Shown here in pieces: positions 1 through 64,000 of a DNA stretch of 64,000 bases. Origin of the DNA: Psychroserpens ponticola (GTDB lineage: Bacteria > Bacteroidota > Bacteroidia > Flavobacteriales > Flavobacteriaceae). The number at the start of each line of letters is the position of its first letter. The first letter of the stretch is position 1. The notes beneath the pieces were generated by a model. That model worked only from the letters and a program-made list of their open reading frames with translations, did not search any database and had not been told where the DNA came from. The stretch is from assembly GCF_023556315.2 (NCBI RefSeq), contig NZ_CP116221.1, forward strand, positions 744,001 to 808,000, written 5' to 3'. Both the position numbers and the translations under genes were made by a program.

Positions 1-271
1 TAATATAAAAGGATTTTTTGCTTCTGAAGCTGCTAAAAATCAAGTGTTTAATGTGGCCTGTGGTGAGCGTATTACAGTGAACTATTTATGGGAATCGTTA
101 AGAATTGCTGCTAACTCTGAATTAAAAGCAATTTATGGACCACCAAGACAAGGTGATGTTCGAGATTCTTTGGCAAATATTTCTAAAGCTACATCTTTAA
201 TAAACTATAAACCAGAATTTACTGTTAGACAAGGTTTGGCCATTACATACAAATGGTTTGAAGAGCATTAA
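1..271 (+). CDS. C-terminal fragment of a UDP-GlcNAc 4-epimerase-like NAD-dependent epimerase (5' end outside window)
   Basis: The reading frame is open from base 2 to the stop ending at 271, so the gene begins before the window; the GTG at 44 is an internal codon. The roughly 90 residues match the C-terminal part of extended short-chain sugar epimerases of the WbpP/TviC type. They show an FNVACGERITV stretch, then YGPPRQGDVRDSLANISKA, then a closing GLAITYKWF helix. Such enzymes interconvert UDP-GlcNAc/GalNAc or the uronic acids for polysaccharide assembly. The catalytic SxnYxxxK region is outside the window, so substrate cannot be judged. It reads into the polysaccharide locus on the same strand. 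Confidence 0.8.
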   Translation, partial: NIKGFFASEAAKNQVFNVACGERITVNYLWESLRIAANSELKAIYGPPRQGDVRDSLANISKATSLINYKPEFTVRQGLAITYKWFEEH

Positions 272-324
272 TCTTTAATAAAATACGAGTTATATAATTG
301 TCATAAATTTATTAATATTGCCAT

Positions 325-2142
325 ATGAGCTTTATAAGTAAATTATATGACAAGAAAATATCTTCAAAAGGGCTTGGTGTCTTTAGAATTTTATTTTCAT
401 CTGTTTTTTTATTAGAAGTTATCAGAATATTTAAATTTAGACAGTTATATTTTGATCCTATTCCTTTTATTCAAACGAGTGCATTAAGTGAAGAGGTCCC
501 TTTTGTGATTTGGATGATTGCATTATTTATGCTTGTAATAGGTGCGTTTACAAGAGTAGCAGCACTAATTAATTACATATTCATTCTTATTTATATTTCT
601 TCAATAGGTGTATTTGAATATCATATGGACTACACCTACACTGGAGTGAGCTTTATGTTTATATTTCTTTCTGTTTCAAAATCGTATTCTTTTGATCGAT
701 TGGCAGAAAAACTTAAATTTTCCAATCTTACTTATGTACATCAACCAAAAGAGAGTACATCTGTAATTAATTATTGGTTAGTCCTATTTGTTGGTATAGG
801 TTTAGTGTATTTGGATTCGGTGTTTTTTAAATTGAATTCTAAGATATGGACAAGTGGTTTAGGAATGTGGTATCCAGCGTCTTTACCTCAAATGACTATT
901 TTTAATAATCAATGGCTATTAAATCAAGAGTTTTTAATCAAGTTTCTAGGTTACCTCACATTTGCATTTGAAATTGTATTTCCTTTTTTGTTTTGGATGA
1001 AAAAACTAAGAATCCCATTATTAATTATTGGAATTGGACTGCATTTAGGGATTTTAATAGAGTTTCCTATTCCGTATTTCGGATTAGGTGTTATAGCTGT
1101 ATATGTACTATTGATTCCTAATCATTTATGGAAAAGATTAGAAAGGAAAATTAAAGCAAAAAAGCCTAACCTTATCTTGTTTTACGATGCAGAATGTCCA
1201 TTGTGTATGAAAACACGAATTGTATTGTCTTTTTTTGACGTTTTTAATACATTAGAATTTAATTCAGTTCAAGAAAGTTTTGATAATCATGACTGTTTAA
1301 GAGATTTTTCTAAAGAGGAACTGCTAAATAACATTCATGCAGTTAATAGGAAAGGGAATGTGTATTCAGGAATTGAAACCTATAAAAAAGCTTTTCTAAT
1401 AGTGCCAATGTTTTTTGTTTTTGGTGTTTTATTATATATTCCAGGTCTTTCACACATCGCAAAAAAAATCTATAATTACATTGCGAAAAATAGAAAAGTA
1501 GAACGATGTACTGCTGAGAATTGTGGGTTTTTGCCAGCTCCTCAAAAAACAGATACAGAAATGCTCATGTTGTTGCATAATTTTAAGCTTAAGGATCTTA
1601 AAATAGTAACTTTAAAACTATTTGTTGTTGGTATTATTATGTTGCAGATACTTGTGAATTTTAAGCAACCATTTTCTAATGATCTTGCTAACGCTATACA
1701 TAATAAGATAAGTAATGCTTCTTCTAAATTATTAGGTGTGACTGAGCATGGTGTGTTTATGGATGGACATTATAAAGATTATAATAAAATTTTTACAATA
1801 TCTTACAATGATGAACTACTACCATTTTATCATAAAAATGGGATGCCAGATTATTATATAAGAGGAGGTTCTTGGGTTAATTTTAGTTTTAGAGTTAATA
1901 AAGGAGGTAGAGATGCAAATCATATAGAATTAAGAAAAGGTTTAGAAAGGTATGTTGCATTTTGGGCTTATAAAAATAGTGTTGGATTGGATAATACAAC
2001 ATTTAAATTACTTAGAAAAGACATTGATTTGCCTTCAGGCTGGAAGTTAAATTCACTTCAAGATAATTTAAAAACTCCTTGGGTTGAAGTTGGAAAAATG
2101 ACCTGGAAGAATAGTCAAGCAACATTTCAATTGTTAAAGTAG
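325..2142 (+). CDS. HTTM-domain membrane protein fused to a DUF393 (DCC) thiol-disulfide oxidoreductase domain
   Basis: A 605-residue protein. Residues 1-280 form a multi-pass membrane region that reads as an HTTM (vitamin K-dependent carboxylase-like) domain. It is followed by a soluble DUF393/DCC segment starting at LILFYDAECPLCMK, with the CxxC at Cys291 and Cys294. One more membrane segment near 430-450 precedes a C-terminal tail of about 150 residues that I do not recognise. Known DCC proteins are thioredoxin-fold and presumed redox-active. The HTTM role here is unknown. Its place between an epimerase and an acyltransferase suggests an envelope or polysaccharide function, which is inference. 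The start ATG at 325 gives a short charged N-terminus before the first membrane segment. Confidence 0.75.
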   Translation: MSFISKLYDKKISSKGLGVFRILFSSVFLLEVIRIFKFRQLYFDPIPFIQTSALSEEVPFVIWMIALFMLVIGAFTRVAALINYIFILIYISSIGVFEYHMDYTYTGVSFMFIFLSVSKSYSFDRLAEKLKFSNLTYVHQPKESTSVINYWLVLFVGIGLVYLDSVFFKLNSKIWTSGLGMWYPASLPQMTIFNNQWLLNQEFLIKFLGYLTFAFEIVFPFLFWMKKLRIPLLIIGIGLHLGILIEFPIPYFGLGVIAVYVLLIPNHLWKRLERKIKAKKPNLILFYDAECPLCMKTRIVLSFFDVFNTLEFNSVQESFDNHDCLRDFSKEELLNNIHAVNRKGNVYSGIETYKKAFLIVPMFFVFGVLLYIPGLSHIAKKIYNYIAKNRKVERCTAENCGFLPAPQKTDTEMLMLLHNFKLKDLKIVTLKLFVVGIIMLQILVNFKQPFSNDLANAIHNKISNASSKLLGVTEHGVFMDGHYKDYNKIFTISYNDELLPFYHKNGMPDYYIRGGSWVNFSFRVNKGGRDANHIELRKGLERYVAFWAYKNSVGLDNTTFKLLRKDIDLPSGWKLNSLQDNLKTPWVEVGKMTWKNSQATFQLLK

Positions 2143-2170
2143 CATTATTCAAAAGTTAGTACTTTAAAGA

Positions 2171-3286
2171 ATGAATAAAAAAAAGAGGTTGTTTTTTAAT
2201 GGACTAAATGAATTAAGAGCAATAGCTGCTTTAAGTGTTTTAGTTCATCATGTTGAACTCTATAAATACAAATCAAAATTACATTCACTTTATGATTTCG
2301 GAGGTTATATGAGGTCATTTATCAGTGATTTAGGGAATAATGCTGTTTATTTATTTTTTGTTCTATCAGGTTTTTTAATTACATATTTACTAATTGAAGA
2401 AAAAAATGAAACTGGAAAAATATCTATTTATAAATTTTATGGTCGTAGAATTCTAAGGATTTGGCCTTTATATTTTATTGTAGTCATTATTGGCTTTTGG
2501 TTGCTACCATTTTTATATGAGAATTTCACAAGTTTTTTTCAAGAACAATATTTCTATAATCAACGTATAGAATCATTGATATATGATGGCAACTTAGTTC
2601 TTTATTTGTTTTTTATGTCCAACATAGCATTGGTGTTATATGGTCCTGTTGCAGGTTCTGCTCATTCAAGGAGTGTTAGCGTAGAAGAACAGTTTTATGT
2701 AGTTTGGCCTTGGATCATAAAATTGTTTTATAAAAATTTATTAGAAGTATTGTTGTTAATTATTTTTGGAGGTATATTATTTAAATATGCGTTTCCCGAA
2801 ACACTTATTAAAAAATTATATAGCGTTTCAAAAATAGATTTTATGGCTATTGGAGCCTTATTTGCATATATTTATAGATATCATAAGGAAAAGCTAATCT
2901 TGTTACTTAAAAAGAAGGTGTTTTTAATAATTTTAATTATTAGTATTGTGGCACATTTGTTTTTTGAAATTACAAGTACTACACAAGCTTTAACTTTTGG
3001 ATTACTAATAGTATGTTGTATTGAATGGAATTTTAAGGTGAGTATTTTATCCTATTTAGGGAAACTGTCTTACGGCATTTATATGTATCATCCTTTAATG
3101 ATGTATTTGTCTTTTTCAATCATGAATAAATTGAATATTTATAATTCTATGTCTTATAATGTATTAGTCTATTCACTAGTTTTAGGTTTAACCTTTTTAG
3201 CTAGCTATGTGTCTTATAATTATATAGAACTGTTTTTCTTAAAAATAAAATCAAAGTTTTCACCCATAAAAAGTGGAAACAGTTAA
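2171..3286 (+). CDS. Acyltransferase 3 family membrane protein (OafA/YrhL type)
   Basis: A 371-residue multi-pass membrane protein of the AT3 family, which moves acetyl or other acyl groups across the inner membrane onto surface sugars. The N-terminus carries the family signature (NGLNELRAIAAL followed by LVHHVELY, with the conserved His pair). The middle holds SVSVEEQFYVVWP, the usual E-E-Q-F-Y motif. The end has LSYGIYMYHPL, typical of the last helices. The length equals that of stand-alone AT3 domains without an SGNH extension. It starts 28 bases after the HTTM gene. The acceptor sugar cannot be told from sequence. Confidence 0.9.
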   Translation: MNKKKRLFFNGLNELRAIAALSVLVHHVELYKYKSKLHSLYDFGGYMRSFISDLGNNAVYLFFVLSGFLITYLLIEEKNETGKISIYKFYGRRILRIWPLYFIVVIIGFWLLPFLYENFTSFFQEQYFYNQRIESLIYDGNLVLYLFFMSNIALVLYGPVAGSAHSRSVSVEEQFYVVWPWIIKLFYKNLLEVLLLIIFGGILFKYAFPETLIKKLYSVSKIDFMAIGALFAYIYRYHKEKLILLLKKKVFLIILIISIVAHLFFEITSTTQALTFGLLIVCCIEWNFKVSILSYLGKLSYGIYMYHPLMMYLSFSIMNKLNIYNSMSYNVLVYSLVLGLTFLASYVSYNYIELFFLKIKSKFSPIKSGNS

Positions 3287-3302
3287 TATAACTTTGGTGG
3301 AC

Positions 3303-4151
3303 ATGAACAAGCATTTAATCATAGGTTCAAATAGTTTTTTAGGTGTTGCTTTATCAAAAGCACTTCATAAATCTAATGAGACTGTCTTAGGTGTTTTTCA
3401 TGAAAATAAGAACAATCTTTTTGAGGAAATTGATCACATACCAATTACCAAATTGAAGAATTTAAATTCCGATTTCAATGTTGTATACATCATTAGTGCT
3501 TTTGTGCCAGATTCAAAAGATAAAGACATAAAGCAAAGATTAATTGACGTTAATCAAGAGTTGGTCGCAAGAATATGTCATCAATTTAAAAATGCTAAAA
3601 TTGTATATTGTTCTAGTGTTTCGGTTTATGGTGCAACCAATGGCATTTTAAAAGAAAAGAGTGATTGGTCTCCTGAGTCACCATATGCTGAATCAAAACG
3701 ATTTGGAGAGAAAATTGTAATGAAGCACGATAAATATGCAATTGTAAGAATTTCATCTATGTATGGGATTAATATGAAACTTTCAACGTTTTTACCATTG
3801 GTTATTAAATCGGCTATAAAAAATAATCAAATCAAATTGTATGGAGATGGTAAAAGAGAGCAAAACTATATTCATGTAAATGATGTGGCCAATTATTTAA
3901 TTGCGGCTTCAAGATATAGTGTGAATGCTACTTTTTTAGCAGTGAGTCCAATTTCAATTTCTAATTTAGAAGTTGCAAAAACTATTAAAAAAGTTTTAAA
4001 AGATATAAATATCATATTTGAAGGAGAAGATAATTCAAAATCATACTTTTATGATAATTCTGTAACCAATAAAAAGTTAGAAATTAGAAATAGAAAAGAG
4101 TTTAAAACAGAAGTGAAAAGTATAATTGAATGGATGAAAAAAGGATTATAG
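3303..4151 (+). CDS. NAD-dependent epimerase/dehydratase, extended SDR
   Basis: A 282-residue sugar-nucleotide modifying enzyme. The N-terminal dinucleotide loop is LIIGSNSFLG, the active-site serine region is YCSSVSVYG, and the catalytic pair is Tyr128 and Lys132 in PYAESKRFG. A substrate-side motif YGDGKREQNYIHVNDVA follows, as in many epimerases, reductases and dehydratases. I chose ATG 3303 because it opens directly into the Rossmann strand; a GTG at 3273 would add ten residues overlapping the previous gene. The 3' end overlaps the ATP-grasp gene by 22 bases, implying co-translation. The exact reaction (epimerase, reductase or dehydratase) cannot be assigned. Confidence 0.82.
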   Translation: MNKHLIIGSNSFLGVALSKALHKSNETVLGVFHENKNNLFEEIDHIPITKLKNLNSDFNVVYIISAFVPDSKDKDIKQRLIDVNQELVARICHQFKNAKIVYCSSVSVYGATNGILKEKSDWSPESPYAESKRFGEKIVMKHDKYAIVRISSMYGINMKLSTFLPLVIKSAIKNNQIKLYGDGKREQNYIHVNDVANYLIAASRYSVNATFLAVSPISISNLEVAKTIKKVLKDINIIFEGEDNSKSYFYDNSVTNKKLEIRNRKEFKTEVKSIIEWMKKGL

Positions 4152-5113
4152 TTACTGGAATTGGAGGAAACGTCGGACAAGGTGTTATAAGAAATATTAG
4201 AGCAACTCACTTTAATATTAAAGTAATTGGCACTAACGTTGAAGATTTTTCAGCGGGTAATCATTTATGTGATGTTTTTTATAAAGTGCCTTTTGCATAT
4301 GATGAAGCGGCTTATATTGCATCAATTAAAGATATTGTGGTAAAAGAACACATTGATCTAATTCTTCCTACGACAGATTTTGAAATATTTTATTTATCCA
4401 AACATCAAAATGAAATTTCTTGTGAAATTGCTGTTTCAGAAAATAAAACTGCTGCATATTATTTGGATAAGTACACTACTTTTTTGCATTTAAAAAAACA
4501 TGATATTCCTTTTGCAAACTCCTTTTTGCCAAGTGAGTACAATAACGAATATTCTAGCTTTATTTTAAAACCAAGACAGGGTAGAGGTTCAAGAGGACTG
4601 CAAATTAATCCGAAAGATTATAAAACATTTTCTGATGATGAGTACATGATTCAAGAACTTCATGAAGGTGTAGAAATTACGACAGCATTTTATGTTAACA
4701 AATCAAATGAGTTACACGGTTTTATTACCTTTGAACGCAGCCTTGAAAATGGAACAACGACGCATTGTAAAGTCGTTTCTGTTTATGATTCTGCATTAAA
4801 AAAAATACTCTTAGATATCATAAAAGTATCTCATATTAAAGGGTCAGCAAATTTACAAGCTATTGTTACCAAAACAGGAAAAATTGAACCTTTTGAGATT
4901 AATTGTCGAATTTCTGGCACCAATTCTATTCGTGCTAATTTCGGATTTAAAGATGTGACCTATACACTTGAAGAATGGCTATTTAATCAAACACCTTCAC
5001 AACCAATAATTGAAAAAGGAATAGCGACCAGAATTTTAATGGATGTTATTTATAAAAACACCAATGATTTTAAGGAAGCAAAAGATAACTCAGCAACACA
5101 TTATATTTACTAA
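4130..5113 (+). CDS. ATP-grasp enzyme, carbamoyl-phosphate-synthase-like
   Basis: A 327-residue protein that starts with a Rossmann-like preATP-grasp fold (IIVTGIGGNVGQGVIRNI). It continues with the ATP-grasp glycine-rich loop FILKPRQGRGSRGLQI and the metal-ligand strand IEPFEINCRISGTNS. ATP-grasp enzymes ligate a carboxylate to an amine or thiol through an acyl-phosphate. In polysaccharide loci they often add amino-acid or similar substituents to sugars, so an amide-forming decoration is a reasonable inference. It overlaps the upstream epimerase by 22 bases and the downstream HAD gene by one base (TAATG), so the three are probably made together. Confidence 0.82.
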   Translation: MDEKRIIVTGIGGNVGQGVIRNIRATHFNIKVIGTNVEDFSAGNHLCDVFYKVPFAYDEAAYIASIKDIVVKEHIDLILPTTDFEIFYLSKHQNEISCEIAVSENKTAAYYLDKYTTFLHLKKHDIPFANSFLPSEYNNEYSSFILKPRQGRGSRGLQINPKDYKTFSDDEYMIQELHEGVEITTAFYVNKSNELHGFITFERSLENGTTTHCKVVSVYDSALKKILLDIIKVSHIKGSANLQAIVTKTGKIEPFEINCRISGTNSIRANFGFKDVTYTLEEWLFNQTPSQPIIEKGIATRILMDVIYKNTNDFKEAKDNSATHYIY

Positions 5114-5769
5114 TGAGTACAATTAAATACATATTGTTTGATGCGGCTAATACCTTGATTCATAAACCAAGTTTGTGGGACAATTTTGCTAATGTCCTTA
5201 AGGTAGAAGGTTATGACGTCTCAATCAAAGAATTGAAAAATAAACATAAACTATTAAGTGAGTTTATTAAGTTTCCCGATGTGACTTCGCAAGAATTCTA
5301 TTCTACGTTTAATAAAGAATTGTTGCATGCGTTGGGAATTATAGAGACACCTCAATTACTCGAACAAATTTTTAGTGCATGCAAATATCTGCCTTGGGAA
5401 GTTTTTGAAGACACCAAATACCTTTCAAAATTAGAGCGATATGAATTGGGTGTGCTTTCAAACTTTAACTCGAACTTGAGGACTTTATTAAAAGATAAAT
5501 TGCCTGATATTAATTTCAAACACATTATAATTTCAGAAGAAGAAGGTGTTTCAAAACCAAATATTGAATTTTTTGAATGCGCAATCCAGAAAATCGGATT
5601 AAAACCAAATGAAATTTTATATATTGGAGATTCATTAAAATTAGATGTTATTCCAGCATTACAATTAGGATTTCAAGTAAAACTAATCGATAGAGATGAT
5701 GCTTATCCTATGTCAAATTATAGTATTGCAACATTAAAGGAATGCATTCAAAACAAAACACGTGAATAA
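5113..5769 (+). CDS. HAD-superfamily hydrolase with unusual motif I
   Basis: A 218-residue HAD protein of the cap-C1 type. Motif II is VLSNFNS, motif III is the Lys in EEGVSKPNIEFF, and motif IV is YIGDSLKLD. Motif I reads FDAANTL: Asp10 is the nucleophile, but the second Asp of the usual DxD phosphatase motif is Ala12. The general acid/base of HAD phosphatases is therefore missing, as in dehalogenase-like or phosphonatase-like members. It could still bind phosphate or use another acid. The gene sits between an ATP-grasp enzyme and a GtrB-like transferase with overlaps at both ends, so it likely acts on a sugar-phosphate or substituent intermediate. Confidence 0.83.
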   Translation: MSTIKYILFDAANTLIHKPSLWDNFANVLKVEGYDVSIKELKNKHKLLSEFIKFPDVTSQEFYSTFNKELLHALGIIETPQLLEQIFSACKYLPWEVFEDTKYLSKLERYELGVLSNFNSNLRTLLKDKLPDINFKHIIISEEEGVSKPNIEFFECAIQKIGLKPNEILYIGDSLKLDVIPALQLGFQVKLIDRDDAYPMSNYSIATLKECIQNKTRE

Positions 5770-6691
5770 AAAAATATCATTTGTAGTACCAGTGTATTTT
5801 GAAGAAGACGTTATTTCAAGGTTTATTTTAGAAATGACTGAAGAATTGAAGGCGCTTAATCTGGATTATGAGATTGTTTTTATTGATGATGGTAGTACAG
5901 ATAAAACAGTTCAGATAATTAAGGAACACGCTATTAAAAATAATAATTTAAAACTGATAGAACTTTCATATAACCATGGTAAACAGGCGGCTTTAACTGC
6001 AGGAATTAAAAATGCTTCTGGTGATTATTTATTGTATATGGATCCGGATTTGCAAGATCCACCAAAAGAAATAGGGCGTTTTATTCAAGAAATTGAGAAA
6101 GGTTATGATTTGGTGTTTGGTGTAAGAAAAGAAAAAAAAGACACCTTTTTAAATAGTCTGTTTTCAAAAATATTTTGGGGAGTTTTACGACGATTTACAG
6201 GTCTTGATTTACCCAAAGGCTTAGCTGTAATGAGAATTTTTAATAGAAAATTTGCAGATAAGTTTTTAGAGTACCAAGAGCAAAATAGATTTATTGAAGG
6301 GATTTTTGTTCATATAGGTATGAAACAGTCTGTTATCACTATTGAACAACGTGAGCGATATGCTGGTACTAGTAAATTCAATTTTAGGAAAAAAATGGAA
6401 TTGGCTTTTAATGCCATTTTTGACTTCTCTGAATTGCCTCTTAAAATTGCAGTTAGATTAGGAGCAGCATTTATAATTGTTGGTATATTAATTTTGTTAA
6501 TTATTGTGTTTTTGAAAATTTATTTGGTCGATTTTCAATCGGGTTGGCCTTCTATAATTGGCGCGTTAATAATTGCTACAGGAATTCAATTATTTTTTTT
6601 AGGAATAGCAGCGTTATATATAGGTAAAATTTATAAAGAATCTAAAGGAAGACCATTATTCTCAATTAGAGAAATGACTAATTTTGAATAA
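5762..6691 (+). CDS. Polyprenyl-phosphate glycosyltransferase, GtrB/ArnC-like GT2
   Basis: A 309-residue GT2 enzyme. Visible motifs are FVVPVYFEED, FIDDGSTDKT and the DxD-containing YMDPDLQDPPKEI, which is characteristic of dolichol/undecaprenyl-phosphate sugar transferases. Two C-terminal membrane segments lie near 228-252 and 265-290. By family knowledge it moves one sugar from a nucleotide to undecaprenyl phosphate, giving a donor used on the outer side of the membrane. The start is a GTG at 5762 inside the end of the HAD gene (8-base overlap). Its likely partner is the GT-C-like membrane protein at 8448. Confidence 0.9.
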   Translation: MNKKISFVVPVYFEEDVISRFILEMTEELKALNLDYEIVFIDDGSTDKTVQIIKEHAIKNNNLKLIELSYNHGKQAALTAGIKNASGDYLLYMDPDLQDPPKEIGRFIQEIEKGYDLVFGVRKEKKDTFLNSLFSKIFWGVLRRFTGLDLPKGLAVMRIFNRKFADKFLEYQEQNRFIEGIFVHIGMKQSVITIEQRERYAGTSKFNFRKKMELAFNAIFDFSELPLKIAVRLGAAFIIVGILILLIIVFLKIYLVDFQSGWPSIIGALIIATGIQLFFLGIAALYIGKIYKESKGRPLFSIREMTNFE

Positions 6692-6698
6692 ATTATTT

Positions 6699-7331
6699 AT
6701 GAAGAAACTAGCCATCATAGGATCAGGTGATTTAGGCCAATTAATTGCTTACCATGCCATGCATGATAAACAATTTGAAGTCGTAGGTTTTTTTGATGAT
6801 TTTGCTGAAACGAACAGCTTTGTTAATACCATACAAGTTTTAGGAAAAATTTCAGACATAGAAACCGAATATAATCAAGGCGCTTTTGATGTTATTATTT
6901 GTGGTATAGGTTATAATCATTTGTCATTTAGAGAAAAACTCTATAATGATTTACACAATAAAGTAGAATTTGCTACTATAATTCATTCTTCATGTTATGT
7001 TGATGCTTCTTGTCGTATTGGTAAAGGCGTTTTTATGCTTCCTGGCTCTGTTTTAGATCTTAACACAGTAATTGATGATAATGTAGTTATTAATGTGTCG
7101 TGTACAATTGCTCATGATTCTAAAGTAGGAGCACATACATTTATATCTCCAAGTGTTGCCATTGCTGGATTTGTGTCCATTGGAATTCGATGTAATATTG
7201 GAATTAATACAACCATTATCGATAATATTGAAATCGTAAGTGACGTACAAACTGGAGGCGGAACTGTCGTAAATAAGAACATTTTAAATAAAGGATTATA
7301 CGTTGGGAATCCACATAGATTTATACGCTAA
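6699..7331 (+). CDS. PglD/NeuD-like sugar O- or N-acyltransferase (left-handed beta-helix)
   Basis: A 210-residue protein with an N-terminal Rossmann-like half (LAIIGSGDLGQLIAYHA) and a C-terminal hexapeptide beta-helix from about residue 95. The predicted general base is the His in NVSCTIAHDSKVG, as in PglD/NeuD. The family acetylates the 4-amino group of UDP- or dTDP-4-amino-6-deoxy sugars, or hydroxyls of sialic acids. Because the next gene is a WecE-like aminotransferase, N-acetylation of a 4-amino-4,6-dideoxy sugar is the best inference. ATG 6699 begins the Rossmann strand; a TTG at 6684 is less likely. It overlaps the following gene by one base. Confidence 0.85.
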   Translation: MKKLAIIGSGDLGQLIAYHAMHDKQFEVVGFFDDFAETNSFVNTIQVLGKISDIETEYNQGAFDVIICGIGYNHLSFREKLYNDLHNKVEFATIIHSSCYVDASCRIGKGVFMLPGSVLDLNTVIDDNVVINVSCTIAHDSKVGAHTFISPSVAIAGFVSIGIRCNIGINTTIIDNIEIVSDVQTGGGTVVNKNILNKGLYVGNPHRFIR

Positions 7332-8458
7332 TGATACCATTTAATAAACCATATTTATCTGGAAAAGAATCTGAATATATCCAGTTAGCTGTTGATTCTG
7401 GTATGATCTCTGGAAATGGGAATTATACAAAAAAATGTCAAAAATTTTTTGAAGACAACTATAATATAAAAAAAGCACTCCTCACAACCTCTTGCACTGA
7501 TGCACTAGAGATGTGTGCATTGTTATTAAATATTAAGGAAGGTGATGAGGTTATTATGCCTTCTTACACTTTTGTGTCTACAGCAAATGCGTTTGTGTTA
7601 AGAGGCGCAAAAATTGTTTTTGCAGATTCAAAACTAGACCATCCAAATATAGATGAAACTAAAATTGAAGCGCTAATTACTCCAAAAACGAAAGCTATTG
7701 TGGTTGTACATTATGCAGGCTGTGCATGTGAAATGGATGCTATAATGCAGATTGCTAATAAACATGATGTCTTCGTTATAGAAGATGCTGCACAGGCTAT
7801 AGATTCTTTTTATAAAGGAAAAGCCTTAGGAAGTATTGGTCATTTGGCAACGTTTTCATTTCATGAAACAAAAAATATTATTTCTGGCGAAGGCGGTTTG
7901 CTTGCGATCAATGATGAGCAGTTTATTGAACGTTCGGAAATAATATGGGAAAAAGGAACCAACAGATCTTCTTTTTTTAGAGGTGAAGTTGATAAATACG
8001 GTTGGGTAGATGTTGGGTCTTCTTTTTTGCCTTCAGAAATCATTGCGGCTTTTTTATGGGCTCAATTAGAAAATAGCAAAGACATTCAAGCTAAACGAAT
8101 TAAATTATGGTCGCAATACGAACAAGAATTTAAAGCTATTGGTAATACATTAGAAGTTGATTTGCCACAAATTCCTAAAGACAGTAGTAATAATGCACAT
8201 ATATTCTATATCATATGTAAAACAAATGATGAACGCACTCAATTAATTAACTTTCTTAAAAGTAAAGGAATCTATGCCGTATTTCATTATTTGAGTTTGC
8301 ACAAAAGTGAATATTATAATGGGAAACATGATGGTAGAACTCTTACTATGACTGAAGAGTTTTCTAATCGATTACTAAGGTTGCCATTATTTTATGAACT
8401 TAAATCGGAGGATGTAACTTATATTGTTAAACAAATTTCTGAGTTTTATGAGCATTAA
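7331..8458 (+). CDS. wecE: dTDP-4-keto-6-deoxy-sugar aminotransferase (WecE/RffA family)
   Basis: A 375-residue DegT/DnrJ/EryC1/StrS aminotransferase. The match to WecE is close through GDEVIMPSYTFVSTANAFVL and the VVHYAGCACEMDAIM stretch. The PLP lysine is Lys181 in FHETKN, and the Asp contacting the PLP ring lies in VIEDAAQ. WecE converts dTDP-4-keto-6-deoxyglucose to dTDP-4-amino-4,6-dideoxygalactose using glutamate. The PglD-like gene just upstream could acetylate that amine to give a Fuc4NAc-type donor. Genes for the dTDP-sugar precursors (rmlA, rmlB) are not in this window. The assignment at family level is firm; the exact stereochemistry is inferred. Confidence 0.88.
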   Translation: MIPFNKPYLSGKESEYIQLAVDSGMISGNGNYTKKCQKFFEDNYNIKKALLTTSCTDALEMCALLLNIKEGDEVIMPSYTFVSTANAFVLRGAKIVFADSKLDHPNIDETKIEALITPKTKAIVVVHYAGCACEMDAIMQIANKHDVFVIEDAAQAIDSFYKGKALGSIGHLATFSFHETKNIISGEGGLLAINDEQFIERSEIIWEKGTNRSSFFRGEVDKYGWVDVGSSFLPSEIIAAFLWAQLENSKDIQAKRIKLWSQYEQEFKAIGNTLEVDLPQIPKDSSNNAHIFYIICKTNDERTQLINFLKSKGIYAVFHYLSLHKSEYYNGKHDGRTLTMTEEFSNRLLRLPLFYELKSEDVTYIVKQISEFYEH

Positions 8459-10079
8459 AAAAGTATATCTATTTTACTGTATACTATTTGTTGTTTTAGG
8501 ATTTACAGCTCTAAATTTTAATTATATTGAAGGTGACGATGCTCAAACAGTTTTACATCATGTCTTTGGTAGAGACGCCTCGTTTCAGCCTCCTTATTCA
8601 CCTTATCATTCTATGTTTGATACTGTTTTGTCCGCTGTGTCAACTCAAAATGAAGCCTCACTAAGAATTTTTAGTATTGTTTTTACTTTTACTTTTAGTT
8701 TGCTTGTTCTTCTTTTTATTGCTAAAATAGTTAATGAAGTTTTTGAAGAAAAAAAGAAAAATGTCAGTTGGTTTTTATTGATGATGCCTTTTGTTATACC
8801 TGAAATGTTATTTAGTGGCTTAATCATTAATCCTACAAACATTTCTTTTGCGTTAGTTTTATTATCTCATATTTTTTTAATTAAATACTTGAAAAATAAC
8901 AAGTTGTTGTTCTTAATCATTGCAATACTTTTATTTGGTTTTGGTGTAAGTTTTAGATGGATTAGTGGATTTTACATTTTTGTGTTGTTTGGACACTTTA
9001 TTTTTTCAAATTCTTCGAGTATAAAGACTTTAATTTCAATAGATAAACTAAAGAAAAGCTTAATTGTTTTTCCTTTTTTTATAGTATCAGTATTGTTATG
9101 GATACAAATTTCAGGCTATTCTATTTTTGATATTTACGATGTGTTTGTTCATGGAACTAAATATTTAGAAGGGAAAGAAACCTCTTTACTATCAATAGGC
9201 GCAACTGCGATTTCTTTTACCACTCCTGCTTTAGTAGTGTTACTTATATTAGGTACTATACATTGTGTTAGAGAAAAATTGTTGTTCCCCTTAGCATTGT
9301 TATTAATTTCAATTTTGCCTTATTTTACAATGGGAATTATACCAATGTACAAGTACATGGTCACTACGGTTTTACCAATAGTTATAGTGTCGGCTTATGG
9401 TTTTGTATCCATTAAAAGGCAGAGTTTTAAGTATGTTTTATTTGCTGTGATTGTGATTCCTTGGTTTATTGGGTTTCAGATAGAAAGCAATACAGCTTGG
9501 GGACCTGGATTTGAAGTGAGATCAATTACTAACAATAATATTAATGAAATCAATTTTAATCCAGATAAATCAACATCTATAAATGACATTAATATTGTTG
9601 TAGGTTCAGGTATGGCAATGCCAACTTCGGAAGGCCCTAGACCTTTATTTGGATTTGGTAAAGTTTTGCTAAAGGATTGGTGTCGTTTTGTAGCAAATAA
9701 TAATATTGAAAGAGAATCTTCAGTTAATTATGCTATTGACAATAATTGTAATATTTTGCAGGATGTTAATCACTCATTTATGGCATCTAAGCTTTGTGAA
9801 ATTGGGTATTACACTGAAGATAAGTTTAATAAGATAAGTCAATTTGGAGTTCATAGAACTTTTTATAGAGCTAGAGATAGTGTTAGTATTGATGTTTTTA
9901 AAAATAAAAATGCACTTTTTGATAGTCAATTAATGAATTCTTATTTGTCAACATCTAAAAAAAATAAAATTGTAATCTATTCAACGTATACAAATATTAT
10001 GACGAAGTTACAATCAAAATATAAAAATCAATTTAAACAGAAAGGTGCTTTTTGGGGCATTTTAACACTGAATGATTAA
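8448..10079 (+). CDS. Multi-pass membrane glycosyltransferase-like protein (GT-C fold, GT39/ArnT-like)
   Basis: A 543-residue integral membrane protein with roughly ten hydrophobic segments in the first 350 residues and a soluble C-terminal domain. The first external loop holds EGDDA, with acidic residues Glu28, Asp30 and Asp31, in the position where GT-C enzymes carry their catalytic acidic residues. GT-C enzymes use polyprenyl-phosphate sugars, so the GtrB-like gene at 5762 could supply its donor. ATG 8448 is preferred over the TTG at 8424; it overlaps the end of the aminotransferase gene by 11 bases. The sequence is too divergent to name a family with certainty. Confidence 0.65.
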   Translation: MSIKKVYLFYCILFVVLGFTALNFNYIEGDDAQTVLHHVFGRDASFQPPYSPYHSMFDTVLSAVSTQNEASLRIFSIVFTFTFSLLVLLFIAKIVNEVFEEKKKNVSWFLLMMPFVIPEMLFSGLIINPTNISFALVLLSHIFLIKYLKNNKLLFLIIAILLFGFGVSFRWISGFYIFVLFGHFIFSNSSSIKTLISIDKLKKSLIVFPFFIVSVLLWIQISGYSIFDIYDVFVHGTKYLEGKETSLLSIGATAISFTTPALVVLLILGTIHCVREKLLFPLALLLISILPYFTMGIIPMYKYMVTTVLPIVIVSAYGFVSIKRQSFKYVLFAVIVIPWFIGFQIESNTAWGPGFEVRSITNNNINEINFNPDKSTSINDINIVVGSGMAMPTSEGPRPLFGFGKVLLKDWCRFVANNNIERESSVNYAIDNNCNILQDVNHSFMASKLCEIGYYTEDKFNKISQFGVHRTFYRARDSVSIDVFKNKNALFDSQLMNSYLSTSKKNKIVIYSTYTNIMTKLQSKYKNQFKQKGAFWGILTLND

Positions 10080-10937
10080 ATGAAAGATAGTCCTTGGCTT
10101 TATACTATTTCTTCTAAGCATAAACTTATAGATCTTAATTTTAAAGAAATTTGGCGCTATAGAGATTTATTATTGTTGTTTGTAAAGAGAGACGTTGTAA
10201 CCGTATATAAACAAACCATTTTAGGTCCTTTGTGGTATGTGATTCAACCTTTGTTTACTTCGGTTATTTTTACTTTAATCTTTAATAATTTAGGAAATAT
10301 TGGAACAGGAGGATTACCTCCATTTTTATTTAATCTTGCAGGAATTACGGCATGGAATTATTTTAAAGAATGCCTAACAAAGACCTCAACAACCTTTACT
10401 AATAATCAAGCAATATTTGGAAAAGTTTACTTTCCTAGAGTTGTTGTTCCTATGTCTATAGTAATCTCTAATTTATTAAAATTTGGTATTCAATTCTTGA
10501 TTTTTGTAGCATTTTACTGTTATTACGTGTTTAATGGTGTTGAAATAGGATTGAATTCTAAGCTGTTTTTATTTCCAGTATATGTTTTAATGATGGGACT
10601 ACTCGGACTGGGTTTAGGAATGATTATTTCGTCAATGACCACAAAATATAGAGATTTAACCATCTTAGTTGGTTTTGCAGTACAACTCCTTATGTATGTG
10701 TCTGCTGTTCCATATCCAGTTTCTGAAGCTAAAGCTAAGTTTCCTGAGAGCGTAGCTCTATTTGTTGAATATAATCCTCTCACTCAAATTATAGAAGGTT
10801 TTCGTTATATGTTATTAGATACAGGCACTTTTACTTGGTTTGGATTCTTTTATACATTGGTATTAAGCATTATCTTATTTTTAATAGGTTTAGTTATCTT
10901 TAACAAAACGGAAAAATCTTTCATTGATACAGTATAA
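10080..10937 (+). CDS. wzm: Polysaccharide ABC exporter permease (Wzm)
   Basis: A 285-residue permease with about six membrane segments, of the ABC-2 polyol-phosphate/polysaccharide export type. Recognisable parts are KRDVVTVYKQTILGPLWY near the N-terminus and VEYNPLTQIIEGFRYMLLD near the C-terminal third, both typical of Wzm/TagG proteins. It pairs with the ATPase that starts two bases after it. Together they move a finished lipid-linked glycan across the inner membrane. The start codon follows the previous stop directly, so translation is probably coupled. Confidence 0.93.
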   Translation: MKDSPWLYTISSKHKLIDLNFKEIWRYRDLLLLFVKRDVVTVYKQTILGPLWYVIQPLFTSVIFTLIFNNLGNIGTGGLPPFLFNLAGITAWNYFKECLTKTSTTFTNNQAIFGKVYFPRVVVPMSIVISNLLKFGIQFLIFVAFYCYYVFNGVEIGLNSKLFLFPVYVLMMGLLGLGLGMIISSMTTKYRDLTILVGFAVQLLMYVSAVPYPVSEAKAKFPESVALFVEYNPLTQIIEGFRYMLLDTGTFTWFGFFYTLVLSIILFLIGLVIFNKTEKSFIDTV

Positions 10938-10939
10938 AT

Positions 10940-12178
10940 ATGTCTGATGTTATTCTTAAAGCAGAAAATATAAGCAAACAATATCGATTAGGTATTGTTG
11001 GTACAGGTACGGTTAGTCATGATTTAAATCGTTGGTGGAATAAAATTCGAGGTAAAGAAGACCCTTATTTAAAAATTGGTGAATCAAATGATAGAAGTGT
11101 AAAAGGAAATAGCAATTATGTTTGGGCTTTAAATGATATTAATTTTGAAGTCAAAAAAGGGGAAGTTCTTGGCATAATTGGAAAAAATGGAGCAGGAAAG
11201 TCTACCTTACTAAAAATCCTGTCACGTGTTACAAGTCCTACCACTGGAGAAATAAAAACTAAAGGAAGAATTGCTAGTTTATTAGAAGTAGGTACAGGGT
11301 TTCATCCAGAACTTACAGGTAAAGAAAACATTTATCTCAATGGTGCTATTCTCGGAATGACCAAAAAAGAAGTAACAGCAAAAATTGATGAAATTGTCGC
11401 GTTTTCAGGTTGTGAACGTTATGTGAATACACCTGTAAAAAGGTATTCTTCTGGAATGCGTGTGCGATTAGCGTTTGCTGTTGCTGCGCATTTAGAACCA
11501 GATATTTTAGTTATCGATGAGGTTCTTGCGGTTGGAGATGCAGAGTTTCAAAAAAAGGCTATCGGGAAGATGCAAGATATCTCAAAAGGTGAAGGACGAA
11601 CTGTGTTGTTTGTAAGCCATGATATGGCAGCAATTCAAAGCCTTTGTTACAGATTGATTGTGCTAAAAGATGGTTGTGTGTCTTATTCAGGTGATGTAGA
11701 TAAAGGCATAGAATTTTATTTAAATAATACAGATATTATTGGTCTAGATTATAGAAATGACAATTGTAAACTTGGCATTCATTCTGTAGATTTCTTTGAT
11801 GCTAACCAAGAAAAAATTAAATTAGTTTCTGTAGGGCAAAAAATTTTAATGCATGTTAAATATCAAAATCCAGATTGTAGAAACTTATCTATTAGTATTG
11901 GGTTTTTTGATATGTTTTCTAATTTTAAGTTCTCTTGTAGAAGCGATATTATTAACAAATCGTATGACGAATCTCAAGGAGAAGCTATTTTAGAAATTGA
12001 TAAATGGCCTTTAAGCGCAGGTAAATATTTTTATAACTTAGCTGTTCATGATAAGTCGTCAATGATTGAAAACATTAAAGAAGCAGGAGTTTTATATGTT
12101 GAAAAGGGTGATTTTTATGGTACAGGAAAATTACCAGGACATAGCAAAGCATTTTATATAGATTATAAATGGATGTAA
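10940..12178 (+). CDS. wzt: Polysaccharide ABC exporter ATPase with C-terminal carbohydrate-binding domain (Wzt)
   Basis: A 412-residue ATPase. Walker A is GIIGKNGAGKST, the signature is YSSGMRVRLAF, Walker B is DILVIDEVLAVGD and the H-loop is VLFVSHDM. A region of about 150 residues after position 260 fits the Wzt C-terminal beta-sandwich domain, which in O9a-type systems recognises the capped non-reducing end of the glycan. Its presence suggests export of a chain whose terminus carries a specific mark; the methyl, sulfate or acyl enzymes in this locus are candidates for that mark (inference). Confidence 0.93.
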   Translation: MSDVILKAENISKQYRLGIVGTGTVSHDLNRWWNKIRGKEDPYLKIGESNDRSVKGNSNYVWALNDINFEVKKGEVLGIIGKNGAGKSTLLKILSRVTSPTTGEIKTKGRIASLLEVGTGFHPELTGKENIYLNGAILGMTKKEVTAKIDEIVAFSGCERYVNTPVKRYSSGMRVRLAFAVAAHLEPDILVIDEVLAVGDAEFQKKAIGKMQDISKGEGRTVLFVSHDMAAIQSLCYRLIVLKDGCVSYSGDVDKGIEFYLNNTDIIGLDYRNDNCKLGIHSVDFFDANQEKIKLVSVGQKILMHVKYQNPDCRNLSISIGFFDMFSNFKFSCRSDIINKSYDESQGEAILEIDKWPLSAGKYFYNLAVHDKSSMIENIKEAGVLYVEKGDFYGTGKLPGHSKAFYIDYKWM

Positions 12179-12179
12179 A

Positions 12180-13538
12180 ATGAACAAACTATTAAAAAGT
12201 ATTGCAAAACGTTATGCTGACAGATTGTTTCACTACTACCAGAAAAAAGAAACAACTAAAAAGGAACTGCAAAAGAATGAATTAATTGGCAGAATTAGTA
12301 GCGTAGGTTATAACCTTAGACTAAATGGAGAAAGCCATATATTCTCTAAACCTTCCAAAGTGATTATTGGAAATAATGTTCATATCGGAAATAATTTTTT
12401 TGCTAAATCTGAAGGTGGTCTTGTAATTGGAAATAATACACACATTTCTAGAAATGTTACTATTTACACAGAAAATCATAATTATACAGGAAAAGCACTT
12501 CCATATGATAATACTACTAATTACAAACCTGTAATAATTAAAGAAAATGTTTGGATTGGTATGAATGTTTCTATAGTACCTGGAGTTGAAATTGGTGAAG
12601 GTGCAATCATTGGTATAGGTTCCGTTGTAAATAGAAATATAGAGCCTTTTGAAATCGTCGGAAGCCCTAAAATCAACACCTTAAAACTTCGAGATATTGA
12701 GCATTATAAAAGCCTTAATGATAATAAACATTATGGAGGAGTTAATGGAAAACGTTTAGAAGAAATCGAATTAAATCAGTTTTTGAAATCTTATGAAACC
12801 AATCGAAATAAAGATATTCTTTTCATACTTGGAACTGGTAGAAGCGGAACCGTATCTATAACCGATTTATTTAATCAGCATCCAAATTGTAAAGCATTTC
12901 ATGAAGATATACATCAGTTAATTAGAATTAGTACTGATTTAGCGCATAAAGGAGATATAGATAAATCTTATAAAGAAATAAATGAGATCTTAAAAGTTAA
13001 GGTATGGAATGCTTCTGAAAATCAGCTCATTGTGCATTCAGACCAAAGGTTTTGGAATTTGATTCCTTTTCTTTCAAATTACTTTCCAAATTCTAAATTT
13101 ATACATGTAGTACGCGAACCAATTAGCTGTATTAAATCTATGGTTATTAGAGAATGGTATGCAGATGATGAATATCCTGACCTATTTTATCATGATTGGG
13201 CAAAATATAGAATTCAAGGAGATCAAATTGGTGATGTTAGCTCAGAAAATTGGACTAAAATGACACATTTACAAAAATGTACTTGGTACTACTACTTTAT
13301 TAATAAAACCATTACAGCAGAACTTTCAAAATTGCCACAAGAGAGGACTTTAAAAGTTGAATTGGAAAATATCTCCGAAAAAATGCACTCCATTTTAGAA
13401 TTTTGTAATTTAACTAAAGTTGACTTAAATTTTAATAAAAAGAATAGTCAAAGACAGACCGATTATATAAAATTAGCAGCAGATAATTTAGATGAAATTG
13501 AAGAAAGTGTAGCTAATGAAACTAAAAAGTATTTATAA
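12180..13538 (+). CDS. Fusion of a hexapeptide acyltransferase and a sulfotransferase
   Basis: A 452-residue two-domain protein. Residues about 45-170 are a left-handed beta-helix acetyltransferase of the maltose/galactoside type, with NHNYTGKALPYD and NVWIGMNVSIVPGVEIGEGAIIG. Residues about 210-450 are a sulfotransferase. The PAPS 5'-phosphosulfate loop is GTGRSGT (218-224), and the 3'-phosphate motif is HVVREPISCIKS, with Arg312 and Ser316. One chain would therefore both acetylate and sulfate a sugar. It starts two bases after the ABC ATPase gene, so coupling to export or terminal capping is plausible. No PAPS-making genes lie in the window. Confidence 0.82.
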   Translation: MNKLLKSIAKRYADRLFHYYQKKETTKKELQKNELIGRISSVGYNLRLNGESHIFSKPSKVIIGNNVHIGNNFFAKSEGGLVIGNNTHISRNVTIYTENHNYTGKALPYDNTTNYKPVIIKENVWIGMNVSIVPGVEIGEGAIIGIGSVVNRNIEPFEIVGSPKINTLKLRDIEHYKSLNDNKHYGGVNGKRLEEIELNQFLKSYETNRNKDILFILGTGRSGTVSITDLFNQHPNCKAFHEDIHQLIRISTDLAHKGDIDKSYKEINEILKVKVWNASENQLIVHSDQRFWNLIPFLSNYFPNSKFIHVVREPISCIKSMVIREWYADDEYPDLFYHDWAKYRIQGDQIGDVSSENWTKMTHLQKCTWYYYFINKTITAELSKLPQERTLKVELENISEKMHSILEFCNLTKVDLNFNKKNSQRQTDYIKLAADNLDEIEESVANETKKYL

Positions 13539-13571
13539 TACACTTGATTTCTAAGATTTAAAACATAGTTT

Positions 13572-14534
13572 ATGATTACTGATTTGGTATCTATAGTTAT
13601 ACCAACTTACAACAGAGCCAATCTCATTAGTGAAACTCTAGATAGTATTTTGTCTCAAACACATACCCATTGGGAGTGTTTGGTAATTGATGATGGAAGT
13701 ACAGATAATACCGCAGAAGTTTTAGCCCAATATTGTATTAAAGATAATAGGTTTAAGTACCTCAAAAGACCTGCAGAAAGCCCTAAAGGAGGAAATGCAG
13801 CACGTAACTACGGATTTGAATGTAGTAAAGGCGATTTCATACAATGGTTTGATGATGATGATATCATGGCCGAAAATTATCTTTCAGCACGTATAGCTTT
13901 ATTTACAAAAAAAAGGAAAATAGTCATTTGTAGCGGATTTAGTACAGATGAAAATTTAAATATAACACGTGAAGTTAAATTAAAAACTGATGTTAATTTA
14001 TATAAAGAATATGCATTATGGAAATTTGAAATTTATACGCCTTCAGTTTTGTTTAGAAAATCATTTTTAAAAGAAAGTCCATTTAATGAAACAATAATTA
14101 GAGGGCAAGAGACTGAGTTTTTTACACGCATTTTCTATGGCTTGAATCCAGAAGAGTATTCAATTATCAATAAGCCTTTATTCTATTATAGAAGCCATTC
14201 TAAATCGAAGACAGAACAAAGTCAAACCTATAATAAACGTCATAAAGAAGACTTGTTACATATCAGCAAACTAAATTTTGAAAGGGCCTTGAAGCTAAAA
14301 GATTTAGATCTCATCTATTTTTATTATAAGTTACTTTTAAAACAATTTTTTAGAAGTGTAGACAATGACCATAACAGTAATGCAAAACAGGTTATAAGCT
14401 TTTTAAATAGAACATTAAATGAAAGAAATAGAATTCTTAAATTTAAATTGATCCTATTTAGCAAGATTTATCTCAGTCTTAAAAAAGGAACTATTTTAAA
14501 AAAGCATTTGCGAAGCCATAAGATTTTAACTTAG
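13572..14534 (+). CDS. Glycosyltransferase family 2
   Basis: A 320-residue GT2 enzyme with a GT-A fold. Motifs are SIVIPTYNRANLISETLDSI, CLVIDDGSTDNTAEV and the metal-binding FIQWFDDDDIM. The C-terminal third is basic and without membrane segments, so it is probably a peripheral inner-membrane enzyme adding one sugar to the lipid-linked chain. It is separated by 33 bases from the sulfotransferase fusion and by about 160 bases from the first MBOAT gene. Donor and acceptor are unknown. Confidence 0.88.
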   Translation: MITDLVSIVIPTYNRANLISETLDSILSQTHTHWECLVIDDGSTDNTAEVLAQYCIKDNRFKYLKRPAESPKGGNAARNYGFECSKGDFIQWFDDDDIMAENYLSARIALFTKKRKIVICSGFSTDENLNITREVKLKTDVNLYKEYALWKFEIYTPSVLFRKSFLKESPFNETIIRGQETEFFTRIFYGLNPEEYSIINKPLFYYRSHSKSKTEQSQTYNKRHKEDLLHISKLNFERALKLKDLDLIYFYYKLLLKQFFRSVDNDHNSNAKQVISFLNRTLNERNRILKFKLILFSKIYLSLKKGTILKKHLRSHKILT

Positions 14535-14695
14535 GAATATGGGTTTTAAAAAATCCAGACAAGTATAGATAAACCATTCAGATATTATATTTTAGTAACT
14601 TGCAATAATAAATATCTATTTTATAAAACCTTCAAAAGAGTTCCCAAAAAAAAGAAAACTAAAAAATGGCTATAAAAACATCTCAATTTTAAATT
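14535..14695. other. Intergenic stretch before the first MBOAT gene
   Basis: These 161 bases are strongly A+T rich and form the longest gap within the first 36 kb of the locus. An A-rich run sits just before the MBOAT start. I see no coding frame, no stable hairpin and no convincing promoter with the right spacing, although TATTTTAT-like text is present near 14620. An internal promoter here is possible but not supported. Confidence 0.4.
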
Positions 14696-16132
14696 ATGCT
14701 GTTTAACTCTTTTGATTTTGCTTTGTATTTGCCAATCGTTTTTATTCTCTATTGGTTTGTTTTTAATAAGCAACTTAAAACTCAAAATGCATTTCTTGTA
14801 ATTGCCAGTTACGTGTTCTATGGATGGTGGGATTGGCGTTTTTTATCACTTATTTTATTTAGTACACTTGTCGATTTTTCAATTGGTCTTTACTTGTCTA
14901 AAGCTAAAAAAGTTAAGACAAGGAAGTTATTATTATGGACTAGCATCATTGTTAATTTAGGGCTTTTAGGGTTTTTTAAATATTTCAATTTTTTTATAGA
15001 TAACCTTTCTCAGTCATTTCATTTTTTTGGTCAGGATATGACGTTTACAGGTTTAGAAATTATTTTGCCTGTCGGAATTAGTTTTTATACATTTCAAACT
15101 TTAAGTTATACTATTGATGTTTATAAGGGCAAACTTGAGCCAACAAAAGATTTCCTGTCCTTTGCAGCTTTCGTTAGTTTTTTTCCTCAACTCGTTGCTG
15201 GACCAATAGAACGTGCAAAACATTTATTGCCTCAATTTTATAAGAATAGAAAATTTGATTATGCAAAAGCTGTTGACGGAATGCGTCAAATACTTTGGGG
15301 TTTATTTAAAAAAATAGCCATTGCAGATAGTTGTGCGGTTTTTGCAAACGACATATTTAATAATTACGAAACTTACAATGGTAGTACGTTATTTATAGGT
15401 GCATTATTTTTTACTTTACAAATTTATGGTGACTTTTCAGGCTATTCGGATATCGCTATAGGAACTTCACGATTATTTGGTTTCGACTTGAAACGTAATT
15501 TTGCTTATCCGTACTTTTCACGAGATATAGCAGAGTTTTGGCGTCGTTGGCACATTTCATTATCAACATGGTTTCGAGATTACTTATATATTCCATTAGG
15601 CGGAAGTCGAGGTGGCACATTTCAAAAAGTTAGAAATACATTTATAATTTTTATTGTTAGCGGATTTTGGCATGGTGCAAATTGGACATTCATAATTTGG
15701 GGTTTCCTAAATGCGTTGTATTTTCTTCCTTTATTATTGCGAAATAAAAATAGAGTTTACACAGGTAATATTGCTGAAGGAAAACTATTTCCAAGTTTTA
15801 AAGAATTTAGAGGTATGCTCATTACCTTTGCGTTAACACTTATAGCTTGGGTGTTTTTTAGAGCAGAAAATATTAATCATGCCTTTGCGTATTTAGATGG
15901 TATGTTTTCTGCAAGCCTTTTTTCACTGCCAGAAATTAGACCAAAAGATGTATTTGTATTGATTTTTGTTTTCTTTTGCGTCGAATGGTTTGGTAGAGAT
16001 AAAAAATATGCCCTTGAATATTTAAATTTTAATAAGTATTTAAGATGGCTTTTATATGTTATAATTATAGTTTTAGTTTATTTATTTGGAAGTAATTCTG
16101 AAAATGTAGAATTTATTTATTTTCAGTTTTAG
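14696..16132 (+). CDS. MBOAT O-acyltransferase, AlgI/DltB type, copy 1
   Basis: A 478-residue multi-pass protein of the membrane-bound O-acyltransferase family. It has the conserved block RRWHISLSTWFRDYLYIP (His286) and the catalytic His326 in GFWHGANWTF. AlgI-like MBOATs move acyl groups from the cytoplasm to a periplasmic partner that modifies a polysaccharide. The next gene, eight bases downstream, is an SGNH-like protein with an N-terminal membrane anchor, matching that arrangement. The same architecture recurs at 23439 and 30018 with high amino-acid and nucleotide similarity. Which acyl group is moved is not visible. Confidence 0.93.
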   Translation: MLFNSFDFALYLPIVFILYWFVFNKQLKTQNAFLVIASYVFYGWWDWRFLSLILFSTLVDFSIGLYLSKAKKVKTRKLLLWTSIIVNLGLLGFFKYFNFFIDNLSQSFHFFGQDMTFTGLEIILPVGISFYTFQTLSYTIDVYKGKLEPTKDFLSFAAFVSFFPQLVAGPIERAKHLLPQFYKNRKFDYAKAVDGMRQILWGLFKKIAIADSCAVFANDIFNNYETYNGSTLFIGALFFTLQIYGDFSGYSDIAIGTSRLFGFDLKRNFAYPYFSRDIAEFWRRWHISLSTWFRDYLYIPLGGSRGGTFQKVRNTFIIFIVSGFWHGANWTFIIWGFLNALYFLPLLLRNKNRVYTGNIAEGKLFPSFKEFRGMLITFALTLIAWVFFRAENINHAFAYLDGMFSASLFSLPEIRPKDVFVLIFVFFCVEWFGRDKKYALEYLNFNKYLRWLLYVIIIVLVYLFGSNSENVEFIYFQF

Positions 16133-16140
16133 AAGCTTTT

Positions 16141-17031
16141 ATGAGGAAATTTGGTTATCAAATAGGACTTTTTGTTGTGATACTTTTTGTAGTAAATTTG
16201 TTGCTCTTTAATTTAGGGAACGATTTATATTATAAAAATTATGATACGTATGCCTTGAATTTTAATAACTATTTATTTGCCGATTCACATGGATCACCAC
16301 TAGGAGATCATACCCAAGATTATAATGTGTATAATTTTTCAGTAGGCGCAGATTCATATATTGATATAAAGCGAAAACTTAATTTTTTAATAGAAAGTAC
16401 AACTATTGATACCATTTATTTAAGTGCAGATGAGCATATGTTAAGTCCATACAGGGAACAGTATAATAATTTTGATAAATCATCTTATTATACTACTGCT
16501 AGCGATTTTTCATCAACATTTGAATACTATAAGAATGAGGCTGCTCAAAAAATAATTTATTTTCAACCTAAAACAGGAGCCGTTATAAGAAAGTATATTG
16601 TGTCAAAATTTGAAAACCTAGTTTCATCTCAAGAAGACGTTGACGTCAAAGAATCAAACACCTATTTAAATTGGAATGAAAGGTCTGATGATACTAAAAT
16701 TGAACGCATTAAAAAAAGAATAGAAACGCAATTCAATTATCTAGAAAAGTCTGTAATATTGGAAGAAACTTTGTTAGAAATTTTTAATATTTGTGAAACT
16801 AATAACGTGATTGTTATAGGTGTAAAGTATCCTTTAACAAAAGAATATTACACTGCTACAAAACATAAGATGTTTGGAGTAGATTCAATATTTAAGGATA
16901 AAAATTTAAAAATTTTAGACTTTCAATCAGCTTACATAGACAAAGATGATATGTTTTATAATGAAGATCATTTAACATTTGAAGGAGGAGAATTATTTGT
17001 TCAAGATTTATTTAAAGAGCTCAAGCAATAA
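16141..17031 (+). CDS. Membrane-anchored SGNH-like partner of MBOAT copy 1
   Basis: A 296-residue protein with one N-terminal membrane segment (about 7-25) and a periplasmic domain. A block I-like motif FADSHG places Asp48-Ser49-His50-Gly51 early in the domain. A block V-like motif YNEDHLTFEGG places Asp276-His277 at the end. This is the layout of AlgJ/AlgX-type acetyl-carrier proteins that complete transfer from an MBOAT onto a glycan. The block V motif has Asn where DxxH would have Asp, so the triad may be altered. Similarity to the other two partners in this locus is low. Confidence 0.68.
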   Translation: MRKFGYQIGLFVVILFVVNLLLFNLGNDLYYKNYDTYALNFNNYLFADSHGSPLGDHTQDYNVYNFSVGADSYIDIKRKLNFLIESTTIDTIYLSADEHMLSPYREQYNNFDKSSYYTTASDFSSTFEYYKNEAAQKIIYFQPKTGAVIRKYIVSKFENLVSSQEDVDVKESNTYLNWNERSDDTKIERIKKRIETQFNYLEKSVILEETLLEIFNICETNNVIVIGVKYPLTKEYYTATKHKMFGVDSIFKDKNLKILDFQSAYIDKDDMFYNEDHLTFEGGELFVQDLFKELKQ

Positions 17032-17034
17032 AAA

Positions 17035-17823
17035 ATGATCCCAAAAAAAATACATTATTGTTGGTTTGGTACTCAGCCTATGTCACAAACCATTCTGAAA
17101 TGCATCGAATCATGGCAGCAGCATTTACCAGATTTTGAACTTGTATTATGGAATGAAACAAATTCTGATTTGAGTCATCCTTTTGCCAAACAAGCACTCA
17201 AAGATCAAAAATGGGCTTTCCTATCAGATTATGTGAGACTTAATGTATTATCAGATCAAGGCGGTGTATATCTAGATACAGACATGCTTGTGCTTAAAAA
17301 TTTTTCAACGTTTCTAGATCGTAAATGTTTTGTAGGTTTAGAGTCTGAACGCTATGTGAGTTGTGGTGTGATAGGAACTGAAGCAAATCATCCTTATATT
17401 GTAAATTGCCTTCGGCATTATGATACAATTGATGTTTCTAAATCTGTGAATTATAAGGATTTAATTATTCCAAAAATATTTACTTCAGTATATAAAAGCA
17501 TGTATAAAACTGAAATTCTTGAAGCAATTGAGTATGAGGATTTATTGATTTTAGATGTGAATTATTTTTATGCATATCCCAATCCAGATCCTAAAATACG
17601 TAAACAAGATGATGATTATTTAAAACATATAACTGAAACATCCTATGCTGTTCATTTATGGGAAAGATCTTGGAAAGGTTATAATGAGTTTCAATTAATT
17701 CATCAAAGAAGATATTTAAAAGCTTTTTTTAAGATGATTACGAATGGAAATCAAAAAAAAATGAAACCAAAAAAATACTATAGAAAGCTATTATCTACCA
17801 TTAAAACTTCTATTTTTGGCTAA
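17035..17823 (+). CDS. GT32-like glycosyltransferase with DXD motif
   Basis: A 262-residue cytoplasmic glycosyltransferase of the OCH1/capsular Gly_transf_sug type. It begins with IPKKIHYCWFG and carries the hallmark DYVRLNVLSDQGGVYLDTDM, in which DTD binds the metal-nucleotide. The length and motif spacing match bacterial capsular mannosyl- or galactosyltransferase homologues. It ends one base into the next gene (TAATG overlap), so translation with the following GT4 is likely coupled. The sugar is unknown. Confidence 0.9.
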   Translation: MIPKKIHYCWFGTQPMSQTILKCIESWQQHLPDFELVLWNETNSDLSHPFAKQALKDQKWAFLSDYVRLNVLSDQGGVYLDTDMLVLKNFSTFLDRKCFVGLESERYVSCGVIGTEANHPYIVNCLRHYDTIDVSKSVNYKDLIIPKIFTSVYKSMYKTEILEAIEYEDLLILDVNYFYAYPNPDPKIRKQDDDYLKHITETSYAVHLWERSWKGYNEFQLIHQRRYLKAFFKMITNGNQKKMKPKKYYRKLLSTIKTSIFG

Positions 17824-19058
17824 TGAAAAACGATGTTTTAATAATTTATGGTTCGCTCAATTCAGTACCTTCTCCAGAAGGCGCAGCTCCTGCCAAAGTG
17901 ATCTATGAAACAGTTGAAACCTTAAATAATAAAGCCTTTAAAGTCCTTTCAAATTACAATCCTAGGCTCAATCAGGAATCATATAATAAAGAAGTGTATT
18001 TACATGTCAAATCGAATAGGTTTGATGCTCTTGTGTTATTGATTTTAAAATTAAGATATCCATTTAAAAAGCGAAAGCAGAAGTTTACTACAGGTTCAGA
18101 TAAGCAATTATTATATTTTATTTCTGTGTGTCGTTTTCTGCTATTTAAAAAGCATAAAAAAATTGTAGTGCATGTTAGTGTAGGTTTGGTTACAATGATT
18201 AAGCTGTTTTTGCCTAGTCGAAAAGTTGTGTATTTTCATCATGGTACTTCATTACATAAAAAGTATGATGAACAGCAATGGTGTCAACTAATATCAAATT
18301 GCGAAGCCATTTTTTCTGTGAATAAAAGAGCACTTGAAATGGCCAATCAGACTTTTAAAAAACAATTAGAACCGTCTAGATATTTTGCAATTCCTAATGC
18401 TATTATTCCAAAAGTAACTTTAAGTCAAGCAGTTGATTATTATAAAAATAGACCATATGACGAGCATGTTTTTGTATTTGCATTTTCAGGAAGAATATGT
18501 ATCGAAAAAGGTGTACTTAATTTATTACATGCGTTTAAAAATGTACATGACATAAATCATGACGTTCATCTGGTCGTCTTTGGAGCTGCTGGTACAAGAG
18601 GTACACATGAAATTAAAACGGAATATCTATTAGACTGTAAAGCATTTGCCGAATCACAGAATATTCCAGTCACATTTACCGGATTTCTTCCAAATGAAGA
18701 TTTATTAAAAGGGTTATCACAAGTTGACGTTCTCATTTTGCCAACAGATACCAAACATTATGAAGAAGGAATGCCATTGTCTCTAATTGAGGCTATGTCC
18801 TTGTCAAAACCTTTAATAGCAACCAATTCAGGTGGAAGTTCTGAAATTCTTAATGATGGTCAAAATGGTATTCTTATTACTTCTAATCCTTATATTGATG
18901 AGCTAACTAAAGCCATGTTAAACTTAAGTTCTAATAAAGAACTTTATGCAAAGTTTTCAAAAACAGCATATACGTCGTATATTGAAAATCATTCTTATGA
19001 GTCGTATAATAAAGCTTTTATAAAGGCATTAAAAGCAATTAATTTTTTTGATGAGTAA
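17823..19058 (+). CDS. Glycosyltransferase family 4
   Basis: A 411-residue GT-B enzyme. The C-terminal donor domain shows FSGRICIEKGVLNLLHAF and the EX7E motif EEGMPLSLIEAMSLSKP, followed by IATNSGGSSEI. The N-terminal acceptor domain is divergent, as expected for locus-specific specificity. It overlaps the next GT4 gene by eight bases, and the two proteins share N-terminal features such as an SVPSPEGA/TIPPNKKSP-like start, suggesting an old duplication. It probably adds one sugar on the cytoplasmic face. Confidence 0.9.
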   Translation: MKNDVLIIYGSLNSVPSPEGAAPAKVIYETVETLNNKAFKVLSNYNPRLNQESYNKEVYLHVKSNRFDALVLLILKLRYPFKKRKQKFTTGSDKQLLYFISVCRFLLFKKHKKIVVHVSVGLVTMIKLFLPSRKVVYFHHGTSLHKKYDEQQWCQLISNCEAIFSVNKRALEMANQTFKKQLEPSRYFAIPNAIIPKVTLSQAVDYYKNRPYDEHVFVFAFSGRICIEKGVLNLLHAFKNVHDINHDVHLVVFGAAGTRGTHEIKTEYLLDCKAFAESQNIPVTFTGFLPNEDLLKGLSQVDVLILPTDTKHYEEGMPLSLIEAMSLSKPLIATNSGGSSEILNDGQNGILITSNPYIDELTKAMLNLSSNKELYAKFSKTAYTSYIENHSYESYNKAFIKALKAINFFDE

Positions 19059-20280
19059 AACAAAAGTTGTTTATTTAGTTTCAGGATCAAGACACACTAT
19101 TCCGCCAAATAAAAAAAGTCCTGGAGTTCCAAGAATTATAGAAAAACTGTCTAATAATGATACGACATCTATTAGCTATAAAGTGGTTAGTAAATATGAC
19201 GATAGTTTAATACATCAAGATTATAATAAAAGGAAATATCTTCACATAAAACCTACGCTTTGGAATCGCTTTTTTGAATCCATTTTGAACAAGGTGCCAC
19301 TACGAATTAAAAAGCGAGTATATGGTTACTCTTTAACAGATCGCATTGTTTACTATGAAGGTATTAAGCGACTTATTCGAAAAGAGAGGCCTGATGTTAT
19401 TATTACCTTTATGCACTTTGAATTGTTTAAAAAGCTTTGCAAAGTGCATCCAAAAGCAAAGCACATTTATTTTTTTAGAAGCACAGATTTAAAGTTGCGA
19501 TTAGGAGATCAAAACATCGATTTTTTAATTAATAATTCTAGTGGATTTCTAGCCAATACAAAGTCGCCAATCGAAGAGCTTAAAACAATTTCTCCAAGAT
19601 TAAATTTTCCAACTGAAACCATTTATAATTCAGTTAAATTAAACGATTTTACTGATAAAATATGTGAAGAACTTTCAGAGCAATATCGGAAAACTTTCAA
19701 TTTAAAACCAGACGACTTCGTTATAGGATATGCAGGACGACTCAGCGAAGAGAAATCCGTTTTAGAACTCTTTGAAGCGGTTCATTATTTGAAAAATAAG
19801 GGCTTGAAAGTCCATGTATTGGTGGCAGGAAGTATTGCGATAGAAACCACACCTAATGAAGATTATTACAATCTAATCGTCAACTATGCGAATGAAAATC
19901 TTTCAGATCAAATACATTTTTTAGGCTGGTTGCCGAACGAAAAGTTGTATGAATTCTATAATGCTTTAGATATTGGAGTGCTCTTGTCAAAATATAGTGA
20001 AGGGAATTCAATGTTTCTCCTTGAAACACTTTCTATGGGAACTCCAATGATTGCAACACGTATTGGTGGCAATCTAGAGATGATTACTGATGGTGAAAAT
20101 GGATTCCTGATAGACATTGAAAACGTAAAGCAAAACTTGATTCAAAAACTTGAATTTATTATCAGTAATAGAGGGCAACTTAATGAAATGTCTACAAATG
20201 CTTTAAAATATATAAAACAACACCATACAAATGATATTATGGTCGATAAGTTTAATAACTTTATGCAAAATTTCGAATAG
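19051..20280 (+). CDS. Glycosyltransferase family 4
   Basis: A 409-residue GT-B enzyme with YAGRLSEEKSVLELFEAV and the EX7E motif in SEGNSMFLLETLSMGTPMIA, then IGGNLEMI. ATG 19051 is preferred over a TTG one codon earlier. The start overlaps the end of the preceding GT4 gene by eight bases. The N-terminal domain resembles that of the preceding gene loosely, so the two may act in succession on related acceptors (inference). Confidence 0.9.
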   Translation: MSKTKVVYLVSGSRHTIPPNKKSPGVPRIIEKLSNNDTTSISYKVVSKYDDSLIHQDYNKRKYLHIKPTLWNRFFESILNKVPLRIKKRVYGYSLTDRIVYYEGIKRLIRKERPDVIITFMHFELFKKLCKVHPKAKHIYFFRSTDLKLRLGDQNIDFLINNSSGFLANTKSPIEELKTISPRLNFPTETIYNSVKLNDFTDKICEELSEQYRKTFNLKPDDFVIGYAGRLSEEKSVLELFEAVHYLKNKGLKVHVLVAGSIAIETTPNEDYYNLIVNYANENLSDQIHFLGWLPNEKLYEFYNALDIGVLLSKYSEGNSMFLLETLSMGTPMIATRIGGNLEMITDGENGFLIDIENVKQNLIQKLEFIISNRGQLNEMSTNALKYIKQHHTNDIMVDKFNNFMQNFE

Positions 20281-20292
20281 CAATTTTTGAAT

Positions 20293-21006
20293 ATGGATAT
20301 TAAGAATCAAATAGAGTTTTATGATAAGTACTGGTCTGGAAGAAAGGTGCTTAACAATTTAAAATTAAGACGTGCAGTTAAAATTTTAGATTACTTTATA
20401 GCGGTAAAACGAGAAATAAAAGAGCCTAGAATTATTGAACTAGGAAGTGGAGATGGAAGATTTACTGCATTTATTGGCGAATTTGGTAATGCAGATGCAA
20501 TTGAGCTTTCTAAAGAAGCTGTTATAAGAGCTAATGAACTTTACCCTCATGTTAACTACATTCATGGTAATGCTATAGATCATCCGCTTGAACAAGCTAC
20601 TTATGATGTTGTAATTTCACAAGAAGTCATTGAACATATTGAAGAACAAGATAAGTACTTTGAGGCTTGTTACAATATTCTTAAACCTGGAGGTTACCTT
20701 ATTTTAACAACACCTAATAAAAAAGTATTTGACCACATGGAAGGTGGTAATTGGTCTAGACAACCCATTGAGAAGGTTTTAACACCAAATGATCTTAAAC
20801 AGCTTGTCAAAAAGAAATTCAAAATCATAGATTATGATAGTATAATACTTAATTTTGGGAAACAAGGTTACTTTAAGCTTATAAATAACAGGTATCTAAC
20901 TGGGTTTTGTAACAAAGTTGGTTTAAGAAAGTTTAGAGAAAGAACATTAGGTAAATTTGGTTATGGTTTGCATCAATGTATATTTGCAAAAAAAAATATG
21001 ATTTAA
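20293..21006 (+). CDS. SAM-dependent class I methyltransferase
   Basis: A 237-residue methyltransferase with motif I IIELGSGDGRFTAF. The following motif region DVVISQEVIEHIEEQDKYF and the post-motif strand ILKPGGYLILTTPN are those of Methyltransf_11/23-like enzymes. In polysaccharide loci such proteins often O-methylate sugars or a chain terminus. The start at ATG 20293 follows a TTG at 20287 that I consider unlikely. It lies between GT4 genes with gaps of only 7-12 bases. The target is unknown. Confidence 0.85.
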   Translation: MDIKNQIEFYDKYWSGRKVLNNLKLRRAVKILDYFIAVKREIKEPRIIELGSGDGRFTAFIGEFGNADAIELSKEAVIRANELYPHVNYIHGNAIDHPLEQATYDVVISQEVIEHIEEQDKYFEACYNILKPGGYLILTTPNKKVFDHMEGGNWSRQPIEKVLTPNDLKQLVKKKFKIIDYDSIILNFGKQGYFKLINNRYLTGFCNKVGLRKFRERTLGKFGYGLHQCIFAKKNMI

Positions 21007-21013
21007 TAACTTA

Positions 21014-22186
21014 ATGAATATAGCAATCTACAATGGTAATTTACAGCCCACAACTTTTGTTTTAAGATTAGCTCAAGTTGTTAATGAAGAACATACAGTT
21101 TTAGTTTCTGGATCGTCACCAAAGTTATTTAAGCATCAAAAACAAGGCCTTAATTATTTGCCTACTGACCCAAGTAATAAATTAGTATTATTAATTCAGT
21201 TTGTATTGAGACTTCTGGTTTTTTTTTGTGTTCAACCAAAAAAATGTAGACACTTTGTTTCGCTTCTACGGAATTCAGATAAACCACTTTTAACCAGATT
21301 TAAACAGTTTTTAATTTGGTCAAAATTCATTTCTAATAATATTGAAGTTGTTCATATTCAATGGGCTTCACATATATTTTTATTTGAAGAAATATTAGAG
21401 CATTCATATTTTAAAACTATGGTAAGTTTAAGAGGGCGATTAATAAACATCACACCACTTGCCGAAGCCGATTTAAAAGCATTATATCAAAGAACCTTTC
21501 CAAAAGTAAATCAGTTTCATGCTGTGACACATCATATCAAAAAACAAGCAATGATATATGGAGCGGCTGAAGATAAAATTAAAGTCATCTATTCAGGTGT
21601 TGAAGTGAATTCTTTTGATGCTTTTAGAAAGAAAGATTATGCAAAACGAGACACGTTGCAAATACTCTCAGTAGGAAGACAGCATTGGAAAAAAGGATAT
21701 AACTATGCTTTAGAAGCCTTAAAAATTGTTCTTGAAAGAGATATTAAAGCAACGTTTACAATTATTGGAGCAGCAGATTCAGAAGAGATTATTTACACTG
21801 TTCACGATTTAAATCTTAAAAATGAAGTACGCTTAACGTCAAAAATGGATTATCAAGACGTCTTGAAAGAAATGCAAAAAGCAGATGTGTTAGTGTTACC
21901 AAGCGTTTCTGAAGGTCTTGCCAATGTGGTTATTGAAGCTATGGCACTTGGCTTACCAGTAATTAGTACAAATGCAGTTGGTATGTCAGAATTGGTAATT
22001 CATAAGGAAACCGGATTGTTATTCGAAAATAGAGATGTAAACGATTTAGCCGAAATGATAAAGGGTTTTAATTCAATGCCTCAAGAAGACGTTAAAAAAA
22101 TGACAGATACGGCATTGAAAAAAGTAATAATTCAGCACAATTGGAAAACATTCAAACAAAGTTTTAATGATTTCTATACATGTTAA
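21014..22186 (+). CDS. Glycosyltransferase family 4
   Basis: A 390-residue GT-B enzyme. The donor-binding half holds SVGRQHWKKGYNYALEAL and the EX7E motif SEGLANVVIEAMALGLPVI, then STNAVGMSELV. The N-terminal half contains a hydrophobic stretch near 60-75 that could touch the membrane. It lies seven bases after the methyltransferase gene. The same EGxxNxVxEA pattern appears in the next gene, so the pair may be paralogues. Confidence 0.9.
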   Translation: MNIAIYNGNLQPTTFVLRLAQVVNEEHTVLVSGSSPKLFKHQKQGLNYLPTDPSNKLVLLIQFVLRLLVFFCVQPKKCRHFVSLLRNSDKPLLTRFKQFLIWSKFISNNIEVVHIQWASHIFLFEEILEHSYFKTMVSLRGRLINITPLAEADLKALYQRTFPKVNQFHAVTHHIKKQAMIYGAAEDKIKVIYSGVEVNSFDAFRKKDYAKRDTLQILSVGRQHWKKGYNYALEALKIVLERDIKATFTIIGAADSEEIIYTVHDLNLKNEVRLTSKMDYQDVLKEMQKADVLVLPSVSEGLANVVIEAMALGLPVISTNAVGMSELVIHKETGLLFENRDVNDLAEMIKGFNSMPQEDVKKMTDTALKKVIIQHNWKTFKQSFNDFYTC

Positions 22187-22212
22187 ATGATAATTAAAAC
22201 AAACACTAATAC

Positions 22213-23400
22213 ATGAAAATAGGACTCGTCCTTCCTTCAACTCCTGGTTACTCTGAAACTTTTTTTACTTCAAAAATTAAAGGGCTTCAAGAGCATGGTT
22301 TTAGTGTTGTGTTACTAACACAAACCATAGGGAAAAATTTTGATTTATGCCCTGTTGTTAAGGCACCAAAAATTTATAAAAGCACAGCTCTTCAAATGAT
22401 TGCCATGATATTTGTGTTTTTAAAATTATTATGGCATTTAAAACCTGTAATCAATTATATAAAACTAGAACGGCAAGAAAATATTTCAACCTCTCGTATT
22501 ATTAAAAAGGTATATTTTAATTCACATTTGTTAAGTCAAAAATTAGATTGGTTGCATTTTGGATTTACAACTCAAGCTTTAGAAAGCGAACTTGTAGCAA
22601 AAGCAATTCGAGCTAAAATGGCTGTGAGTTTTAGAGGATTTGATATTAATGTTTATCCTGTGAAACACCCAAATTGTTATGATTTGGTTTGGAAACATGT
22701 AAATAAAGTGCATAGTATTTCAATAGATTTACTCCAAAAAGCTTATGGTCTAGGACTGGCTAATGATTCATCTTACAAAGTAATAACACCAGCTGTTGAT
22801 GTTTCAAATTTTAATGCTAGGAAGGATTTTAAATCTGAAAACTCAAAGCTTAAAATTATCACTATAGCAAGATTAAACTGGATAAAAGGATTGGATCATG
22901 CACTAAATGCGATGAAGCTTTTAAACGATAAAGGTTTAGAATTTGAATATCATATTATAGGATCTGGTACACCAACAGAAATTGAACGTTATACATTTCA
23001 GTTGCATCAAAATCAATTGCAAAACCATGTATTTCTTCATGGTAAGTTATCACATGAAGAGACATTATTAAAATTATGTTCAGCTGATATTTATCTACAG
23101 CCAAGCATACAAGAAGGATTTTGTAATGCGGTTTTAGAAGCCCAAGCAATGGGATTATTGTGTTTAGCTACCAATGGAGGAGCACTCAATGAAAATATCA
23201 TACACGAAAAAACAGGTTGGATAGTTCCTAAAAGAGCGCCTAGATTAATAGCAGAAAAAATTCTTGAGATTAATGAATTATCTGACAATGAAAAAAAATC
23301 AATCTCAAAAAATGCAATTAATCATGTAATGGCTAACTTTAATGTCAAAGAACAGCAAAAACAATTTGTTGATTTTTATAATAATGAAATACGTTTGTAA
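22213..23400 (+). CDS. Glycosyltransferase family 4
   Basis: A 395-residue GT-B enzyme with ITIARLNWIKGLDHALNAM and the EX7E motif QEGFCNAVLEAQAMGLLCL. The N-terminus (KIGLVLPSTPGYSETFF) is the usual first strand and loop of the acceptor domain, resembling colanic-acid-type WcaL/amylovoran GT4 proteins. It is the last glycosyltransferase before the second MBOAT-SGNH pair. The donor is unknown. Confidence 0.9.
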   Translation: MKIGLVLPSTPGYSETFFTSKIKGLQEHGFSVVLLTQTIGKNFDLCPVVKAPKIYKSTALQMIAMIFVFLKLLWHLKPVINYIKLERQENISTSRIIKKVYFNSHLLSQKLDWLHFGFTTQALESELVAKAIRAKMAVSFRGFDINVYPVKHPNCYDLVWKHVNKVHSISIDLLQKAYGLGLANDSSYKVITPAVDVSNFNARKDFKSENSKLKIITIARLNWIKGLDHALNAMKLLNDKGLEFEYHIIGSGTPTEIERYTFQLHQNQLQNHVFLHGKLSHEETLLKLCSADIYLQPSIQEGFCNAVLEAQAMGLLCLATNGGALNENIIHEKTGWIVPKRAPRLIAEKILEINELSDNEKKSISKNAINHVMANFNVKEQQKQFVDFYNNEIRL

Positions 23401-23438
23401 TTAGTACATGAATTTCAAAGCCATTTAAATAAGAATAC

Positions 23439-24866
23439 ATGTTATTCAATTCGTTAGATTTTGCCATATTTCTACCTATAGTATTTATACTGTATTGGTT
23501 TCTGTTTAAGAAATCTATTCGATTGCAAAATCTATTGATTGTGCTTGCTAGCTACGTGTTTTATGCATGGTGGGATTGGCGTTTTTTGAGTTTGATAATA
23601 TTTAGTAGTTTGTTAGATTATTTTGTCGCAAATCTACTGAAAGATGAGCAACGAAATTTTAAAAGAAAAGTATTCGTTTCTATAAGTGTTTTCTTCAATC
23701 TAGGGCTTTTAGGAGTGTTTAAGTATTGCAATTTTTTTGTAGACAGTTGGATTGCAGCTTGGGAAAGTTTAGGGATTAGCATGCAAGCGAGTACTCTGAA
23801 TATCATTTTGCCTGTTGGAATTTCTTTTTATACGTTTCAAACTTTGAGTTATACTATTGATGTGTATCGTAAAAAAATTGAGCCAACACAACATTTGTTG
23901 CAGTTCATGGCTTATGTTGCATTTTTTCCGCAATTAGTAGCAGGTCCAATTGAACGCGCTACTCAATTATTGCCTCAATTTCAAAAAGCACGTGTATTTA
24001 ATAGTGATTTTGCTATGAGTGGTGTATATCTAATTATTTGGGGATTGTTTAAAAAAGTTGTTGTTGCAGATAATTGCGCATTTTTTGTAAACCAAATTTT
24101 TAACTCTCCAGGAGACTGCTCTTCCATTGAATTACTAGTTGGTGCTATTCTGTTTGGTTTCCAGATTTATGGTGATTTTTCAGGATATTCTGATATTGCA
24201 ATTGGTGTAGCGCGTTTATTTGGGTTTTCATTAATGACAAATTTTGTATTTCCATATTTTTCAAGAGATATTGCTGAGTTTTGGAGGCGTTGGCATATTT
24301 CACTTTCAACTTGGTTTCGCGATTATTTATACATTCCATTAGGTGGCTCAAGAGGTAAACGTTATACACAAATTCGAAATGTGATGATTGTGTTTTTGGT
24401 TAGCGGATTTTGGCATGGTGCTAATTGGACTTTTATAGTTTGGGGTTTAATTCACGGACTCCTATTTTTGCCTTTATTGCTCTCAAAAAGCAACAGGAAT
24501 CACATTACTAAAACTCGAATCGTACTGAAGCAATTGCCAAAAATAGTTTTAACTTTTATGTTGGTAACATTTGCTTGGGTATTTTTTAGAGCAGATAGTA
24601 TACATATGGCATATGATTATATTTTAAATATTCTAGAATTTTCTGGCTGGAGTTTAGAATTGTTTTACAAAAGCTCTAAAATGCTATTATTTAGCAGTAT
24701 TATTCTAACATCTTTATTGGTGATGCTTGTTTTTGAGTTTTTAACTTTACAACGTAATCAAAGGGAAGTGCATTTAAATCAATTGTCTGCAATTTTCATT
24801 GTCATGTTAATCATATTTATGGGTGTTTTTAAAAATCCTTCAGATTTTATTTATTTTCAGTTTTAG
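23439..24866 (+). CDS. MBOAT O-acyltransferase, AlgI/DltB type, copy 2
   Basis: A 475-residue MBOAT protein with RRWHISLSTWFRDYLYIP and the catalytic His326 in GFWHGANWTF, at the same residue number as in the other two copies. Copies 1 and 3 look closer to each other, for example in the INHAFAYLDGMF / IAHAFSYISGIF stretch, than to this one. It is followed after two bases by its own SGNH-like partner, the only partner of the three with an intact DxxH. Function is inferred as acyl transfer across the inner membrane onto the polysaccharide. Confidence 0.93.
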   Translation: MLFNSLDFAIFLPIVFILYWFLFKKSIRLQNLLIVLASYVFYAWWDWRFLSLIIFSSLLDYFVANLLKDEQRNFKRKVFVSISVFFNLGLLGVFKYCNFFVDSWIAAWESLGISMQASTLNIILPVGISFYTFQTLSYTIDVYRKKIEPTQHLLQFMAYVAFFPQLVAGPIERATQLLPQFQKARVFNSDFAMSGVYLIIWGLFKKVVVADNCAFFVNQIFNSPGDCSSIELLVGAILFGFQIYGDFSGYSDIAIGVARLFGFSLMTNFVFPYFSRDIAEFWRRWHISLSTWFRDYLYIPLGGSRGKRYTQIRNVMIVFLVSGFWHGANWTFIVWGLIHGLLFLPLLLSKSNRNHITKTRIVLKQLPKIVLTFMLVTFAWVFFRADSIHMAYDYILNILEFSGWSLELFYKSSKMLLFSSIILTSLLVMLVFEFLTLQRNQREVHLNQLSAIFIVMLIIFMGVFKNPSDFIYFQF

Positions 24867-24868
24867 TT

Positions 24869-25765
24869 ATGAGTATTTTTCTAAAAAAAATAGGTATTTT
24901 AATTATTAGCACTTTCGTTATAGCTAATCTGTTGTCTTATATTAGTCTGTGGACTTTAAGACAAAGTAGTTTTTATAAACCTTCGTTTTTGGTTAATGCT
25001 GTTTCTGAAACGAATTTTGATTATATTGTACTTGGTGCAAGTACTGGATTAACTACACTTGATACACAGGTTATCGATTCTCTTAGTGGTAAAAAAGGTA
25101 TTAATCTAGCAATTGATGATACGTCAATTTCTAGTCAGTATTTAATGCTTGAACATTTTTTGGCATTAGGGAAAACAACAAAAATATGTGTCATTGCACC
25201 AAGTTTTACATCATTTGATACTCAAATTCAAAGTCTAAATGCAAACGACTATAGGTTTTTGCCATATGTAGATCGTTCTTATGTTTCAGACTATTTTCAG
25301 TCTTTTTCTTCAGTGAATGCTAAACTATTGTCTGGAAGTAAATATTTTCCTATGTTAGGCGTTTCTTATTATAATTCTGAAGTGTTTTATCCATCACTAT
25401 TAAGTGTTTTTCAACCAAATCGCCACAACCGATTTGATACTAATGGTAATTATACGTATCCAGTACAAGACCTAATGTCTGGACATATTAAAAATCGGCA
25501 ATCTATAAAATTGAATTTTAAAAATGGTGCTCTAAAGAAAATTCAGGAGCTTTGTGATAGAAACAATATTGAGCTAATTTGCTATATCTCACCAATTAAG
25601 AATATAGAAATTGTAAGTAATACTTCTGATTATGAGATTATTAATCATAGTGATGTTTTAATAAAAACAGATTACTTTTTTGACAATGTTCATGTCAATA
25701 GCTTAGGACGTCAAGTCATTAGTGAACGTTTCGCAAATGATTTAAGTTCTTATTTTAAGGATTAA
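24869..25765 (+). CDS. Membrane-anchored SGNH hydrolase-like partner of MBOAT copy 2
   Basis: A 298-residue protein with an N-terminal membrane segment (about 7-25). The periplasmic domain has block I-like YIVLGASTGL, with Ser58 as candidate nucleophile. A glycine/asparagine-containing KKGINLAIDDTS follows at the block II position. The intact block V DNVH is Asp272 to His275. This is the most canonical of the three SGNH partners here. Family knowledge suggests it receives acyl groups delivered by the MBOAT and transfers them to the glycan, or trims them. Confidence 0.72.
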   Translation: MSIFLKKIGILIISTFVIANLLSYISLWTLRQSSFYKPSFLVNAVSETNFDYIVLGASTGLTTLDTQVIDSLSGKKGINLAIDDTSISSQYLMLEHFLALGKTTKICVIAPSFTSFDTQIQSLNANDYRFLPYVDRSYVSDYFQSFSSVNAKLLSGSKYFPMLGVSYYNSEVFYPSLLSVFQPNRHNRFDTNGNYTYPVQDLMSGHIKNRQSIKLNFKNGALKKIQELCDRNNIELICYISPIKNIEIVSNTSDYEIINHSDVLIKTDYFFDNVHVNSLGRQVISERFANDLSSYFKD

Positions 25766-25814
25766 AAAACATCAAATTATATCAAATTAAGAATTTCTAT
25801 TCAATTCTAATCTT

Positions 25815-25822
25815 TATATTTA
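25815..25822 (+). promoter_or_regulatory. Weak candidate internal promoter before the FkbM genes
   Basis: A TATATTTA element lies 38 bases before the first FkbM start, in the 94-base gap after the second SGNH gene. A TTT triplet is located 18 bases upstream. The fit to the Bacteroidota TTTG-N19-TAnnTTTG pattern is partial, so it is only a candidate in A+T-rich DNA. Confidence 0.25.
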
Positions 25823-25859
25823 ACTTGCATGCATATTTTATATTTAAATCAACACATTA

Positions 25860-26693
25860 ATGAATTTTAAGAGAACAATAAAAAGGTTTTATCATTCTAT
25901 GAAACCCAAAAAAAACAATTTTGTTGAGGTTAACTTATGTGGTGTTCCTTTAAACGTTTTACCAGGCGCAGTTAGAACAAAAGTAGATCAAGATGATACT
26001 TGGTGGTTTTATCTTACTAAGCATCACAATATCATTTATGATGTTGGATGTAATATTGGTTATACTGCGTTATTAGCATTAATTCAAGATACTAACAAAC
26101 AAATTGTTCTTGTTGATCCTAATCCTGTCGCATTGCAACATGCAGCAATGAATATTATTAATAATGGTTTAGGTCGTAGAGTACAATATCTCACTGCTTT
26201 TGTTGGAGATAAATTAGACGATACTGTTAAATTTTATACTGTAGGTTCAGGAGCCGCTGGAAGTATGTATGCTTCGCATGCTGAAACTGCTTCTGCTATG
26301 AATTCATTTATGGATGTGAATACAATAACTTTAGATTATATGTATGACTTTTATGGAATCAAACCAGATTTAGTGAAAATTGATGTTGAAGGAGCAGAAA
26401 CTTTAGTAATGAAGGCAGCTACTAAATTAGCAAAGGAAACGAAATGTACCTTTTTTATTGAAATGCATAATGTTGAGAATTTAGGTATGGAAGCTGCTGG
26501 TGATTTAATGGTTCAATGGTGCAACGAAAATGATTATAAAGCGTGGTATTTAAAAACACAAGAAGTGCTTTCGTCTGGAACACCTATTGCTACAAGAGGG
26601 AAATGTCACTTATTGTTATTGCCTAAAGATGCAGCTTATCCAGAATATCTGAAAGCTGTAGTTCAAAATAGCCCACTTCCTAATCATATATAG
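25860..26693 (+). CDS. FkbM-family SAM methyltransferase
   Basis: A 277-residue methyltransferase. Motif I is IIYDVGCNIGYTALLAL, the acidic residue binding the ribose is in IVLVDPNPVAL, and the family's KIDVEGAE motif occurs in PDLVKIDVEGAETLVM. FkbM-type enzymes O-methylate hydroxyl groups of sugars or polyketides. A second FkbM gene follows after 27 bases, so two distinct O-methyl positions or an acceptor/terminus pair may exist. The 94-base gap upstream is the longest in this part of the locus. Confidence 0.88.
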   Translation: MNFKRTIKRFYHSMKPKKNNFVEVNLCGVPLNVLPGAVRTKVDQDDTWWFYLTKHHNIIYDVGCNIGYTALLALIQDTNKQIVLVDPNPVALQHAAMNIINNGLGRRVQYLTAFVGDKLDDTVKFYTVGSGAAGSMYASHAETASAMNSFMDVNTITLDYMYDFYGIKPDLVKIDVEGAETLVMKAATKLAKETKCTFFIEMHNVENLGMEAAGDLMVQWCNENDYKAWYLKTQEVLSSGTPIATRGKCHLLLLPKDAAYPEYLKAVVQNSPLPNHI

Positions 26694-26720
26694 TAGTTTA
26701 AATTACATAAAAAAATAAAG

Positions 26721-27554
26721 ATGCAGATGCTTGTATATTTCTATAATAAAATACCAAAGTCATTAAGGCATAAGGTTGGAAAAGCTAAGGCATTAAAATC
26801 TGTAAGAGATTTAATTTTTAGAAATAAGGGTGTCTTTAGAGAGAGTATCGTCAAAATTAATAGATCGTATCTAGAGTTTCCAGTTGAATTTAAATTTGTA
26901 GCGTCTATAAAAGATGCCTCTAAAGCATATTCTAAAGGTGTCGAAAATACCTTGCTCAGAAATTCAATTACACTTCTTAAAAAATATAATAAAGATTTAC
27001 ATGACATTTCAATTTTAGATATTGGAGCTAATTTTGGTTATTTAAGCTTAGTCTGGGCAAAATCTGTTTGCAAAACAGGACAGGTTATTTCATTTGAACC
27101 TAATAAAAATGTTTATAATAGCTTATTAAAATCTATTGCGATTAATAACTTAAATAATATTCAAGTTGAAAATTTAGCGATTGGAAATGAAAACAAGTCT
27201 GTCAATTTATTTTTTGAAAACTCTACCACTTCAAATGTTATACAATCTGATATTTCTCAATCATTAGGAACTATTCAAATGATTAGAATTGATGACTTTA
27301 TTAAAAGTCAAAAATTAACTCAATGTCATTTAGTTAAAATTGATGTAGATGGAATAGAATTAGATATTTTGAAAGGGAGCATAAACATGCTAAATAAATT
27401 TAGACCAATAGTTATTGTCGAAATTAATGATGATATACGAATTGTAGAGTTTTTTATTGAAAACAATTATCAAGTATTAAATGGAAACCTAAAAGAATAC
27501 GATTCAAATAAACCGTTGCCACCAAATATATATTGCATTCCAAAATCAAATTGA
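26721..27554 (+). CDS. FkbM-family SAM methyltransferase
   Basis: A second FkbM-type protein of 277 residues with ISILDIGANFGYLSLVWA as motif I, VISFEPNKNVYN as the acidic loop and LVKIDVDGIELDILKG as the family motif. The N-terminal 90 residues are basic and differ from the preceding FkbM protein, so this is not a recent tandem copy. The last base of its TGA stop is the first base of the ATG of the GT2 gene downstream, a one-base overlap suggesting coupled translation. Confidence 0.87.
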   Translation: MQMLVYFYNKIPKSLRHKVGKAKALKSVRDLIFRNKGVFRESIVKINRSYLEFPVEFKFVASIKDASKAYSKGVENTLLRNSITLLKKYNKDLHDISILDIGANFGYLSLVWAKSVCKTGQVISFEPNKNVYNSLLKSIAINNLNNIQVENLAIGNENKSVNLFFENSTTSNVIQSDISQSLGTIQMIRIDDFIKSQKLTQCHLVKIDVDGIELDILKGSINMLNKFRPIVIVEINDDIRIVEFFIENNYQVLNGNLKEYDSNKPLPPNIYCIPKSN

Positions 27555-28882
27555 TGCTATTCAGTTTCTTAAAATACTTACAGCCAACTCATTATTTTCT
27601 AAGCTTTACTAAAGCAGGTCATTCTATATTTCCTAAAGTAGATGCGTTGCCTTCTAATATTTTAAGTCAATTACATCAGGATGATCAATACCTTTCTGAA
27701 GAAGCAAAAGCATACGATGTATCATGGCAAGCCATACAGTCAGGATATATTGGAGAAGTTGCAACCTATCAAAAGTTTGTAAAACTCCCATTAAAAGATA
27801 ATTACCGTTTTATTCGAAAAAATTTCCATTCGGTTTGGGTGTTTTACGTGTTTTTATGTCGCATACTTTCATTTCATAATCCGTTTAAAGAATGTGTTGC
27901 TTGGCTAAGCACAAGAAATGTTAATCAGATAAAAGAAGTAGAAAATTCTATTGTTTATAAAGATTGGGATTCATTTCAATCCCAGTTAATTGAAGAAAAA
28001 CCACTTGTAAGTGTTATTATTCCTACTTTAAATCGATATGAGTATTTAAAAGACGTATTAAAAGATTTAGAAGCTCAAGATTATTCTAATTTTGAGGTGA
28101 TTGTGGTGGATCAATCTGATGATTTTAATGAGAAATTTTATAAGAATTTTAACCTGAATTTTCAAATTGTTAATCAAAAGGAAAAAGCCTTATGGTTGGC
28201 AAGAAATACTGCTATTAAAACAAGTAAAGGCGATTGGGTTGCTTTGTCTGAAGATGATGTTCGGATCGGTCCAGATTGGATAAGTATGCACCTAAAATGT
28301 CTCGACTTTTTTAATTCTAAGATTTCTGCAGGTGTATTTTATCCTGAAGGTCAGTACATACCAAAATCTCGTTCGTTTTTTGCAGTTGCGTCTCAATTTG
28401 CAACAGGAAATGCAATGCTACATAAAACTGTTTTTAAAAATGTAGGTTTATTTGATCGTCAGTTTGAAAAGCAGCGAATGGGAGATGGCGAGTTTGGAAT
28501 GAGGCTTTATTTAGAAGGATTGAAAAGCATTTCAAATCCGTTCGCTTCTTGTGTCGATGTAAAAGCAGGAACTGGAGGATTAAGAGAAATGGGAAGTTGG
28601 GATGCGTTTAGACCTTCAAACTTTTTAGCTCCAAGACCAATACCAAGTGTTTTATACTATTTCAGAAGGTATTTTGGGAATTCGTCAGCTAGACTAGCAT
28701 TGTTAAGAACTGTGCCAATCTCAATTATGCCATACCAATTCAAAAAAAATAAACCATTATTGTTTGTCGGACTAATAGTAACAATTTTAATATTGCCAAT
28801 AGTTGTGTTTCAAGTATGGAAATCTTGGAATTTATCTAGTAAAAAAATAAAAGAAGGCGCTTTAATTGAAGTCTTAACATGA
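27554..28882 (+). CDS. Glycosyltransferase family 2 with N-terminal extension and C-terminal membrane segment
   Basis: A 442-residue protein. The GT2 catalytic domain starts near residue 150 with VSVIIPTLNRYEYL, then VIVVDQSDDFNEKF, and the metal site is ALSEDDVRIGPDW. A region FEKQRMGDGEFGMRLYLEG fits the acceptor-side acidic motif. About 145 residues before it are of unknown fold. One membrane segment lies near 402-424. I start it at ATG 27554, which shares a base with the FkbM stop; a TTG at 27533 would add seven residues. It overlaps the next GT4 gene by four bases (ATGA). Confidence 0.87.
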   Translation: MLFSFLKYLQPTHYFLSFTKAGHSIFPKVDALPSNILSQLHQDDQYLSEEAKAYDVSWQAIQSGYIGEVATYQKFVKLPLKDNYRFIRKNFHSVWVFYVFLCRILSFHNPFKECVAWLSTRNVNQIKEVENSIVYKDWDSFQSQLIEEKPLVSVIIPTLNRYEYLKDVLKDLEAQDYSNFEVIVVDQSDDFNEKFYKNFNLNFQIVNQKEKALWLARNTAIKTSKGDWVALSEDDVRIGPDWISMHLKCLDFFNSKISAGVFYPEGQYIPKSRSFFAVASQFATGNAMLHKTVFKNVGLFDRQFEKQRMGDGEFGMRLYLEGLKSISNPFASCVDVKAGTGGLREMGSWDAFRPSNFLAPRPIPSVLYYFRRYFGNSSARLALLRTVPISIMPYQFKKNKPLLFVGLIVTILILPIVVFQVWKSWNLSSKKIKEGALIEVLT

Positions 28883-29976
28883 TCACATTGAAGTCAAATA
28901 TTGTAATCGTAACATCAGAATTTCCACCACAACCTGGAGGAATAGGAAATCATGCGTATAATTTGGCATTGCATTTAAGCAACCTTGGTTATCAAGTTAA
29001 GGTAATTGCAGATCAACGTTCAAAAACAGGTGACGAAGAATTAGAATTTGATAAATCATTACCATTTTCTGTAGAGCGCATCAAATTGTATAAGTTTCGA
29101 TTTATAATGTATTTAAAACGGATTATACTTACTATTAAATACATTAAAAGTGCAACGTATTGTATTGCTACTGGGAAATTTTCCTTATGGAATGTTGCTT
29201 TTTGTAGACTTTTTTTTAATCGAAAAACTATTGCAGTAGTTCACGGAACTGAAGTTAATTTTAAGTCTGCTTTGTTGCGAAAATCTATTAATTTTTCACT
29301 GAAACGTTTTGATGAAATTGTAGCAGTTTCTAATTATACCAAAAGTCTGATTTCGCATTTGAATAAAAAAATTATTGTGATTCCAAATGGTATTACAACA
29401 TCAGAATGGAAGAATTCAAAGGAGAAAATTAAACTCAAAGGTCAGCCAGTTATAACTACGGTTGGTCGTGTGAGTTCTAGAAAAGGTCAGTTAAATGTCA
29501 TTCAACATCTTCCACAACTTGTAAAACAATTTCCTGAGTTGCATTACCATTGTGTAGGTATTCCTACTGAAGCTGATGCGTTTATTAAGGTTGCAGAATC
29601 CTTAAAAGTTGCGTCTTATGTTACGTTTCACGGCAGTGTAACAGAAGATGAATTAAAACAATCAATAGAGGCTACAGATATTTTTGTAATGTTGAGCACA
29701 GAAAGTATGACAGGTGATGTTGAAGGATTCGGAATAGCGATCTTAGAAGCTAATGCCATGGGAATTCCTGCAATAGGTGCTAAGGGCTGCGGAATAGAAG
29801 ATGCCATAAATAATGGTAAATCTGGATTTTTAATTGATGTTAAAAACACCAACGAGTTTAAAGAGCGTATTTTACAAATACTTCAGAATACCACAAAATT
29901 TAAAACTGAAGCTGTGACTTGGGCAAACACTCATGATTGGTCACATATAATTAAACGCTATGAAGAATTATTTTAG
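28879..29976 (+). CDS. Glycosyltransferase family 4
   Basis: A 365-residue GT-B enzyme with a classic N-terminal loop TSEFPPQPGGIGNHAYNLA, as in PimB-like mannosyltransferases. The donor half has VGRVSSRKGQLNVIQHL, and the EX7E motif is EGFGIAILEANAMGIPAIG. The four-base ATGA overlap with the preceding GT2 gene implies translational coupling. The PimB-like glycine-rich loop is shared with many enzymes, so the sugar cannot be inferred. Confidence 0.92.
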   Translation: MITLKSNIVIVTSEFPPQPGGIGNHAYNLALHLSNLGYQVKVIADQRSKTGDEELEFDKSLPFSVERIKLYKFRFIMYLKRIILTIKYIKSATYCIATGKFSLWNVAFCRLFFNRKTIAVVHGTEVNFKSALLRKSINFSLKRFDEIVAVSNYTKSLISHLNKKIIVIPNGITTSEWKNSKEKIKLKGQPVITTVGRVSSRKGQLNVIQHLPQLVKQFPELHYHCVGIPTEADAFIKVAESLKVASYVTFHGSVTEDELKQSIEATDIFVMLSTESMTGDVEGFGIAILEANAMGIPAIGAKGCGIEDAINNGKSGFLIDVKNTNEFKERILQILQNTTKFKTEAVTWANTHDWSHIIKRYEELF

Positions 29977-30017
29977 ACGAGTCAAAACTCTATAAATTAA
30001 TATTAAGGAATTAACCA

Positions 30018-31463
30018 ATGATTTTTAACTCATTAGACTTCGCTATTTTCTTGCCAATCGTCTTTGTACTGTATTGGTTTGTGACAAATAGAAGTTTGAA
30101 ACTCCAAAATGTATTGCTTGTCGTTTCTAGTTATTTCTTCTATGGATGGTGGGATTGGCGTTTTTTATCACTGATTCTTTTTAGTACACTAGTTGATTTT
30201 TTTGTTGGAAAAGCAGTGGCAAAAGAGCAAGGTAAAACTAAAAGGCGAATGTTGCTTTGGATTAGCATTTTAGTGAATATTGGGTTTCTAGGTTTTTTTA
30301 AATATTACAATTTTTTTCTAGATAATTTTGTGTCAGCTTTTTCGTTTTTTGGAAATGAAATCAATGCCAATTCATTAAATATTATATTACCAGTAGGTAT
30401 TAGTTTTTATACCTTTCAAACACTTAGTTACACTATTGACGTATATAATAGAAAATTAAAACCTACCCAGGATTTTATTTCATTTGCAGCTTTTGTTAGC
30501 TTCTTTCCACAATTAGTCGCAGGTCCAATTGAAAGAGCAACAAATTTATTACCTCAGTTTTATGCGAAAAGAAAATTTAAATATGCCAACGCAGTTGATG
30601 GTTTACGTCAAATACTTTGGGGTTTGTTTAAAAAAGTAGTGATAGCAGATAATTGTGCCAAATATGCCAATTATATATTTGATAATTCAGCAGATTTAAG
30701 TGGAAGCACTTTAGTTTTAGGTGCTGTCTTTTTTACATTTCAAATTTATGGAGACTTTTCTGGGTATTCTGATATAGCCATTGGTGTTTCTAGGTTGTTT
30801 GGTTTTAATCTAAAACAAAATTTTGCATTTCCTTATTTCTCAAGAGATATTGCTGAATTTTGGAGACGATGGCACATGTCATTGTCAACATGGTTTAGAG
30901 ATTATCTTTACATTCCGCTAGGAGGAAGTAGAGGAACATTAACTAAGACCATTAGGAATGTTTTTATCATTTTTATTGTAAGTGGGTTTTGGCATGGTGC
31001 TAACTGGACATTTATAATTTGGGGCGCATTAAACGCGCTGTATTTTTTACCCATATTGCTTACAAAAAATAATCGCAATCACTTAAATACAATAGCAGAA
31101 GGCAAATACTTGCCAAGCTTTAAAGAGTTTAGCTTAATGTTTGTGACCTTTGCTTTAACAGTTTTTGCATGGATCTTTTTTAGAGCAGAAACTATAGCGC
31201 ATGCTTTTAGTTATATTTCTGGGATTTTCACAGAATCTCTTTTCTCGATGCCATATTTTAAAGATGGAACTTTGGCAATACCTACATTAATATTAGTCAT
31301 GTTTTTTGTGATTATTGAATGGTTTGGTAGAGAAGATCAATATGGAATTGAATCTCTCTTAATGAAAAATAAATTATTAAAATGGTGTTTTTACTACTTG
31401 ATTTTGATTTTAATTTTTGTTTTCGCAGGAACTAGTCAGGAATTTATTTACTTTCAATTTTGA
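30018..31463 (+). CDS. MBOAT O-acyltransferase, AlgI/DltB type, copy 3
   Basis: A 481-residue MBOAT protein that aligns without visible gaps with copy 1 for most of its length. It has the conserved RRWHMSLSTWFRDYLYIP and the catalytic His326 in GFWHGANWTF. The reading frame ends in TGATG, where the ATG starts the SGNH-like partner. Family knowledge gives the role as transfer of an acyl group through the membrane. Its similarity to copy 1, also seen in the DNA, suggests duplication or gene conversion within the locus. Confidence 0.93.
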   Translation: MIFNSLDFAIFLPIVFVLYWFVTNRSLKLQNVLLVVSSYFFYGWWDWRFLSLILFSTLVDFFVGKAVAKEQGKTKRRMLLWISILVNIGFLGFFKYYNFFLDNFVSAFSFFGNEINANSLNIILPVGISFYTFQTLSYTIDVYNRKLKPTQDFISFAAFVSFFPQLVAGPIERATNLLPQFYAKRKFKYANAVDGLRQILWGLFKKVVIADNCAKYANYIFDNSADLSGSTLVLGAVFFTFQIYGDFSGYSDIAIGVSRLFGFNLKQNFAFPYFSRDIAEFWRRWHMSLSTWFRDYLYIPLGGSRGTLTKTIRNVFIIFIVSGFWHGANWTFIIWGALNALYFLPILLTKNNRNHLNTIAEGKYLPSFKEFSLMFVTFALTVFAWIFFRAETIAHAFSYISGIFTESLFSMPYFKDGTLAIPTLILVMFFVIIEWFGREDQYGIESLLMKNKLLKWCFYYLILILIFVFAGTSQEFIYFQF

Positions 31464-32419
31464 TGAAGAAGTTCATTTTAAAAATATTAACTTTTGTTGT
31501 TCCAATTCTTGTATTGGCTTATGGAATTGATGCTTATCTCTCAAATAATTTGAGGAAATCAAGAGTATTTGCACATTTGGAATATCCAATTTGGAATGAT
31601 ATTCTTGAAAGTAATTTAAATGCTGATATATTAATTCACGGAAGTTCTCGTGCTTGGGTTCATATAGCTCCTAAAATTTTAGAAGACACATTGCATTTAT
31701 CTTCCTATAATCTTGGTGTTGATGGTCATACATTTAATATGCAACAATTGCGACATGAATTGGCATTAAAATATAATGAGAAACCAAAAATGATTATTCA
31801 TTCTGTTGATGCTACAACATTGCAAAAAGGGAATTTCTATAATGCTGAACAAATCTTACCTTTCATGCTTTGGGATGAAGATTTCGAAAAGTACACATCT
31901 AATTATACATCATATTCCTACTTAGATTATAAGCTTCCAATTTTAAGATATTATGGTGAAACTGATGCTATTTCCACAGCATTTAAAATGAGTTTTAAAA
32001 GTTCAACGAATAATGAGCAAAGAATAAAAGGGTATCAAGGGCAAGAAAGAATATGGAATCAGGATTTTGATAATGCAAAAAAAATAATGAAACACTATGA
32101 GGTTGTAATTGATGAAGATCTCAAACAAAGATTTAATGAGTATCTTAAAGCTTGTAAAGCTAGTGATATTGAAGTAGTATTAGTTTATACTCCTGTTTAT
32201 ATTGAAGGGCAAGAGTTTATTAAAAACATAGATGAAATAAAGAAAACTTACACCAATTTTGCTGAAACTTATAATTTTAAGTTTTTTGATTTTACAAATG
32301 ATGACATCTGTTTTGATAAATCATATTTTTATAATGCAAGGCACCTGAATAAAAATGGGTCAGAACTTTTTACGAAGAAATTAGCATCTAAAATAAAAAC
32401 AGACCTAATTAAAAAATGA
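31463..32419 (+). CDS. Membrane-anchored SGNH-like partner of MBOAT copy 3
   Basis: A 318-residue protein with an N-terminal membrane segment (about 5-22). The periplasmic domain opens with ILIHGSSRAWVHI, where Ser61 or Ser62 is the block I candidate. A block II-like region SSYNLGVDGHTFNMQ follows. At the end, FYNARHLNKNGSELF gives His294 with Asn291 in place of the block V Asp. It starts within the stop of the MBOAT gene (TGATG) and overlaps the following GT4 by four bases. Its sequence is unlike the other two SGNH partners, as expected if the partner sets the acceptor. Confidence 0.7.
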   Translation: MKKFILKILTFVVPILVLAYGIDAYLSNNLRKSRVFAHLEYPIWNDILESNLNADILIHGSSRAWVHIAPKILEDTLHLSSYNLGVDGHTFNMQQLRHELALKYNEKPKMIIHSVDATTLQKGNFYNAEQILPFMLWDEDFEKYTSNYTSYSYLDYKLPILRYYGETDAISTAFKMSFKSSTNNEQRIKGYQGQERIWNQDFDNAKKIMKHYEVVIDEDLKQRFNEYLKACKASDIEVVLVYTPVYIEGQEFIKNIDEIKKTYTNFAETYNFKFFDFTNDDICFDKSYFYNARHLNKNGSELFTKKLASKIKTDLIKK

Positions 32420-33546
32420 AAACACTAACCATAATTTCACATACCGAGCATTACAAATTGTCAAATGGAACTATTGTCGGTTTAGCATCTACTGTTACTG
32501 AAATTAATCATCTTTTAAAGGTATTTGATCAAATTAACCATGTGGCAATGTTGCATTCTACATCTGCTCCTGCGAGTACATTACCTTATTTGTCAGATAG
32601 AGTGAAGCTTATTCCTTTAAAGGCTGTTGGTGGACAAAGGTTTGTCGATAAGTTTTCAGTAATATGGCAAGCACCTAAAGTTATAAACGTTGTGAAAAAA
32701 GCTTTAAAGCAAAGTGATTGTTTTCAGTTTAGAGCACCAACAGGAATAGGCGTATATGTTATTCCTTATTTGTTTTTTTTTAGTGCTAAAACCGGTTGGT
32801 TTAAATATGCAGGAAACTGGAAACAAAGTAATGCACCTTTAGCTTATAGATTTCAAAAATGGATGTTAGAAAAACAAAATCGACATGTTACTATTAATGG
32901 TTCATGGGCCAATCAACCAAGTCAATGCTTAACATTTGAAAATCCTTGTTTAAGCAAAGAAGACATTGAAAAAGGACATCGAGTAGCAAAAAATAAAACT
33001 TTTAGCAATAACCTTATTAATTTTTGTTTTGTAGGTAGACTTGAAGAGGCAAAAGGAATTGATTTGCTAATTAATGCTTTTAAAAGTCTAAATGAAAAGG
33101 ATTCATCTAAAGTTGGAACTATTCATGTTGTTGGAGATGGAAAAAGGATGGAGGTTTATAAAAATGACACTAAAGATTCTAAATTAAATTTTCATTTTCA
33201 TGGTTTTTTGTCAAGAGATATGGTTCATGAAATCTATATTAAATCTCATGCAATTGTTTTACCATCATCTTCGGAAGGTTTTCCAAAAGTAATTGCTGAA
33301 GCTTTAAATTTTGGATGTTTGCCTGTTGTGTCTAATGTGTCTGGAATTTCCAATTACATTAAAGATGGCCAAAATGGGTTTTTATTAGACGATATTTCGG
33401 TTGAAGAAATAGCTGTAAAATTACAATGCATTTTGAGCCTTTCAGCACAAGACTATTTAGAAATGTTGAATTGTAATAGAGAGCAAATAGAAAAATTTAC
33501 GTTTGATTTTTACAATTCAAGAGTGCAAAATGAATTGATTAAATAA
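32416..33546 (+). CDS. Glycosyltransferase family 4
   Basis: A 376-residue GT-B enzyme. The donor half contains FCFVGRLEEAKGIDLLINAF, and the EX7E motif is SEGFPKVIAEALNFGCLPVV. The N-terminal half has KFSVIWQAPKVI and FFSAKTGWFKYAGNWK, which I do not place in a subfamily. Its ATG overlaps the SGNH stop (ATGA), so this GT4 appears tied to the third MBOAT module. The sugar is unknown. Confidence 0.9.
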   Translation: MKTLTIISHTEHYKLSNGTIVGLASTVTEINHLLKVFDQINHVAMLHSTSAPASTLPYLSDRVKLIPLKAVGGQRFVDKFSVIWQAPKVINVVKKALKQSDCFQFRAPTGIGVYVIPYLFFFSAKTGWFKYAGNWKQSNAPLAYRFQKWMLEKQNRHVTINGSWANQPSQCLTFENPCLSKEDIEKGHRVAKNKTFSNNLINFCFVGRLEEAKGIDLLINAFKSLNEKDSSKVGTIHVVGDGKRMEVYKNDTKDSKLNFHFHGFLSRDMVHEIYIKSHAIVLPSSSEGFPKVIAEALNFGCLPVVSNVSGISNYIKDGQNGFLLDDISVEEIAVKLQCILSLSAQDYLEMLNCNREQIEKFTFDFYNSRVQNELIK

Positions 33547-33629
33547 TCTTTATGTGAAATAACAATAAGAATTGATGAGATTTTCGCGTAATTTGCTTAT
33601 TCAAATTCCAAAACAAGTAATAAAAGTAT

Positions 33630-35240
33630 ATGATTAAATCAATTCAGCTTTTAAGCAAGGAAATAAACAAGAACATTGACTTTACTTTTGTTCATGATTA
33701 TAAAGTTCTGCTTGATGCTTTAGAAGGTGATTTATCATCCTTTTCCTTAAAAATTGAATTTAATTGCCTTATAGTTTCTTTCAGAAATCATGATTACACT
33801 TGGGTTGATATTAATCAGAGACGAATATCAAATTGGTACTCACCAAAACTTTTAAAGTTAGAAAACAATCAAATAGTTCAGTCTAATCAAAATATTGGTA
33901 TTTGGGATGTAAATACAAATAGAAAAAATATTTTACTCTGGCATTTTAATCCTGATAATGCTAATCCAATTTCAAGTTATGATAAGAGTAATTCAAAAAA
34001 CATTACTCAGGCAGTTTCTAAGGTTAATTTAGATGAACCATTATCTTTTTTATTTTCAAATCATTTTGGAATTGAAGTTAGTAGATCTAAATTCCCTTTT
34101 TCTGCAATTGCATGTTTTACTGATCATTGTGATTTTGATACATTGAATAATTTAATTGAACAACGACATTTTTTTAAAGAACATAATATAAAAGTAACTA
34201 AGGGTTTTTTTCTAAACCACTATTCAAAACGAAAAGATACCGCTTCGATTGAATTTAATAAGGATGAAATAGAAGAATGGATTAAAGATGGTCATGAATT
34301 AGCTTATCATTCATTATCTCAGTCTTTAAAGTCACAAGAAGAAAGTTTTATAGACTTTTTGTCCTTCAAACCTCCTTTTGAAAATATTTCCACTTGGATA
34401 GATCATGGATTTCAGCCTTATAATTTTACTTTGTCTAATTGTAAAGATGAAATAAAGGATAATTACGGAAATCATTTAAAGGAAAGACATATTAATAAGT
34501 TATGGAGTTATATAGATTCAGGTACTGCTGTTGACGGCGTAATTAATCAAATTAATCCAAACTATTTTACCTTGCATTCGTTTTATAAAGGCATCAATCA
34601 CCTAGGCGTTAAAGCAGTTACTAGTTTAATGATTAAAAATATAATTTTCCATTATTTTAATGATGATTATGGATTAAGCCTATACAGACAAGTTGCTAAT
34701 TATGTTAAAACAATAAAGCTAAAAAAAAGCCGAATTAAGCATCTGTATTTTGCAGTTAATATGATTAAATTGATGGTGCTTTTTATACCAATTATATTAT
34801 TTTGGAGATTTAAAAGGCATAAGGTATATCAATTAGCAGAATTCGCACCAGTATTTTTCGAGCATATTATAAATGGAAAATCATTTACTGTGTTTCAAAC
34901 ATTAGAAATGATCAATTTTAAGAGAGCTTTAAGTAAAAATAATCTTGATTTGTTAATTAGAGAAAAGGGATTGTTTATTGCTCATACTTATTTTTCCGCA
35001 CCAATGAATTATCATAAAGGAAAATTATTTGATGATGATAATGATAAAATTGATTCAGAAGTAGAAGAACGATTTAAATATTTGTCTCAGAAAATAAATT
35101 CAAAAGACATTTGGAATCCAACTTTAAAGGAGTTAATTACGCATATGAAAAAAATTAATCACATTGTATTTGATTGTAATGAAAAGGGTGAGATTTTTAT
35201 AATTAATGATTATAAATTAGTTTCTAGACAAGTTAAATGA
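33630..35240 (+). CDS. Polysaccharide-deacetylase-like (NodB-fold) protein
   Basis: A 536-residue protein. A NodB-like metal site is suggested by CFTDHCDFDT (Asp165, His166, Asp168) and by GHELAYHSLS (His222, His227). A C-terminal HTYFSAPMNYH could supply the late His motif. N-terminal residues 1-150 are of unknown fold. Around 380-400 a hydrophobic stretch (IKLMVLFIPIILFW) may dip into the membrane. Deacetylases of this fold remove N-acetyl groups from glycans. The motifs are looser than in standard NodB proteins, so activity is unproven. It overlaps the FemAB gene by four bases. Confidence 0.6.
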   Translation: MIKSIQLLSKEINKNIDFTFVHDYKVLLDALEGDLSSFSLKIEFNCLIVSFRNHDYTWVDINQRRISNWYSPKLLKLENNQIVQSNQNIGIWDVNTNRKNILLWHFNPDNANPISSYDKSNSKNITQAVSKVNLDEPLSFLFSNHFGIEVSRSKFPFSAIACFTDHCDFDTLNNLIEQRHFFKEHNIKVTKGFFLNHYSKRKDTASIEFNKDEIEEWIKDGHELAYHSLSQSLKSQEESFIDFLSFKPPFENISTWIDHGFQPYNFTLSNCKDEIKDNYGNHLKERHINKLWSYIDSGTAVDGVINQINPNYFTLHSFYKGINHLGVKAVTSLMIKNIIFHYFNDDYGLSLYRQVANYVKTIKLKKSRIKHLYFAVNMIKLMVLFIPIILFWRFKRHKVYQLAEFAPVFFEHIINGKSFTVFQTLEMINFKRALSKNNLDLLIREKGLFIAHTYFSAPMNYHKGKLFDDDNDKIDSEVEERFKYLSQKINSKDIWNPTLKELITHMKKINHIVFDCNEKGEIFIINDYKLVSRQVK

Positions 35241-36310
35241 AGGAATTAATATTTACAAAAGATAGCGCTTGGCTAAAGAAGTGGGATGAGTTTTTGGTAA
35301 ATAATCCCAAAGGAAGCCATTTAATATTATCAGATTGGCTGAAATCATATAAGTCTTATGGTTTTGATTTTGAATTAGGGTTAGTATTAGAAAATGATAA
35401 AATAGTAGGTGGCTATGGTGCTGTGATTCCCAAGTTTATGTTTTTTAAATTTTATATCATACCTCATGGTTTAGTTTATGATAGTGATTATGAACATCTT
35501 TTTGAAACTCATGTGCCAGAAATAAAAAATAGAGCAAAGCAAAAAGGCTGTTGTTACATGCAAATTAGTGTTCCATTATCATCAAATAAAATGATACATG
35601 CAAATACATACAGACCCCAAGACGTTTCATTTTTAGAACCCATATTAAAAAAAGGAAAATTATTTAATTATGTGTATAGTGGTTATGGGTTAAATTGGGT
35701 TGAATTGCAAGGGTTTAATGAAGAAGAATTATTGAACACCCTAAAGTCAAATACGAGAAGAGATATTAGAGCTGGTTTAAGAAAACATGATGCATTTAGG
35801 TTACTTACTACCGAATCTGACATTAAACGAGCATACCAATTATGTCAACAAAATGCTGATGAACATGGTTATGCACTCAGATCATGGACAGATTTTAAAA
35901 CAACCGTTTTAGATCTTATAGAAAAAGGAATTGCTCATTTTATTGGAGTATTCAAAGATGAAGATCAAAAAGGAGCTGTTTTTATTGTACAATCAGGAGG
36001 TTTTTATACCTACATTTTTGGAGGCACAAAACGTGAACATCCAAATCTTTTAAGTGGTTATGTATTGCAATGGGAAGCTCTAAAAATGTCTATCAATAAA
36101 AATTTTAATGGTTATAATATATCAATGGGTGGATCAAGAGGTGTGCTAAATTTTAAATCAAAATTTAGTACAACTGCAATTCCTTATGAAAACCCTCATT
36201 ATCATAGTGTTTTAAATGGATTTTATTTCAAGTTGTTTTTATTTTTAGATAAGTATTTAGAACCATATAAGGCAAAGATTTCAAAAGTACTCTCAAAATT
36301 AAGCAGATGA
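35237..36310 (+). CDS. FemAB/FemX-like GNAT-fold aminoacyl- or acyltransferase
   Basis: A 357-residue double-GNAT protein of the FemAB type. The N-terminal half has GSHLILSDWLKSYKSYGFDF and GGYGAVIPK. The second half has NTRRDIRAGLRK and LLSGYVLQWEALKMSINKN, the usual peptidoglycan-bridge family motifs. Such proteins attach amino acids or similar acyl groups. In exosortase-linked exopolysaccharide loci FemAB proteins also occur beside deacetylases, as here. The gene overlaps both neighbours by four bases (ATGA), linking the deacetylase-like protein, FemAB and GNAT in one unit. Its substrate could be a free amine exposed by the deacetylase (inference). Confidence 0.82.
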   Translation: MKELIFTKDSAWLKKWDEFLVNNPKGSHLILSDWLKSYKSYGFDFELGLVLENDKIVGGYGAVIPKFMFFKFYIIPHGLVYDSDYEHLFETHVPEIKNRAKQKGCCYMQISVPLSSNKMIHANTYRPQDVSFLEPILKKGKLFNYVYSGYGLNWVELQGFNEEELLNTLKSNTRRDIRAGLRKHDAFRLLTTESDIKRAYQLCQQNADEHGYALRSWTDFKTTVLDLIEKGIAHFIGVFKDEDQKGAVFIVQSGGFYTYIFGGTKREHPNLLSGYVLQWEALKMSINKNFNGYNISMGGSRGVLNFKSKFSTTAIPYENPHYHSVLNGFYFKLFLFLDKYLEPYKAKISKVLSKLSR

Positions 36311-36771
36311 AAAGACTACTTAGAAAATTAAAGATTGTTTTAATTGATGTTTATATATATCAAATGATAGACTATAAACCAACTAATATAGCTAACAATT
36401 ATGCAATAAAGACGTCTGTTGAAGGTGAAAAAACACGTTATTTCATTGAAGATAATGATAGAGTTGTTCATAAAAGTTACTTGATTCCGAATGTGTTTTT
36501 ATTGAATTCGATTAAAAAGAATGGGCTTGCAATAGGTGATTGTGTTACTGTAAAAAGTCATAGAGGTAAATCAATTTATCCTTATGTAATTAATAAAATT
36601 GCTAAAGATGTTTTAGATAAAAAAGAAGAAGATATATATGTCATAGTAAATGTAGATAATCAAAGTTCAATAAAAGGAATTGAAAAGGCTAGATTTACCA
36701 AAATAGCTTCTGTAAACGCTAAGAGATGGCTTTGGTTTTATTTGAAAAAGAAAGTGAAAAACTATAATTAA
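36307..36771 (+). CDS. Small GNAT-family acetyltransferase-like protein
   Basis: A 154-residue protein. The acetyl-CoA binding motif A is likely SHRGKSIYPYVINKI, resembling Q/RxxGxG/A with one departure, followed by motif B IVNVDNQSSIKGIEKARFTK. This is the N-x-x-S-I-x-x-x-E-K-x-G-F pattern of GNAT enzymes, with Ala in place of the usual Gly. The N-terminal half is short and basic. It overlaps the FemAB gene by four bases. A stem-loop begins within its stop codon. N-acylation of a sugar or amino substituent is the likely role. Confidence 0.65.
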   Translation: MKRLLRKLKIVLIDVYIYQMIDYKPTNIANNYAIKTSVEGEKTRYFIEDNDRVVHKSYLIPNVFLLNSIKKNGLAIGDCVTVKSHRGKSIYPYVINKIAKDVLDKKEEDIYVIVNVDNQSSIKGIEKARFTKIASVNAKRWLWFYLKKKVKNYN

Positions 36772-36794
36772 TTGGCTACTTTAACCAATTAATT
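36766..36794 (+). terminator. 10-bp perfect stem-loop at the end of the GNAT gene
   Basis: The arms AATTAATTGG (36766-36775) and CCAATTAATT (36785-36794) pair perfectly around a nine-base loop, and the left arm contains the GNAT stop codon. There is no following T-run, so it is not a standard intrinsic terminator. It may slow or end transcription, or protect the 3' end. Confidence 0.4.
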
Positions 36795-36934
36795 GAAAAT
36801 ATAAATAAATAACTTGTAAAGAATTGAAAAGGAGAAGAGTAAATATTTTTTGTTATAAATTTATTTATTAGGTGTAACAAAAAAAAAAATTTATTTTTAG
36901 CCTTTGTTTTACTTATTATATGTAATATAAATTT
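36795..36934. other. A+T-rich intergenic stretch before the transglutaminase-like gene
   Basis: About 140 bases with an A-run of twelve near 36879-36890 and a TATTTTTA element at 36892-36899 that could be a -7 box. No matching -33 TTTG sits at the right distance. Together with the stem-loop just upstream, it looks like a transcription-unit boundary inside the locus, but this is not proven. Confidence 0.35.
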
Positions 36935-37741
36935 ATGATATTAAAGAAAATACTTTGGACGCTTAAACGTCATCCCTTCTTATATTTGACTAGATTTAGA
37001 CTTCTGTCTAAGAATTCTAATATAAATGAGATTATGGGTTATTCCTATAATATTATTAATGACAAAAAAGATATTCCAAATTACTTTACCAAAATAAATG
37101 ATACCATATTTAAGAATGATGAACAGATTTCAGACTTTGACCTCGTTAAAAAATTAGGGAATTGGTTAGTTGATAATGTAAATGGAGGACCAGGTCTTAG
37201 TGTGCCTTCTGAAGATGCCTTAAAAATAATGTTAGCTGGAAAAGGCGGAGTTTGTAGTGATATGGTACAAATCTTTAATAATTTTTGTGTTATTAATGAT
37301 ATTAAAGTCCGTGAATGGGGAGTGACTCGAGCACCATTTAATACAGATTATGGAGGACATTCATTTAATGAAGTATATATTAAAGAATTGAATAAATGGA
37401 TAATGATTGATGTGTCTTATTGTGCTTTATTTTATCTAGATGGTGATACACCTCTATCAGTAACCGAATTTTATAAATTGCTTAGAGAAGGGAAAAAAGT
37501 CTCGTATAAAATTTTTAATACGAGTATAGCAGTCGAACATGAAAGTATAGACAAGAATTATTTAAATCCTGACAATGTACCTTTCCTTATTTGTAATTAT
37601 TCGAATAAAGTATATGATTCATTTTTAAAAACATTTCGTCCATTAATTCCAATTTTTATCATACACTTTTTTTTATTTATAATTGGAAAAAGCTATAACT
37701 ATAAGTTTCCTTTAGATAATTATAAAAATATATTCTCTTAA
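36935..37741 (+). CDS. Transglutaminase-like cysteine enzyme in the polysaccharide locus
   Basis: A 268-residue protein with a transglutaminase-core triad. Cys107 is in KGGVCSDMVQIF, His142 in YGGHSFNEVYI and Asp159 in WIMIDVSYC. A hydrophobic segment near the C-terminus (about 230-250) may anchor it. Transglutaminase-like folds in bacteria act as proteases, amidases or acyl-transferases, so the reaction is open. No signal peptide is obvious, so the catalytic part may be cytoplasmic with a C-terminal anchor. It follows the stem-loop region and precedes the polymerase-like gene. Confidence 0.7.
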   Translation: MILKKILWTLKRHPFLYLTRFRLLSKNSNINEIMGYSYNIINDKKDIPNYFTKINDTIFKNDEQISDFDLVKKLGNWLVDNVNGGPGLSVPSEDALKIMLAGKGGVCSDMVQIFNNFCVINDIKVREWGVTRAPFNTDYGGHSFNEVYIKELNKWIMIDVSYCALFYLDGDTPLSVTEFYKLLREGKKVSYKIFNTSIAVEHESIDKNYLNPDNVPFLICNYSNKVYDSFLKTFRPLIPIFIIHFFLFIIGKSYNYKFPLDNYKNIFS

Positions 37742-37813
37742 ATTGTTATTGCTCATTTTGTTTATTAAAGGGTAATTCGAAAAGTTAATTAATATCAGAT
37801 ATATTCCAGATAG

Positions 37814-39169
37814 TTGAAAACTAACATTACTTATATTAGTCTAATTGCACTTCACATTCTCCTAGGAATGCTAGTCTTTTTTAATGAAACTCTTTCTAAG
37901 TTTTATTTTTTTTTAGCATTTGGATTTTTTATATATCGAATTATTTTATCTCCTAGTAGTAGAAAAACAATAGAAATTTTAAATGCTTGCGCCTATTTCG
38001 TTGGTGCCGAAGTATTTTTCCGAATGACTAAAGGCGCGTTTTCGTATGAAGCTGTAAAATATATAGTCATTCTTTTTTCTATAGTTGGCATGTTTTATAA
38101 AGGGTTATCCGGAAATAGTTATCCCTATTTTATTTATTTATTGCTTCTAATCCCTTCAATTTTTGTGGCTTCAACGACATTAAGTTTTGATGTTAATTTT
38201 AGAACTAATATTGCCTTTGTTTTAAGTGGTCCAATATGTCTAGGAACAGCTGTTTTATTCTGTTATGATAAAAGAGTAACAATGAAGCAAGTGAATTCAC
38301 TACTTCTATATATGGCTTTGCCTATTGTATCACATACTGTTTATATCTTTTTATATAATCCGAGTGTGAAAGAAGTATTATCAAATACAGGTTCAAATAG
38401 GGCAAGTTCAGGTGGTTGGGGAGCAAATCAAGTAGCAACTATATTGGGTATTGGAATGTTTGTATTTGCCGCACGTTTGTTTGCAAAGTCACCATCAATA
38501 GGTCTCAAAATTCTTAATATAATCATATTTTGTGCAATGAGTTTTCGTGCCATTGTTACGTTTAGTCGAGGAGGAGTTATAACTGCCATAATGTGTATTT
38601 TGGCTTTTTTAGTCATTTATTATTCAATAGTATCGAGGCGTCAAAAAAATAATATAGTTATGCTATTTCTTATTTTTTGTTCAACAATGGCAGTAACTTG
38701 GGTAATTAGTTCTAGTGAAACAGGAGGTTTTATTGATTTAAGATATGCTAATAAAGATCACACTGGACGTCAAAAACAAGATGTTTCAACAGGACGAGGT
38801 GATTTATTTGAAAAGGAAATACAAGGTTTTATTGATAATCCTTTTTTTGGAATAGGATCTAGTCGAGCTAAAGATCAACGAATAGAAGAAGAGGGACAAG
38901 GAGTTACCTCACATAATGAAGTGAGTAGAGTTTTGGCTGAACATGGTATGTTAGGTGTTATTGTGTTGATTATTCTTATTTTTAAACCTTTAGATTTTAG
39001 ATCTAGAAATAAAGGAAACTACTATTTTTATGCATTCTTGTGTTTTTGGTTCGCTACTATAAATCATTCATCAATGCGTATTGCAGCACCAGCTTTTATA
39101 TATGCACTAGCACTTTTAAATGTAACTAATGAGAAACATCCTATACATAGGAAACAACTTAAACAATAA
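37814..39169 (+). CDS. O-antigen polymerase/ligase-like membrane protein (Wzy_C family)
   Basis: A 451-residue protein with about eleven to twelve hydrophobic segments. A long external loop near 320-385 contains STGRGDLFEKEIQGFIDNP, GIGSSRAK and SHNEVSRVLAEHG, the pattern of the O-antigen ligase/polymerase (PF04932) family. Such proteins polymerise repeat units or ligate them to a lipid. The likely start is a TTG at 37814; the next in-frame ATG at 37868 would remove part of the first membrane segment. The last 41 bases overlap the GT4 gene in another frame. Its presence alongside an ABC exporter is unusual. Confidence 0.8.
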   Translation: MKTNITYISLIALHILLGMLVFFNETLSKFYFFLAFGFFIYRIILSPSSRKTIEILNACAYFVGAEVFFRMTKGAFSYEAVKYIVILFSIVGMFYKGLSGNSYPYFIYLLLLIPSIFVASTTLSFDVNFRTNIAFVLSGPICLGTAVLFCYDKRVTMKQVNSLLLYMALPIVSHTVYIFLYNPSVKEVLSNTGSNRASSGGWGANQVATILGIGMFVFAARLFAKSPSIGLKILNIIIFCAMSFRAIVTFSRGGVITAIMCILAFLVIYYSIVSRRQKNNIVMLFLIFCSTMAVTWVISSSETGGFIDLRYANKDHTGRQKQDVSTGRGDLFEKEIQGFIDNPFFGIGSSRAKDQRIEEEGQGVTSHNEVSRVLAEHGMLGVIVLIILIFKPLDFRSRNKGNYYFYAFLCFWFATINHSSMRIAAPAFIYALALLNVTNEKHPIHRKQLKQ

Positions 39170-40145
39170 AACATCAAATTTATCTGGAATCCAAACTCTA
39201 GGACCTTTGCTGGAAACAGAAGGTTTTGTGATTCATTACGCATCTTCAAAAGCTAATAAAATCCTTAGACTTTTTGATATGGTTTGGACATGCCTTAAAT
39301 TATTTAAAAAAATAGATATAGTATTAATAGATACATATAGTACTCAAAATTTTTATTATGCATTTGTTGTGAGTCAGTTTTGTAGGCTTTTAAATATAGA
39401 ATATATTCCCATTTTACATGGTGGAAATCTTACGTCAAGACTAAGTAGGTCTCCTAAATTGAGTCGCTTAATTTTTAACAATTCAAAGCATAATGTGTCA
39501 CCTTCAATGTATTTAAAAAATGCTTTTGAAGATGTTGGTTTTAAAAATATAATGCATATTCCTAATACCATTAAAATTGATAATTATCCACTTAGTGATA
39601 GAGCCTATGATGAACCAAGATTACTTTGGGTTCGTTCATTTTCTAAAATTTATAACCCAGAGTTGGCTGTGCATGTATTTAATAAGTTAAAAGTATTATA
39701 TCCAAGTGCTAGTTTATGTATGGTTGGCCCAGATGCTGATGGGTCTCGTAAAACAGTAGAAGAATTAGCAAAAAAGTTAAATCTTAATATTAAATTCACA
39801 GGCAAATTAGAAAAGAAAGATTGGATAAATTTATCTAGAGCGTATAATGTGTTTATTAACACAACAAATTATGATAATACACCAGTAAGTGTAATTGAAG
39901 CGATGGCTTTAGGTCTGCCTGTTATTTCTACAAATGTTGGAGGTATGCCATATTTAATAGAGCATGAAGTTGATGGAATTTTAGTTGAACCTAATCAACC
40001 TGAAGAGATGAGTTCTGCTGTAGTTTCAATAATTAGGAATTCAAAAAAAAGAAACTCTTTGGTGCAAAATGCTAGAGAAAAAGTAAATATATTTGATTGG
40101 AATCAAGTAAAATTACTTTGGTTTAACGCATTAAACATTAATTAG
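39129..40145 (+). CDS. Glycosyltransferase family 4
   Basis: A 338-residue GT-B enzyme, shorter than the others in the locus. The N-terminal glycine-rich start is ILYIGNNLNNKTSNLSG, the donor domain has LLWVRSFSKIYNPELAV, and the EX7E region reads YDNTPVSVIEAMALGLPVIS with Asp in place of the first Glu, as in many related GT4 proteins. It begins inside the polymerase-like gene with a 41-base overlap, implying tight coupling. It precedes the initiating transferase, so it might add the second sugar (inference). Confidence 0.9.
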   Translation: MRNILYIGNNLNNKTSNLSGIQTLGPLLETEGFVIHYASSKANKILRLFDMVWTCLKLFKKIDIVLIDTYSTQNFYYAFVVSQFCRLLNIEYIPILHGGNLTSRLSRSPKLSRLIFNNSKHNVSPSMYLKNAFEDVGFKNIMHIPNTIKIDNYPLSDRAYDEPRLLWVRSFSKIYNPELAVHVFNKLKVLYPSASLCMVGPDADGSRKTVEELAKKLNLNIKFTGKLEKKDWINLSRAYNVFINTTNYDNTPVSVIEAMALGLPVISTNVGGMPYLIEHEVDGILVEPNQPEEMSSAVVSIIRNSKKRNSLVQNAREKVNIFDWNQVKLLWFNALNIN

Positions 40146-40191
40146 GTGATAAACTTATTTTAACTTATTATATTTATCAATAATTTGAAAA

Positions 40192-41586
40192 ATGACTAAA
40201 AAGAAAGGGATACATTTTGAAATATCTGAACGTAAAATTCTCTTGCGTATTTTTGATGTATTGTTCATTTTTTTTGGACTCTATCTCATTGAGTTGTTTC
40301 TTGATTTTGATTATTTAAGAATTAATAATCAAAACGGAGTCGCTTTATTTGTACTAATTTTATACATATCTATATTTGGTACTATTTTTGAAATTTACGA
40401 CCTTCAGAAATCAAATAAACTTGATGTTACTTTTAGAAACATTGTAATTACTGTGTCAACTACAGTTTTGTTTTATTTGTTAACACCATTCTTTACACCA
40501 TTTCTACCAGAGAATAGGCTACAAATTATTTACTTCTACTTAATTATAATTGTCATGCTTTTTTTATGGCGATTAGCTTATACTACTTTTATTTCTTCAC
40601 CTCGTTTTTATAAAAAAGTACTTTTGGTTGGAGAAATTTCTAATATTGAAAACATCGTTAAGCCATTAAAAGAAACCGATCCAAATTACAAAATAATAGG
40701 ATTTATCAATTGTGAAAAAGAATCTGAAGATCCAATTAAGTTTAAAGGCTTGCAAGAATTTCAGCCTAATGAACTTATGGAGGTTATTCAAAAACATAAA
40801 ATCTCTGAAATCCTTGTTGCTAGTTACGATTCAGAAACAATAACAACAGAGATTTATCATGATTTAATTAATTTGTTAGAGCATGGTTTTACAATTAGAG
40901 AGTACACACAAGTCTATGAAGAAATAACGTATCGAGTCCCTATTCAGTTTGTTGGAAAAGATTTTTATAAATATTTCCCTTTTAGCAGAAGTAATCAAAA
41001 TACACTTTATCTGTTTTTTCACAGAACATTTGATGTTCTCTTCTCTATAATTGGGCTGTTATTTGGAATCCTTTTAACACCCATTATATTATTGGGCAAT
41101 CTCATCGCTAATAGAGGTCCTTTATTTTATACTCAAGAACGTGTTGGTAAAAACGGAAAGATATTTCAGATAACGAAATTGAGAAGTATGATTGTAAATG
41201 CTGAAAGTGATGGTGCAAAATGGGCACAAAAAAATGATGTTAGAATTACTACTTTTGGGAAGTTTTTGCGTCGCTCTAGATTAGATGAAGTGCCACAATT
41301 TCTTAATGTTTTGAAAGGTGAAATGAGTATTATTGGTCCAAGACCCGAACGACCATTTTTTGTTAATGAGCTATCTAGAATAATACCATTTTACGAAACT
41401 AGACATATTGTAAAGCCAGGGCTTACAGGCTGGGCTCAAGTTAAAACAAGATATGGATCTTCAGTTGATGATAGTCTAACTAAACTACAATACGATTTGT
41501 ATTATATTAAGCACAGAAGTATTTTTTTAGATTTGAATATTGTCGTTAAAACCTTAAGTACAATATTATATTATCGTGGACAATAA
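40192..41586 (+). CDS. Polyprenyl glycosylphosphotransferase initiating polysaccharide synthesis (WbaP/WcaJ type)
   Basis: A 464-residue protein with four to five N-terminal membrane segments, a central Rossmann-like domain (KKVLLVGEISNIENIVK) and a C-terminal bacterial sugar transferase domain. The latter shows NRGPLFYTQERVGKNGK, FQITKLRSMI, FLRRSRLDEVPQFLNVLKGE and MSIIGPRPERP. It places a sugar-1-phosphate, usually glucose or galactose, on undecaprenyl phosphate. Placing this gene last in a biosynthesis locus is common in Flavobacteriia. It ends seven bases before a convergent gene, closing the locus. Confidence 0.92.
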   Translation: MTKKKGIHFEISERKILLRIFDVLFIFFGLYLIELFLDFDYLRINNQNGVALFVLILYISIFGTIFEIYDLQKSNKLDVTFRNIVITVSTTVLFYLLTPFFTPFLPENRLQIIYFYLIIIVMLFLWRLAYTTFISSPRFYKKVLLVGEISNIENIVKPLKETDPNYKIIGFINCEKESEDPIKFKGLQEFQPNELMEVIQKHKISEILVASYDSETITTEIYHDLINLLEHGFTIREYTQVYEEITYRVPIQFVGKDFYKYFPFSRSNQNTLYLFFHRTFDVLFSIIGLLFGILLTPIILLGNLIANRGPLFYTQERVGKNGKIFQITKLRSMIVNAESDGAKWAQKNDVRITTFGKFLRRSRLDEVPQFLNVLKGEMSIIGPRPERPFFVNELSRIIPFYETRHIVKPGLTGWAQVKTRYGSSVDDSLTKLQYDLYYIKHRSIFLDLNIVVKTLSTILYYRGQ

Positions 41587-41593
41587 AGTTGAT

Positions 41594-42763
41594 TTAAACT
41601 CTATTGAAATATTTAAGCATATAAATATATCTGATAAATAGAGCTGTCATTAGTGGAATTAGTGCAATAGCGAATACCTGAACTCCAATAATCCAATGTA
41701 ACGTCATTAAACAAAACATGATGATTAAAAATTTTAAATATTTTTTAAACCAATTTTTTACTTGTGTTTTTAATAACTGTCGAATCATTAATAGGTTTAA
41801 AGGAAATGCCCAAAGCATATTATAATTTTGAGCTGTAGCTGAATGATTTGTGCCAAACCATAAAAATAATAGCAGAATACCAATTATACCTGTCAATCCA
41901 AATAATACAACATCCAACCATCTACTAAGTCGTTTATGCTTACGATCCTTATAGGTTACAAATAGAATTAAAACCGAAATAACGCTCATTATTAGTAATG
42001 GACTCCAAAGAAATTCGTTAGCAGTGTTTTGATTTTTTCTTTTATAAATAGTAGTATTTTTCTTTACTAGATTTTCCGAGTTATTAATTTTAGTTTGACC
42101 AAAAAAATCATGAATATACTTAGGTAAGAACATCTGTTCATAAGGTTCTGCTTTTCTGTCAATCACAGAGCCTAATGCGATATCAATACCAAAACTTCCC
42201 CAAGTATTTAAACCTACATGTTCGTGTATGAGTTGCCTAAAAGTTTTTGCTTTGTAATCTGGAGATGTAGAGAATACAATGTTTTTGTCGGTAACACGTT
42301 TAGTAACATCTCTAATTCTAGTCGCACAGTTGTCATAAAAGAAGTCATAGAGGTATCGTCTGTTTTCTGGTTTATAATTATTGACGAGATAGTCGTAAAG
42401 GTGTTGTTTTTCTGAAGATGATAAATTTAAAACCTGCTCATCTATAGTTCGATCATAATACTTATAGATTTTATAAAAATTAGAAAATGAATGTTTACTA
42501 ATGAGATAATTAAGTTTGCCTTGAGCAAATTTTAAATAAAAATTAGGTGTGTCAAAATCATATTCTCCATAGCCATAAACAACATCTAAGCCTAATTGCT
42601 TGTCTTTTATTCTGAAACCATTATGACCAAAAGCATCATTAAGATTATCACCAGGACCAATTGTTAAAACTGATATTTCTGCTTGATTAGATAACTGTCT
42701 TTGTTGACCAAATGTAGCTATAGAAAGTAATACAGATAAAAAAAATAATACGTTTAGCTTCAT
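41594..42763 (-). CDS. Lnb-like DUF4105 lipoprotein N-acyltransferase-type membrane protein
   Basis: A 389-residue protein with a signal peptide (MKLNVLFFLSVLLSIATFG). Its periplasmic DUF4105/Lnb_N domain has GPGDNLNDAFGHNGFRI, YGEYDFDTPNFYLKFAQGKL and FFYDNCATRIRDV. About four to five C-terminal membrane segments follow. The N-terminal family was linked to N-acylation of lipoproteins in Bacteroides; I rely on memory for that. The DNC motif supplies a candidate active-site Cys. ATG 42763 begins the signal peptide; a GTG at 42769 would add two residues. It lies 13 bases downstream of the PorV-like gene, so both are probably one operon. Confidence 0.8.
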   Translation of the reverse strand: MKLNVLFFLSVLLSIATFGQQRQLSNQAEISVLTIGPGDNLNDAFGHNGFRIKDKQLGLDVVYGYGEYDFDTPNFYLKFAQGKLNYLISKHSFSNFYKIYKYYDRTIDEQVLNLSSSEKQHLYDYLVNNYKPENRRYLYDFFYDNCATRIRDVTKRVTDKNIVFSTSPDYKAKTFRQLIHEHVGLNTWGSFGIDIALGSVIDRKAEPYEQMFLPKYIHDFFGQTKINNSENLVKKNTTIYKRKNQNTANEFLWSPLLIMSVISVLILFVTYKDRKHKRLSRWLDVVLFGLTGIIGILLLFLWFGTNHSATAQNYNMLWAFPLNLLMIRQLLKTQVKNWFKKYLKFLIIMFCLMTLHWIIGVQVFAIALIPLMTALFIRYIYMLKYFNRV

Positions 42764-42776
42764 AAGCACCTATTCA

Positions 42777-43853
42777 CTATCTAAAGATACTAAAATCGAT
42801 TTTTACGGAAAACACATTACTATAAAGCGCAACACTTTGATCACCTATATCTGTAAACGCATAATCTACATAAATCCCATTGTATTTAAATCCTAACCCT
42901 AAACTCGGTTGAAAGGTGAGGCTTTCGGAGTTATCTAATTGTAATTCATTTTGAAAATTCCCAACACCAGCTCTTAAAAACACTAAATCTGTATAACCAA
43001 ATTCAAACCCTAAAGCAGGATTAAAACTTGCAAAAGAGCTAGAAATAAGATCATTGTTTTGTTCAAATCTTACGTTTAAATCTAAAGAGGCTAATAATGA
43101 ATAATCATAATGAAAGATGTATTTCTTAGACATTCCAATTTGTAATTTAGGAATGGTCAACTCAGTACTTTCAGGAACTGTTTGGTTTTGACCTTCAATA
43201 GCATCTTGAATGTCTTTAAGCTTATCGTCATCAAAAGACCAAGCGTTAAACGTTGTAGTAATATCTCTTGCCATGATGCCAAATTTCCAATCGTTTTTAG
43301 ATTCAAATTGGACACCTAAATCTAAACCAAATCCCCAAGAATTAGCAAAATCACCAATAATTCGTCGAACAACTTTTGCATTCACGCCATAGCTTAAACC
43401 TGGAATTGGTAAATTCCTAGCATAAGAAATTGTTAAAGCATAATCTGCAGTTGAAAATAGACTTACACGATCATAATTAACATTTCCTTGGTCGTCAATT
43501 AACTGTGTCGTGTCTAAAATATCATCAACACCAAAACGAATTAAGGATACACCAATGGCACTTCTATCATCTATAGGTTTCGCAAAAGCAATATAATTGT
43601 AATTGGCAATATTTGCAAAGTAGCTAGAATGCATAACCGATAATTGATTGTCCTCCAAATGAAGTAGTCCTGCAGGATTCCAATATCCCGAATTTACATC
43701 TGAAGTATGAGAAACTACAGAGTTGCTCATGCCTAGTGCTGCCGCATCAACACCTATATTTAAAAACTCATTTGAGTATTTACGAACAGTTTGAGCAGAG
43801 CCTACCAATGTCATTAATGACAGTAGAAAAAGTAAGTATTTTTTCAACAGCAA
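42777..43853 (-). CDS. PorV/PorQ-family outer-membrane beta-barrel protein
   Basis: A 358-residue protein with a signal peptide (KKYLLFLLSLMTLVGSAQ). The N-terminal signature FLNIGVDAAALGMSNSVV and NSGYWNPAGLLHLED are those of PorV/PorQ-like FadL-fold barrels. PorV helps release type IX secretion cargo, but many paralogues of unknown role exist in Flavobacteriia, so a T9SS role is not certain. No ATG gives a full signal peptide, so a TTG at 43853 or 43847 is the likely start. It is divergent from pssA and upstream of the Lnb-like gene. Confidence 0.8.
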   Translation of the reverse strand: MLLKKYLLFLLSLMTLVGSAQTVRKYSNEFLNIGVDAAALGMSNSVVSHTSDVNSGYWNPAGLLHLEDNQLSVMHSSYFANIANYNYIAFAKPIDDRSAIGVSLIRFGVDDILDTTQLIDDQGNVNYDRVSLFSTADYALTISYARNLPIPGLSYGVNAKVVRRIIGDFANSWGFGLDLGVQFESKNDWKFGIMARDITTTFNAWSFDDDKLKDIQDAIEGQNQTVPESTELTIPKLQIGMSKKYIFHYDYSLLASLDLNVRFEQNNDLISSSFASFNPALGFEFGYTDLVFLRAGVGNFQNELQLDNSESLTFQPSLGLGFKYNGIYVDYAFTDIGDQSVALYSNVFSVKIDFSIFR

Positions 43854-43922
43854 AATTTTTACAAATATGCATAATATTTTTCATCTATTAAACTGCAAAA
43901 TGATGTAGATATTGCATACAAC

Positions 43923-43954
43923 TTGTATAAGTCAGAAATAGTTTGCTATTTTTA
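43923..43954 (+). promoter_or_regulatory. Candidate Bacteroidota promoter for pssA
   Basis: A TTG at 43923-43925 is followed after 21 bases by TATTTTTA at 43947-43954, near the TTTG-N19-TAnnTTTG consensus. The pssA ATG is 14 bases further on, giving a very short leader. Confidence 0.45.
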
Positions 43955-43968
43955 CAAAAATTGAATGC

Positions 43969-44724
43969 ATGTCTATAAATAAGTACATTCCTAATTTTGT
44001 AACACTTCTTAATTTACTCAGCGGAAGTATTGCTGTTGTATTTGCAGTTCATAATAATTTCGTGGCAGCTGCTCTATTTGTTTTTCTTGGTATTTTCTTC
44101 GATTTCTTTGATGGTTTATTGGCTAGAAAACTTAATGTTCAAAGCGAATTAGGAATACAGCTTGACTCTTTAGCAGATATGGTGACTAGTGGATTAGTAC
44201 CTGGAATTGTTATGTTTAAATTGATGTCTATGAGTGTTGAAGCACCTGAAATGATGCCAATTCAATCGTGGAATTCTAATTTTAATGTCTCAAATATGCA
44301 TATAGAGCCAATTGCTCTAGTCGGATTGTTTATTACACTTGCATCTGCATATCGTTTAGCAAAATTTAATATTGACGAAGACCAACAAGCCTATTTTAAA
44401 GGACTTCCAACTCCTGCAAATACATTGCTTATCATGTCATTGCCTCTAATTATTGAATTTCAGAATAGTGATATTTTTATGTCATTAATTTCCAATCTGT
44501 GGTTTTTAATAGTATTAACTATTGTGAGTTGCTATTTACTGAATTCTGATATTAAACTTTTTGCCTTAAAATTTAAAAATTTCGATTTTTCAGATAATAA
44601 ATTCAGATATATATTGATTGTTTTGAGTATTCTTTTAATGGTGCTTTTTCATTTTATTGCAATTCCATTAATTATTATTCTTTACATTGTACTTTCGATA
44701 CTAAAAAATGCAACAACTAAATAA
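43969..44724 (+). CDS. pssA: CDP-diacylglycerol--serine O-phosphatidyltransferase
   Basis: A 251-residue inner-membrane enzyme that makes phosphatidylserine from CDP-diacylglycerol and serine, the precursor of phosphatidylethanolamine. The CDP-alcohol phosphotransferase motif is complete: DGLLARKLNVQSELGIQLDS then LAD, fitting DGx2ARx8Gx3Dx3D. About six to seven membrane segments are visible. It is followed after 22 bases by a DUF808 gene on the same strand. Confidence 0.92.
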   Translation: MSINKYIPNFVTLLNLLSGSIAVVFAVHNNFVAAALFVFLGIFFDFFDGLLARKLNVQSELGIQLDSLADMVTSGLVPGIVMFKLMSMSVEAPEMMPIQSWNSNFNVSNMHIEPIALVGLFITLASAYRLAKFNIDEDQQAYFKGLPTPANTLLIMSLPLIIEFQNSDIFMSLISNLWFLIVLTIVSCYLLNSDIKLFALKFKNFDFSDNKFRYILIVLSILLMVLFHFIAIPLIIILYIVLSILKNATTK

Positions 44725-44746
44725 TTTATTTAATTAACTAAAACTA

Positions 44747-45640
44747 ATGGCATCAGGGTTTTTTGCATTATTAGATGATATTGGCGCACTTATGGACGAT
44801 GTAGCCGCTATGAGTAAAATTACGACTAAAAAAACAGCTGGTATTTTAGGTGATGATTTGGCTGTAAATGCAGAAAAAGCTTCAGGTTTTGTGTCCTCAA
44901 GAGAGATTCCAGTGCTTTGGGCAATAACCAAAGGCTCGATGCTAAACAAACTCATTATTCTTCCATTGGCATTTTTGTTAAGCGCATTTTTACCCATAGG
45001 AGTAATAGTTATCCTTGTATTAGGTGGTGTGTATTTAGCTTACGAAGGTGCTGAGAAAATTTATGAATATTTTGTACCACATCAGCATGAACATGTTGTT
45101 GAATTGAATGAAGACTTAACTGAAGAAGAGCTTTTGGTTTTAGAGAAATCTAAAATAAAGTCTGCTATTTTTACCGATTTTATCCTTTCGGTAGAAATCG
45201 TAATCATCGCTTTAGGAACTGTAGTTGGAAAAGAATTATTGTTTCAGATTTTAGTAGTTTCAATTGTCGCTGTTATTGCTACTGTAGGAGTTTATGGAAT
45301 TGTTGCACTCATTGTTAGAATGGATGATTTTGGTTTTCGATTGATTAAAATGAGTAAAAATAAAAAAGGAGTTGCTTTTGCAATCGGAACTCTTCTCGTG
45401 AAAGCATTGCCAATCATAATTAAAAGCTTATCTGTTATAGGAACTATAGCTTTACTTTTGGTTGCAGGCGGAATATTTATACACAATTTAGATTTTTTAC
45501 ATCATTTCTTGGAAGAACTCCCATCAATACTTAGAGATTTTATTGTTGGATTGTTAGTTGGTATAGCTGCACTTGTAGTGGTTAAACTGATAAAAAAAAT
45601 GATAAGTGTTATTTTTTCGAAAAAGGCTAGTAGTAAATAA
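44747..45640 (+). CDS. DUF808 family membrane protein (YedI-like)
   Basis: A 297-residue protein that opens with MASGFFALLDDIGALMDDVA and KTAGILGDDLAVNAEKASGF, the hallmark of DUF808. At least five membrane segments follow. A charged, histidine-rich stretch (VPHQHEHVVELNEDL) lies near residue 110. The function of the family is not established. It is probably co-transcribed with pssA and converges on lptB. Confidence 0.9.
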   Translation: MASGFFALLDDIGALMDDVAAMSKITTKKTAGILGDDLAVNAEKASGFVSSREIPVLWAITKGSMLNKLIILPLAFLLSAFLPIGVIVILVLGGVYLAYEGAEKIYEYFVPHQHEHVVELNEDLTEEELLVLEKSKIKSAIFTDFILSVEIVIIALGTVVGKELLFQILVVSIVAVIATVGVYGIVALIVRMDDFGFRLIKMSKNKKGVAFAIGTLLVKALPIIIKSLSVIGTIALLLVAGGIFIHNLDFLHHFLEELPSILRDFIVGLLVGIAALVVVKLIKKMISVIFSKKASSK

Positions 45641-45700
45641 TTGCTAAATACTATTTGGCTTTTAAAATAGCAAGTAGATTAAATTATTACGAATGGAATT

Positions 45701-46444
45701 CTAGAAATGCAATTTCTTCTTGCGCAACTCAAAATTCTGACCTAAGTATACTTTGCGTACCATTTCATCATTAGCTAGTTCTTCAGGTTCACCAGCTTTA
45801 AGAATACTACCTTCAAACATCAAATACGTTCGATCTGTAATCGCTAAAGTTTCTTGAACGTTGTGGTCCGTAATTAAAATACCAATATTTTTTTTGGTGA
45901 GTTGGGCAATAATTCGCTGAATATCTTCAACAGCAACAGGGTCAACACCAGCAAATGGCTCATCTAATAAAATGAAATCAGGATCTGTGGCTAAAGCCCT
46001 AGCAATTTCCGTACGACGACGTTCTCCACCAGATAATAAATCCCCTCTGCTTTTTCTAATGTGTCCCAAACTGAATTCTTCAATTAAAGATTCCATTTTG
46101 TCTTGCTGCTCTTTCTTACTAAGCTTTGTCATTTGTAATACACTCAAGATATTATCTTCAATGCTTAACTTTCTAAATACAGAAGCTTCTTGTGCCAAAT
46201 ATCCAATTCCATTTTGAGCACGTTTATACATTGGAAACGATGTGATTTCGGTATCATCAAGAAAAATTTGACCACCATTTGGCTTAATAAGACCAACAAT
46301 CATATAAAATGATGTTGTTTTACCTGCACCATTTGGTCCTAGTAATCCAACAATTTCTCCTTGATTTACTTCCAAAGACACATCCTTAACGACTTTTCTT
46401 CCGCTATAGGATTTCATCAAATTATCGGCTCTTAATTTTTTCAT
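45701..46444 (-). CDS. lptB: LPS export ABC transporter ATPase LptB
   Basis: A 247-residue ATPase of the Lpt bridge that pulls lipopolysaccharide from the inner membrane. Walker A is [19 protein letters not shown], the Q-loop is [12 protein letters not shown], the signature is [16 protein letters not shown], and Walker B is [13 protein letters not shown]. The switch His is in [11 protein letters not shown]. The SVFRKL after the Q-loop is typical for LptB. It is last in the minus-strand group kdsD-tatC-CMD-lptB, about 50 bases after the CMD gene. Confidence 0.95.
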
Positions 46445-46495
46445 GATTGCTAAAATAGTAAATTTACTAGGACAAGCTTTTTCTTTATTAAAAGT

Positions 46496-46855
46496 TTAAC
46501 TCTCCGAAGTTGTTTGATCTTCTAAAGCATCCCAATACTCATAAGCACGTCTTAAGTGCGGAATTATTATAGTACCACCAACTAAAGTTGCTATACTTAA
46601 AGCTTCAACGACTTCTTCTTTTTTTAGTCCCTCTTTATGAGTGGATTCTAAATGATATTTAATACAATCGTCACATCTAAGTACTGTTGATGCAACAAGG
46701 CCTAATAATTCTTTAGTTTTTTTATCTAAAGCACCTTCAGCAAACGCATTGGTGTCTAGATTAAAAATACGTTTAATAATTTTATTATTATCTGCTAAAA
46801 TAGCATCATTCATTTTTGAACGATAGGCATTAAATTCAGAAACTACATCAGACAT
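46496..46855 (-). CDS. Carboxymuconolactone decarboxylase family protein (AhpD-like)
   Basis: A 119-residue protein with the CMD/AhpD core. The redox motif is CDDC followed by IKYHLE, matching CxxCxxxH of AhpD-type proteins that act as peroxidase partners or thiol oxidoreductases. It starts within the end of tatC (8-base overlap), so it is co-translated. The physiological substrate is not known in this setting. Confidence 0.88.
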   Translation of the reverse strand: MSDVVSEFNAYRSKMNDAILADNNKIIKRIFNLDTNAFAEGALDKKTKELLGLVASTVLRCDDCIKYHLESTHKEGLKKEEVVEALSIATLVGGTIIIPHLRRAYEYWDALEDQTTSES

Positions 46856-47675
46856 TGGCTTTCTTTTTTTTATTTAGGTTTCGTAAAACAACTTTAGAGA
46901 TATAAATACTTACTTGGTATAATACTAAAATAGGAATAGCAACAATAACTTGACTTGCTAAATCTGGAGGTGTAATTATAGCAGAAAGCACTAGCACAAT
47001 AACCAATGCAAATTTTCTGTATTTTTTCAAGATTTGTGGTGTAACCAACCCAACTTTTGTTAAGAAATAAATAATGATTGGTAACTGAAATACAAGGCCA
47101 GAGGCTAAACTTGATGAGCGAATTAATGAAATATAAGAACTGATATCAAACTCATTTGAAATTTGATCATTTACACTATAATTTCCTAAAAAATTAATAG
47201 ATAATGGTGTCACTATATAATAACCGAATAACACGCCTAAGAAAAATAAAAATGTAGTCATGAAAATAAAACCTTTAGAATATTTACGTTCACTACTGCG
47301 TAATCCTGGACTAATAAAGCTCCATAACTGATAAATTACATAAGGGAAAGCTAGTATGAATCCAGCAAAAATAGAGGTCCAAATATCAGCTGAAAATTGG
47401 CCACCCATAGTTCTACTCTGAACTCTAAATGGGAATTCTGTAGCACAAAACGTGGTGTCATTTATCCCTATAAATTGCGATACTTGACATAACCATTTAT
47501 AGGTTGGGAAATCCATACGCTTAGGCGCAAAAATAATATGTTCGAAAACGAAACCACTAAAAATAAATGCAACAGTAGCACAAATTAAAATCGAAAGTGT
47601 GATTCGTATTAAATGCCATCTTAGTTCTTCAATGTGATCCAAAAAAGACATTTCTTTGGTATTTGTTTCTCCCAT
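46848..47675 (-). CDS. tatC: Sec-independent translocase subunit TatC
   Basis: A 275-residue six-helix membrane protein that binds twin-arginine signal peptides. The N-terminal MSFLDHIEELRWHLIRI is the TatC hallmark, including the Glu that contacts the RR motif. An insert loop of about 35 residues between helices 1 and 2 (DFPTYKWLCQVSQF and onwards) is typical in Bacteroidota. It overlaps kdsD by one base and the CMD gene by eight. tatA/B genes are not in this window. Confidence 0.95.
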   Translation of the reverse strand: MGETNTKEMSFLDHIEELRWHLIRITLSILICATVAFIFSGFVFEHIIFAPKRMDFPTYKWLCQVSQFIGINDTTFCATEFPFRVQSRTMGGQFSADIWTSIFAGFILAFPYVIYQLWSFISPGLRSSERKYSKGFIFMTTFLFFLGVLFGYYIVTPLSINFLGNYSVNDQISNEFDISSYISLIRSSSLASGLVFQLPIIIYFLTKVGLVTPQILKKYRKFALVIVLVLSAIITPPDLASQVIVAIPILVLYQVSIYISKVVLRNLNKKKKANV

Positions 47676-48640
47676 TATATAATGCCTTCTTTTATTAGGT
47701 TATGAATATGAATGACGCCTGCGTATTCTCCATTTTTTTCAACTAAAAGTTGCGAAATTCCATGTTCTTCCATGAGTTCCATGGCGTCAATTGCCATAGC
47801 ATCTTCATCTATTCGTTTTGGGTTACTTCCCATAATGTCTTTGGCGCACAAGTGAATAAAATCTTCACTCTTTGTAAGCATCCGTCTTAAATCTCCATCT
47901 GTAATAATTCCAGCAATTTTATTGTTGTCAACTACTGCAGTAACGCCTAGCATTTTTTCTGAAATTTCAACAATAACATCTTTTGCAGAAGTATTTAATT
48001 CAACTTTAGGTTTCTGGTTAACTGATGATAAATCACTCACACGCATATATAAACGTTTTCCTAAGGCTCCACCAGGATGATATTTTGCGAAATCTTGGCT
48101 AGAAAAACCACGAAGTTCTAATAAACAAACAGCTAAGGCGTCTCCCATAACCAATTGTGCAGTTGTACTTGTGGTTGGAGCTAGGTTATTCGGACAAGCT
48201 TCTTGCTCAACAAATGTATTAAGTATGAAATCTGATTGAAGTGCTAAAAACGATGTGTGATTTCCAGTAATAGCGATCATTTTATTTTTAGCATTTTTAA
48301 TCAAAGGCACTAAGACTTTGATTTCGGGTGTATTTCCACTTTTTGAAATACATATCACGACATCATCTTCTAAAATTAATCCTAAATCGCCATGAATGGC
48401 ATCTGCAGCATGCATAAAAACAGCTGGAGTTCCTGTAGAATTTAGAGTTGCAACAATTTTATTTGCGATTATTGCACTTTTTCCAATACCAGTAATAATG
48501 ACACGACCTTTAGAATTGTATATTAATGAGACAGCGTTTGCAAAGTCCTCAGTTAATAAATGACTGAGATTTGCTATAGCATCACGTTCTAAATCTATAG
48601 TTTTTCTAGCGGTTTCTAGGATAGATTGAATACTGTTCAA
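47675..48640 (-). CDS. kdsD: Arabinose-5-phosphate isomerase (KdsD/KpsF/GutQ)
   Basis: A 321-residue enzyme that makes D-arabinose 5-phosphate from ribulose 5-phosphate for Kdo synthesis. An N-terminal SIS domain carries VIITGIGKSAIIANKIVATL and VVICISKSGNTPEIK, followed by LAPTTSTTAQLVMGDALAV. Two CBS repeats follow from about 205. Placement with tatC and lptB is compatible with an LPS role. There is no ATG at the start; the likely initiation codon is a TTG at 48640. Confidence 0.93.
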   Translation of the reverse strand: MNSIQSILETARKTIDLERDAIANLSHLLTEDFANAVSLIYNSKGRVIITGIGKSAIIANKIVATLNSTGTPAVFMHAADAIHGDLGLILEDDVVICISKSGNTPEIKVLVPLIKNAKNKMIAITGNHTSFLALQSDFILNTFVEQEACPNNLAPTTSTTAQLVMGDALAVCLLELRGFSSQDFAKYHPGGALGKRLYMRVSDLSSVNQKPKVELNTSAKDVIVEISEKMLGVTAVVDNNKIAGIITDGDLRRMLTKSEDFIHLCAKDIMGSNPKRIDEDAMAIDAMELMEEHGISQLLVEKNGEYAGVIHIHNLIKEGII

Positions 48641-48657
48641 AATTAATTTTTTTTGAG

Positions 48658-48688
48658 TTTGATGGGTTTAAAGAAATTGTTATCTTTA
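48658..48688 (+). promoter_or_regulatory. Bacteroidota-type promoter for recQ
   Basis: TTTG at 48658-48661, exactly 19 bases of spacer, then TATCTTTA at 48681-48688. This is close to the flavobacterial TTTG-N19-TAnnTTTG consensus. The recQ ATG lies 38 bases downstream. Confidence 0.7.
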
Positions 48689-48726
48689 GTCTTATGCAAA
48701 TGTATCAAAAATACTAATAGGGATTA

Positions 48727-50928
48727 ATGAGTATAAAAGAAATTGATTTACATTCTGCACTAAAACAATACTTTGGATTTTCAAAATTTAAAGGCCTTCA
48801 AGAGAGTGTCATTGAAAGTGTTGTTACTGGTGAGGATGTATTCGTAATAATGCCAACAGGAGGCGGGAAATCAATGTGTTACCAGCTTCCAGCATTAATA
48901 AAAGAAGGTACAGCAATTATTGTATCTCCATTAATAGCTTTAATGAAAAATCAAGTTGATGCCATCAGAGGGATTTCCGATGAAGAAGGTGTCGCACATG
49001 TTTTGAATTCTTCATTAAACAAAACTGAAGTCAAACGCGTTAAAGAAGATATCACAAATGGTGTGACCAAACTTCTTTATGTTGCTCCAGAATCACTAAC
49101 CAAAGAAGAACACGTTGAGTTTTTGCGAACGGTTACGATTTCATTTATGGCTGTTGATGAAGCACATTGTATTAGTGAATGGGGACACGACTTTAGACCA
49201 GAATATAGAAACCTGAGGCATATTATAAAACGCATTGGTGACAATATTCCTATCATAGGATTAACGGCAACTGCAACACCTAAAGTACAAGAGGATATTT
49301 TGAAAAGTTTAGATATTACTGATGCAACCACATTTAAAGCATCATTTAATAGACCAAATTTATACTACGAAATACGCCCAAAAACTAAGAATGTAGATGC
49401 TGATATTATTCGATTTGTTAAGCAAAATGAAGGAAAATCTGGAATTGTATATTGTTTAAGTCGAAAACGAGTAGAAGAATTAGCACAAGTTCTTCAAGTG
49501 AATGGTGTAAAAGCAGTTCCTTATCATGCAGGTTTAGATCCAAAAACTCGTGTCAAACATCAAGATATGTTTCTAATGGAAGACGCAGATGTTGTTGTTG
49601 CTACCATAGCTTTTGGAATGGGAATCGATAAACCTGATGTGCGTTTTGTTATTCATCACGATATGCCAAAAAGTATTGAAAGTTATTATCAGGAAACTGG
49701 TCGAGCTGGACGTGATGGAGGTGAAGGGCATTGCTTAGCATACTATGCGTATAAGGATATTGAAAAACTTGAAAAATTTATGTCTGGGAAACCTGTTGCC
49801 GAACAGGAAATCGGACAAGCACTACTTCAAGAGGTAGTTGCTTTTGCTGAAAGTTCAGTGTCCAGACGAAAATTTATATTGCACTATTTTGGAGAAGAGT
49901 TTGATAATGCTACTGGCGAAGGTGGTGAAATGGATGATAATGTTCGCAACCCTAAAAAGCAACATGAAGCTAAAGGAGAAGTCATTACTTTATTAGAAAC
50001 CGTTGAAAAAACAAAAGAAAAATATAAATCTAAAGATTTAGTTAATGTTTTAATTGGTGCATCTAATGCATTAATTTCTTCTCATAAAACAGATGCTTTA
50101 CCTTTCTTCGGAATAGGAAAGGATAGAGATAAACGCTATTGGATGGCACTAATTCGTCAAGTTTTAGTGGCTGGTTTCTTAAAAAAGGATATTGAAACGT
50201 ATGGTGTATTACGCATGCCACAAGCTGGTCACGACTTTATAAAATCACCTAAATCGTTCATGATGACTGAAGATCATGTGTTTGATGAAGGCTCTGATGA
50301 TGGCATTATTACGGCATCTAAAGGTGGAGGTGGAGTCGCTGATGAGAAATTAATGAAGATGCTTAAAGATCTTAGAAAACGTAATGCTAAAAAATTAGGT
50401 GTTCCTCCTTTTGTGATTTTTCAAGACCCTTCATTAGACGATATGGCTTTGAAATATCCAATAACCATTGAAGAGTTAAGTCATGTTCATGGTGTTGGTG
50501 ATGGTAAAGCAAAAAAATATGGTAACGATTTTATTCAGCTGATTTCTACCTATGTTGAAGAGAATGATATTATGAGGCCAGATGATTTTGTTGTTAAAAG
50601 TACTGGATCAAATTCTGCAATAAAGTTATATATCATTCAAAATGTAGATAGAAAGTTACGCTTAGATGATATTGCGTCTTCTAAAGGGATGACGATGACC
50701 GATTTTACTAAAGAAATGGAGGCTATTGTGTTTTCTGGGACAAAACTTAATATTAACTATTGGATTGATGAAATTTTAGATGAAGATCAACAAGAGGAAA
50801 TCCATGATTATTTTATGGAATCTGAAACTGATAAAATTTCTGATGCCATTGAAGAATTTGATGGTGATTATGAGGAAGATGAACTTCGTTTGTATCGTAT
50901 TAAGTTTATGAGTGAAGTCGCTAATTAA
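48727..50928 (+). CDS. recQ: ATP-dependent DNA helicase RecQ
   Basis: A 733-residue 3'-5' helicase. Motif 0 is FGFSKFKGLQESVI, Walker A is MPTGGGKSMCYQLPA, Walker B is VDEAHCISEWGHDFRPEY, motif III is GLTATATP, motif V is AFGMGIDKPDVRFVIH, and motif VI is QETGRAGRDG. An RQC region follows, then an HRDC-like segment near 565-620, and an acidic C-terminal tail (DGDYEEDEL). The zinc-ligand cysteines usual in RQC are not obvious. It acts in recombination and replication repair. The length is at the long end for the family, usual for Bacteroidota. Confidence 0.95.
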   Translation: MSIKEIDLHSALKQYFGFSKFKGLQESVIESVVTGEDVFVIMPTGGGKSMCYQLPALIKEGTAIIVSPLIALMKNQVDAIRGISDEEGVAHVLNSSLNKTEVKRVKEDITNGVTKLLYVAPESLTKEEHVEFLRTVTISFMAVDEAHCISEWGHDFRPEYRNLRHIIKRIGDNIPIIGLTATATPKVQEDILKSLDITDATTFKASFNRPNLYYEIRPKTKNVDADIIRFVKQNEGKSGIVYCLSRKRVEELAQVLQVNGVKAVPYHAGLDPKTRVKHQDMFLMEDADVVVATIAFGMGIDKPDVRFVIHHDMPKSIESYYQETGRAGRDGGEGHCLAYYAYKDIEKLEKFMSGKPVAEQEIGQALLQEVVAFAESSVSRRKFILHYFGEEFDNATGEGGEMDDNVRNPKKQHEAKGEVITLLETVEKTKEKYKSKDLVNVLIGASNALISSHKTDALPFFGIGKDRDKRYWMALIRQVLVAGFLKKDIETYGVLRMPQAGHDFIKSPKSFMMTEDHVFDEGSDDGIITASKGGGGVADEKLMKMLKDLRKRNAKKLGVPPFVIFQDPSLDDMALKYPITIEELSHVHGVGDGKAKKYGNDFIQLISTYVEENDIMRPDDFVVKSTGSNSAIKLYIIQNVDRKLRLDDIASSKGMTMTDFTKEMEAIVFSGTKLNINYWIDEILDEDQQEEIHDYFMESETDKISDAIEEFDGDYEEDELRLYRIKFMSEVAN

Positions 50929-51020
50929 TCTTTTTATTCCTGAAACCTAATAATTTAGTAGTGTAATGTATTTATATTCAAGTATTTAGAATTTAAAACT
51001 GATATTTTATATGAATTTAT

Positions 51021-51051
51021 TTTATAAAGTAAGGAATCCTAACTATATTTG
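51021..51051 (+). promoter_or_regulatory. Promoter with embedded palindromic operator candidate, before the thioredoxin-like gene
   Basis: TTTA (51021-51024), 19 bases, then TATATTTG (51044-51051) fits a Bacteroidota promoter. The odd-centred palindrome AGGAATCCT (51032-51040) lies between the two elements, where a bound repressor would block sigma. The 15-base AAGGAATCCTAACTA (51031-51045) is repeated in inverse orientation at 51333-51347. Confidence 0.5.
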
Positions 51052-51347
51052 AATTGCAATAATGCAATAATTTTTAAATATAGTAAAATGAATAAATCAA
51101 TTTTTTATCATGCAGGATGTCCGGTTTGTATAAGTGCAGAACATGACATCATTAATTTAGTCGGTTCAGAAAATGTTGAAATTGTCAATATTGGAGAAAA
51201 TCAATCAAGAATTCAAGAAGCAGAAAGTGCAGGAGTAGAATCTGTTCCAGCTTTGCTAACACCAAATGGAAATATATTACATATCAATTTTGGAGCATCA
51301 TTGATTGATGTTAAAAGTTGATAGACGATAAATAGTTAGGATTCCTT
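51031..51347. repeat. 15-bp perfect inverted repeat flanking the thioredoxin-like gene
   Basis: AAGGAATCCTAACTA at 51031-51045 and its exact reverse complement TAGTTAGGATTCCTT at 51333-51347 lie upstream of the thioredoxin-like gene and of the secreted-protein gene. The core AGGAATCCT is itself palindromic with an odd centre. No target-site duplication is seen outside the arms, so a shared regulator site is preferred over a mobile cassette. Confidence 0.75.
51088..51321 (+). CDS. Small thioredoxin/glutaredoxin-like protein
   Basis: A 77-residue protein. After SIFYHAG comes the CPVC active site (Cys11, Cys14), and the cis-proline loop is ESVPALLTPNG. The size is near the minimum for a thioredoxin fold. 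I chose ATG 51088 because an upstream start at 51049 would overlap the promoter -7 element. It is the first gene of a four-gene cluster with a cysteine-rich MarR-type regulator. A disulfide-exchange role is inferred from fold only. Confidence 0.8.
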   Translation: MNKSIFYHAGCPVCISAEHDIINLVGSENVEIVNIGENQSRIQEAESAGVESVPALLTPNGNILHINFGASLIDVKS

Positions 51348-51369
51348 AATATAGTAAAAACAAGCAATT

Positions 51370-52095
51370 ATGAAATCAATTATATCAATAATTACAGCAG
51401 CCTTATTTTCAAGCATAACATATAATACTTGTGCTCAAATAGGCAAATACCACAATGAAGACTTCAATATAAATGAAGTAAATGTTTCACACCATATCGA
51501 TCTAGGTATTACCGTTTGGGAAATAACAGTATATGGTAAAGCTGCGCAAACGACACCAATAAAAGCTGGTCAATTAGATGGAGCTCCAGTATTAGGATAT
51601 GTGTTTCCTACCAGTTTAAAGCCCATAGATGTTGGTTTTAATCAAACGGAAGGCATTGTAGCGCTTGCCTTAACCTCTCATCCAGATTTTGATGATACGC
51701 CATTATGGGATGAGAATAGCGACAATATTTATAATAATGATGGTATTGTATGGCATCCACATTGGGTCGTCTTGCATGAAGATAAAAGAGTTGCTGGCGG
51801 ACTTTCAGTTAAACAATTTCAAAAAGCAGACGAAACCGTTGTTTTGCCACCAACTAATCCTGGAATGCCAATGTATATGGATTCACCTGGTTATCCTGTA
51901 ACTGCAAAAATGAATACCATTAAAGTTGTAGTTCCAGATTATAGAATCAATAATAGAACCGATTTTAATTATGATGGTGTTACCGCATTTTTGAAAGTTA
52001 ATACGAGTAATACAGAACTTCCAATGCTTGGCGTTTATGAAGTCTTTAGTATTGCTAGTGGAGATTTGTCATTGCCTTATAAAGTAAAACAGTAA
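51370..52095 (+). CDS. Secreted protein of unknown function
   Basis: A 241-residue protein that I do not recognise. It begins with a signal peptide (MKSIISIITAALFSSITYNTCAQ). The mature part looks all-beta, rich in Asp, Asn and Pro, and contains VWHPHWVVLHEDKRVAGGLS and an acidic region TSHPDFDDTPLWDENSDN that might bind metal. There is no lipobox and no C-terminal sorting domain, so it is probably periplasmic. It is preceded at 51333 by the inverted copy of the 15-bp site and followed after four bases by the DUF2024 gene. Confidence 0.7.
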   Translation: MKSIISIITAALFSSITYNTCAQIGKYHNEDFNINEVNVSHHIDLGITVWEITVYGKAAQTTPIKAGQLDGAPVLGYVFPTSLKPIDVGFNQTEGIVALALTSHPDFDDTPLWDENSDNIYNNDGIVWHPHWVVLHEDKRVAGGLSVKQFQKADETVVLPPTNPGMPMYMDSPGYPVTAKMNTIKVVVPDYRINNRTDFNYDGVTAFLKVNTSNTELPMLGVYEVFSIASGDLSLPYKVKQ

Positions 52096-52099
52096 GCTT

Positions 52100-52363
52100 A
52101 TGAAAGTTTCAGTTTGGGATACTTATGTTCAAAGAAAAGACGGAAAAACTATGCATTTTGATATTTTAGTACCTAGTAATTTTAAGAATGAAACACAGAT
52201 TATAAGTTTTGGGAATTCTTATTTATCTGCTAAGACATTTGAAACTAAAAGCCTCACTGCAGACATTTGTAATTTTTGTCATATAGAAACAGCACCAGAA
52301 TCAGTAGTTGATGATATTTCAAAAAAAGGATATTCCATAATTGAATTGAAAAACTGTAATTAA
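52100..52363 (+). CDS. DUF2024 family protein
   Basis: An 87-residue protein beginning MKVSVWDTYVQRKDGKTMHF, which matches DUF2024. It has two cysteines close together (DICNFCHIE, CxxC). The fold is known in the family but the function is not. It lies four bases after the secreted-protein gene, in one unit, and ends before a stem-loop terminator at 52386. Confidence 0.85.
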   Translation: MKVSVWDTYVQRKDGKTMHFDILVPSNFKNETQIISFGNSYLSAKTFETKSLTADICNFCHIETAPESVVDDISKKGYSIIELKNCN

Positions 52364-52370
52364 TTTAATT

Positions 52371-52386
52371 AGGATGACTAACTTTG
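52371..52386 (+). promoter_or_regulatory. Candidate promoter -7 element and degenerate operator for the MarR-type gene
   Basis: AGGATGACTAACTT (52371-52384) matches the 14-base AGGAATCCTAACTA of the upstream sites at ten positions. It overlaps TAACTTTG (52379-52386), a full TAnnTTTG box. No good -33 TTTG is at 19 bases. Autoregulation of the regulator gene is inferred. Confidence 0.4.
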
Positions 52387-52416
52387 CCTGTCGACATAAA
52401 TTCGGCAGGCTTTTTT
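52386..52416 (+). terminator. Intrinsic terminator abutting the MarR-type gene start
   Basis: The arms GCCTGTCG (52386-52393) and CGGCAGGC (52403-52410) form an 8-bp stem with one G-U pair around a nine-base loop, followed by six T. The T-run ends directly at the ATG at 52417. It should end transcripts from the DUF2024 side. Confidence 0.75.
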
Positions 52417-53025
52417 ATGATGGATAACAGTGTTTTTAATCCCAATCATCAGGTAGAAGATCTTTCAAGTAAAATTGTTTCAGGTCTTGAGCGTGTGTCT
52501 GAAGTATTTAAAGTGTTACTTTGGGAAAAAGCTAAACAAGTTGGTTTAAGTCCGATACAAATTCAAATTTTAATTTTTGTAGCTTTTCATAAACAGGATT
52601 TATGTAATGTGAGTCATTTAGCTAAAGAATTTAATGTTACAAAACCTACAATTAGTGACGCGGTTAAAATTCTCGATAAGAAACAATTGATTTTAAAAGA
52701 TTATTCTTCGAGCGATAGCAGAAGTTATAGTATTCACTTATCTCAATTAGGAACTCAAATTGTTTCAGAAACTCATGATTTTGCATCTCCTCTAAAGTTA
52801 CAAATCGATAAATTTAATAAGGTAGAACTTGAAAATATTTTCAAAACGTTGAGCGAATTAATTTATAAATTGAATCAAAATGGAACGTTAACAATACAGC
52901 GTACATGTTTTGGTTGCAAATATCATCAAAAGCAAGGTGATACAGATTATTGTAAATTACTAGAAAAAGAATTATTAAATGAAGATATTAGGCTAGATTG
53001 TCCGGAATTTGAAGAAAAAAGTTAA
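52417..53025 (+). CDS. MarR-family winged-helix regulator with C-terminal four-cysteine region
   Basis: A 202-residue regulator. The winged helix is visible from about 50 to 130 in VSHLAKEFNVTKPTISDAVKILDKK (recognition helix at KPTISDAV) and the wing SSSDSRSYSIHLS. After the usual MarR dimerisation helices comes CFGCKYHQKQGDTDYC, then LDCPEF, giving Cys164, Cys167, Cys179 and Cys195. These could bind zinc or an Fe-S cluster or act as a thiol switch. The ATG 52417 or 52420 directly follows a terminator T-run; a TTG at 52384 would place the hairpin inside the gene. It ends five bases before a convergent gene. Confidence 0.83.
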   Translation: MMDNSVFNPNHQVEDLSSKIVSGLERVSEVFKVLLWEKAKQVGLSPIQIQILIFVAFHKQDLCNVSHLAKEFNVTKPTISDAVKILDKKQLILKDYSSSDSRSYSIHLSQLGTQIVSETHDFASPLKLQIDKFNKVELENIFKTLSELIYKLNQNGTLTIQRTCFGCKYHQKQGDTDYCKLLEKELLNEDIRLDCPEFEEKS

Positions 53026-53030
53026 GATTT

Positions 53031-53486
53031 CTATTCTTCCTCATCACTTAATTCATATATAGAGAACAAGATGTTTTCTTGTTTTGAAGTTAAAATAAGT
53101 TGCTTTATGTTAGCTCGATCTATTCTTGCTGCATCAACTTCCTCAATTTGAAAATCTATTTTCGAAATACTTCTATTTGAAACACTAGAATGATCAGATT
53201 CTAACTCTATCATATCAGAATTTAATACCAATTCAAAATCATGGCCCAAAACTTTTAGTTGTGCACCTTTAACTGTTTTAACATGAAACGTTCCAACGAT
53301 AACAGTTTGAAAAAAATAGTAACCTCCTAATTCGTTAAGTCCTGCATAAAGCACATTAGATTCTGAAATAGCAAAAGGATCATTGTCAATATCATTAATA
53401 ATAGCATTAGTATGATCATCAACTTGACCTTTTTTTATGGTTTTAGGTTTTCCGAAAGCTGACTTTAATTTGGTGATAAAGCTCAT
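53031..53486 (-). CDS. Conserved protein of unknown function
   Basis: A 151-residue cytoplasmic protein with no signal peptide or membrane segment. It begins with a basic helix (SFITKLKSAFGKPKTIKKG), and the rest alternates in a beta-rich pattern ending in acidic residues (SDEEE). It is probably a Bacteroidota-specific small protein. A TAnnTTTG-like element on the minus strand (reverse of 53530-53537) could be its promoter. I do not assign a function. Confidence 0.7.
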   Translation of the reverse strand: MSFITKLKSAFGKPKTIKKGQVDDHTNAIINDIDNDPFAISESNVLYAGLNELGGYYFFQTVIVGTFHVKTVKGAQLKVLGHDFELVLNSDMIELESDHSSVSNRSISKIDFQIEEVDAARIDRANIKQLILTSKQENILFSIYELSDEEE

Positions 53487-53620
53487 GAATAAGAATTTTA
53501 GGTAAAATTAGTTTTAATAATGACTTGTACAAAATTACAATAGATAATAATTTTTTGGTAATAATGCAATATTACGATGATAAAAACACGTGACTTCATT
53601 TCTAATTTCATAAATCCTAA

Positions 53621-53651
53621 TTCGGATATCATAAATCATTGTGTATCTTTG
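53621..53651 (+). promoter_or_regulatory. Promoter for the cyclophilin-FKBP gene
   Basis: TTCG (53621-53624), 19 bases, TATCTTTG (53644-53651). The -7 box is a full match to TAnnTTTG and the spacing is the standard one. The ATG follows 23 bases later. Confidence 0.65.
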
Positions 53652-53674
53652 CACCTCAATTAAAATAAAACAAC

Positions 53675-54607
53675 ATGAAAGACGGTTTATACGCAAAATT
53701 TAATACGACAAAAGGCGAAATTTTAGTCGCTTTAGAATTTGAAAAAACACCAGGAACAGTAGGTAACTTTGTTGCTTTAGCCGAAGGTAATTTAGAGAAT
53801 TCTGCTAAGCCTCAAGGAACTCCTTATTATGATGGATTGAAATTCCACAGAGTAATTCCTGATTTTATGATTCAAGGTGGTTGTCCACAAGGAGCTGGTA
53901 CTGGAAATCCAGGTTATAAATTTGATGATGAGTTTCATCCAGATTTAAAACATGATGCTCCAGGAATTTTATCTATGGCAAATGCTGGACCAGGAACAAA
54001 CGGAAGCCAGTTTTTCATCACTCATATAGAGACACCTTGGTTAGATAACAATCATACTGTTTTTGGAAAAGTACAAGAAGGACAAGATGTTGTTGATGCG
54101 ATTTCGCAAGATGATGCTATTGAAACGTTAAAAATTATAAGAGTTGGAGCTGCTGCCGAAAACTTTAATGCAGTTGAAGCATTTAGAACTTTTGAAGGTT
54201 CAAGAGAAAAGCGTGTAGCTGCTGAGCGTGAAGCTGCAAGAGCTGAATTAGATAAATTAGCTTCAGGTTTTGAAGAAACTAAAAGCGGATTGCGTTACCA
54301 AATCATTCAAAAAGGTGATGGTACATCTGCTGAAGCTGGTAAAACAGTTTCTGTACATTATAAAGGACAATTAGCTGATGGTACTGTGTTTGATTCGTCT
54401 TACAAAAGAAATGCACCTTTAGATTTTCAAGTAGGTGTTGGTCAGGTGATTGCTGGTTGGGATGAAGGTATTTGCCTTTTAAACGTTGGTGATAAAGCAC
54501 GCTTGGTTATTCCTAGCGATTTGGGTTATGGTTCTGCAGGAGCAGGAGGTGTAATTCCACCAGATGCTACTTTGGTATTTGATGTAGAATTGATGGATGT
54601 AAAGTAA
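53675..54607 (+). CDS. Dual-family immunophilin: cyclophilin fused to FKBP peptidyl-prolyl isomerase
   Basis: A 310-residue protein. Residues about 1-165 are a cyclophilin, with FHRVIPDFMIQGG, GTNGSQFFITHIETPWLDNNHTVFGKV. A linker of about 40 residues rich in Ala, Glu and Arg, likely helical, leads to an FKBP domain at about 205-310, with VSVHYKGQLADGTVFDSS, VIAGWDEGICLLNVGDKA, LGYGSAGAGGVIPPDATLVFDVEL. Both domains accelerate cis-trans proline isomerisation and can act as chaperones. No signal peptide is seen, so it is cytoplasmic. Such cyclophilin-FKBP fusions are known as dual-family immunophilins. Confidence 0.93.
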   Translation: MKDGLYAKFNTTKGEILVALEFEKTPGTVGNFVALAEGNLENSAKPQGTPYYDGLKFHRVIPDFMIQGGCPQGAGTGNPGYKFDDEFHPDLKHDAPGILSMANAGPGTNGSQFFITHIETPWLDNNHTVFGKVQEGQDVVDAISQDDAIETLKIIRVGAAAENFNAVEAFRTFEGSREKRVAAEREAARAELDKLASGFEETKSGLRYQIIQKGDGTSAEAGKTVSVHYKGQLADGTVFDSSYKRNAPLDFQVGVGQVIAGWDEGICLLNVGDKARLVIPSDLGYGSAGAGGVIPPDATLVFDVELMDVK

Positions 54608-54689
54608 GCAAAGAGCCAAATTTTGTTTAAGCAAAACTTGAGTGAATCGGTTTATCCCGAACTTGTTTCAGGACTCATTTGAATAAAAG

Positions 54690-54716
54690 AAAAGCACCTT
54701 TATAGGTGCTTTTTTT
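54690..54716. terminator. Bidirectional intrinsic terminator
   Basis: AAAAGCACCT (54690-54699) pairs perfectly with AGGTGCTTTT (54704-54713) around a four-base loop, with a T-run to 54716 on the plus strand and an A-run start on the other side. It lies between the plus-strand immunophilin gene and the convergent DUF721 gene, and can serve both. Confidence 0.85.
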
Positions 54717-54736
54717 ATGTCTTAATTTTTAGAAGT

Positions 54737-55033
54737 CTAACGTAAGACTAATTTGTAAATAGCGTCTTTACCTAAAGATTCATTCAACATTTTAATGATT
54801 TTTTCCTTACCATAACTTAATTCTTCACGTAATACACTTGAACTTAATTGTACATAAAGTACGTCGCGTTCTAATATAATATTGGTAGTATAATTATTTA
54901 CACCATTGCCCATCATTTTTGCCCAAGCTTCTCTTACATTGACTTTGTCTAAGCCAGTTTGTAGATTATTAGCATCGACAAATTCCTTTAAGATATCACT
55001 AATGGGTTGATTGTCGTTATTGCGTTTTGCCAT
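54737..55033 (-). CDS. DUF721/DciA-like protein
   Basis: A 98-residue protein with ISDILKEFVDANNLQTGLDK, VREAWAKMMGNGVNNYT and VLYVQLSSSVLREELSYGKEKII, the DUF721 pattern. The family includes DciA, the proposed loader of the replicative helicase in bacteria without DnaC. It is downstream of recF with one lipoprotein gene between, an arrangement often found for DUF721 proteins. The role as helicase loader in this organism is inferred. Confidence 0.85.
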   Translation of the reverse strand: MAKRNNDNQPISDILKEFVDANNLQTGLDKVNVREAWAKMMGNGVNNYTTNIILERDVLYVQLSSSVLREELSYGKEKIIKMLNESLGKDAIYKLVLR

Positions 55034-55051
55034 GTCAATTTTAATTAAGTC

Positions 55052-55474
55052 TTACTCTAAATTTAAAGGTACATACCGTTTATAAAGGTACATATCTTTA
55101 TTGGTATTTATGATTAATAATTTGTCTTTATCAGCATTCAAAACGGTTTCTTTCCAATTTGAATAAAGTGTAGAATACATAAGATGTAAGCTATCGTTTT
55201 CTATTTTAACCTCAATTCGTTCTTTGTCAGTGGACGTTTCATAAGTGCCAGATAAATTTGGTTTCAACTTTGTTCTAAATCCAATTAAACCATCTGTGAT
55301 TTCAATATAATCAACCGTGTCATTGTAATTATATGATTTTTTTGAACCATCAGAAAGTGTTACTTCTTCAATTTCCCAATACCCATTAAGATGAGGTACA
55401 AAAGATTTTGGGTCTTTTGAACAACTTAAAAATATAAGTATTAAGACGAATAAACTAATTTTTTTTATATTCAT
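55052..55474 (-). CDS. Lipocalin-like lipoprotein
   Basis: A 140-residue protein with a type II signal peptide ending in FLSC at residue 18 (MNIKKISLFVLILIFLSC). The mature part, with NGYWEIEEVTLSDG near the start, resembles small lipocalin-like beta-barrels that are common in Flavobacteriia. It lies between recF and the DUF721 gene with tight gaps of one and 18 bases. Its role is unknown. Confidence 0.75.
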   Translation of the reverse strand: MNIKKISLFVLILIFLSCSKDPKSFVPHLNGYWEIEEVTLSDGSKKSYNYNDTVDYIEITDGLIGFRTKLKPNLSGTYETSTDKERIEVKIENDSLHLMYSTLYSNWKETVLNADKDKLLIINTNKDMYLYKRYVPLNLE

Positions 55475-55475
55475 A

Positions 55476-56555
55476 TTATAGTTTAAAAATTTTATACGAT
55501 TGATGAATTTGCTTGACTACATTTTCCGTACGTTCAGCATGTGTGTCACTTATAAATAATTGACCGAAGTCCTTATTATCAACCAAACCAATAATTTGAG
55601 CGACTCGTTGTTCATCTAATTTGTCAAAAATATCATCTAAAAGTAATAAAGGTGTGACACCACTTTGTTGTTTTACAAAATCAAATTGGGCTAATTTTAA
55701 AGCAATTAAAAATGATTTTTGTTGACCTTGACTGCCAAATTTTTTAATTGGATGTGTTTCAATTTCAAAACTTAAATCATCTTTATGAATGCCTACACTA
55801 GTATATTGCAGAGCTTTGTCTTTATTAATGCGTTGCATAAGAAGTGCATTTAAATCATCTTCATGCAAATCACTTTTATAACTAAGGTTTACAATTTCGT
55901 TTTTATTACTTATAGCTTCATAACGTTGTTTGAAAATAGGAATAAAGGCTTCTAGAAATTCAGATCTTGTCTTAAATATTTCTGAGCCATAGGTATGAAG
56001 TTGTTCATTATAGACCTCTAAAGTATCTAGGTTGAATGTATTATTTAATGCGAAATATTTCAATAATGCATTTCGTTGTGATAACACTTTATTGTAGCTA
56101 ATTAAATTGTTAAGATATCCTTTGTCACTTTGTGAAATCACACTGTCAATAAACTTTCGTCTTGTGTCACTTCCTTCAATAATTAAGTCACGATCTGCTG
56201 GAGAAATGATAACTAATGGAATAAATCCGATATGGTCACTAAATTTTTCATAAGCTTTTCCATTGCGTTTAATCATTTTTTTTTGACCTCGCTTAAGCGA
56301 AACTATAATTTTTTCGGTACGTTCGTGCTTATCAAAAATCCCGTCAACTACAAAAAACTCGGCATTATGTTTTATGTTTTGAGTCGCTACAGGATTAAAA
56401 TAACTTTTCCCTAAAGATAGGTGATATATGGCGTCTAGGACATTTGTTTTGCCAACTCCATTAAACCCAACAAAGCAATTAATCTTATTGTCGAACTCAA
56501 AATCTTGACTTTCAAAATTCTTGTAATTGACCAAGCTAAGGGTTTTTAAAATCAT
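55476..56555 (-). CDS. recF: DNA repair protein RecF
   Basis: A 359-residue SMC-like ATPase that helps load RecA at gaps. Walker A is [17 protein letters not shown], the signature is [17 protein letters not shown], and Walker B is [23 protein letters not shown]-like D-loop region is at [10 protein letters not shown]. The length is normal. It is divergent from the TPR gene across 121 bases. Confidence 0.95.
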
Positions 56556-56627
56556 AAAACAGACCGGAATATTTGTGTTTGGGTTTAGTTTAAAGTAAGA
56601 AGAAGTAAAAATAACAAATAATTTACC

Positions 56628-56657
56628 TTTTAAATCCCAATAAAAATTTTATTTTTG
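56628..56657 (+). promoter_or_regulatory. Candidate promoter for the TPR-ribH unit
   Basis: TATTTTTG (56650-56657) is a full TAnnTTTG match. A TTTT at 56628-56631 is 18 bases upstream, a weak -33. The start codon of the TPR gene is 20 bases after the -7 box. Confidence 0.5.
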
Positions 56658-56676
56658 CGGGCACAAATATAGAATT

Positions 56677-57441
56677 ATGGCAACATATAAGAAAAGAGGT
56701 TACAAACCAAAAACTAAAGAAGAGAAAGTTGAGGCTATCGAAGAAAACTCAACAACTGCTGAAGTTTTTAATACCTTGGATGAAGGAGCTTCTAAAGCTG
56801 AAGATTGGGCTGTTAAGAATCAGAAGAATATTTTCATATTAATTGGTCTTGCTGCTGTTATAGTTTTAGGTTACTTAGGGTATAATAAATTTATAGCCGA
56901 ACCTAAAGCAGACGAAGCTATGAATGAAATGTTCACAGCTCAAAAATATTTTGAGGAAGCGGTTAATGGAACTGCTAAAGATTCATTATATAATCTAGCA
57001 CTTGCAGGTGGAGAAGGAAAATATGGTATGTTAGATATTGTTAGCGAATATGGTAGTACACGAGCTGGAAATTTAGCTAACTATTATGCAGGAATAGCAT
57101 ACTTAAATCTTAAAGATTATACAAATGCTGTGAAGCACTTAAGTGATTTTAAAACTGATGATGCAGTTTTAGGACCTGTTGCTAAAGGAGGAATTGGTGA
57201 TGCATTTGTTCAATTAAATCAGCCTGAAGATGCTTTAGGTTATTATGAAAAAGCTATTGCTGGTTCAACAAATGAGTATACTACACCAATGTATTTGTTT
57301 AAAGCTGCTAATGTTGCTTTAGGACTTGGACAAGCTGATAAAGCTTTGGGATATTTCAAAAGAATAAAAGAAGAATTTTCAAGCGCTGCTGAAGCTACGA
57401 ATATTGATGTCTTTATAGGAAGAGCAGAGGCAAAGAACTAA
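56677..57441 (+). CDS. Membrane-anchored tetratricopeptide-repeat protein
   Basis: A 254-residue protein. Residues 1-48 are charged and cytoplasmic, a single membrane segment lies at about 50-70 (IFILIGLAAVIVLGYLGY), and the rest holds TPR-like helices such as NLANYYAGIAYLNLKDYTNA, GDAFVQLNQPEDALGYYEKA and ANVALGLGQADKALGYFKRI. The layout resembles YfgM-type ancillary SecYEG proteins. It is six bases upstream of ribH. Its function is unknown beyond protein-protein contacts. Confidence 0.85.
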   Translation: MATYKKRGYKPKTKEEKVEAIEENSTTAEVFNTLDEGASKAEDWAVKNQKNIFILIGLAAVIVLGYLGYNKFIAEPKADEAMNEMFTAQKYFEEAVNGTAKDSLYNLALAGGEGKYGMLDIVSEYGSTRAGNLANYYAGIAYLNLKDYTNAVKHLSDFKTDDAVLGPVAKGGIGDAFVQLNQPEDALGYYEKAIAGSTNEYTTPMYLFKAANVALGLGQADKALGYFKRIKEEFSSAAEATNIDVFIGRAEAKN

Positions 57442-57447
57442 TATACT

Positions 57448-57930
57448 ATGGCTACTGCAAACCATAACTTATCTAATTACGATAAAAGCACAATCCCAAA
57501 CGCGAAAGATTTTCGGTTTGGGATTGTTGTTTCAGAATGGAATGATAATGTGACAAACGGACTTTTTAAAGGGGCTTTAGATGCTTTATTAGATTGTGGA
57601 GCATTACCTGAAAATGTCATTAAATGGGATGTGCCAGGAAGTTTTGAGTTAATTTATGGCTCAAAAAAAATGATAGAACAAAATGTAGATGTTGTTATTG
57701 CTATTGGTTGTGTGATTCAAGGCGAAACAAAACACTTCGATTTTGTCTGTGATGGTGTCACTCAAGGCATTAAAGACTTAAATTTGACCACTAACACTCC
57801 TGTGATTTTTTGTGTGTTAACCGATAATAACATGCAGCAATCTATAGATCGTTCTGGAGGTAAACATGGTAATAAAGGTACAGAAGCAGCTATTGCTGCA
57901 ATTAAAATGGCAGATCTAAACTTGAAGTAA
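57448..57930 (+). CDS. ribH: 6,7-dimethyl-8-ribityllumazine synthase
   Basis: A 160-residue enzyme that condenses an aminouracil with dihydroxybutanone phosphate in riboflavin synthesis. Motifs are VVSEWNDNVTNGLFKGA, WDVPGSFELIYGSKKM, and AIGCVIQGETKHFDFV, with the catalytic His in the last. GKHGNKGTEAAIAAIKM closes the protein. It lacks other rib genes in the neighbourhood. It is probably co-transcribed with the TPR gene. Confidence 0.95.
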   Translation: MATANHNLSNYDKSTIPNAKDFRFGIVVSEWNDNVTNGLFKGALDALLDCGALPENVIKWDVPGSFELIYGSKKMIEQNVDVVIAIGCVIQGETKHFDFVCDGVTQGIKDLNLTTNTPVIFCVLTDNNMQQSIDRSGGKHGNKGTEAAIAAIKMADLNLK

Positions 57931-58054
57931 GTTTATTTAACTGGTTTTAACTCACTTGCCAACTTCATTATTGTTAACAATTTTTAAGACTTCAAAACTT
58001 ATATTTCCTTGTAAATTCAGTACTTTTGAGATATAACATCTATTAGGTTTTGTA

Positions 58055-58279
58055 GTGAGCTTATTTCAGCAACAAAAAAATAAACGCTTCAGTTATATAC
58101 CTAGGCATCTTAGAGATTCCAAAAGCAATTCAGATAATAATATCAAATCGCAATGGAAAACTGTAAGAAATCAAGGTAAATACTCAAGTAAATCCTCGAA
58201 TAAATTAGTAATGCTATTAATTGGTTTAGGAATGATAATTGCGGTTTGGTTTATATTAACTCATTACGAAATATCATAA
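58055..58279 (+). CDS. Small single-span membrane protein, paralogue of the next gene
   Basis: A 74-residue protein starting at a GTG. Its N-terminal KNKRFSYIPRHLRD resembles KNKKYSYTPRYYKG of the following gene, and both end in a single membrane segment (here LVMLLIGLGMIIAVWFIL, about 50-68). The loop between is basic and serine-rich. It lies two bases upstream of its paralogue. Such proteins sit upstream of mutL in related genomes, as I recall. The function is unknown. Confidence 0.7.
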   Translation: MSLFQQQKNKRFSYIPRHLRDSKSNSDNNIKSQWKTVRNQGKYSSKSSNKLVMLLIGLGMIIAVWFILTHYEIS

Positions 58280-58281
58280 TT

Positions 58282-58569
58282 ATGGGAATTCTAAACACAC
58301 GTAAAAATAAAAAGTATAGTTACACTCCTCGCTATTATAAAGGTGAAGGGAGTCCTTATGAACTTAAACATAAGTTTGATGAGTATCGTGTAACTGTGAC
58401 AAATCATAAAGGTCTTAAGACAAAGCTTAATAATGCTATTGAGGATTATAAATACAACGATGATAAATCAGGTGCTAATAGTCGTATCATGATAATTATT
58501 GGTATTTTAATTTTGGTGTTCTTATTTGTTATAGATTTTGATCTCTCTATTTTCTATTCAAATAGCTAA
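58282..58569 (+). CDS. Small single-span membrane protein upstream of mutL
   Basis: A 95-residue protein. The N-terminal signature is MGILNTRKNKKYSYTPRYYK, followed by a charged region and a C-terminal membrane segment (IMIIIGILILVFLFVIDF, about 72-90). Homologues in Flavobacteriia are, to my memory, often labelled riboflavin synthase subunit beta, which the sequence does not support; the label probably leaked from ribH next door. Its stop overlaps the mutL start by one base (TAATG). ATG 58282 is used rather than an upstream start at 58246. Confidence 0.78.
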   Translation: MGILNTRKNKKYSYTPRYYKGEGSPYELKHKFDEYRVTVTNHKGLKTKLNNAIEDYKYNDDKSGANSRIMIIIGILILVFLFVIDFDLSIFYSNS

Positions 58570-60428
58570 TGGCAGACATTATTCAACTTTTACCAGATCA
58601 TGTTGCTAACCAAATCGCAGCAGGCGAAGTCGTACAGCGTCCAGCTTCTGTGGTTAAAGAATTACTTGAAAATGCTATTGACGCAGGTTCAACATTTATA
58701 AAGCTAATTATTAAAGATGCTGGAAAAACGTTAATTCAAATCATTGACGATGGTAAAGGGATGAGTACAACAGATGCTCGATTAAGTTTTGAACGTCATG
58801 CAACTTCTAAAATTCGTTCTGCCGAAGATTTATTCAGTTTAAATACTAAAGGATTTCGTGGCGAAGCTCTTGCCAGTATTGCTGCAATTGCGCATGTAGA
58901 ATTAAAAACCAAACAAGAACAAGATGAGCTAGGTACTCAAATTGAAATTGAAGGTAGTGAAATAAAATCCCAAGAAGTTGTTGTAACTCCAAAAGGAACG
59001 TCGATTGCTGTGAAGCATTTGTTTTTCAATATTCCTGCAAGACGAAATTTTTTGAAATCGAACAATGTAGAGTTAAGGCATATTATTGATGAATTTCATC
59101 GTGTGTCTTTAGCACATCCTGATATCTCCTTTACAATGTTTCATAACGGAAGTGAAAGTTTTAACCTTCCTAAAAGTAATTATAGACAGCGTATTGTCAA
59201 TATTTTTGGAGGTAAAACTAATGAGAAATTAGTACCTGTAGAAGAAGAAACTGAAGTTTTAAAAGTCTCTGGTTTTGTTGGTAAACCTGAGTTTTCTAGA
59301 AAAACAAGAACCGAACAATTTTTCTTTGTTAATAACCGATTCATTAAAAGTGCTTACCTCAATCATGCTATTAATGCTGCATTTGAAGGCCTGATGAAAG
59401 ATGGAAGTCATCCAAGTTATTTCCTAAACTTAACTGTCGATCCAAAAACAATAGATATAAATATTCATCCAACTAAAACTGAAATTAAGTTCGATGATGA
59501 ACATACACTATATGCAATTTTGCGTTCCTCTGTGAAGCATAGTCTAGGACAGTTTAATATTGCTCCAGTTTTAGATTTTGATCGTGACAAAAATCTTGAT
59601 ACACCTTACGATTTTGAAAGGAAAAAAGTGTCTAATCCAACCGTTGAAGTAGATCGAAGTTTTAATCCCTTCCAAGAGGAAAAATCGCCAAGTAAATCTA
59701 GTAGTTTTTCAATGCCATATAAAAAAGAACCTGCTGCACAATGGGAAAGTTTGTATGTTGGACTTGAAAGTAAAGGCACAAAATCTACACAGGAGTTTAG
59801 AGAAGTTGAGTTTGAGAGTCAGCCAGAGAATGAATCCCTTTTTAAGGAGAATAGTTCTATTGAAACTAAACAAAGAACATATCAGTTACACAATAAATAT
59901 ATAATTAGCACAATTAAATCTGGTATGCTGATTTTAGATCAACATCGAGCGCATCAACGTGTGCTTTATGAAGGTTTATTAAAGCATACGATGCGGAAAG
60001 AAGCGATAAGTCAGCAGCTATTATTCCCATTGCAATTGCAATTTTCATCTTCTGAAATGGAATTATTACTACGCTTAAAAGAAGATTTAGAACATACAGG
60101 ATTTGTGTTCTCTAAATTTGAAGACACGACCATTGAAATCACAGGTGTTCCTGTAAATGTGCCTGAAAGTGAAGTGTCCATCATTTTAGAACAGCTTATC
60201 AGTGATGCCGAACAAGAAGTACCAGATAGTAATTTTAGCTCCACTGATTTGCTTGCTAAATCATTGTCTAAAAGTTTAGCTATTAAAGGTGGACAATCTT
60301 TATCAAATATGGAGCAGGAACATTTGGTAAATAGCTTATTCGCTTGTAAGGAACCTTCAGTTTCGCCAACCAATAGAACTACATTTATTACCATGAGTGT
60401 AGATGATTTTGATAAAAAATTTATGTAA
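58569..60428 (+). CDS. mutL: DNA mismatch repair protein MutL with altered endonuclease motif
   Basis: A 619-residue GHKL ATPase. The N-terminal half has ELLENAIDAGSTFIKL, IDDGKGMS and TKGFRGEALASIAAI, the three ATP-binding motifs. The C-terminal dimerisation domain runs from about 435 to 619. The endonuclease motif DQHA(x)2E(x)4E reads DQHRAHQRVLYE at 457-468, so Arg460 and Gln463 replace Ala and the metal-binding Glu. The late CPHGRP-like motif is absent. It should bridge MutS recognition to repair but may lack intrinsic nicking. The gene is tightly linked to the small membrane protein upstream and the rhomboids downstream. Confidence 0.95.
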   Translation: MADIIQLLPDHVANQIAAGEVVQRPASVVKELLENAIDAGSTFIKLIIKDAGKTLIQIIDDGKGMSTTDARLSFERHATSKIRSAEDLFSLNTKGFRGEALASIAAIAHVELKTKQEQDELGTQIEIEGSEIKSQEVVVTPKGTSIAVKHLFFNIPARRNFLKSNNVELRHIIDEFHRVSLAHPDISFTMFHNGSESFNLPKSNYRQRIVNIFGGKTNEKLVPVEEETEVLKVSGFVGKPEFSRKTRTEQFFFVNNRFIKSAYLNHAINAAFEGLMKDGSHPSYFLNLTVDPKTIDINIHPTKTEIKFDDEHTLYAILRSSVKHSLGQFNIAPVLDFDRDKNLDTPYDFERKKVSNPTVEVDRSFNPFQEEKSPSKSSSFSMPYKKEPAAQWESLYVGLESKGTKSTQEFREVEFESQPENESLFKENSSIETKQRTYQLHNKYIISTIKSGMLILDQHRAHQRVLYEGLLKHTMRKEAISQQLLFPLQLQFSSSEMELLLRLKEDLEHTGFVFSKFEDTTIEITGVPVNVPESEVSIILEQLISDAEQEVPDSNFSSTDLLAKSLSKSLAIKGGQSLSNMEQEHLVNSLFACKEPSVSPTNRTTFITMSVDDFDKKFM

Positions 60429-60435
60429 TTAATTT

Positions 60436-61212
60436 ATGATGAGAGGTATTACAGATACGGTAAAACATTTAATTATTATTAATGTTATAATGTTCATTGG
60501 GACATTGTTTGTTGGTAATGGCGAGTTATTTTATAGATGGTTTGCATTATATTTTCCACAGAATGAATTGTTTCAGCCATGGCAAATTATTACACATATG
60601 TTTATGCATGGAGGAGCAAATTTGCAAAATTTAAGTATTACACATCTTTTGTTTAATATGTTTGCGTTATGGATGTTTGGAACTGCAGTTGAATCACAAT
60701 TGGGAAGTAAGAAATTCTTATTTATATATATGTCTGCAGGATTTGGAGCTGTATTATTTCAATTAGGATATTATTACTTTAATTATTTACCAACTTTTTC
60801 AGAATTGCAAGCTTCAGGACTTTCAATTGATACCATTAATGATATTATGAATACTGGAAAATGGAATTTCCAGACTACAGATATACAAGAGGCACAGTTG
60901 AATAAATTATATCCAATTTATAACGCTTCCATGGTTGGAGCATCAGGTTGTATTATGGGAATTCTAGCAGCTTTCGGTATGATGAATCCAGAAGCTAAAC
61001 TTATGTTGATTTTCTTGCCAATACCTATAAAAGCCAAGTACTTTATTCCTGGAATTATTCTTTTAGATGTTATTTCTGCGGTAACTGGTCAGTCGTTCTT
61101 TAGCCCAAGTAACACCGCATATATGGCTCACATTGGTGGTGCTATAACCGGATTTATTATCATGTGGTACTGGAAAAAAAATCAGTTTAATCAAAATCGT
61201 TGGGATCGATGA
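60436..61212 (+). CDS. Rhomboid-family intramembrane serine protease, copy 1
   Basis: A 258-residue protein with six or more membrane segments. The catalytic dyad is the Ser in GASGCIMGI and the His in AHIGGAITG. The L1-loop region after the first helix holds PWQIITHMFMHGG, and the helix-2 His is in THLLFNMFALWMFG. It cleaves single-span membrane proteins. The ATG at 60436 or 60439 is used. It overlaps the second rhomboid by four bases (ATGA). Confidence 0.92.
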   Translation: MMRGITDTVKHLIIINVIMFIGTLFVGNGELFYRWFALYFPQNELFQPWQIITHMFMHGGANLQNLSITHLLFNMFALWMFGTAVESQLGSKKFLFIYMSAGFGAVLFQLGYYYFNYLPTFSELQASGLSIDTINDIMNTGKWNFQTTDIQEAQLNKLYPIYNASMVGASGCIMGILAAFGMMNPEAKLMLIFLPIPIKAKYFIPGIILLDVISAVTGQSFFSPSNTAYMAHIGGAITGFIIMWYWKKNQFNQNRWDR

Positions 61213-62084
61213 CCTCGTTAGCATACGACATAAAAGACAAGCTAAAACACCTTAATGTTTTTGAAAAGATTATTGCTGTAAATGTTTTAGTTTTTTTTAC
61301 AAGCTGGTTGCTTAAGGTATTTCTAAAAACGCCTAGAGTAGATACACTATCTTGGTTTGAATTGCCTAAAGATATCTTTGATTTTATAGCGCAGCCTTGG
61401 TCGATCATTACGTATGGCTTTATACATTACAGACCTTTCCATTTATTATTTAATATGATTGTTCTGTATTTTATTTCAAGGACTATGGTGAATTTGTTTC
61501 CAAAAAAACAATCCCTAAATATATACTTCCTTGGTATAATAGCAGGAGCATTGGCTTACTTAGCTGTGTATAATATAATGCCAGATAGCTTTTCTGATAC
61601 AGTAGGAGCATTAGTTGGTGCATCTGCAGGAGTGAATGCTTTACTTATTTTTTTATGTGCTTATATGCCGAATCGTGAAACTAAATTTTTTGCAATAACA
61701 ATTAAATTGTGGCATATTGGTTTGGCTATTGTTTTAATTGATTTTATTGGGCTTTTTGGAGCTAATCAAGGAGGTAAAATAGCACATTTAGGCGGTAGTT
61801 TTCTAGGATATTTATATGCTACACAATTGCTTAAAGGGACTGATATTGGTAAAGGCTTTGGGCAGTTTATGGATGTGATTTCAAATGTGTTTAAACCGAA
61901 GTCACCATTAAAAACGGTACATAGAAATAAAAAAAAACCGTTTGCTGGTCATAATAAAGAACAGTTTAATGAGTTTAATAATCAAAAAAAGATTGACCTT
62001 ATTCTTGATAAAATAAGTAAGAGTGGTTATGAAAGTCTAACCAATGAGGAAAAGACATTCCTATTTAAAGCAGGTAAAGATTAG
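61209..62084 (+). CDS. Rhomboid-family intramembrane serine protease, copy 2
   Basis: A 291-residue protein. The catalytic Ser is in VGASAGVNALLIF, and the His in AHLGGSFLGYLYA. Helix 2 carries FHLLFNMIVLYF. A C-terminal cytoplasmic tail of about 70 basic residues (KPKSPLKTVHRNKKKPF onwards) is extra to the rhomboid core. Its ATG at 61209 overlaps the TGA of copy 1, so the two are probably translated together and may form a pair. It precedes the EEP gene by eight bases. Confidence 0.9.
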   Translation: MTSLAYDIKDKLKHLNVFEKIIAVNVLVFFTSWLLKVFLKTPRVDTLSWFELPKDIFDFIAQPWSIITYGFIHYRPFHLLFNMIVLYFISRTMVNLFPKKQSLNIYFLGIIAGALAYLAVYNIMPDSFSDTVGALVGASAGVNALLIFLCAYMPNRETKFFAITIKLWHIGLAIVLIDFIGLFGANQGGKIAHLGGSFLGYLYATQLLKGTDIGKGFGQFMDVISNVFKPKSPLKTVHRNKKKPFAGHNKEQFNEFNNQKKIDLILDKISKSGYESLTNEEKTFLFKAGKD

Positions 62085-62092
62085 GTGTTTAA

Positions 62093-63115
62093 ATGAAAAA
62101 TCTTAAAGGTTTTGACAAGTTAATATTTGTCGTCAATTCATTGATGGCATTTGCTTTGTTATTATCTTATGTCTTACCATTTATGGCTCCAAAACAATTT
62201 GCTTTTTTATCTGTTCTAAGCCTTGCTGTTCCAGCGTTGATAATTATCAATATTTTATTTGCGGTGTATTGGTTGCTCAATATTAAACGGCAAATCATGC
62301 TATCTCTATTCGTGCTTGCTATTGGTTATAATCACGTGTTCTCATTGTATAAATTTTCTTCTTCTAAAAATGTAGATGATAATGAGAACCTTTCTGTTAT
62401 GAATTATAATGTTCGTTTATTTAATGTGTTTGAATGGATTAAAGGCACCAATGTAAAGCTAGATGTTTCGAATTTTATTGCTGAAAAACAACCAGATATA
62501 TTGTGTATTCAAGAGTATAGACCAGATGCTGAAGTGGACCTAGAAGGCTATTATAAATATGAAGAACTATCTGGAAATAAAGTGAAAAACGGACAAGCAA
62601 TTTTTACTAAGTTTCCCATTATAAAATCGGGTTCTATTGAGTTCCCAAACACTTCTAATAATGCCATCTTTGCAGATGTTGTAAAAGGTTCTGATACCAT
62701 TAGAATTTACAATGTGCATTTACAGTCATTAGGAATTGATCCAACTGTTGAAAAGTTAAAGAATGAGGATTCTGAAAATTTATTTAAGCGTGTGAGCAGT
62801 ACGTTTAAAATGCAACAATTTCAAGCAGAGCTTTTTTTAAAGCATAAAAAGCAATGTCCTTATAAAATGATTATTTGTGGTGACTTTAATAATACAGCTT
62901 ATTCTTACGTCTATAAAGAGATAAAAGGAAACCTTAAAGATGCATTTAAAGAAGCTGGAAATGGTTTCGGACGAACATTTGATTTTAAATTCTTTCCCGT
63001 TAGAATTGATTTCGTACTTGTTGACAATAGCTTTAAAGTGAATTCATTTAAAACTTATGACGTTAAATTATCCGACCATTATCCTGTAATGGCTAAGTTG
63101 AAACTGGAAAATTAA
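62093..63115 (+). CDS. Endonuclease/exonuclease/phosphatase-family membrane protein
   Basis: A 340-residue protein. Two to three N-terminal membrane segments (about 10-85) precede an EEP domain with VMNYNVRLFN, DILCIQEYRP, MIICGDFNNTAYSY, RIDFVLVD and KLSDHYPVMAKL, the full set of metal and catalytic residues. By family it is a phosphodiesterase or phosphatase, probably facing the periplasm. It follows the two rhomboid genes by eight bases and so is likely one unit with mutL. The substrate is unknown. Confidence 0.9.
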   Translation: MKNLKGFDKLIFVVNSLMAFALLLSYVLPFMAPKQFAFLSVLSLAVPALIIINILFAVYWLLNIKRQIMLSLFVLAIGYNHVFSLYKFSSSKNVDDNENLSVMNYNVRLFNVFEWIKGTNVKLDVSNFIAEKQPDILCIQEYRPDAEVDLEGYYKYEELSGNKVKNGQAIFTKFPIIKSGSIEFPNTSNNAIFADVVKGSDTIRIYNVHLQSLGIDPTVEKLKNEDSENLFKRVSSTFKMQQFQAELFLKHKKQCPYKMIICGDFNNTAYSYVYKEIKGNLKDAFKEAGNGFGRTFDFKFFPVRIDFVLVDNSFKVNSFKTYDVKLSDHYPVMAKLKLEN

Positions 63116-63172
63116 TTATATTTAGTCAAATGGATTATTCTATAAAAAGTAAGGTTTTTGCCAACAACCATT

Positions 63173-63481
63173 TTACATCATCCAACAATCCATAGCATCA
63201 GCTAAGATGTGAATTAAAAAACCAATTCCTAAAATTCTTGTTTTTTTTAGTGTTGACAACAGAACATAAATGCCAATAGCGTAGTAGGAGTGTAGTGGAT
63301 GAAAATTAATACTACAGCGATTAGGATCAAAAACAGGTGTTGCCAAAAGATGATCTAAATCTATTAGCATTGTGCTAATCATTATTATATATGCGAATTT
63401 CCATTGTGCTTTAAAACATATAAGTGCTATGATTAAAGGCAATAAAAAATGAATTCCGTAATGAACAATCGATTGATACAT
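63173..63481 (-). CDS. DUF6122 family small membrane protein
   Basis: A 102-residue protein with three to four membrane segments. It contains MLIDLDHLLATPVFDPNRCS and INFHPLHSY, where His and Asp residues could bind metal, and HILADAMDCWM at the end, a pattern like LexA-binding inner-membrane hydrolases of the YdjM type. Its function is unknown. The start codon overlaps the WbqC stop by one base. Confidence 0.82.
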   Translation of the reverse strand: MYQSIVHYGIHFLLPLIIALICFKAQWKFAYIIMISTMLIDLDHLLATPVFDPNRCSINFHPLHSYYAIGIYVLLSTLKKTRILGIGFLIHILADAMDCWMM

Positions 63482-64000
63482 TACAAGTTTAGCTTTTGAG
63501 ATTCTAAATATATAATTGAGTTTGGTCCTTCATTAAATAATAAATCTAAAATACTTAAGTTGTTTAGAAAACCATGTTTATCATCAAATACTTGAGCATA
63601 CGATTTGAAGTTTTGCACTGTCTCTTTTCTACTATTAGCCAAAGGTCTAGCATCTAGAGTGTTTTTAGGTTCTTTATCAAAATGCTCCGTTGTTTCGTGT
63701 TCAAAAGGTAGCTGAAGGCACTCAAAAATAGTTTTTATACACTTAAAGTTAAAGTCCATAATAGTATTTGCTTCAGTTTTAAATAAAGGTTTTAAATCAT
63801 CGATATAGAATTCAAAAAAAGGTGAAGCACTATATGCAGATTCTAAAGACTTTAAATGTAGATCTTGCCAATTATCAATATTCGAAATGGCAACGTTCTT
63901 ATAGAGTTGACGATTTTTTTGAGTATAATGTACAGGAACATTTAGGTCTAATTTACCATTAGCTCCAAAAATAGTTGCTCGGTTTCTATATGTTTGTTTT
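63481..64000 (-). CDS. WbqC-like family protein (5' end outside window)
   Basis: The reverse frame is open from 63481 to the right edge with no stop, so the gene continues beyond 64000 and the ATG at 63759 is internal. The visible part, about 172 residues, holds RNRATIFGANGKLDLNVPV, KNVAISNIDNWQDLHLKSL, a PFFEFYIDDLKPLF segment and LDLLFNEGPNSIIYLE, the WbqC pattern. The family often lies in polysaccharide or lipoprotein-maturation settings; its reaction is not established. It is followed by DUF6122. Confidence 0.85.
   Translation of the reverse strand, partial: KQTYRNRATIFGANGKLDLNVPVHYTQKNRQLYKNVAISNIDNWQDLHLKSLESAYSASPFFEFYIDDLKPLFKTEANTIMDFNFKCIKTIFECLQLPFEHETTEHFDKEPKNTLDARPLANSRKETVQNFKSYAQVFDDKHGFLNNLSILDLLFNEGPNSIIYLESQKLNL

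Follow-up and report, generated by a model that had tools for sequence, protein, structure and literature searches.

Several described systems combine an MBOAT protein with an SGNH partner, among them the PatA/PatB peptidoglycan O-acetyltransferase (Neisseria, Campylobacter), AlgI/AlgJ/AlgX of alginate O-acetylation and DltB/DltX/DltD of teichoic acid D-alanylation, with a shuttle that Schultz et al., apparently cited as reference 25 in PMC12148441, are said to have described. The PatA/PatB proteins of the Bacillus cereus group form two MBOAT-SGNH pairs. According to excerpts of the respective papers, these proteins (PatA1, PatA2, PatB1 and PatB2) are named for acetylating one cell-wall polysaccharide (PMC7759979), PatB1 belongs to the permuted DHHW family (PMC9487903), and the alginate system has one MBOAT and two SGNH proteins (PMC9487903), a precedent for the S-M-S runs described below. 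Here, we analyzed a window of 64,000 nucleotides, the whole stretch of Psychroserpens ponticola DNA to which all coordinates refer. It contains a polysaccharide locus in which three MBOAT genes (M1, M2 and M3) are each followed by a gene for an SGNH-type partner (S1, S2 and S3). The features of the locus are as follows.

325..41586, plus strand: whole polysaccharide locus, with ABC exporter, Wzy-like gene, initiating sugar transferase, glycosyltransferases (GTs) and modifying enzymes
14696..16132, plus strand: M1, MBOAT acyltransferase of 478 aa, putative accessory pair 1 (PF03062, 104.6 bits)
16112..16129, plus strand: predicted FIYFQF acyl-shuttle hexapeptide at the M1 C-terminus, read from the ORF
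16141..17031, plus strand: S1, SGNH partner, hydrophobic helix at the N-terminus; residues Ser49 and His277
17035..20280, plus strand: GT32, GT4a and GT4b, 3' of M1-S1 (Pfam)
22213..23400, plus strand: GT4d glycosyltransferase, immediately 5' of M2 (Pfam)
23439..24866, plus strand: M2, MBOAT acyltransferase of 475 aa, predicted core pair (PF03062, 85.9 bits)
24846..24863, plus strand: predicted FIYFQF acyl-shuttle hexapeptide at the M2 C-terminus, read from the ORF
24869..25765, plus strand: S2, SGNH partner, hydrophobic helix at the N-terminus; residues Ser58, Asp272 and His275
25860..29976, plus strand: FkbM1, FkbM2, GT2c and GT4e, homologues of which adjoin M2-S2 in relatives
30018..31463, plus strand: M3, MBOAT acyltransferase of 481 aa, putative accessory pair 2, between GT4e and GT4f (PF03062, 102.1 bits)
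31443..31460, plus strand: predicted FIYFQF acyl-shuttle hexapeptide at the M3 C-terminus, read from the ORF
31460..32419, plus strand: S3, SGNH-like partner, hydrophobic stretch at the N-terminus; residues Ser63 and His295, with Asn292 at the usual Asp position
32416..33546, plus strand: GT4f, at the 3' edge of the M3-S3 junction (Pfam); adjoins GT4e in relatives

The three pairs are best read as complete MBOAT-SGNH modules of the PatA/PatB mechanistic type. They differ from PatA/PatB of Neisseria and Campylobacter in that several pairs are present per locus and sit among the glycosyltransferases of a polysaccharide locus, and in that the partners are only remotely similar, S3 having Asn at the acid position. 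The Bacillus cereus group, with more than one PatA and PatB per polysaccharide, is alike in its multiple pairs, but differs in that its PatB1 is of the permuted family and has two pairs as against three to six here and in relatives. The alginate system, with which the locus had been compared in the initial annotation, likewise joins an MBOAT to SGNH proteins; however, AlgJ and AlgX are circularly permuted, with His ahead of Ser, whereas S1-S3 are canonical and Ser-first, and therefore AlgJ/AlgX are not the nearest comparison. On this motif order, we rejected the view of S1-S3 as alginate-type partners. An AlgX-type partner (PF16822) is present elsewhere in the same genome, in locus L007. The Dlt system also shares the MBOAT family and an SGNH partner, and DltB entries were matched when M1 was used as a query against solved structures, but the shuttle peptide is here fused to the MBOAT. 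The DltB equivalog scores of M1-M3 (144-157 bits) lie under the cut-off of 375, and the best match to the DltA ligase in the own genome reached 70 bits against a cut-off of 559.85, which the control exceeded in two of 14 genomes. On these scores the Dlt D-alanylation system was rejected.

All three MBOATs are above the Pfam cut-off of 27 bits for PF03062 and carry His326 within a WHG motif ('WHGAN') at the identical residue number, which agrees with the catalytic His assigned in the initial annotation. Its description of the MBOATs as close copies is too strong for proteins that are 53.8% (M1-M2), 67.9% (M1-M3) and 57.3% (M2-M3) identical, above all for M2. The C-terminal FIYFQF, which that annotation does not mention, fits FXYXXF, given as the C-terminal acyl-shuttle motif in the excerpted text of a published study (PMC12148441). 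The FXYXXF motif is present in all 169 distinct MBOATs examined.

Structure prediction of single chains supports an SGNH fold for S1 and S2, the models of which agree with their fold matches; many esterases are among the best of these, and DltD is the top Foldseek match of S2. S3, which starts with TTG at 31460 (the ATG at 31463 had previously been taken as the start), is joined to the S1 and S2 families by profile comparison (hhalign) only. Its Lipase_GDSL match is weak (E = 0.00095, under the cut-off), and a search of solved structures with the S3 profile gave OatA (6wn9) alone, at a non-significant E = 0.56. The partners had been said to share almost no sequence. Their pairwise identity is indeed 22-28%, but hhalign links S2 with S3 (E = 8e-10, probability 96.5) and S1 with S3 (E = 2e-7, probability 93.7), and S1 with S2 over a C-terminal stretch only (probability 60.1), suggesting that the three look like remote homologues of one another. 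The Ser and His listed above are invariant within each partner family (29 of 29 proteins in the S3 family). The residue three positions before the catalytic His is Asp in all 27 S2-family proteins, Asn in 11 and Asp in three of 14 S1-family proteins, and Asn in all 29 of the S3 family.

The observation that three MBOATs in one locus, all on the plus strand, each directly precede an SGNH-type gene was borne out: the genes are separated by 8 nt (M1-S1) and 2 nt (M2-S2) or overlap shortly (M3-S3). All 56 loci fetched by MBOAT alone, namely the best matches of two MBOAT searches with the own genome included, have a same-strand ORF of 279-376 aa directly 3'. In a wider set, after four short or broken MBOATs were set aside, a partner ORF accompanies 115 of the 116 MBOATs of at least 400 aa, the sole exception being located where a fetched stretch ends; pairing in 63 of these loci is partly by construction, because they were fetched with the S2 query. 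Pairing as a unit exceeds chance. Three or more pairs occur within 45 kb in at least nine, and within 17 kb in at least five, of 249 family genomes (own included in both), the counts being lower bounds because the first survey scored at most eight candidates per genome. Three pairs per locus, previously called unusual, are thus uncommon but recurrent, the maximum being six in one family genome. Relatives show 12 tandem M-S-M-S runs, as well as S-M-S, S-S-M-S and M-S-S-M-S runs. Among the open-literature matches listed, none gives an account of multi-pair MBOAT-SGNH loci or of partner exchange in its title or the opening of its abstract, and 'MBOAT' and 'Flavobacteriaceae' never appeared together in one paper of the open literature searched. 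Homologues of S1, S2 and S3 are each found in a Psychroserpens sp. with a longest listed contig of 354,867 bases, and presumably share one contig.

When the top loci were collected with MBOAT queries only, 14 had M2 as their best match, and every one of these has a partner of the S2 family. A threshold of at least 62% to M2 gave 17 rows, 15 of them in partner cluster 1; three (L207, L214 and L223) match M3 better than M2 and were moved out, leaving the 14. The M2 clade of the MBOAT tree comprises 67 rows, 60 with an S2-family partner (more than 200 bits with the S2 profile), and the S2 family never occurs outside this clade; partner cluster F1, which is wider than the S2 family, holds 66 of the 67. 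The nearest relatives of M2 come from other genomes, mostly of other genera, and have S2-family partners. Judged by sequence, M2-S2 is an old, co-inherited pair that would constitute the core module of such loci. The 63 S2 loci have homologues of GT2c (40 loci), GT4e (31), FkbM1 (10) and FkbM2 (6) beside M2-S2, and homologues of GT4d in 35, on either side of the pair.

The MBOAT tree that had been suggested as a check places M1 and M3 in a lineage separate from M2, in which similar MBOATs adjoin many different partner families. A single clade for the MBOATs that pair with the S3 family is rejected (AU p = 3e-7, with L159 left out as a long branch). The GT4e-GT4f junction, which here contains M3-S3, is without an MBOAT in all 22 relatives with both flanks seen, out of 63. 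Apart from the own genome, only two of 195 relatives (G002 and G004) have a match to S3 at E = 1e-80, and the best other full-length S3 match across 23 genomes of the genus is 41%. Homologues of GT32, GT4a and GT4b are also close to an S1-type pair in another locus (L136). A plasmid search with positions 12180-20300 of the window as the query gave zero matches. On the best reading of these comparisons, both M1-S1 and M3-S3 are accessory, each being a cassette that a locus may have or lack. The comparisons further suggest that, in many pairs, the MBOAT is a donor that hardly changes, and that exchange affects its partner, which may select the sugar to be acylated. The earlier idea of one acyl-delivery step with three partners therefore fits two of the three pairs, because the M2 lineage is separate and its nearest members keep the S2 family.

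Taken together, we consider it probable that the locus encodes three PatA/PatB-type modules, with M2-S2 as the core and M1-S1 and M3-S3 as cassettes, in which the SGNH protein sets the acceptor. An acyl group, most likely acetyl, would pass from acyl-CoA in the cytoplasm to the MBOAT via His326, then to the Tyr within FIYFQF at the MBOAT's own C-terminus, on the periplasmic side, from there to the Ser of the anchored SGNH partner, and finally to a hydroxyl group on a sugar of the glycan that the locus produces. Acyl transfer by all three pairs is predicted from sequence; the pairs may act on one common glycan and, with a different acceptor each, modify three positions. Because the M1/M3 lineage has repeatedly been joined to different partners, it is probably the SGNH protein that fixes the acylated sugar or position.

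Duplication of one pair inside the locus, with conserved MBOATs and partners that diverged fast without exchange, would account for the same gene order and short distances, the 54-68% identity of the MBOATs and the 12 tandem runs in relatives. We disfavour it as very unlikely: the closest relatives of M2 are in other genomes with S2-family partners, the MBOATs of S3-family pairs do not form a single clade, and M3 has its three best matches in other genomes, followed by the own-genome MBOAT at 1.24 Mb (74%), ahead of M1 (68%). Recombination between the MBOAT paralogues of one genome, or gene conversion between them, might also mimic partner exchange, since identities of 65-74% connect M1 and M3 with each other and with the own-genome MBOATs at 1.24 and 1.40 Mb. 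This is improbable, as no long conversion tract was seen in 12 MBOAT pairs (nucleotide identities 61-71%, longest exact run 35 nt), the identity profile, higher in the core and lower in the C-terminal part, is much alike within and between genomes, and the three top matches of M3 again lie elsewhere. Old gene conversion, if any, would still mean one donor type serving different partners.

Two other explanations concern function, and we regard both as unlikely. The modules could be redundant, all three acylating the same position, or some partners could be weak, regulatory or esterase-like; the canonical Asp, three residues ahead of His, is missing from the S3 family and from most members of the S1 family, and esterases are frequent among the best fold matches. 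However, WHG and FIYFQF are kept in each MBOAT, Ser and His do not vary within any partner family, and Ser-His dyads are known from active SGNH enzymes according to the excerpted text of PMC9487903. Alternatively, the modules might serve different glycans that share the locus by chance, which would agree with the presence of an ABC exporter alongside a Wzy-like gene and numerous GTs (Pfam). Against this, the locus of ~41 kb runs in a single orientation from 325 to 41586 with small gaps between genes, a single initiating sugar transferase was detected (at 40192), and in one strain the homologues of S2 and S3 bear locus tags close to each other.

Beyond the preferred reading of a core pair with two cassettes, a wider plug-and-play arrangement in Flavobacteriaceae is possible, although we lean slightly against it. 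A generic MBOAT donor lineage with a near-invariant Tyr shuttle would be combined with numerous SGNH 'heads' that resemble each other in structure but are distant in sequence, one per sugar position; whole pairs would enter or leave loci as cassettes (three pairs here and six in a relative), and in S-M-S, S-S-M-S and M-S-S-M-S loci, where heads outnumber donors, the donor would be shared.

In Bacteroidota, acylation might influence the adsorption of phages as well as degradation. How MBOAT-SGNH systems select the acylated glycan position is not settled in the literature, as far as excerpts of it indicate. Pairs in which the partner has been exchanged in nature beside a similar donor make this question testable by swapping halves. 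Glycan acylation patterns could become predictable from Bacteroidota genomes and, if the plug-and-play arrangement is true, the glycan acylation code could be legible from the set of heads.

The window covers positions 744001-808000 of a 4.03-Mb, single-contig genome, and its polysaccharide locus, encoded on the + strand, runs from about 325 to 41586. According to Pfam, the locus encodes many glycosyltransferases (GTs), two methyltransferases of the FkbM type and a number of modifying enzymes. As the initial annotation had correctly placed them, three MBOAT genes (M1-M3) lie in it, each directly 5' of an SGNH-type gene (S1-S3) whose product has an N-terminal hydrophobic helix:

10080 and 10940, + strand: ABC exporter (Pfam)
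14696-16132, + strand: M1; 16141-17031, + strand: S1
23439-24866, + strand: M2; 24869-25765, + strand: S2
30018-31463, + strand: M3; 31460-32419, + strand: S3
37814, + strand: Wzy-like gene (Pfam)
40192, + strand: initiating sugar transferase (Pfam)

Further possible acylation routes in the locus are an acyltransferase-3 gene (PF01757, 2171-3286) and PglD-like (6684) and FemAB/GNAT-like (35237) genes. A 452-aa protein (12180-13538) in which a hexapeptide acyltransferase domain (PF00132) is fused to a sulfotransferase domain (PF13469) is possibly a dual sugar-modifying enzyme. The membrane protein at the head of the locus (325-2142; 605 aa) looks HTTM-like by eye and contains a DCC1-like thiol-disulfide domain (PF04134). 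Proteins of 536 aa (33630-35240) and 154 aa (36307-36771) have no Pfam match at E 0.001; the former has homologues in 10 of 63 S2 loci, and a transglutaminase-like protein (PF01841, 36935-37741) in 6 of 63.

All three MBOATs carry His326, the catalytic residue named earlier, within a common WHGAN motif, and end C-terminally in FIYFQF, a feature that the initial annotation did not mention. At 53.8, 57.3 and 67.9% identity they are too divergent for the "close copies" of the initial annotation. The partners (22-28% identity) do not look like unrelated folds, S1 and S2 being SGNH by model and S3 probably so by profile, and in this respect the module idea stands. In S3, Asn292 occupies the usual catalytic Asp position, as in all 29 S3-family rows. 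The genome encodes six MBOATs in total, and the remaining three are likewise directly 5' of a gene for a 288-363-aa protein, one AlgX-type (PF16822) and two without an SGNH Pfam match. All 169 distinct MBOATs that were examined carry both the shuttle motif and WHG. The PatA/PatB study (PMC12148441) shows acetylation of the Tyr of a C-terminal FXYXXF motif in PatA from acetyl-CoA, dependent on the MBOAT His, and use of the acetylated motif peptide as donor by PatB. Together with FIYFQF, this precedent supplies a published, concrete chemistry for the previously proposed delivery step. The most likely route would run from acyl-CoA via the MBOAT His, the Tyr of FIYFQF and the SGNH Ser to a sugar hydroxyl. 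By analogy, acetyl is the likeliest group transferred, because PatA, with its fused shuttle, uses acetyl-CoA (PMC12148441); another acyl group is possible.

PF03062 matched in at least 181 of 249 genomes of the family, and a second search took in all 58 genomes with three or more matches. Three or more MBOATs lie inside 45 kb in at least 9 of the 249 genomes (the window's own included) and inside 17 kb in at least 5, these being lower bounds as assemblies are partly fragmented and at most 8 candidates per genome were scored in the first survey. Thus, such loci are uncommon, as had been claimed, but recurrent, the largest clusters holding six MBOATs in 42 kb and five in 39 kb. Partner types recur between these two loci of about 40 kb (L119-L121 and L122-L124, from different genomes).

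Pairing is the rule among relatives. The 120 adjacent-gene runs in 103 loci, not deduplicated and counted with profiles built from the same partners, comprise M-S (93), M-S-M-S (12), S-M-S (5), M-S-M-S-M-S (3), M alone (3; broken MBOAT or edge of the fetched locus) and one each of S-S-M-S, M-S-S-M-S, S-M and M-M-S (MBOAT split). Since MBOATs are shared between L095 and L170, and likewise between L084 and L162, two distinct places have three directly tandem pairs, namely Flavobacterium proteolyticum (L092) and Lacinutrix sp. C3R15 (L095). In the few loci where SGNH genes outnumber MBOATs (L084, L160, L163, L164, L061 and L101; S-M-S, S-S-M-S or M-S-S-M-S), several partners may share a single MBOAT donor. 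At the place covered by both L174 and L139, an MBOAT broken into two ORFs precedes an intact S3-family partner.

Sequence comparison points to two different histories for M2 and for M1/M3. In a quick tree of 115 MBOATs, M2 falls inside a clade of 67 rows with S2-family partners (over 200 bits) in 60 and others in 7; no S2-family partner occurs outside it. Many of these loci were fetched with an S2 query, a sampling bias, and a test without this particular bias was therefore added, with the best 30 loci each from M2 and M3 searches (329 genomes apiece; 56 distinct loci, best matches rather than a random draw). Among these best-match loci, all 14 MBOATs matching M2 best at ≥62% have an S2-family partner (361-500 bits; own included), whereas the partners of 32 M3-type MBOATs spread over 13 BLAST clusters, with S3-family partners beside three (own included). 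For many exchanged partners in relatives Pfam gives no SGNH match; these were identified by eye from their Ser and His motifs. At MBOAT identity of 65-70%, partner identity is 51.2% in the S2 family versus 25.5% in M1/M3-type modules, the cross-family background being 24.2%. In a careful 45-row tree with many weak branches, M1 groups with a same-genus MBOAT (G400) that has an S3-family partner and with one S1-family MBOAT; another S1-family MBOAT is placed elsewhere, and one S2-family MBOAT (L069) is separate. For groups drawn from partner profile scores after inspection of the quick tree, monophyly was rejected for 10 S3-family MBOATs (p 3.5e-7) and for the six closest of them (p 0.021), but not for three S1-family (p 0.247) or eight S2-family MBOATs (p 0.52). 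Nucleotide identity in 12 MBOAT pairs is 61-71%, higher in the core and lower in the C-terminal part; exact runs over 35 nt were not found in these pairs.

Homologues of FkbM1 (the methyltransferase gene 3' of M2-S2) and of the glycosyltransferase genes GT2c, GT4e and GT4f also lie 3' of M2-S2 in relatives, often with further GT genes intervening (best-match homologues in 10, 40, 31 and 37 of 63 S2 loci, respectively). The arrangement varies somewhat; examples come from Psychroserpens, Winogradskyella and Mangrovimonas. GT4e and GT4f both exceed the identity limits in 22 of 63 S2 loci, adjacent in 19 and 0.5-1.7 kb apart in 3, and no MBOAT lies between them in any of these 22 assessable loci. 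In the window, M3-S3 sits exactly at this junction (29976 to 32416), where gain in the window and loss in relatives are indistinguishable. Directly 5' of M2, other relatives have one or two different pairs instead (L048, L052, L057, L059, L062 and L095). Glycosyltransferase genes GT32-GT4a-GT4b follow M1-S1; their homologues are close to an S1-type pair in L136 and occur with no S1 in view in L090. In Winogradskyella sp. ECml5-4 the S2 and S3 homologues have locus tags 12240 and 12270, a spacing that would match the window if tags rise by five.

The almost invariant donor peptide, retained while partners turn over, fits a model in which the SGNH partner would set acceptor choice. On sequence grounds, the broader pattern in multi-pair loci appears to be a single MBOAT lineage whose partners have been exchanged.
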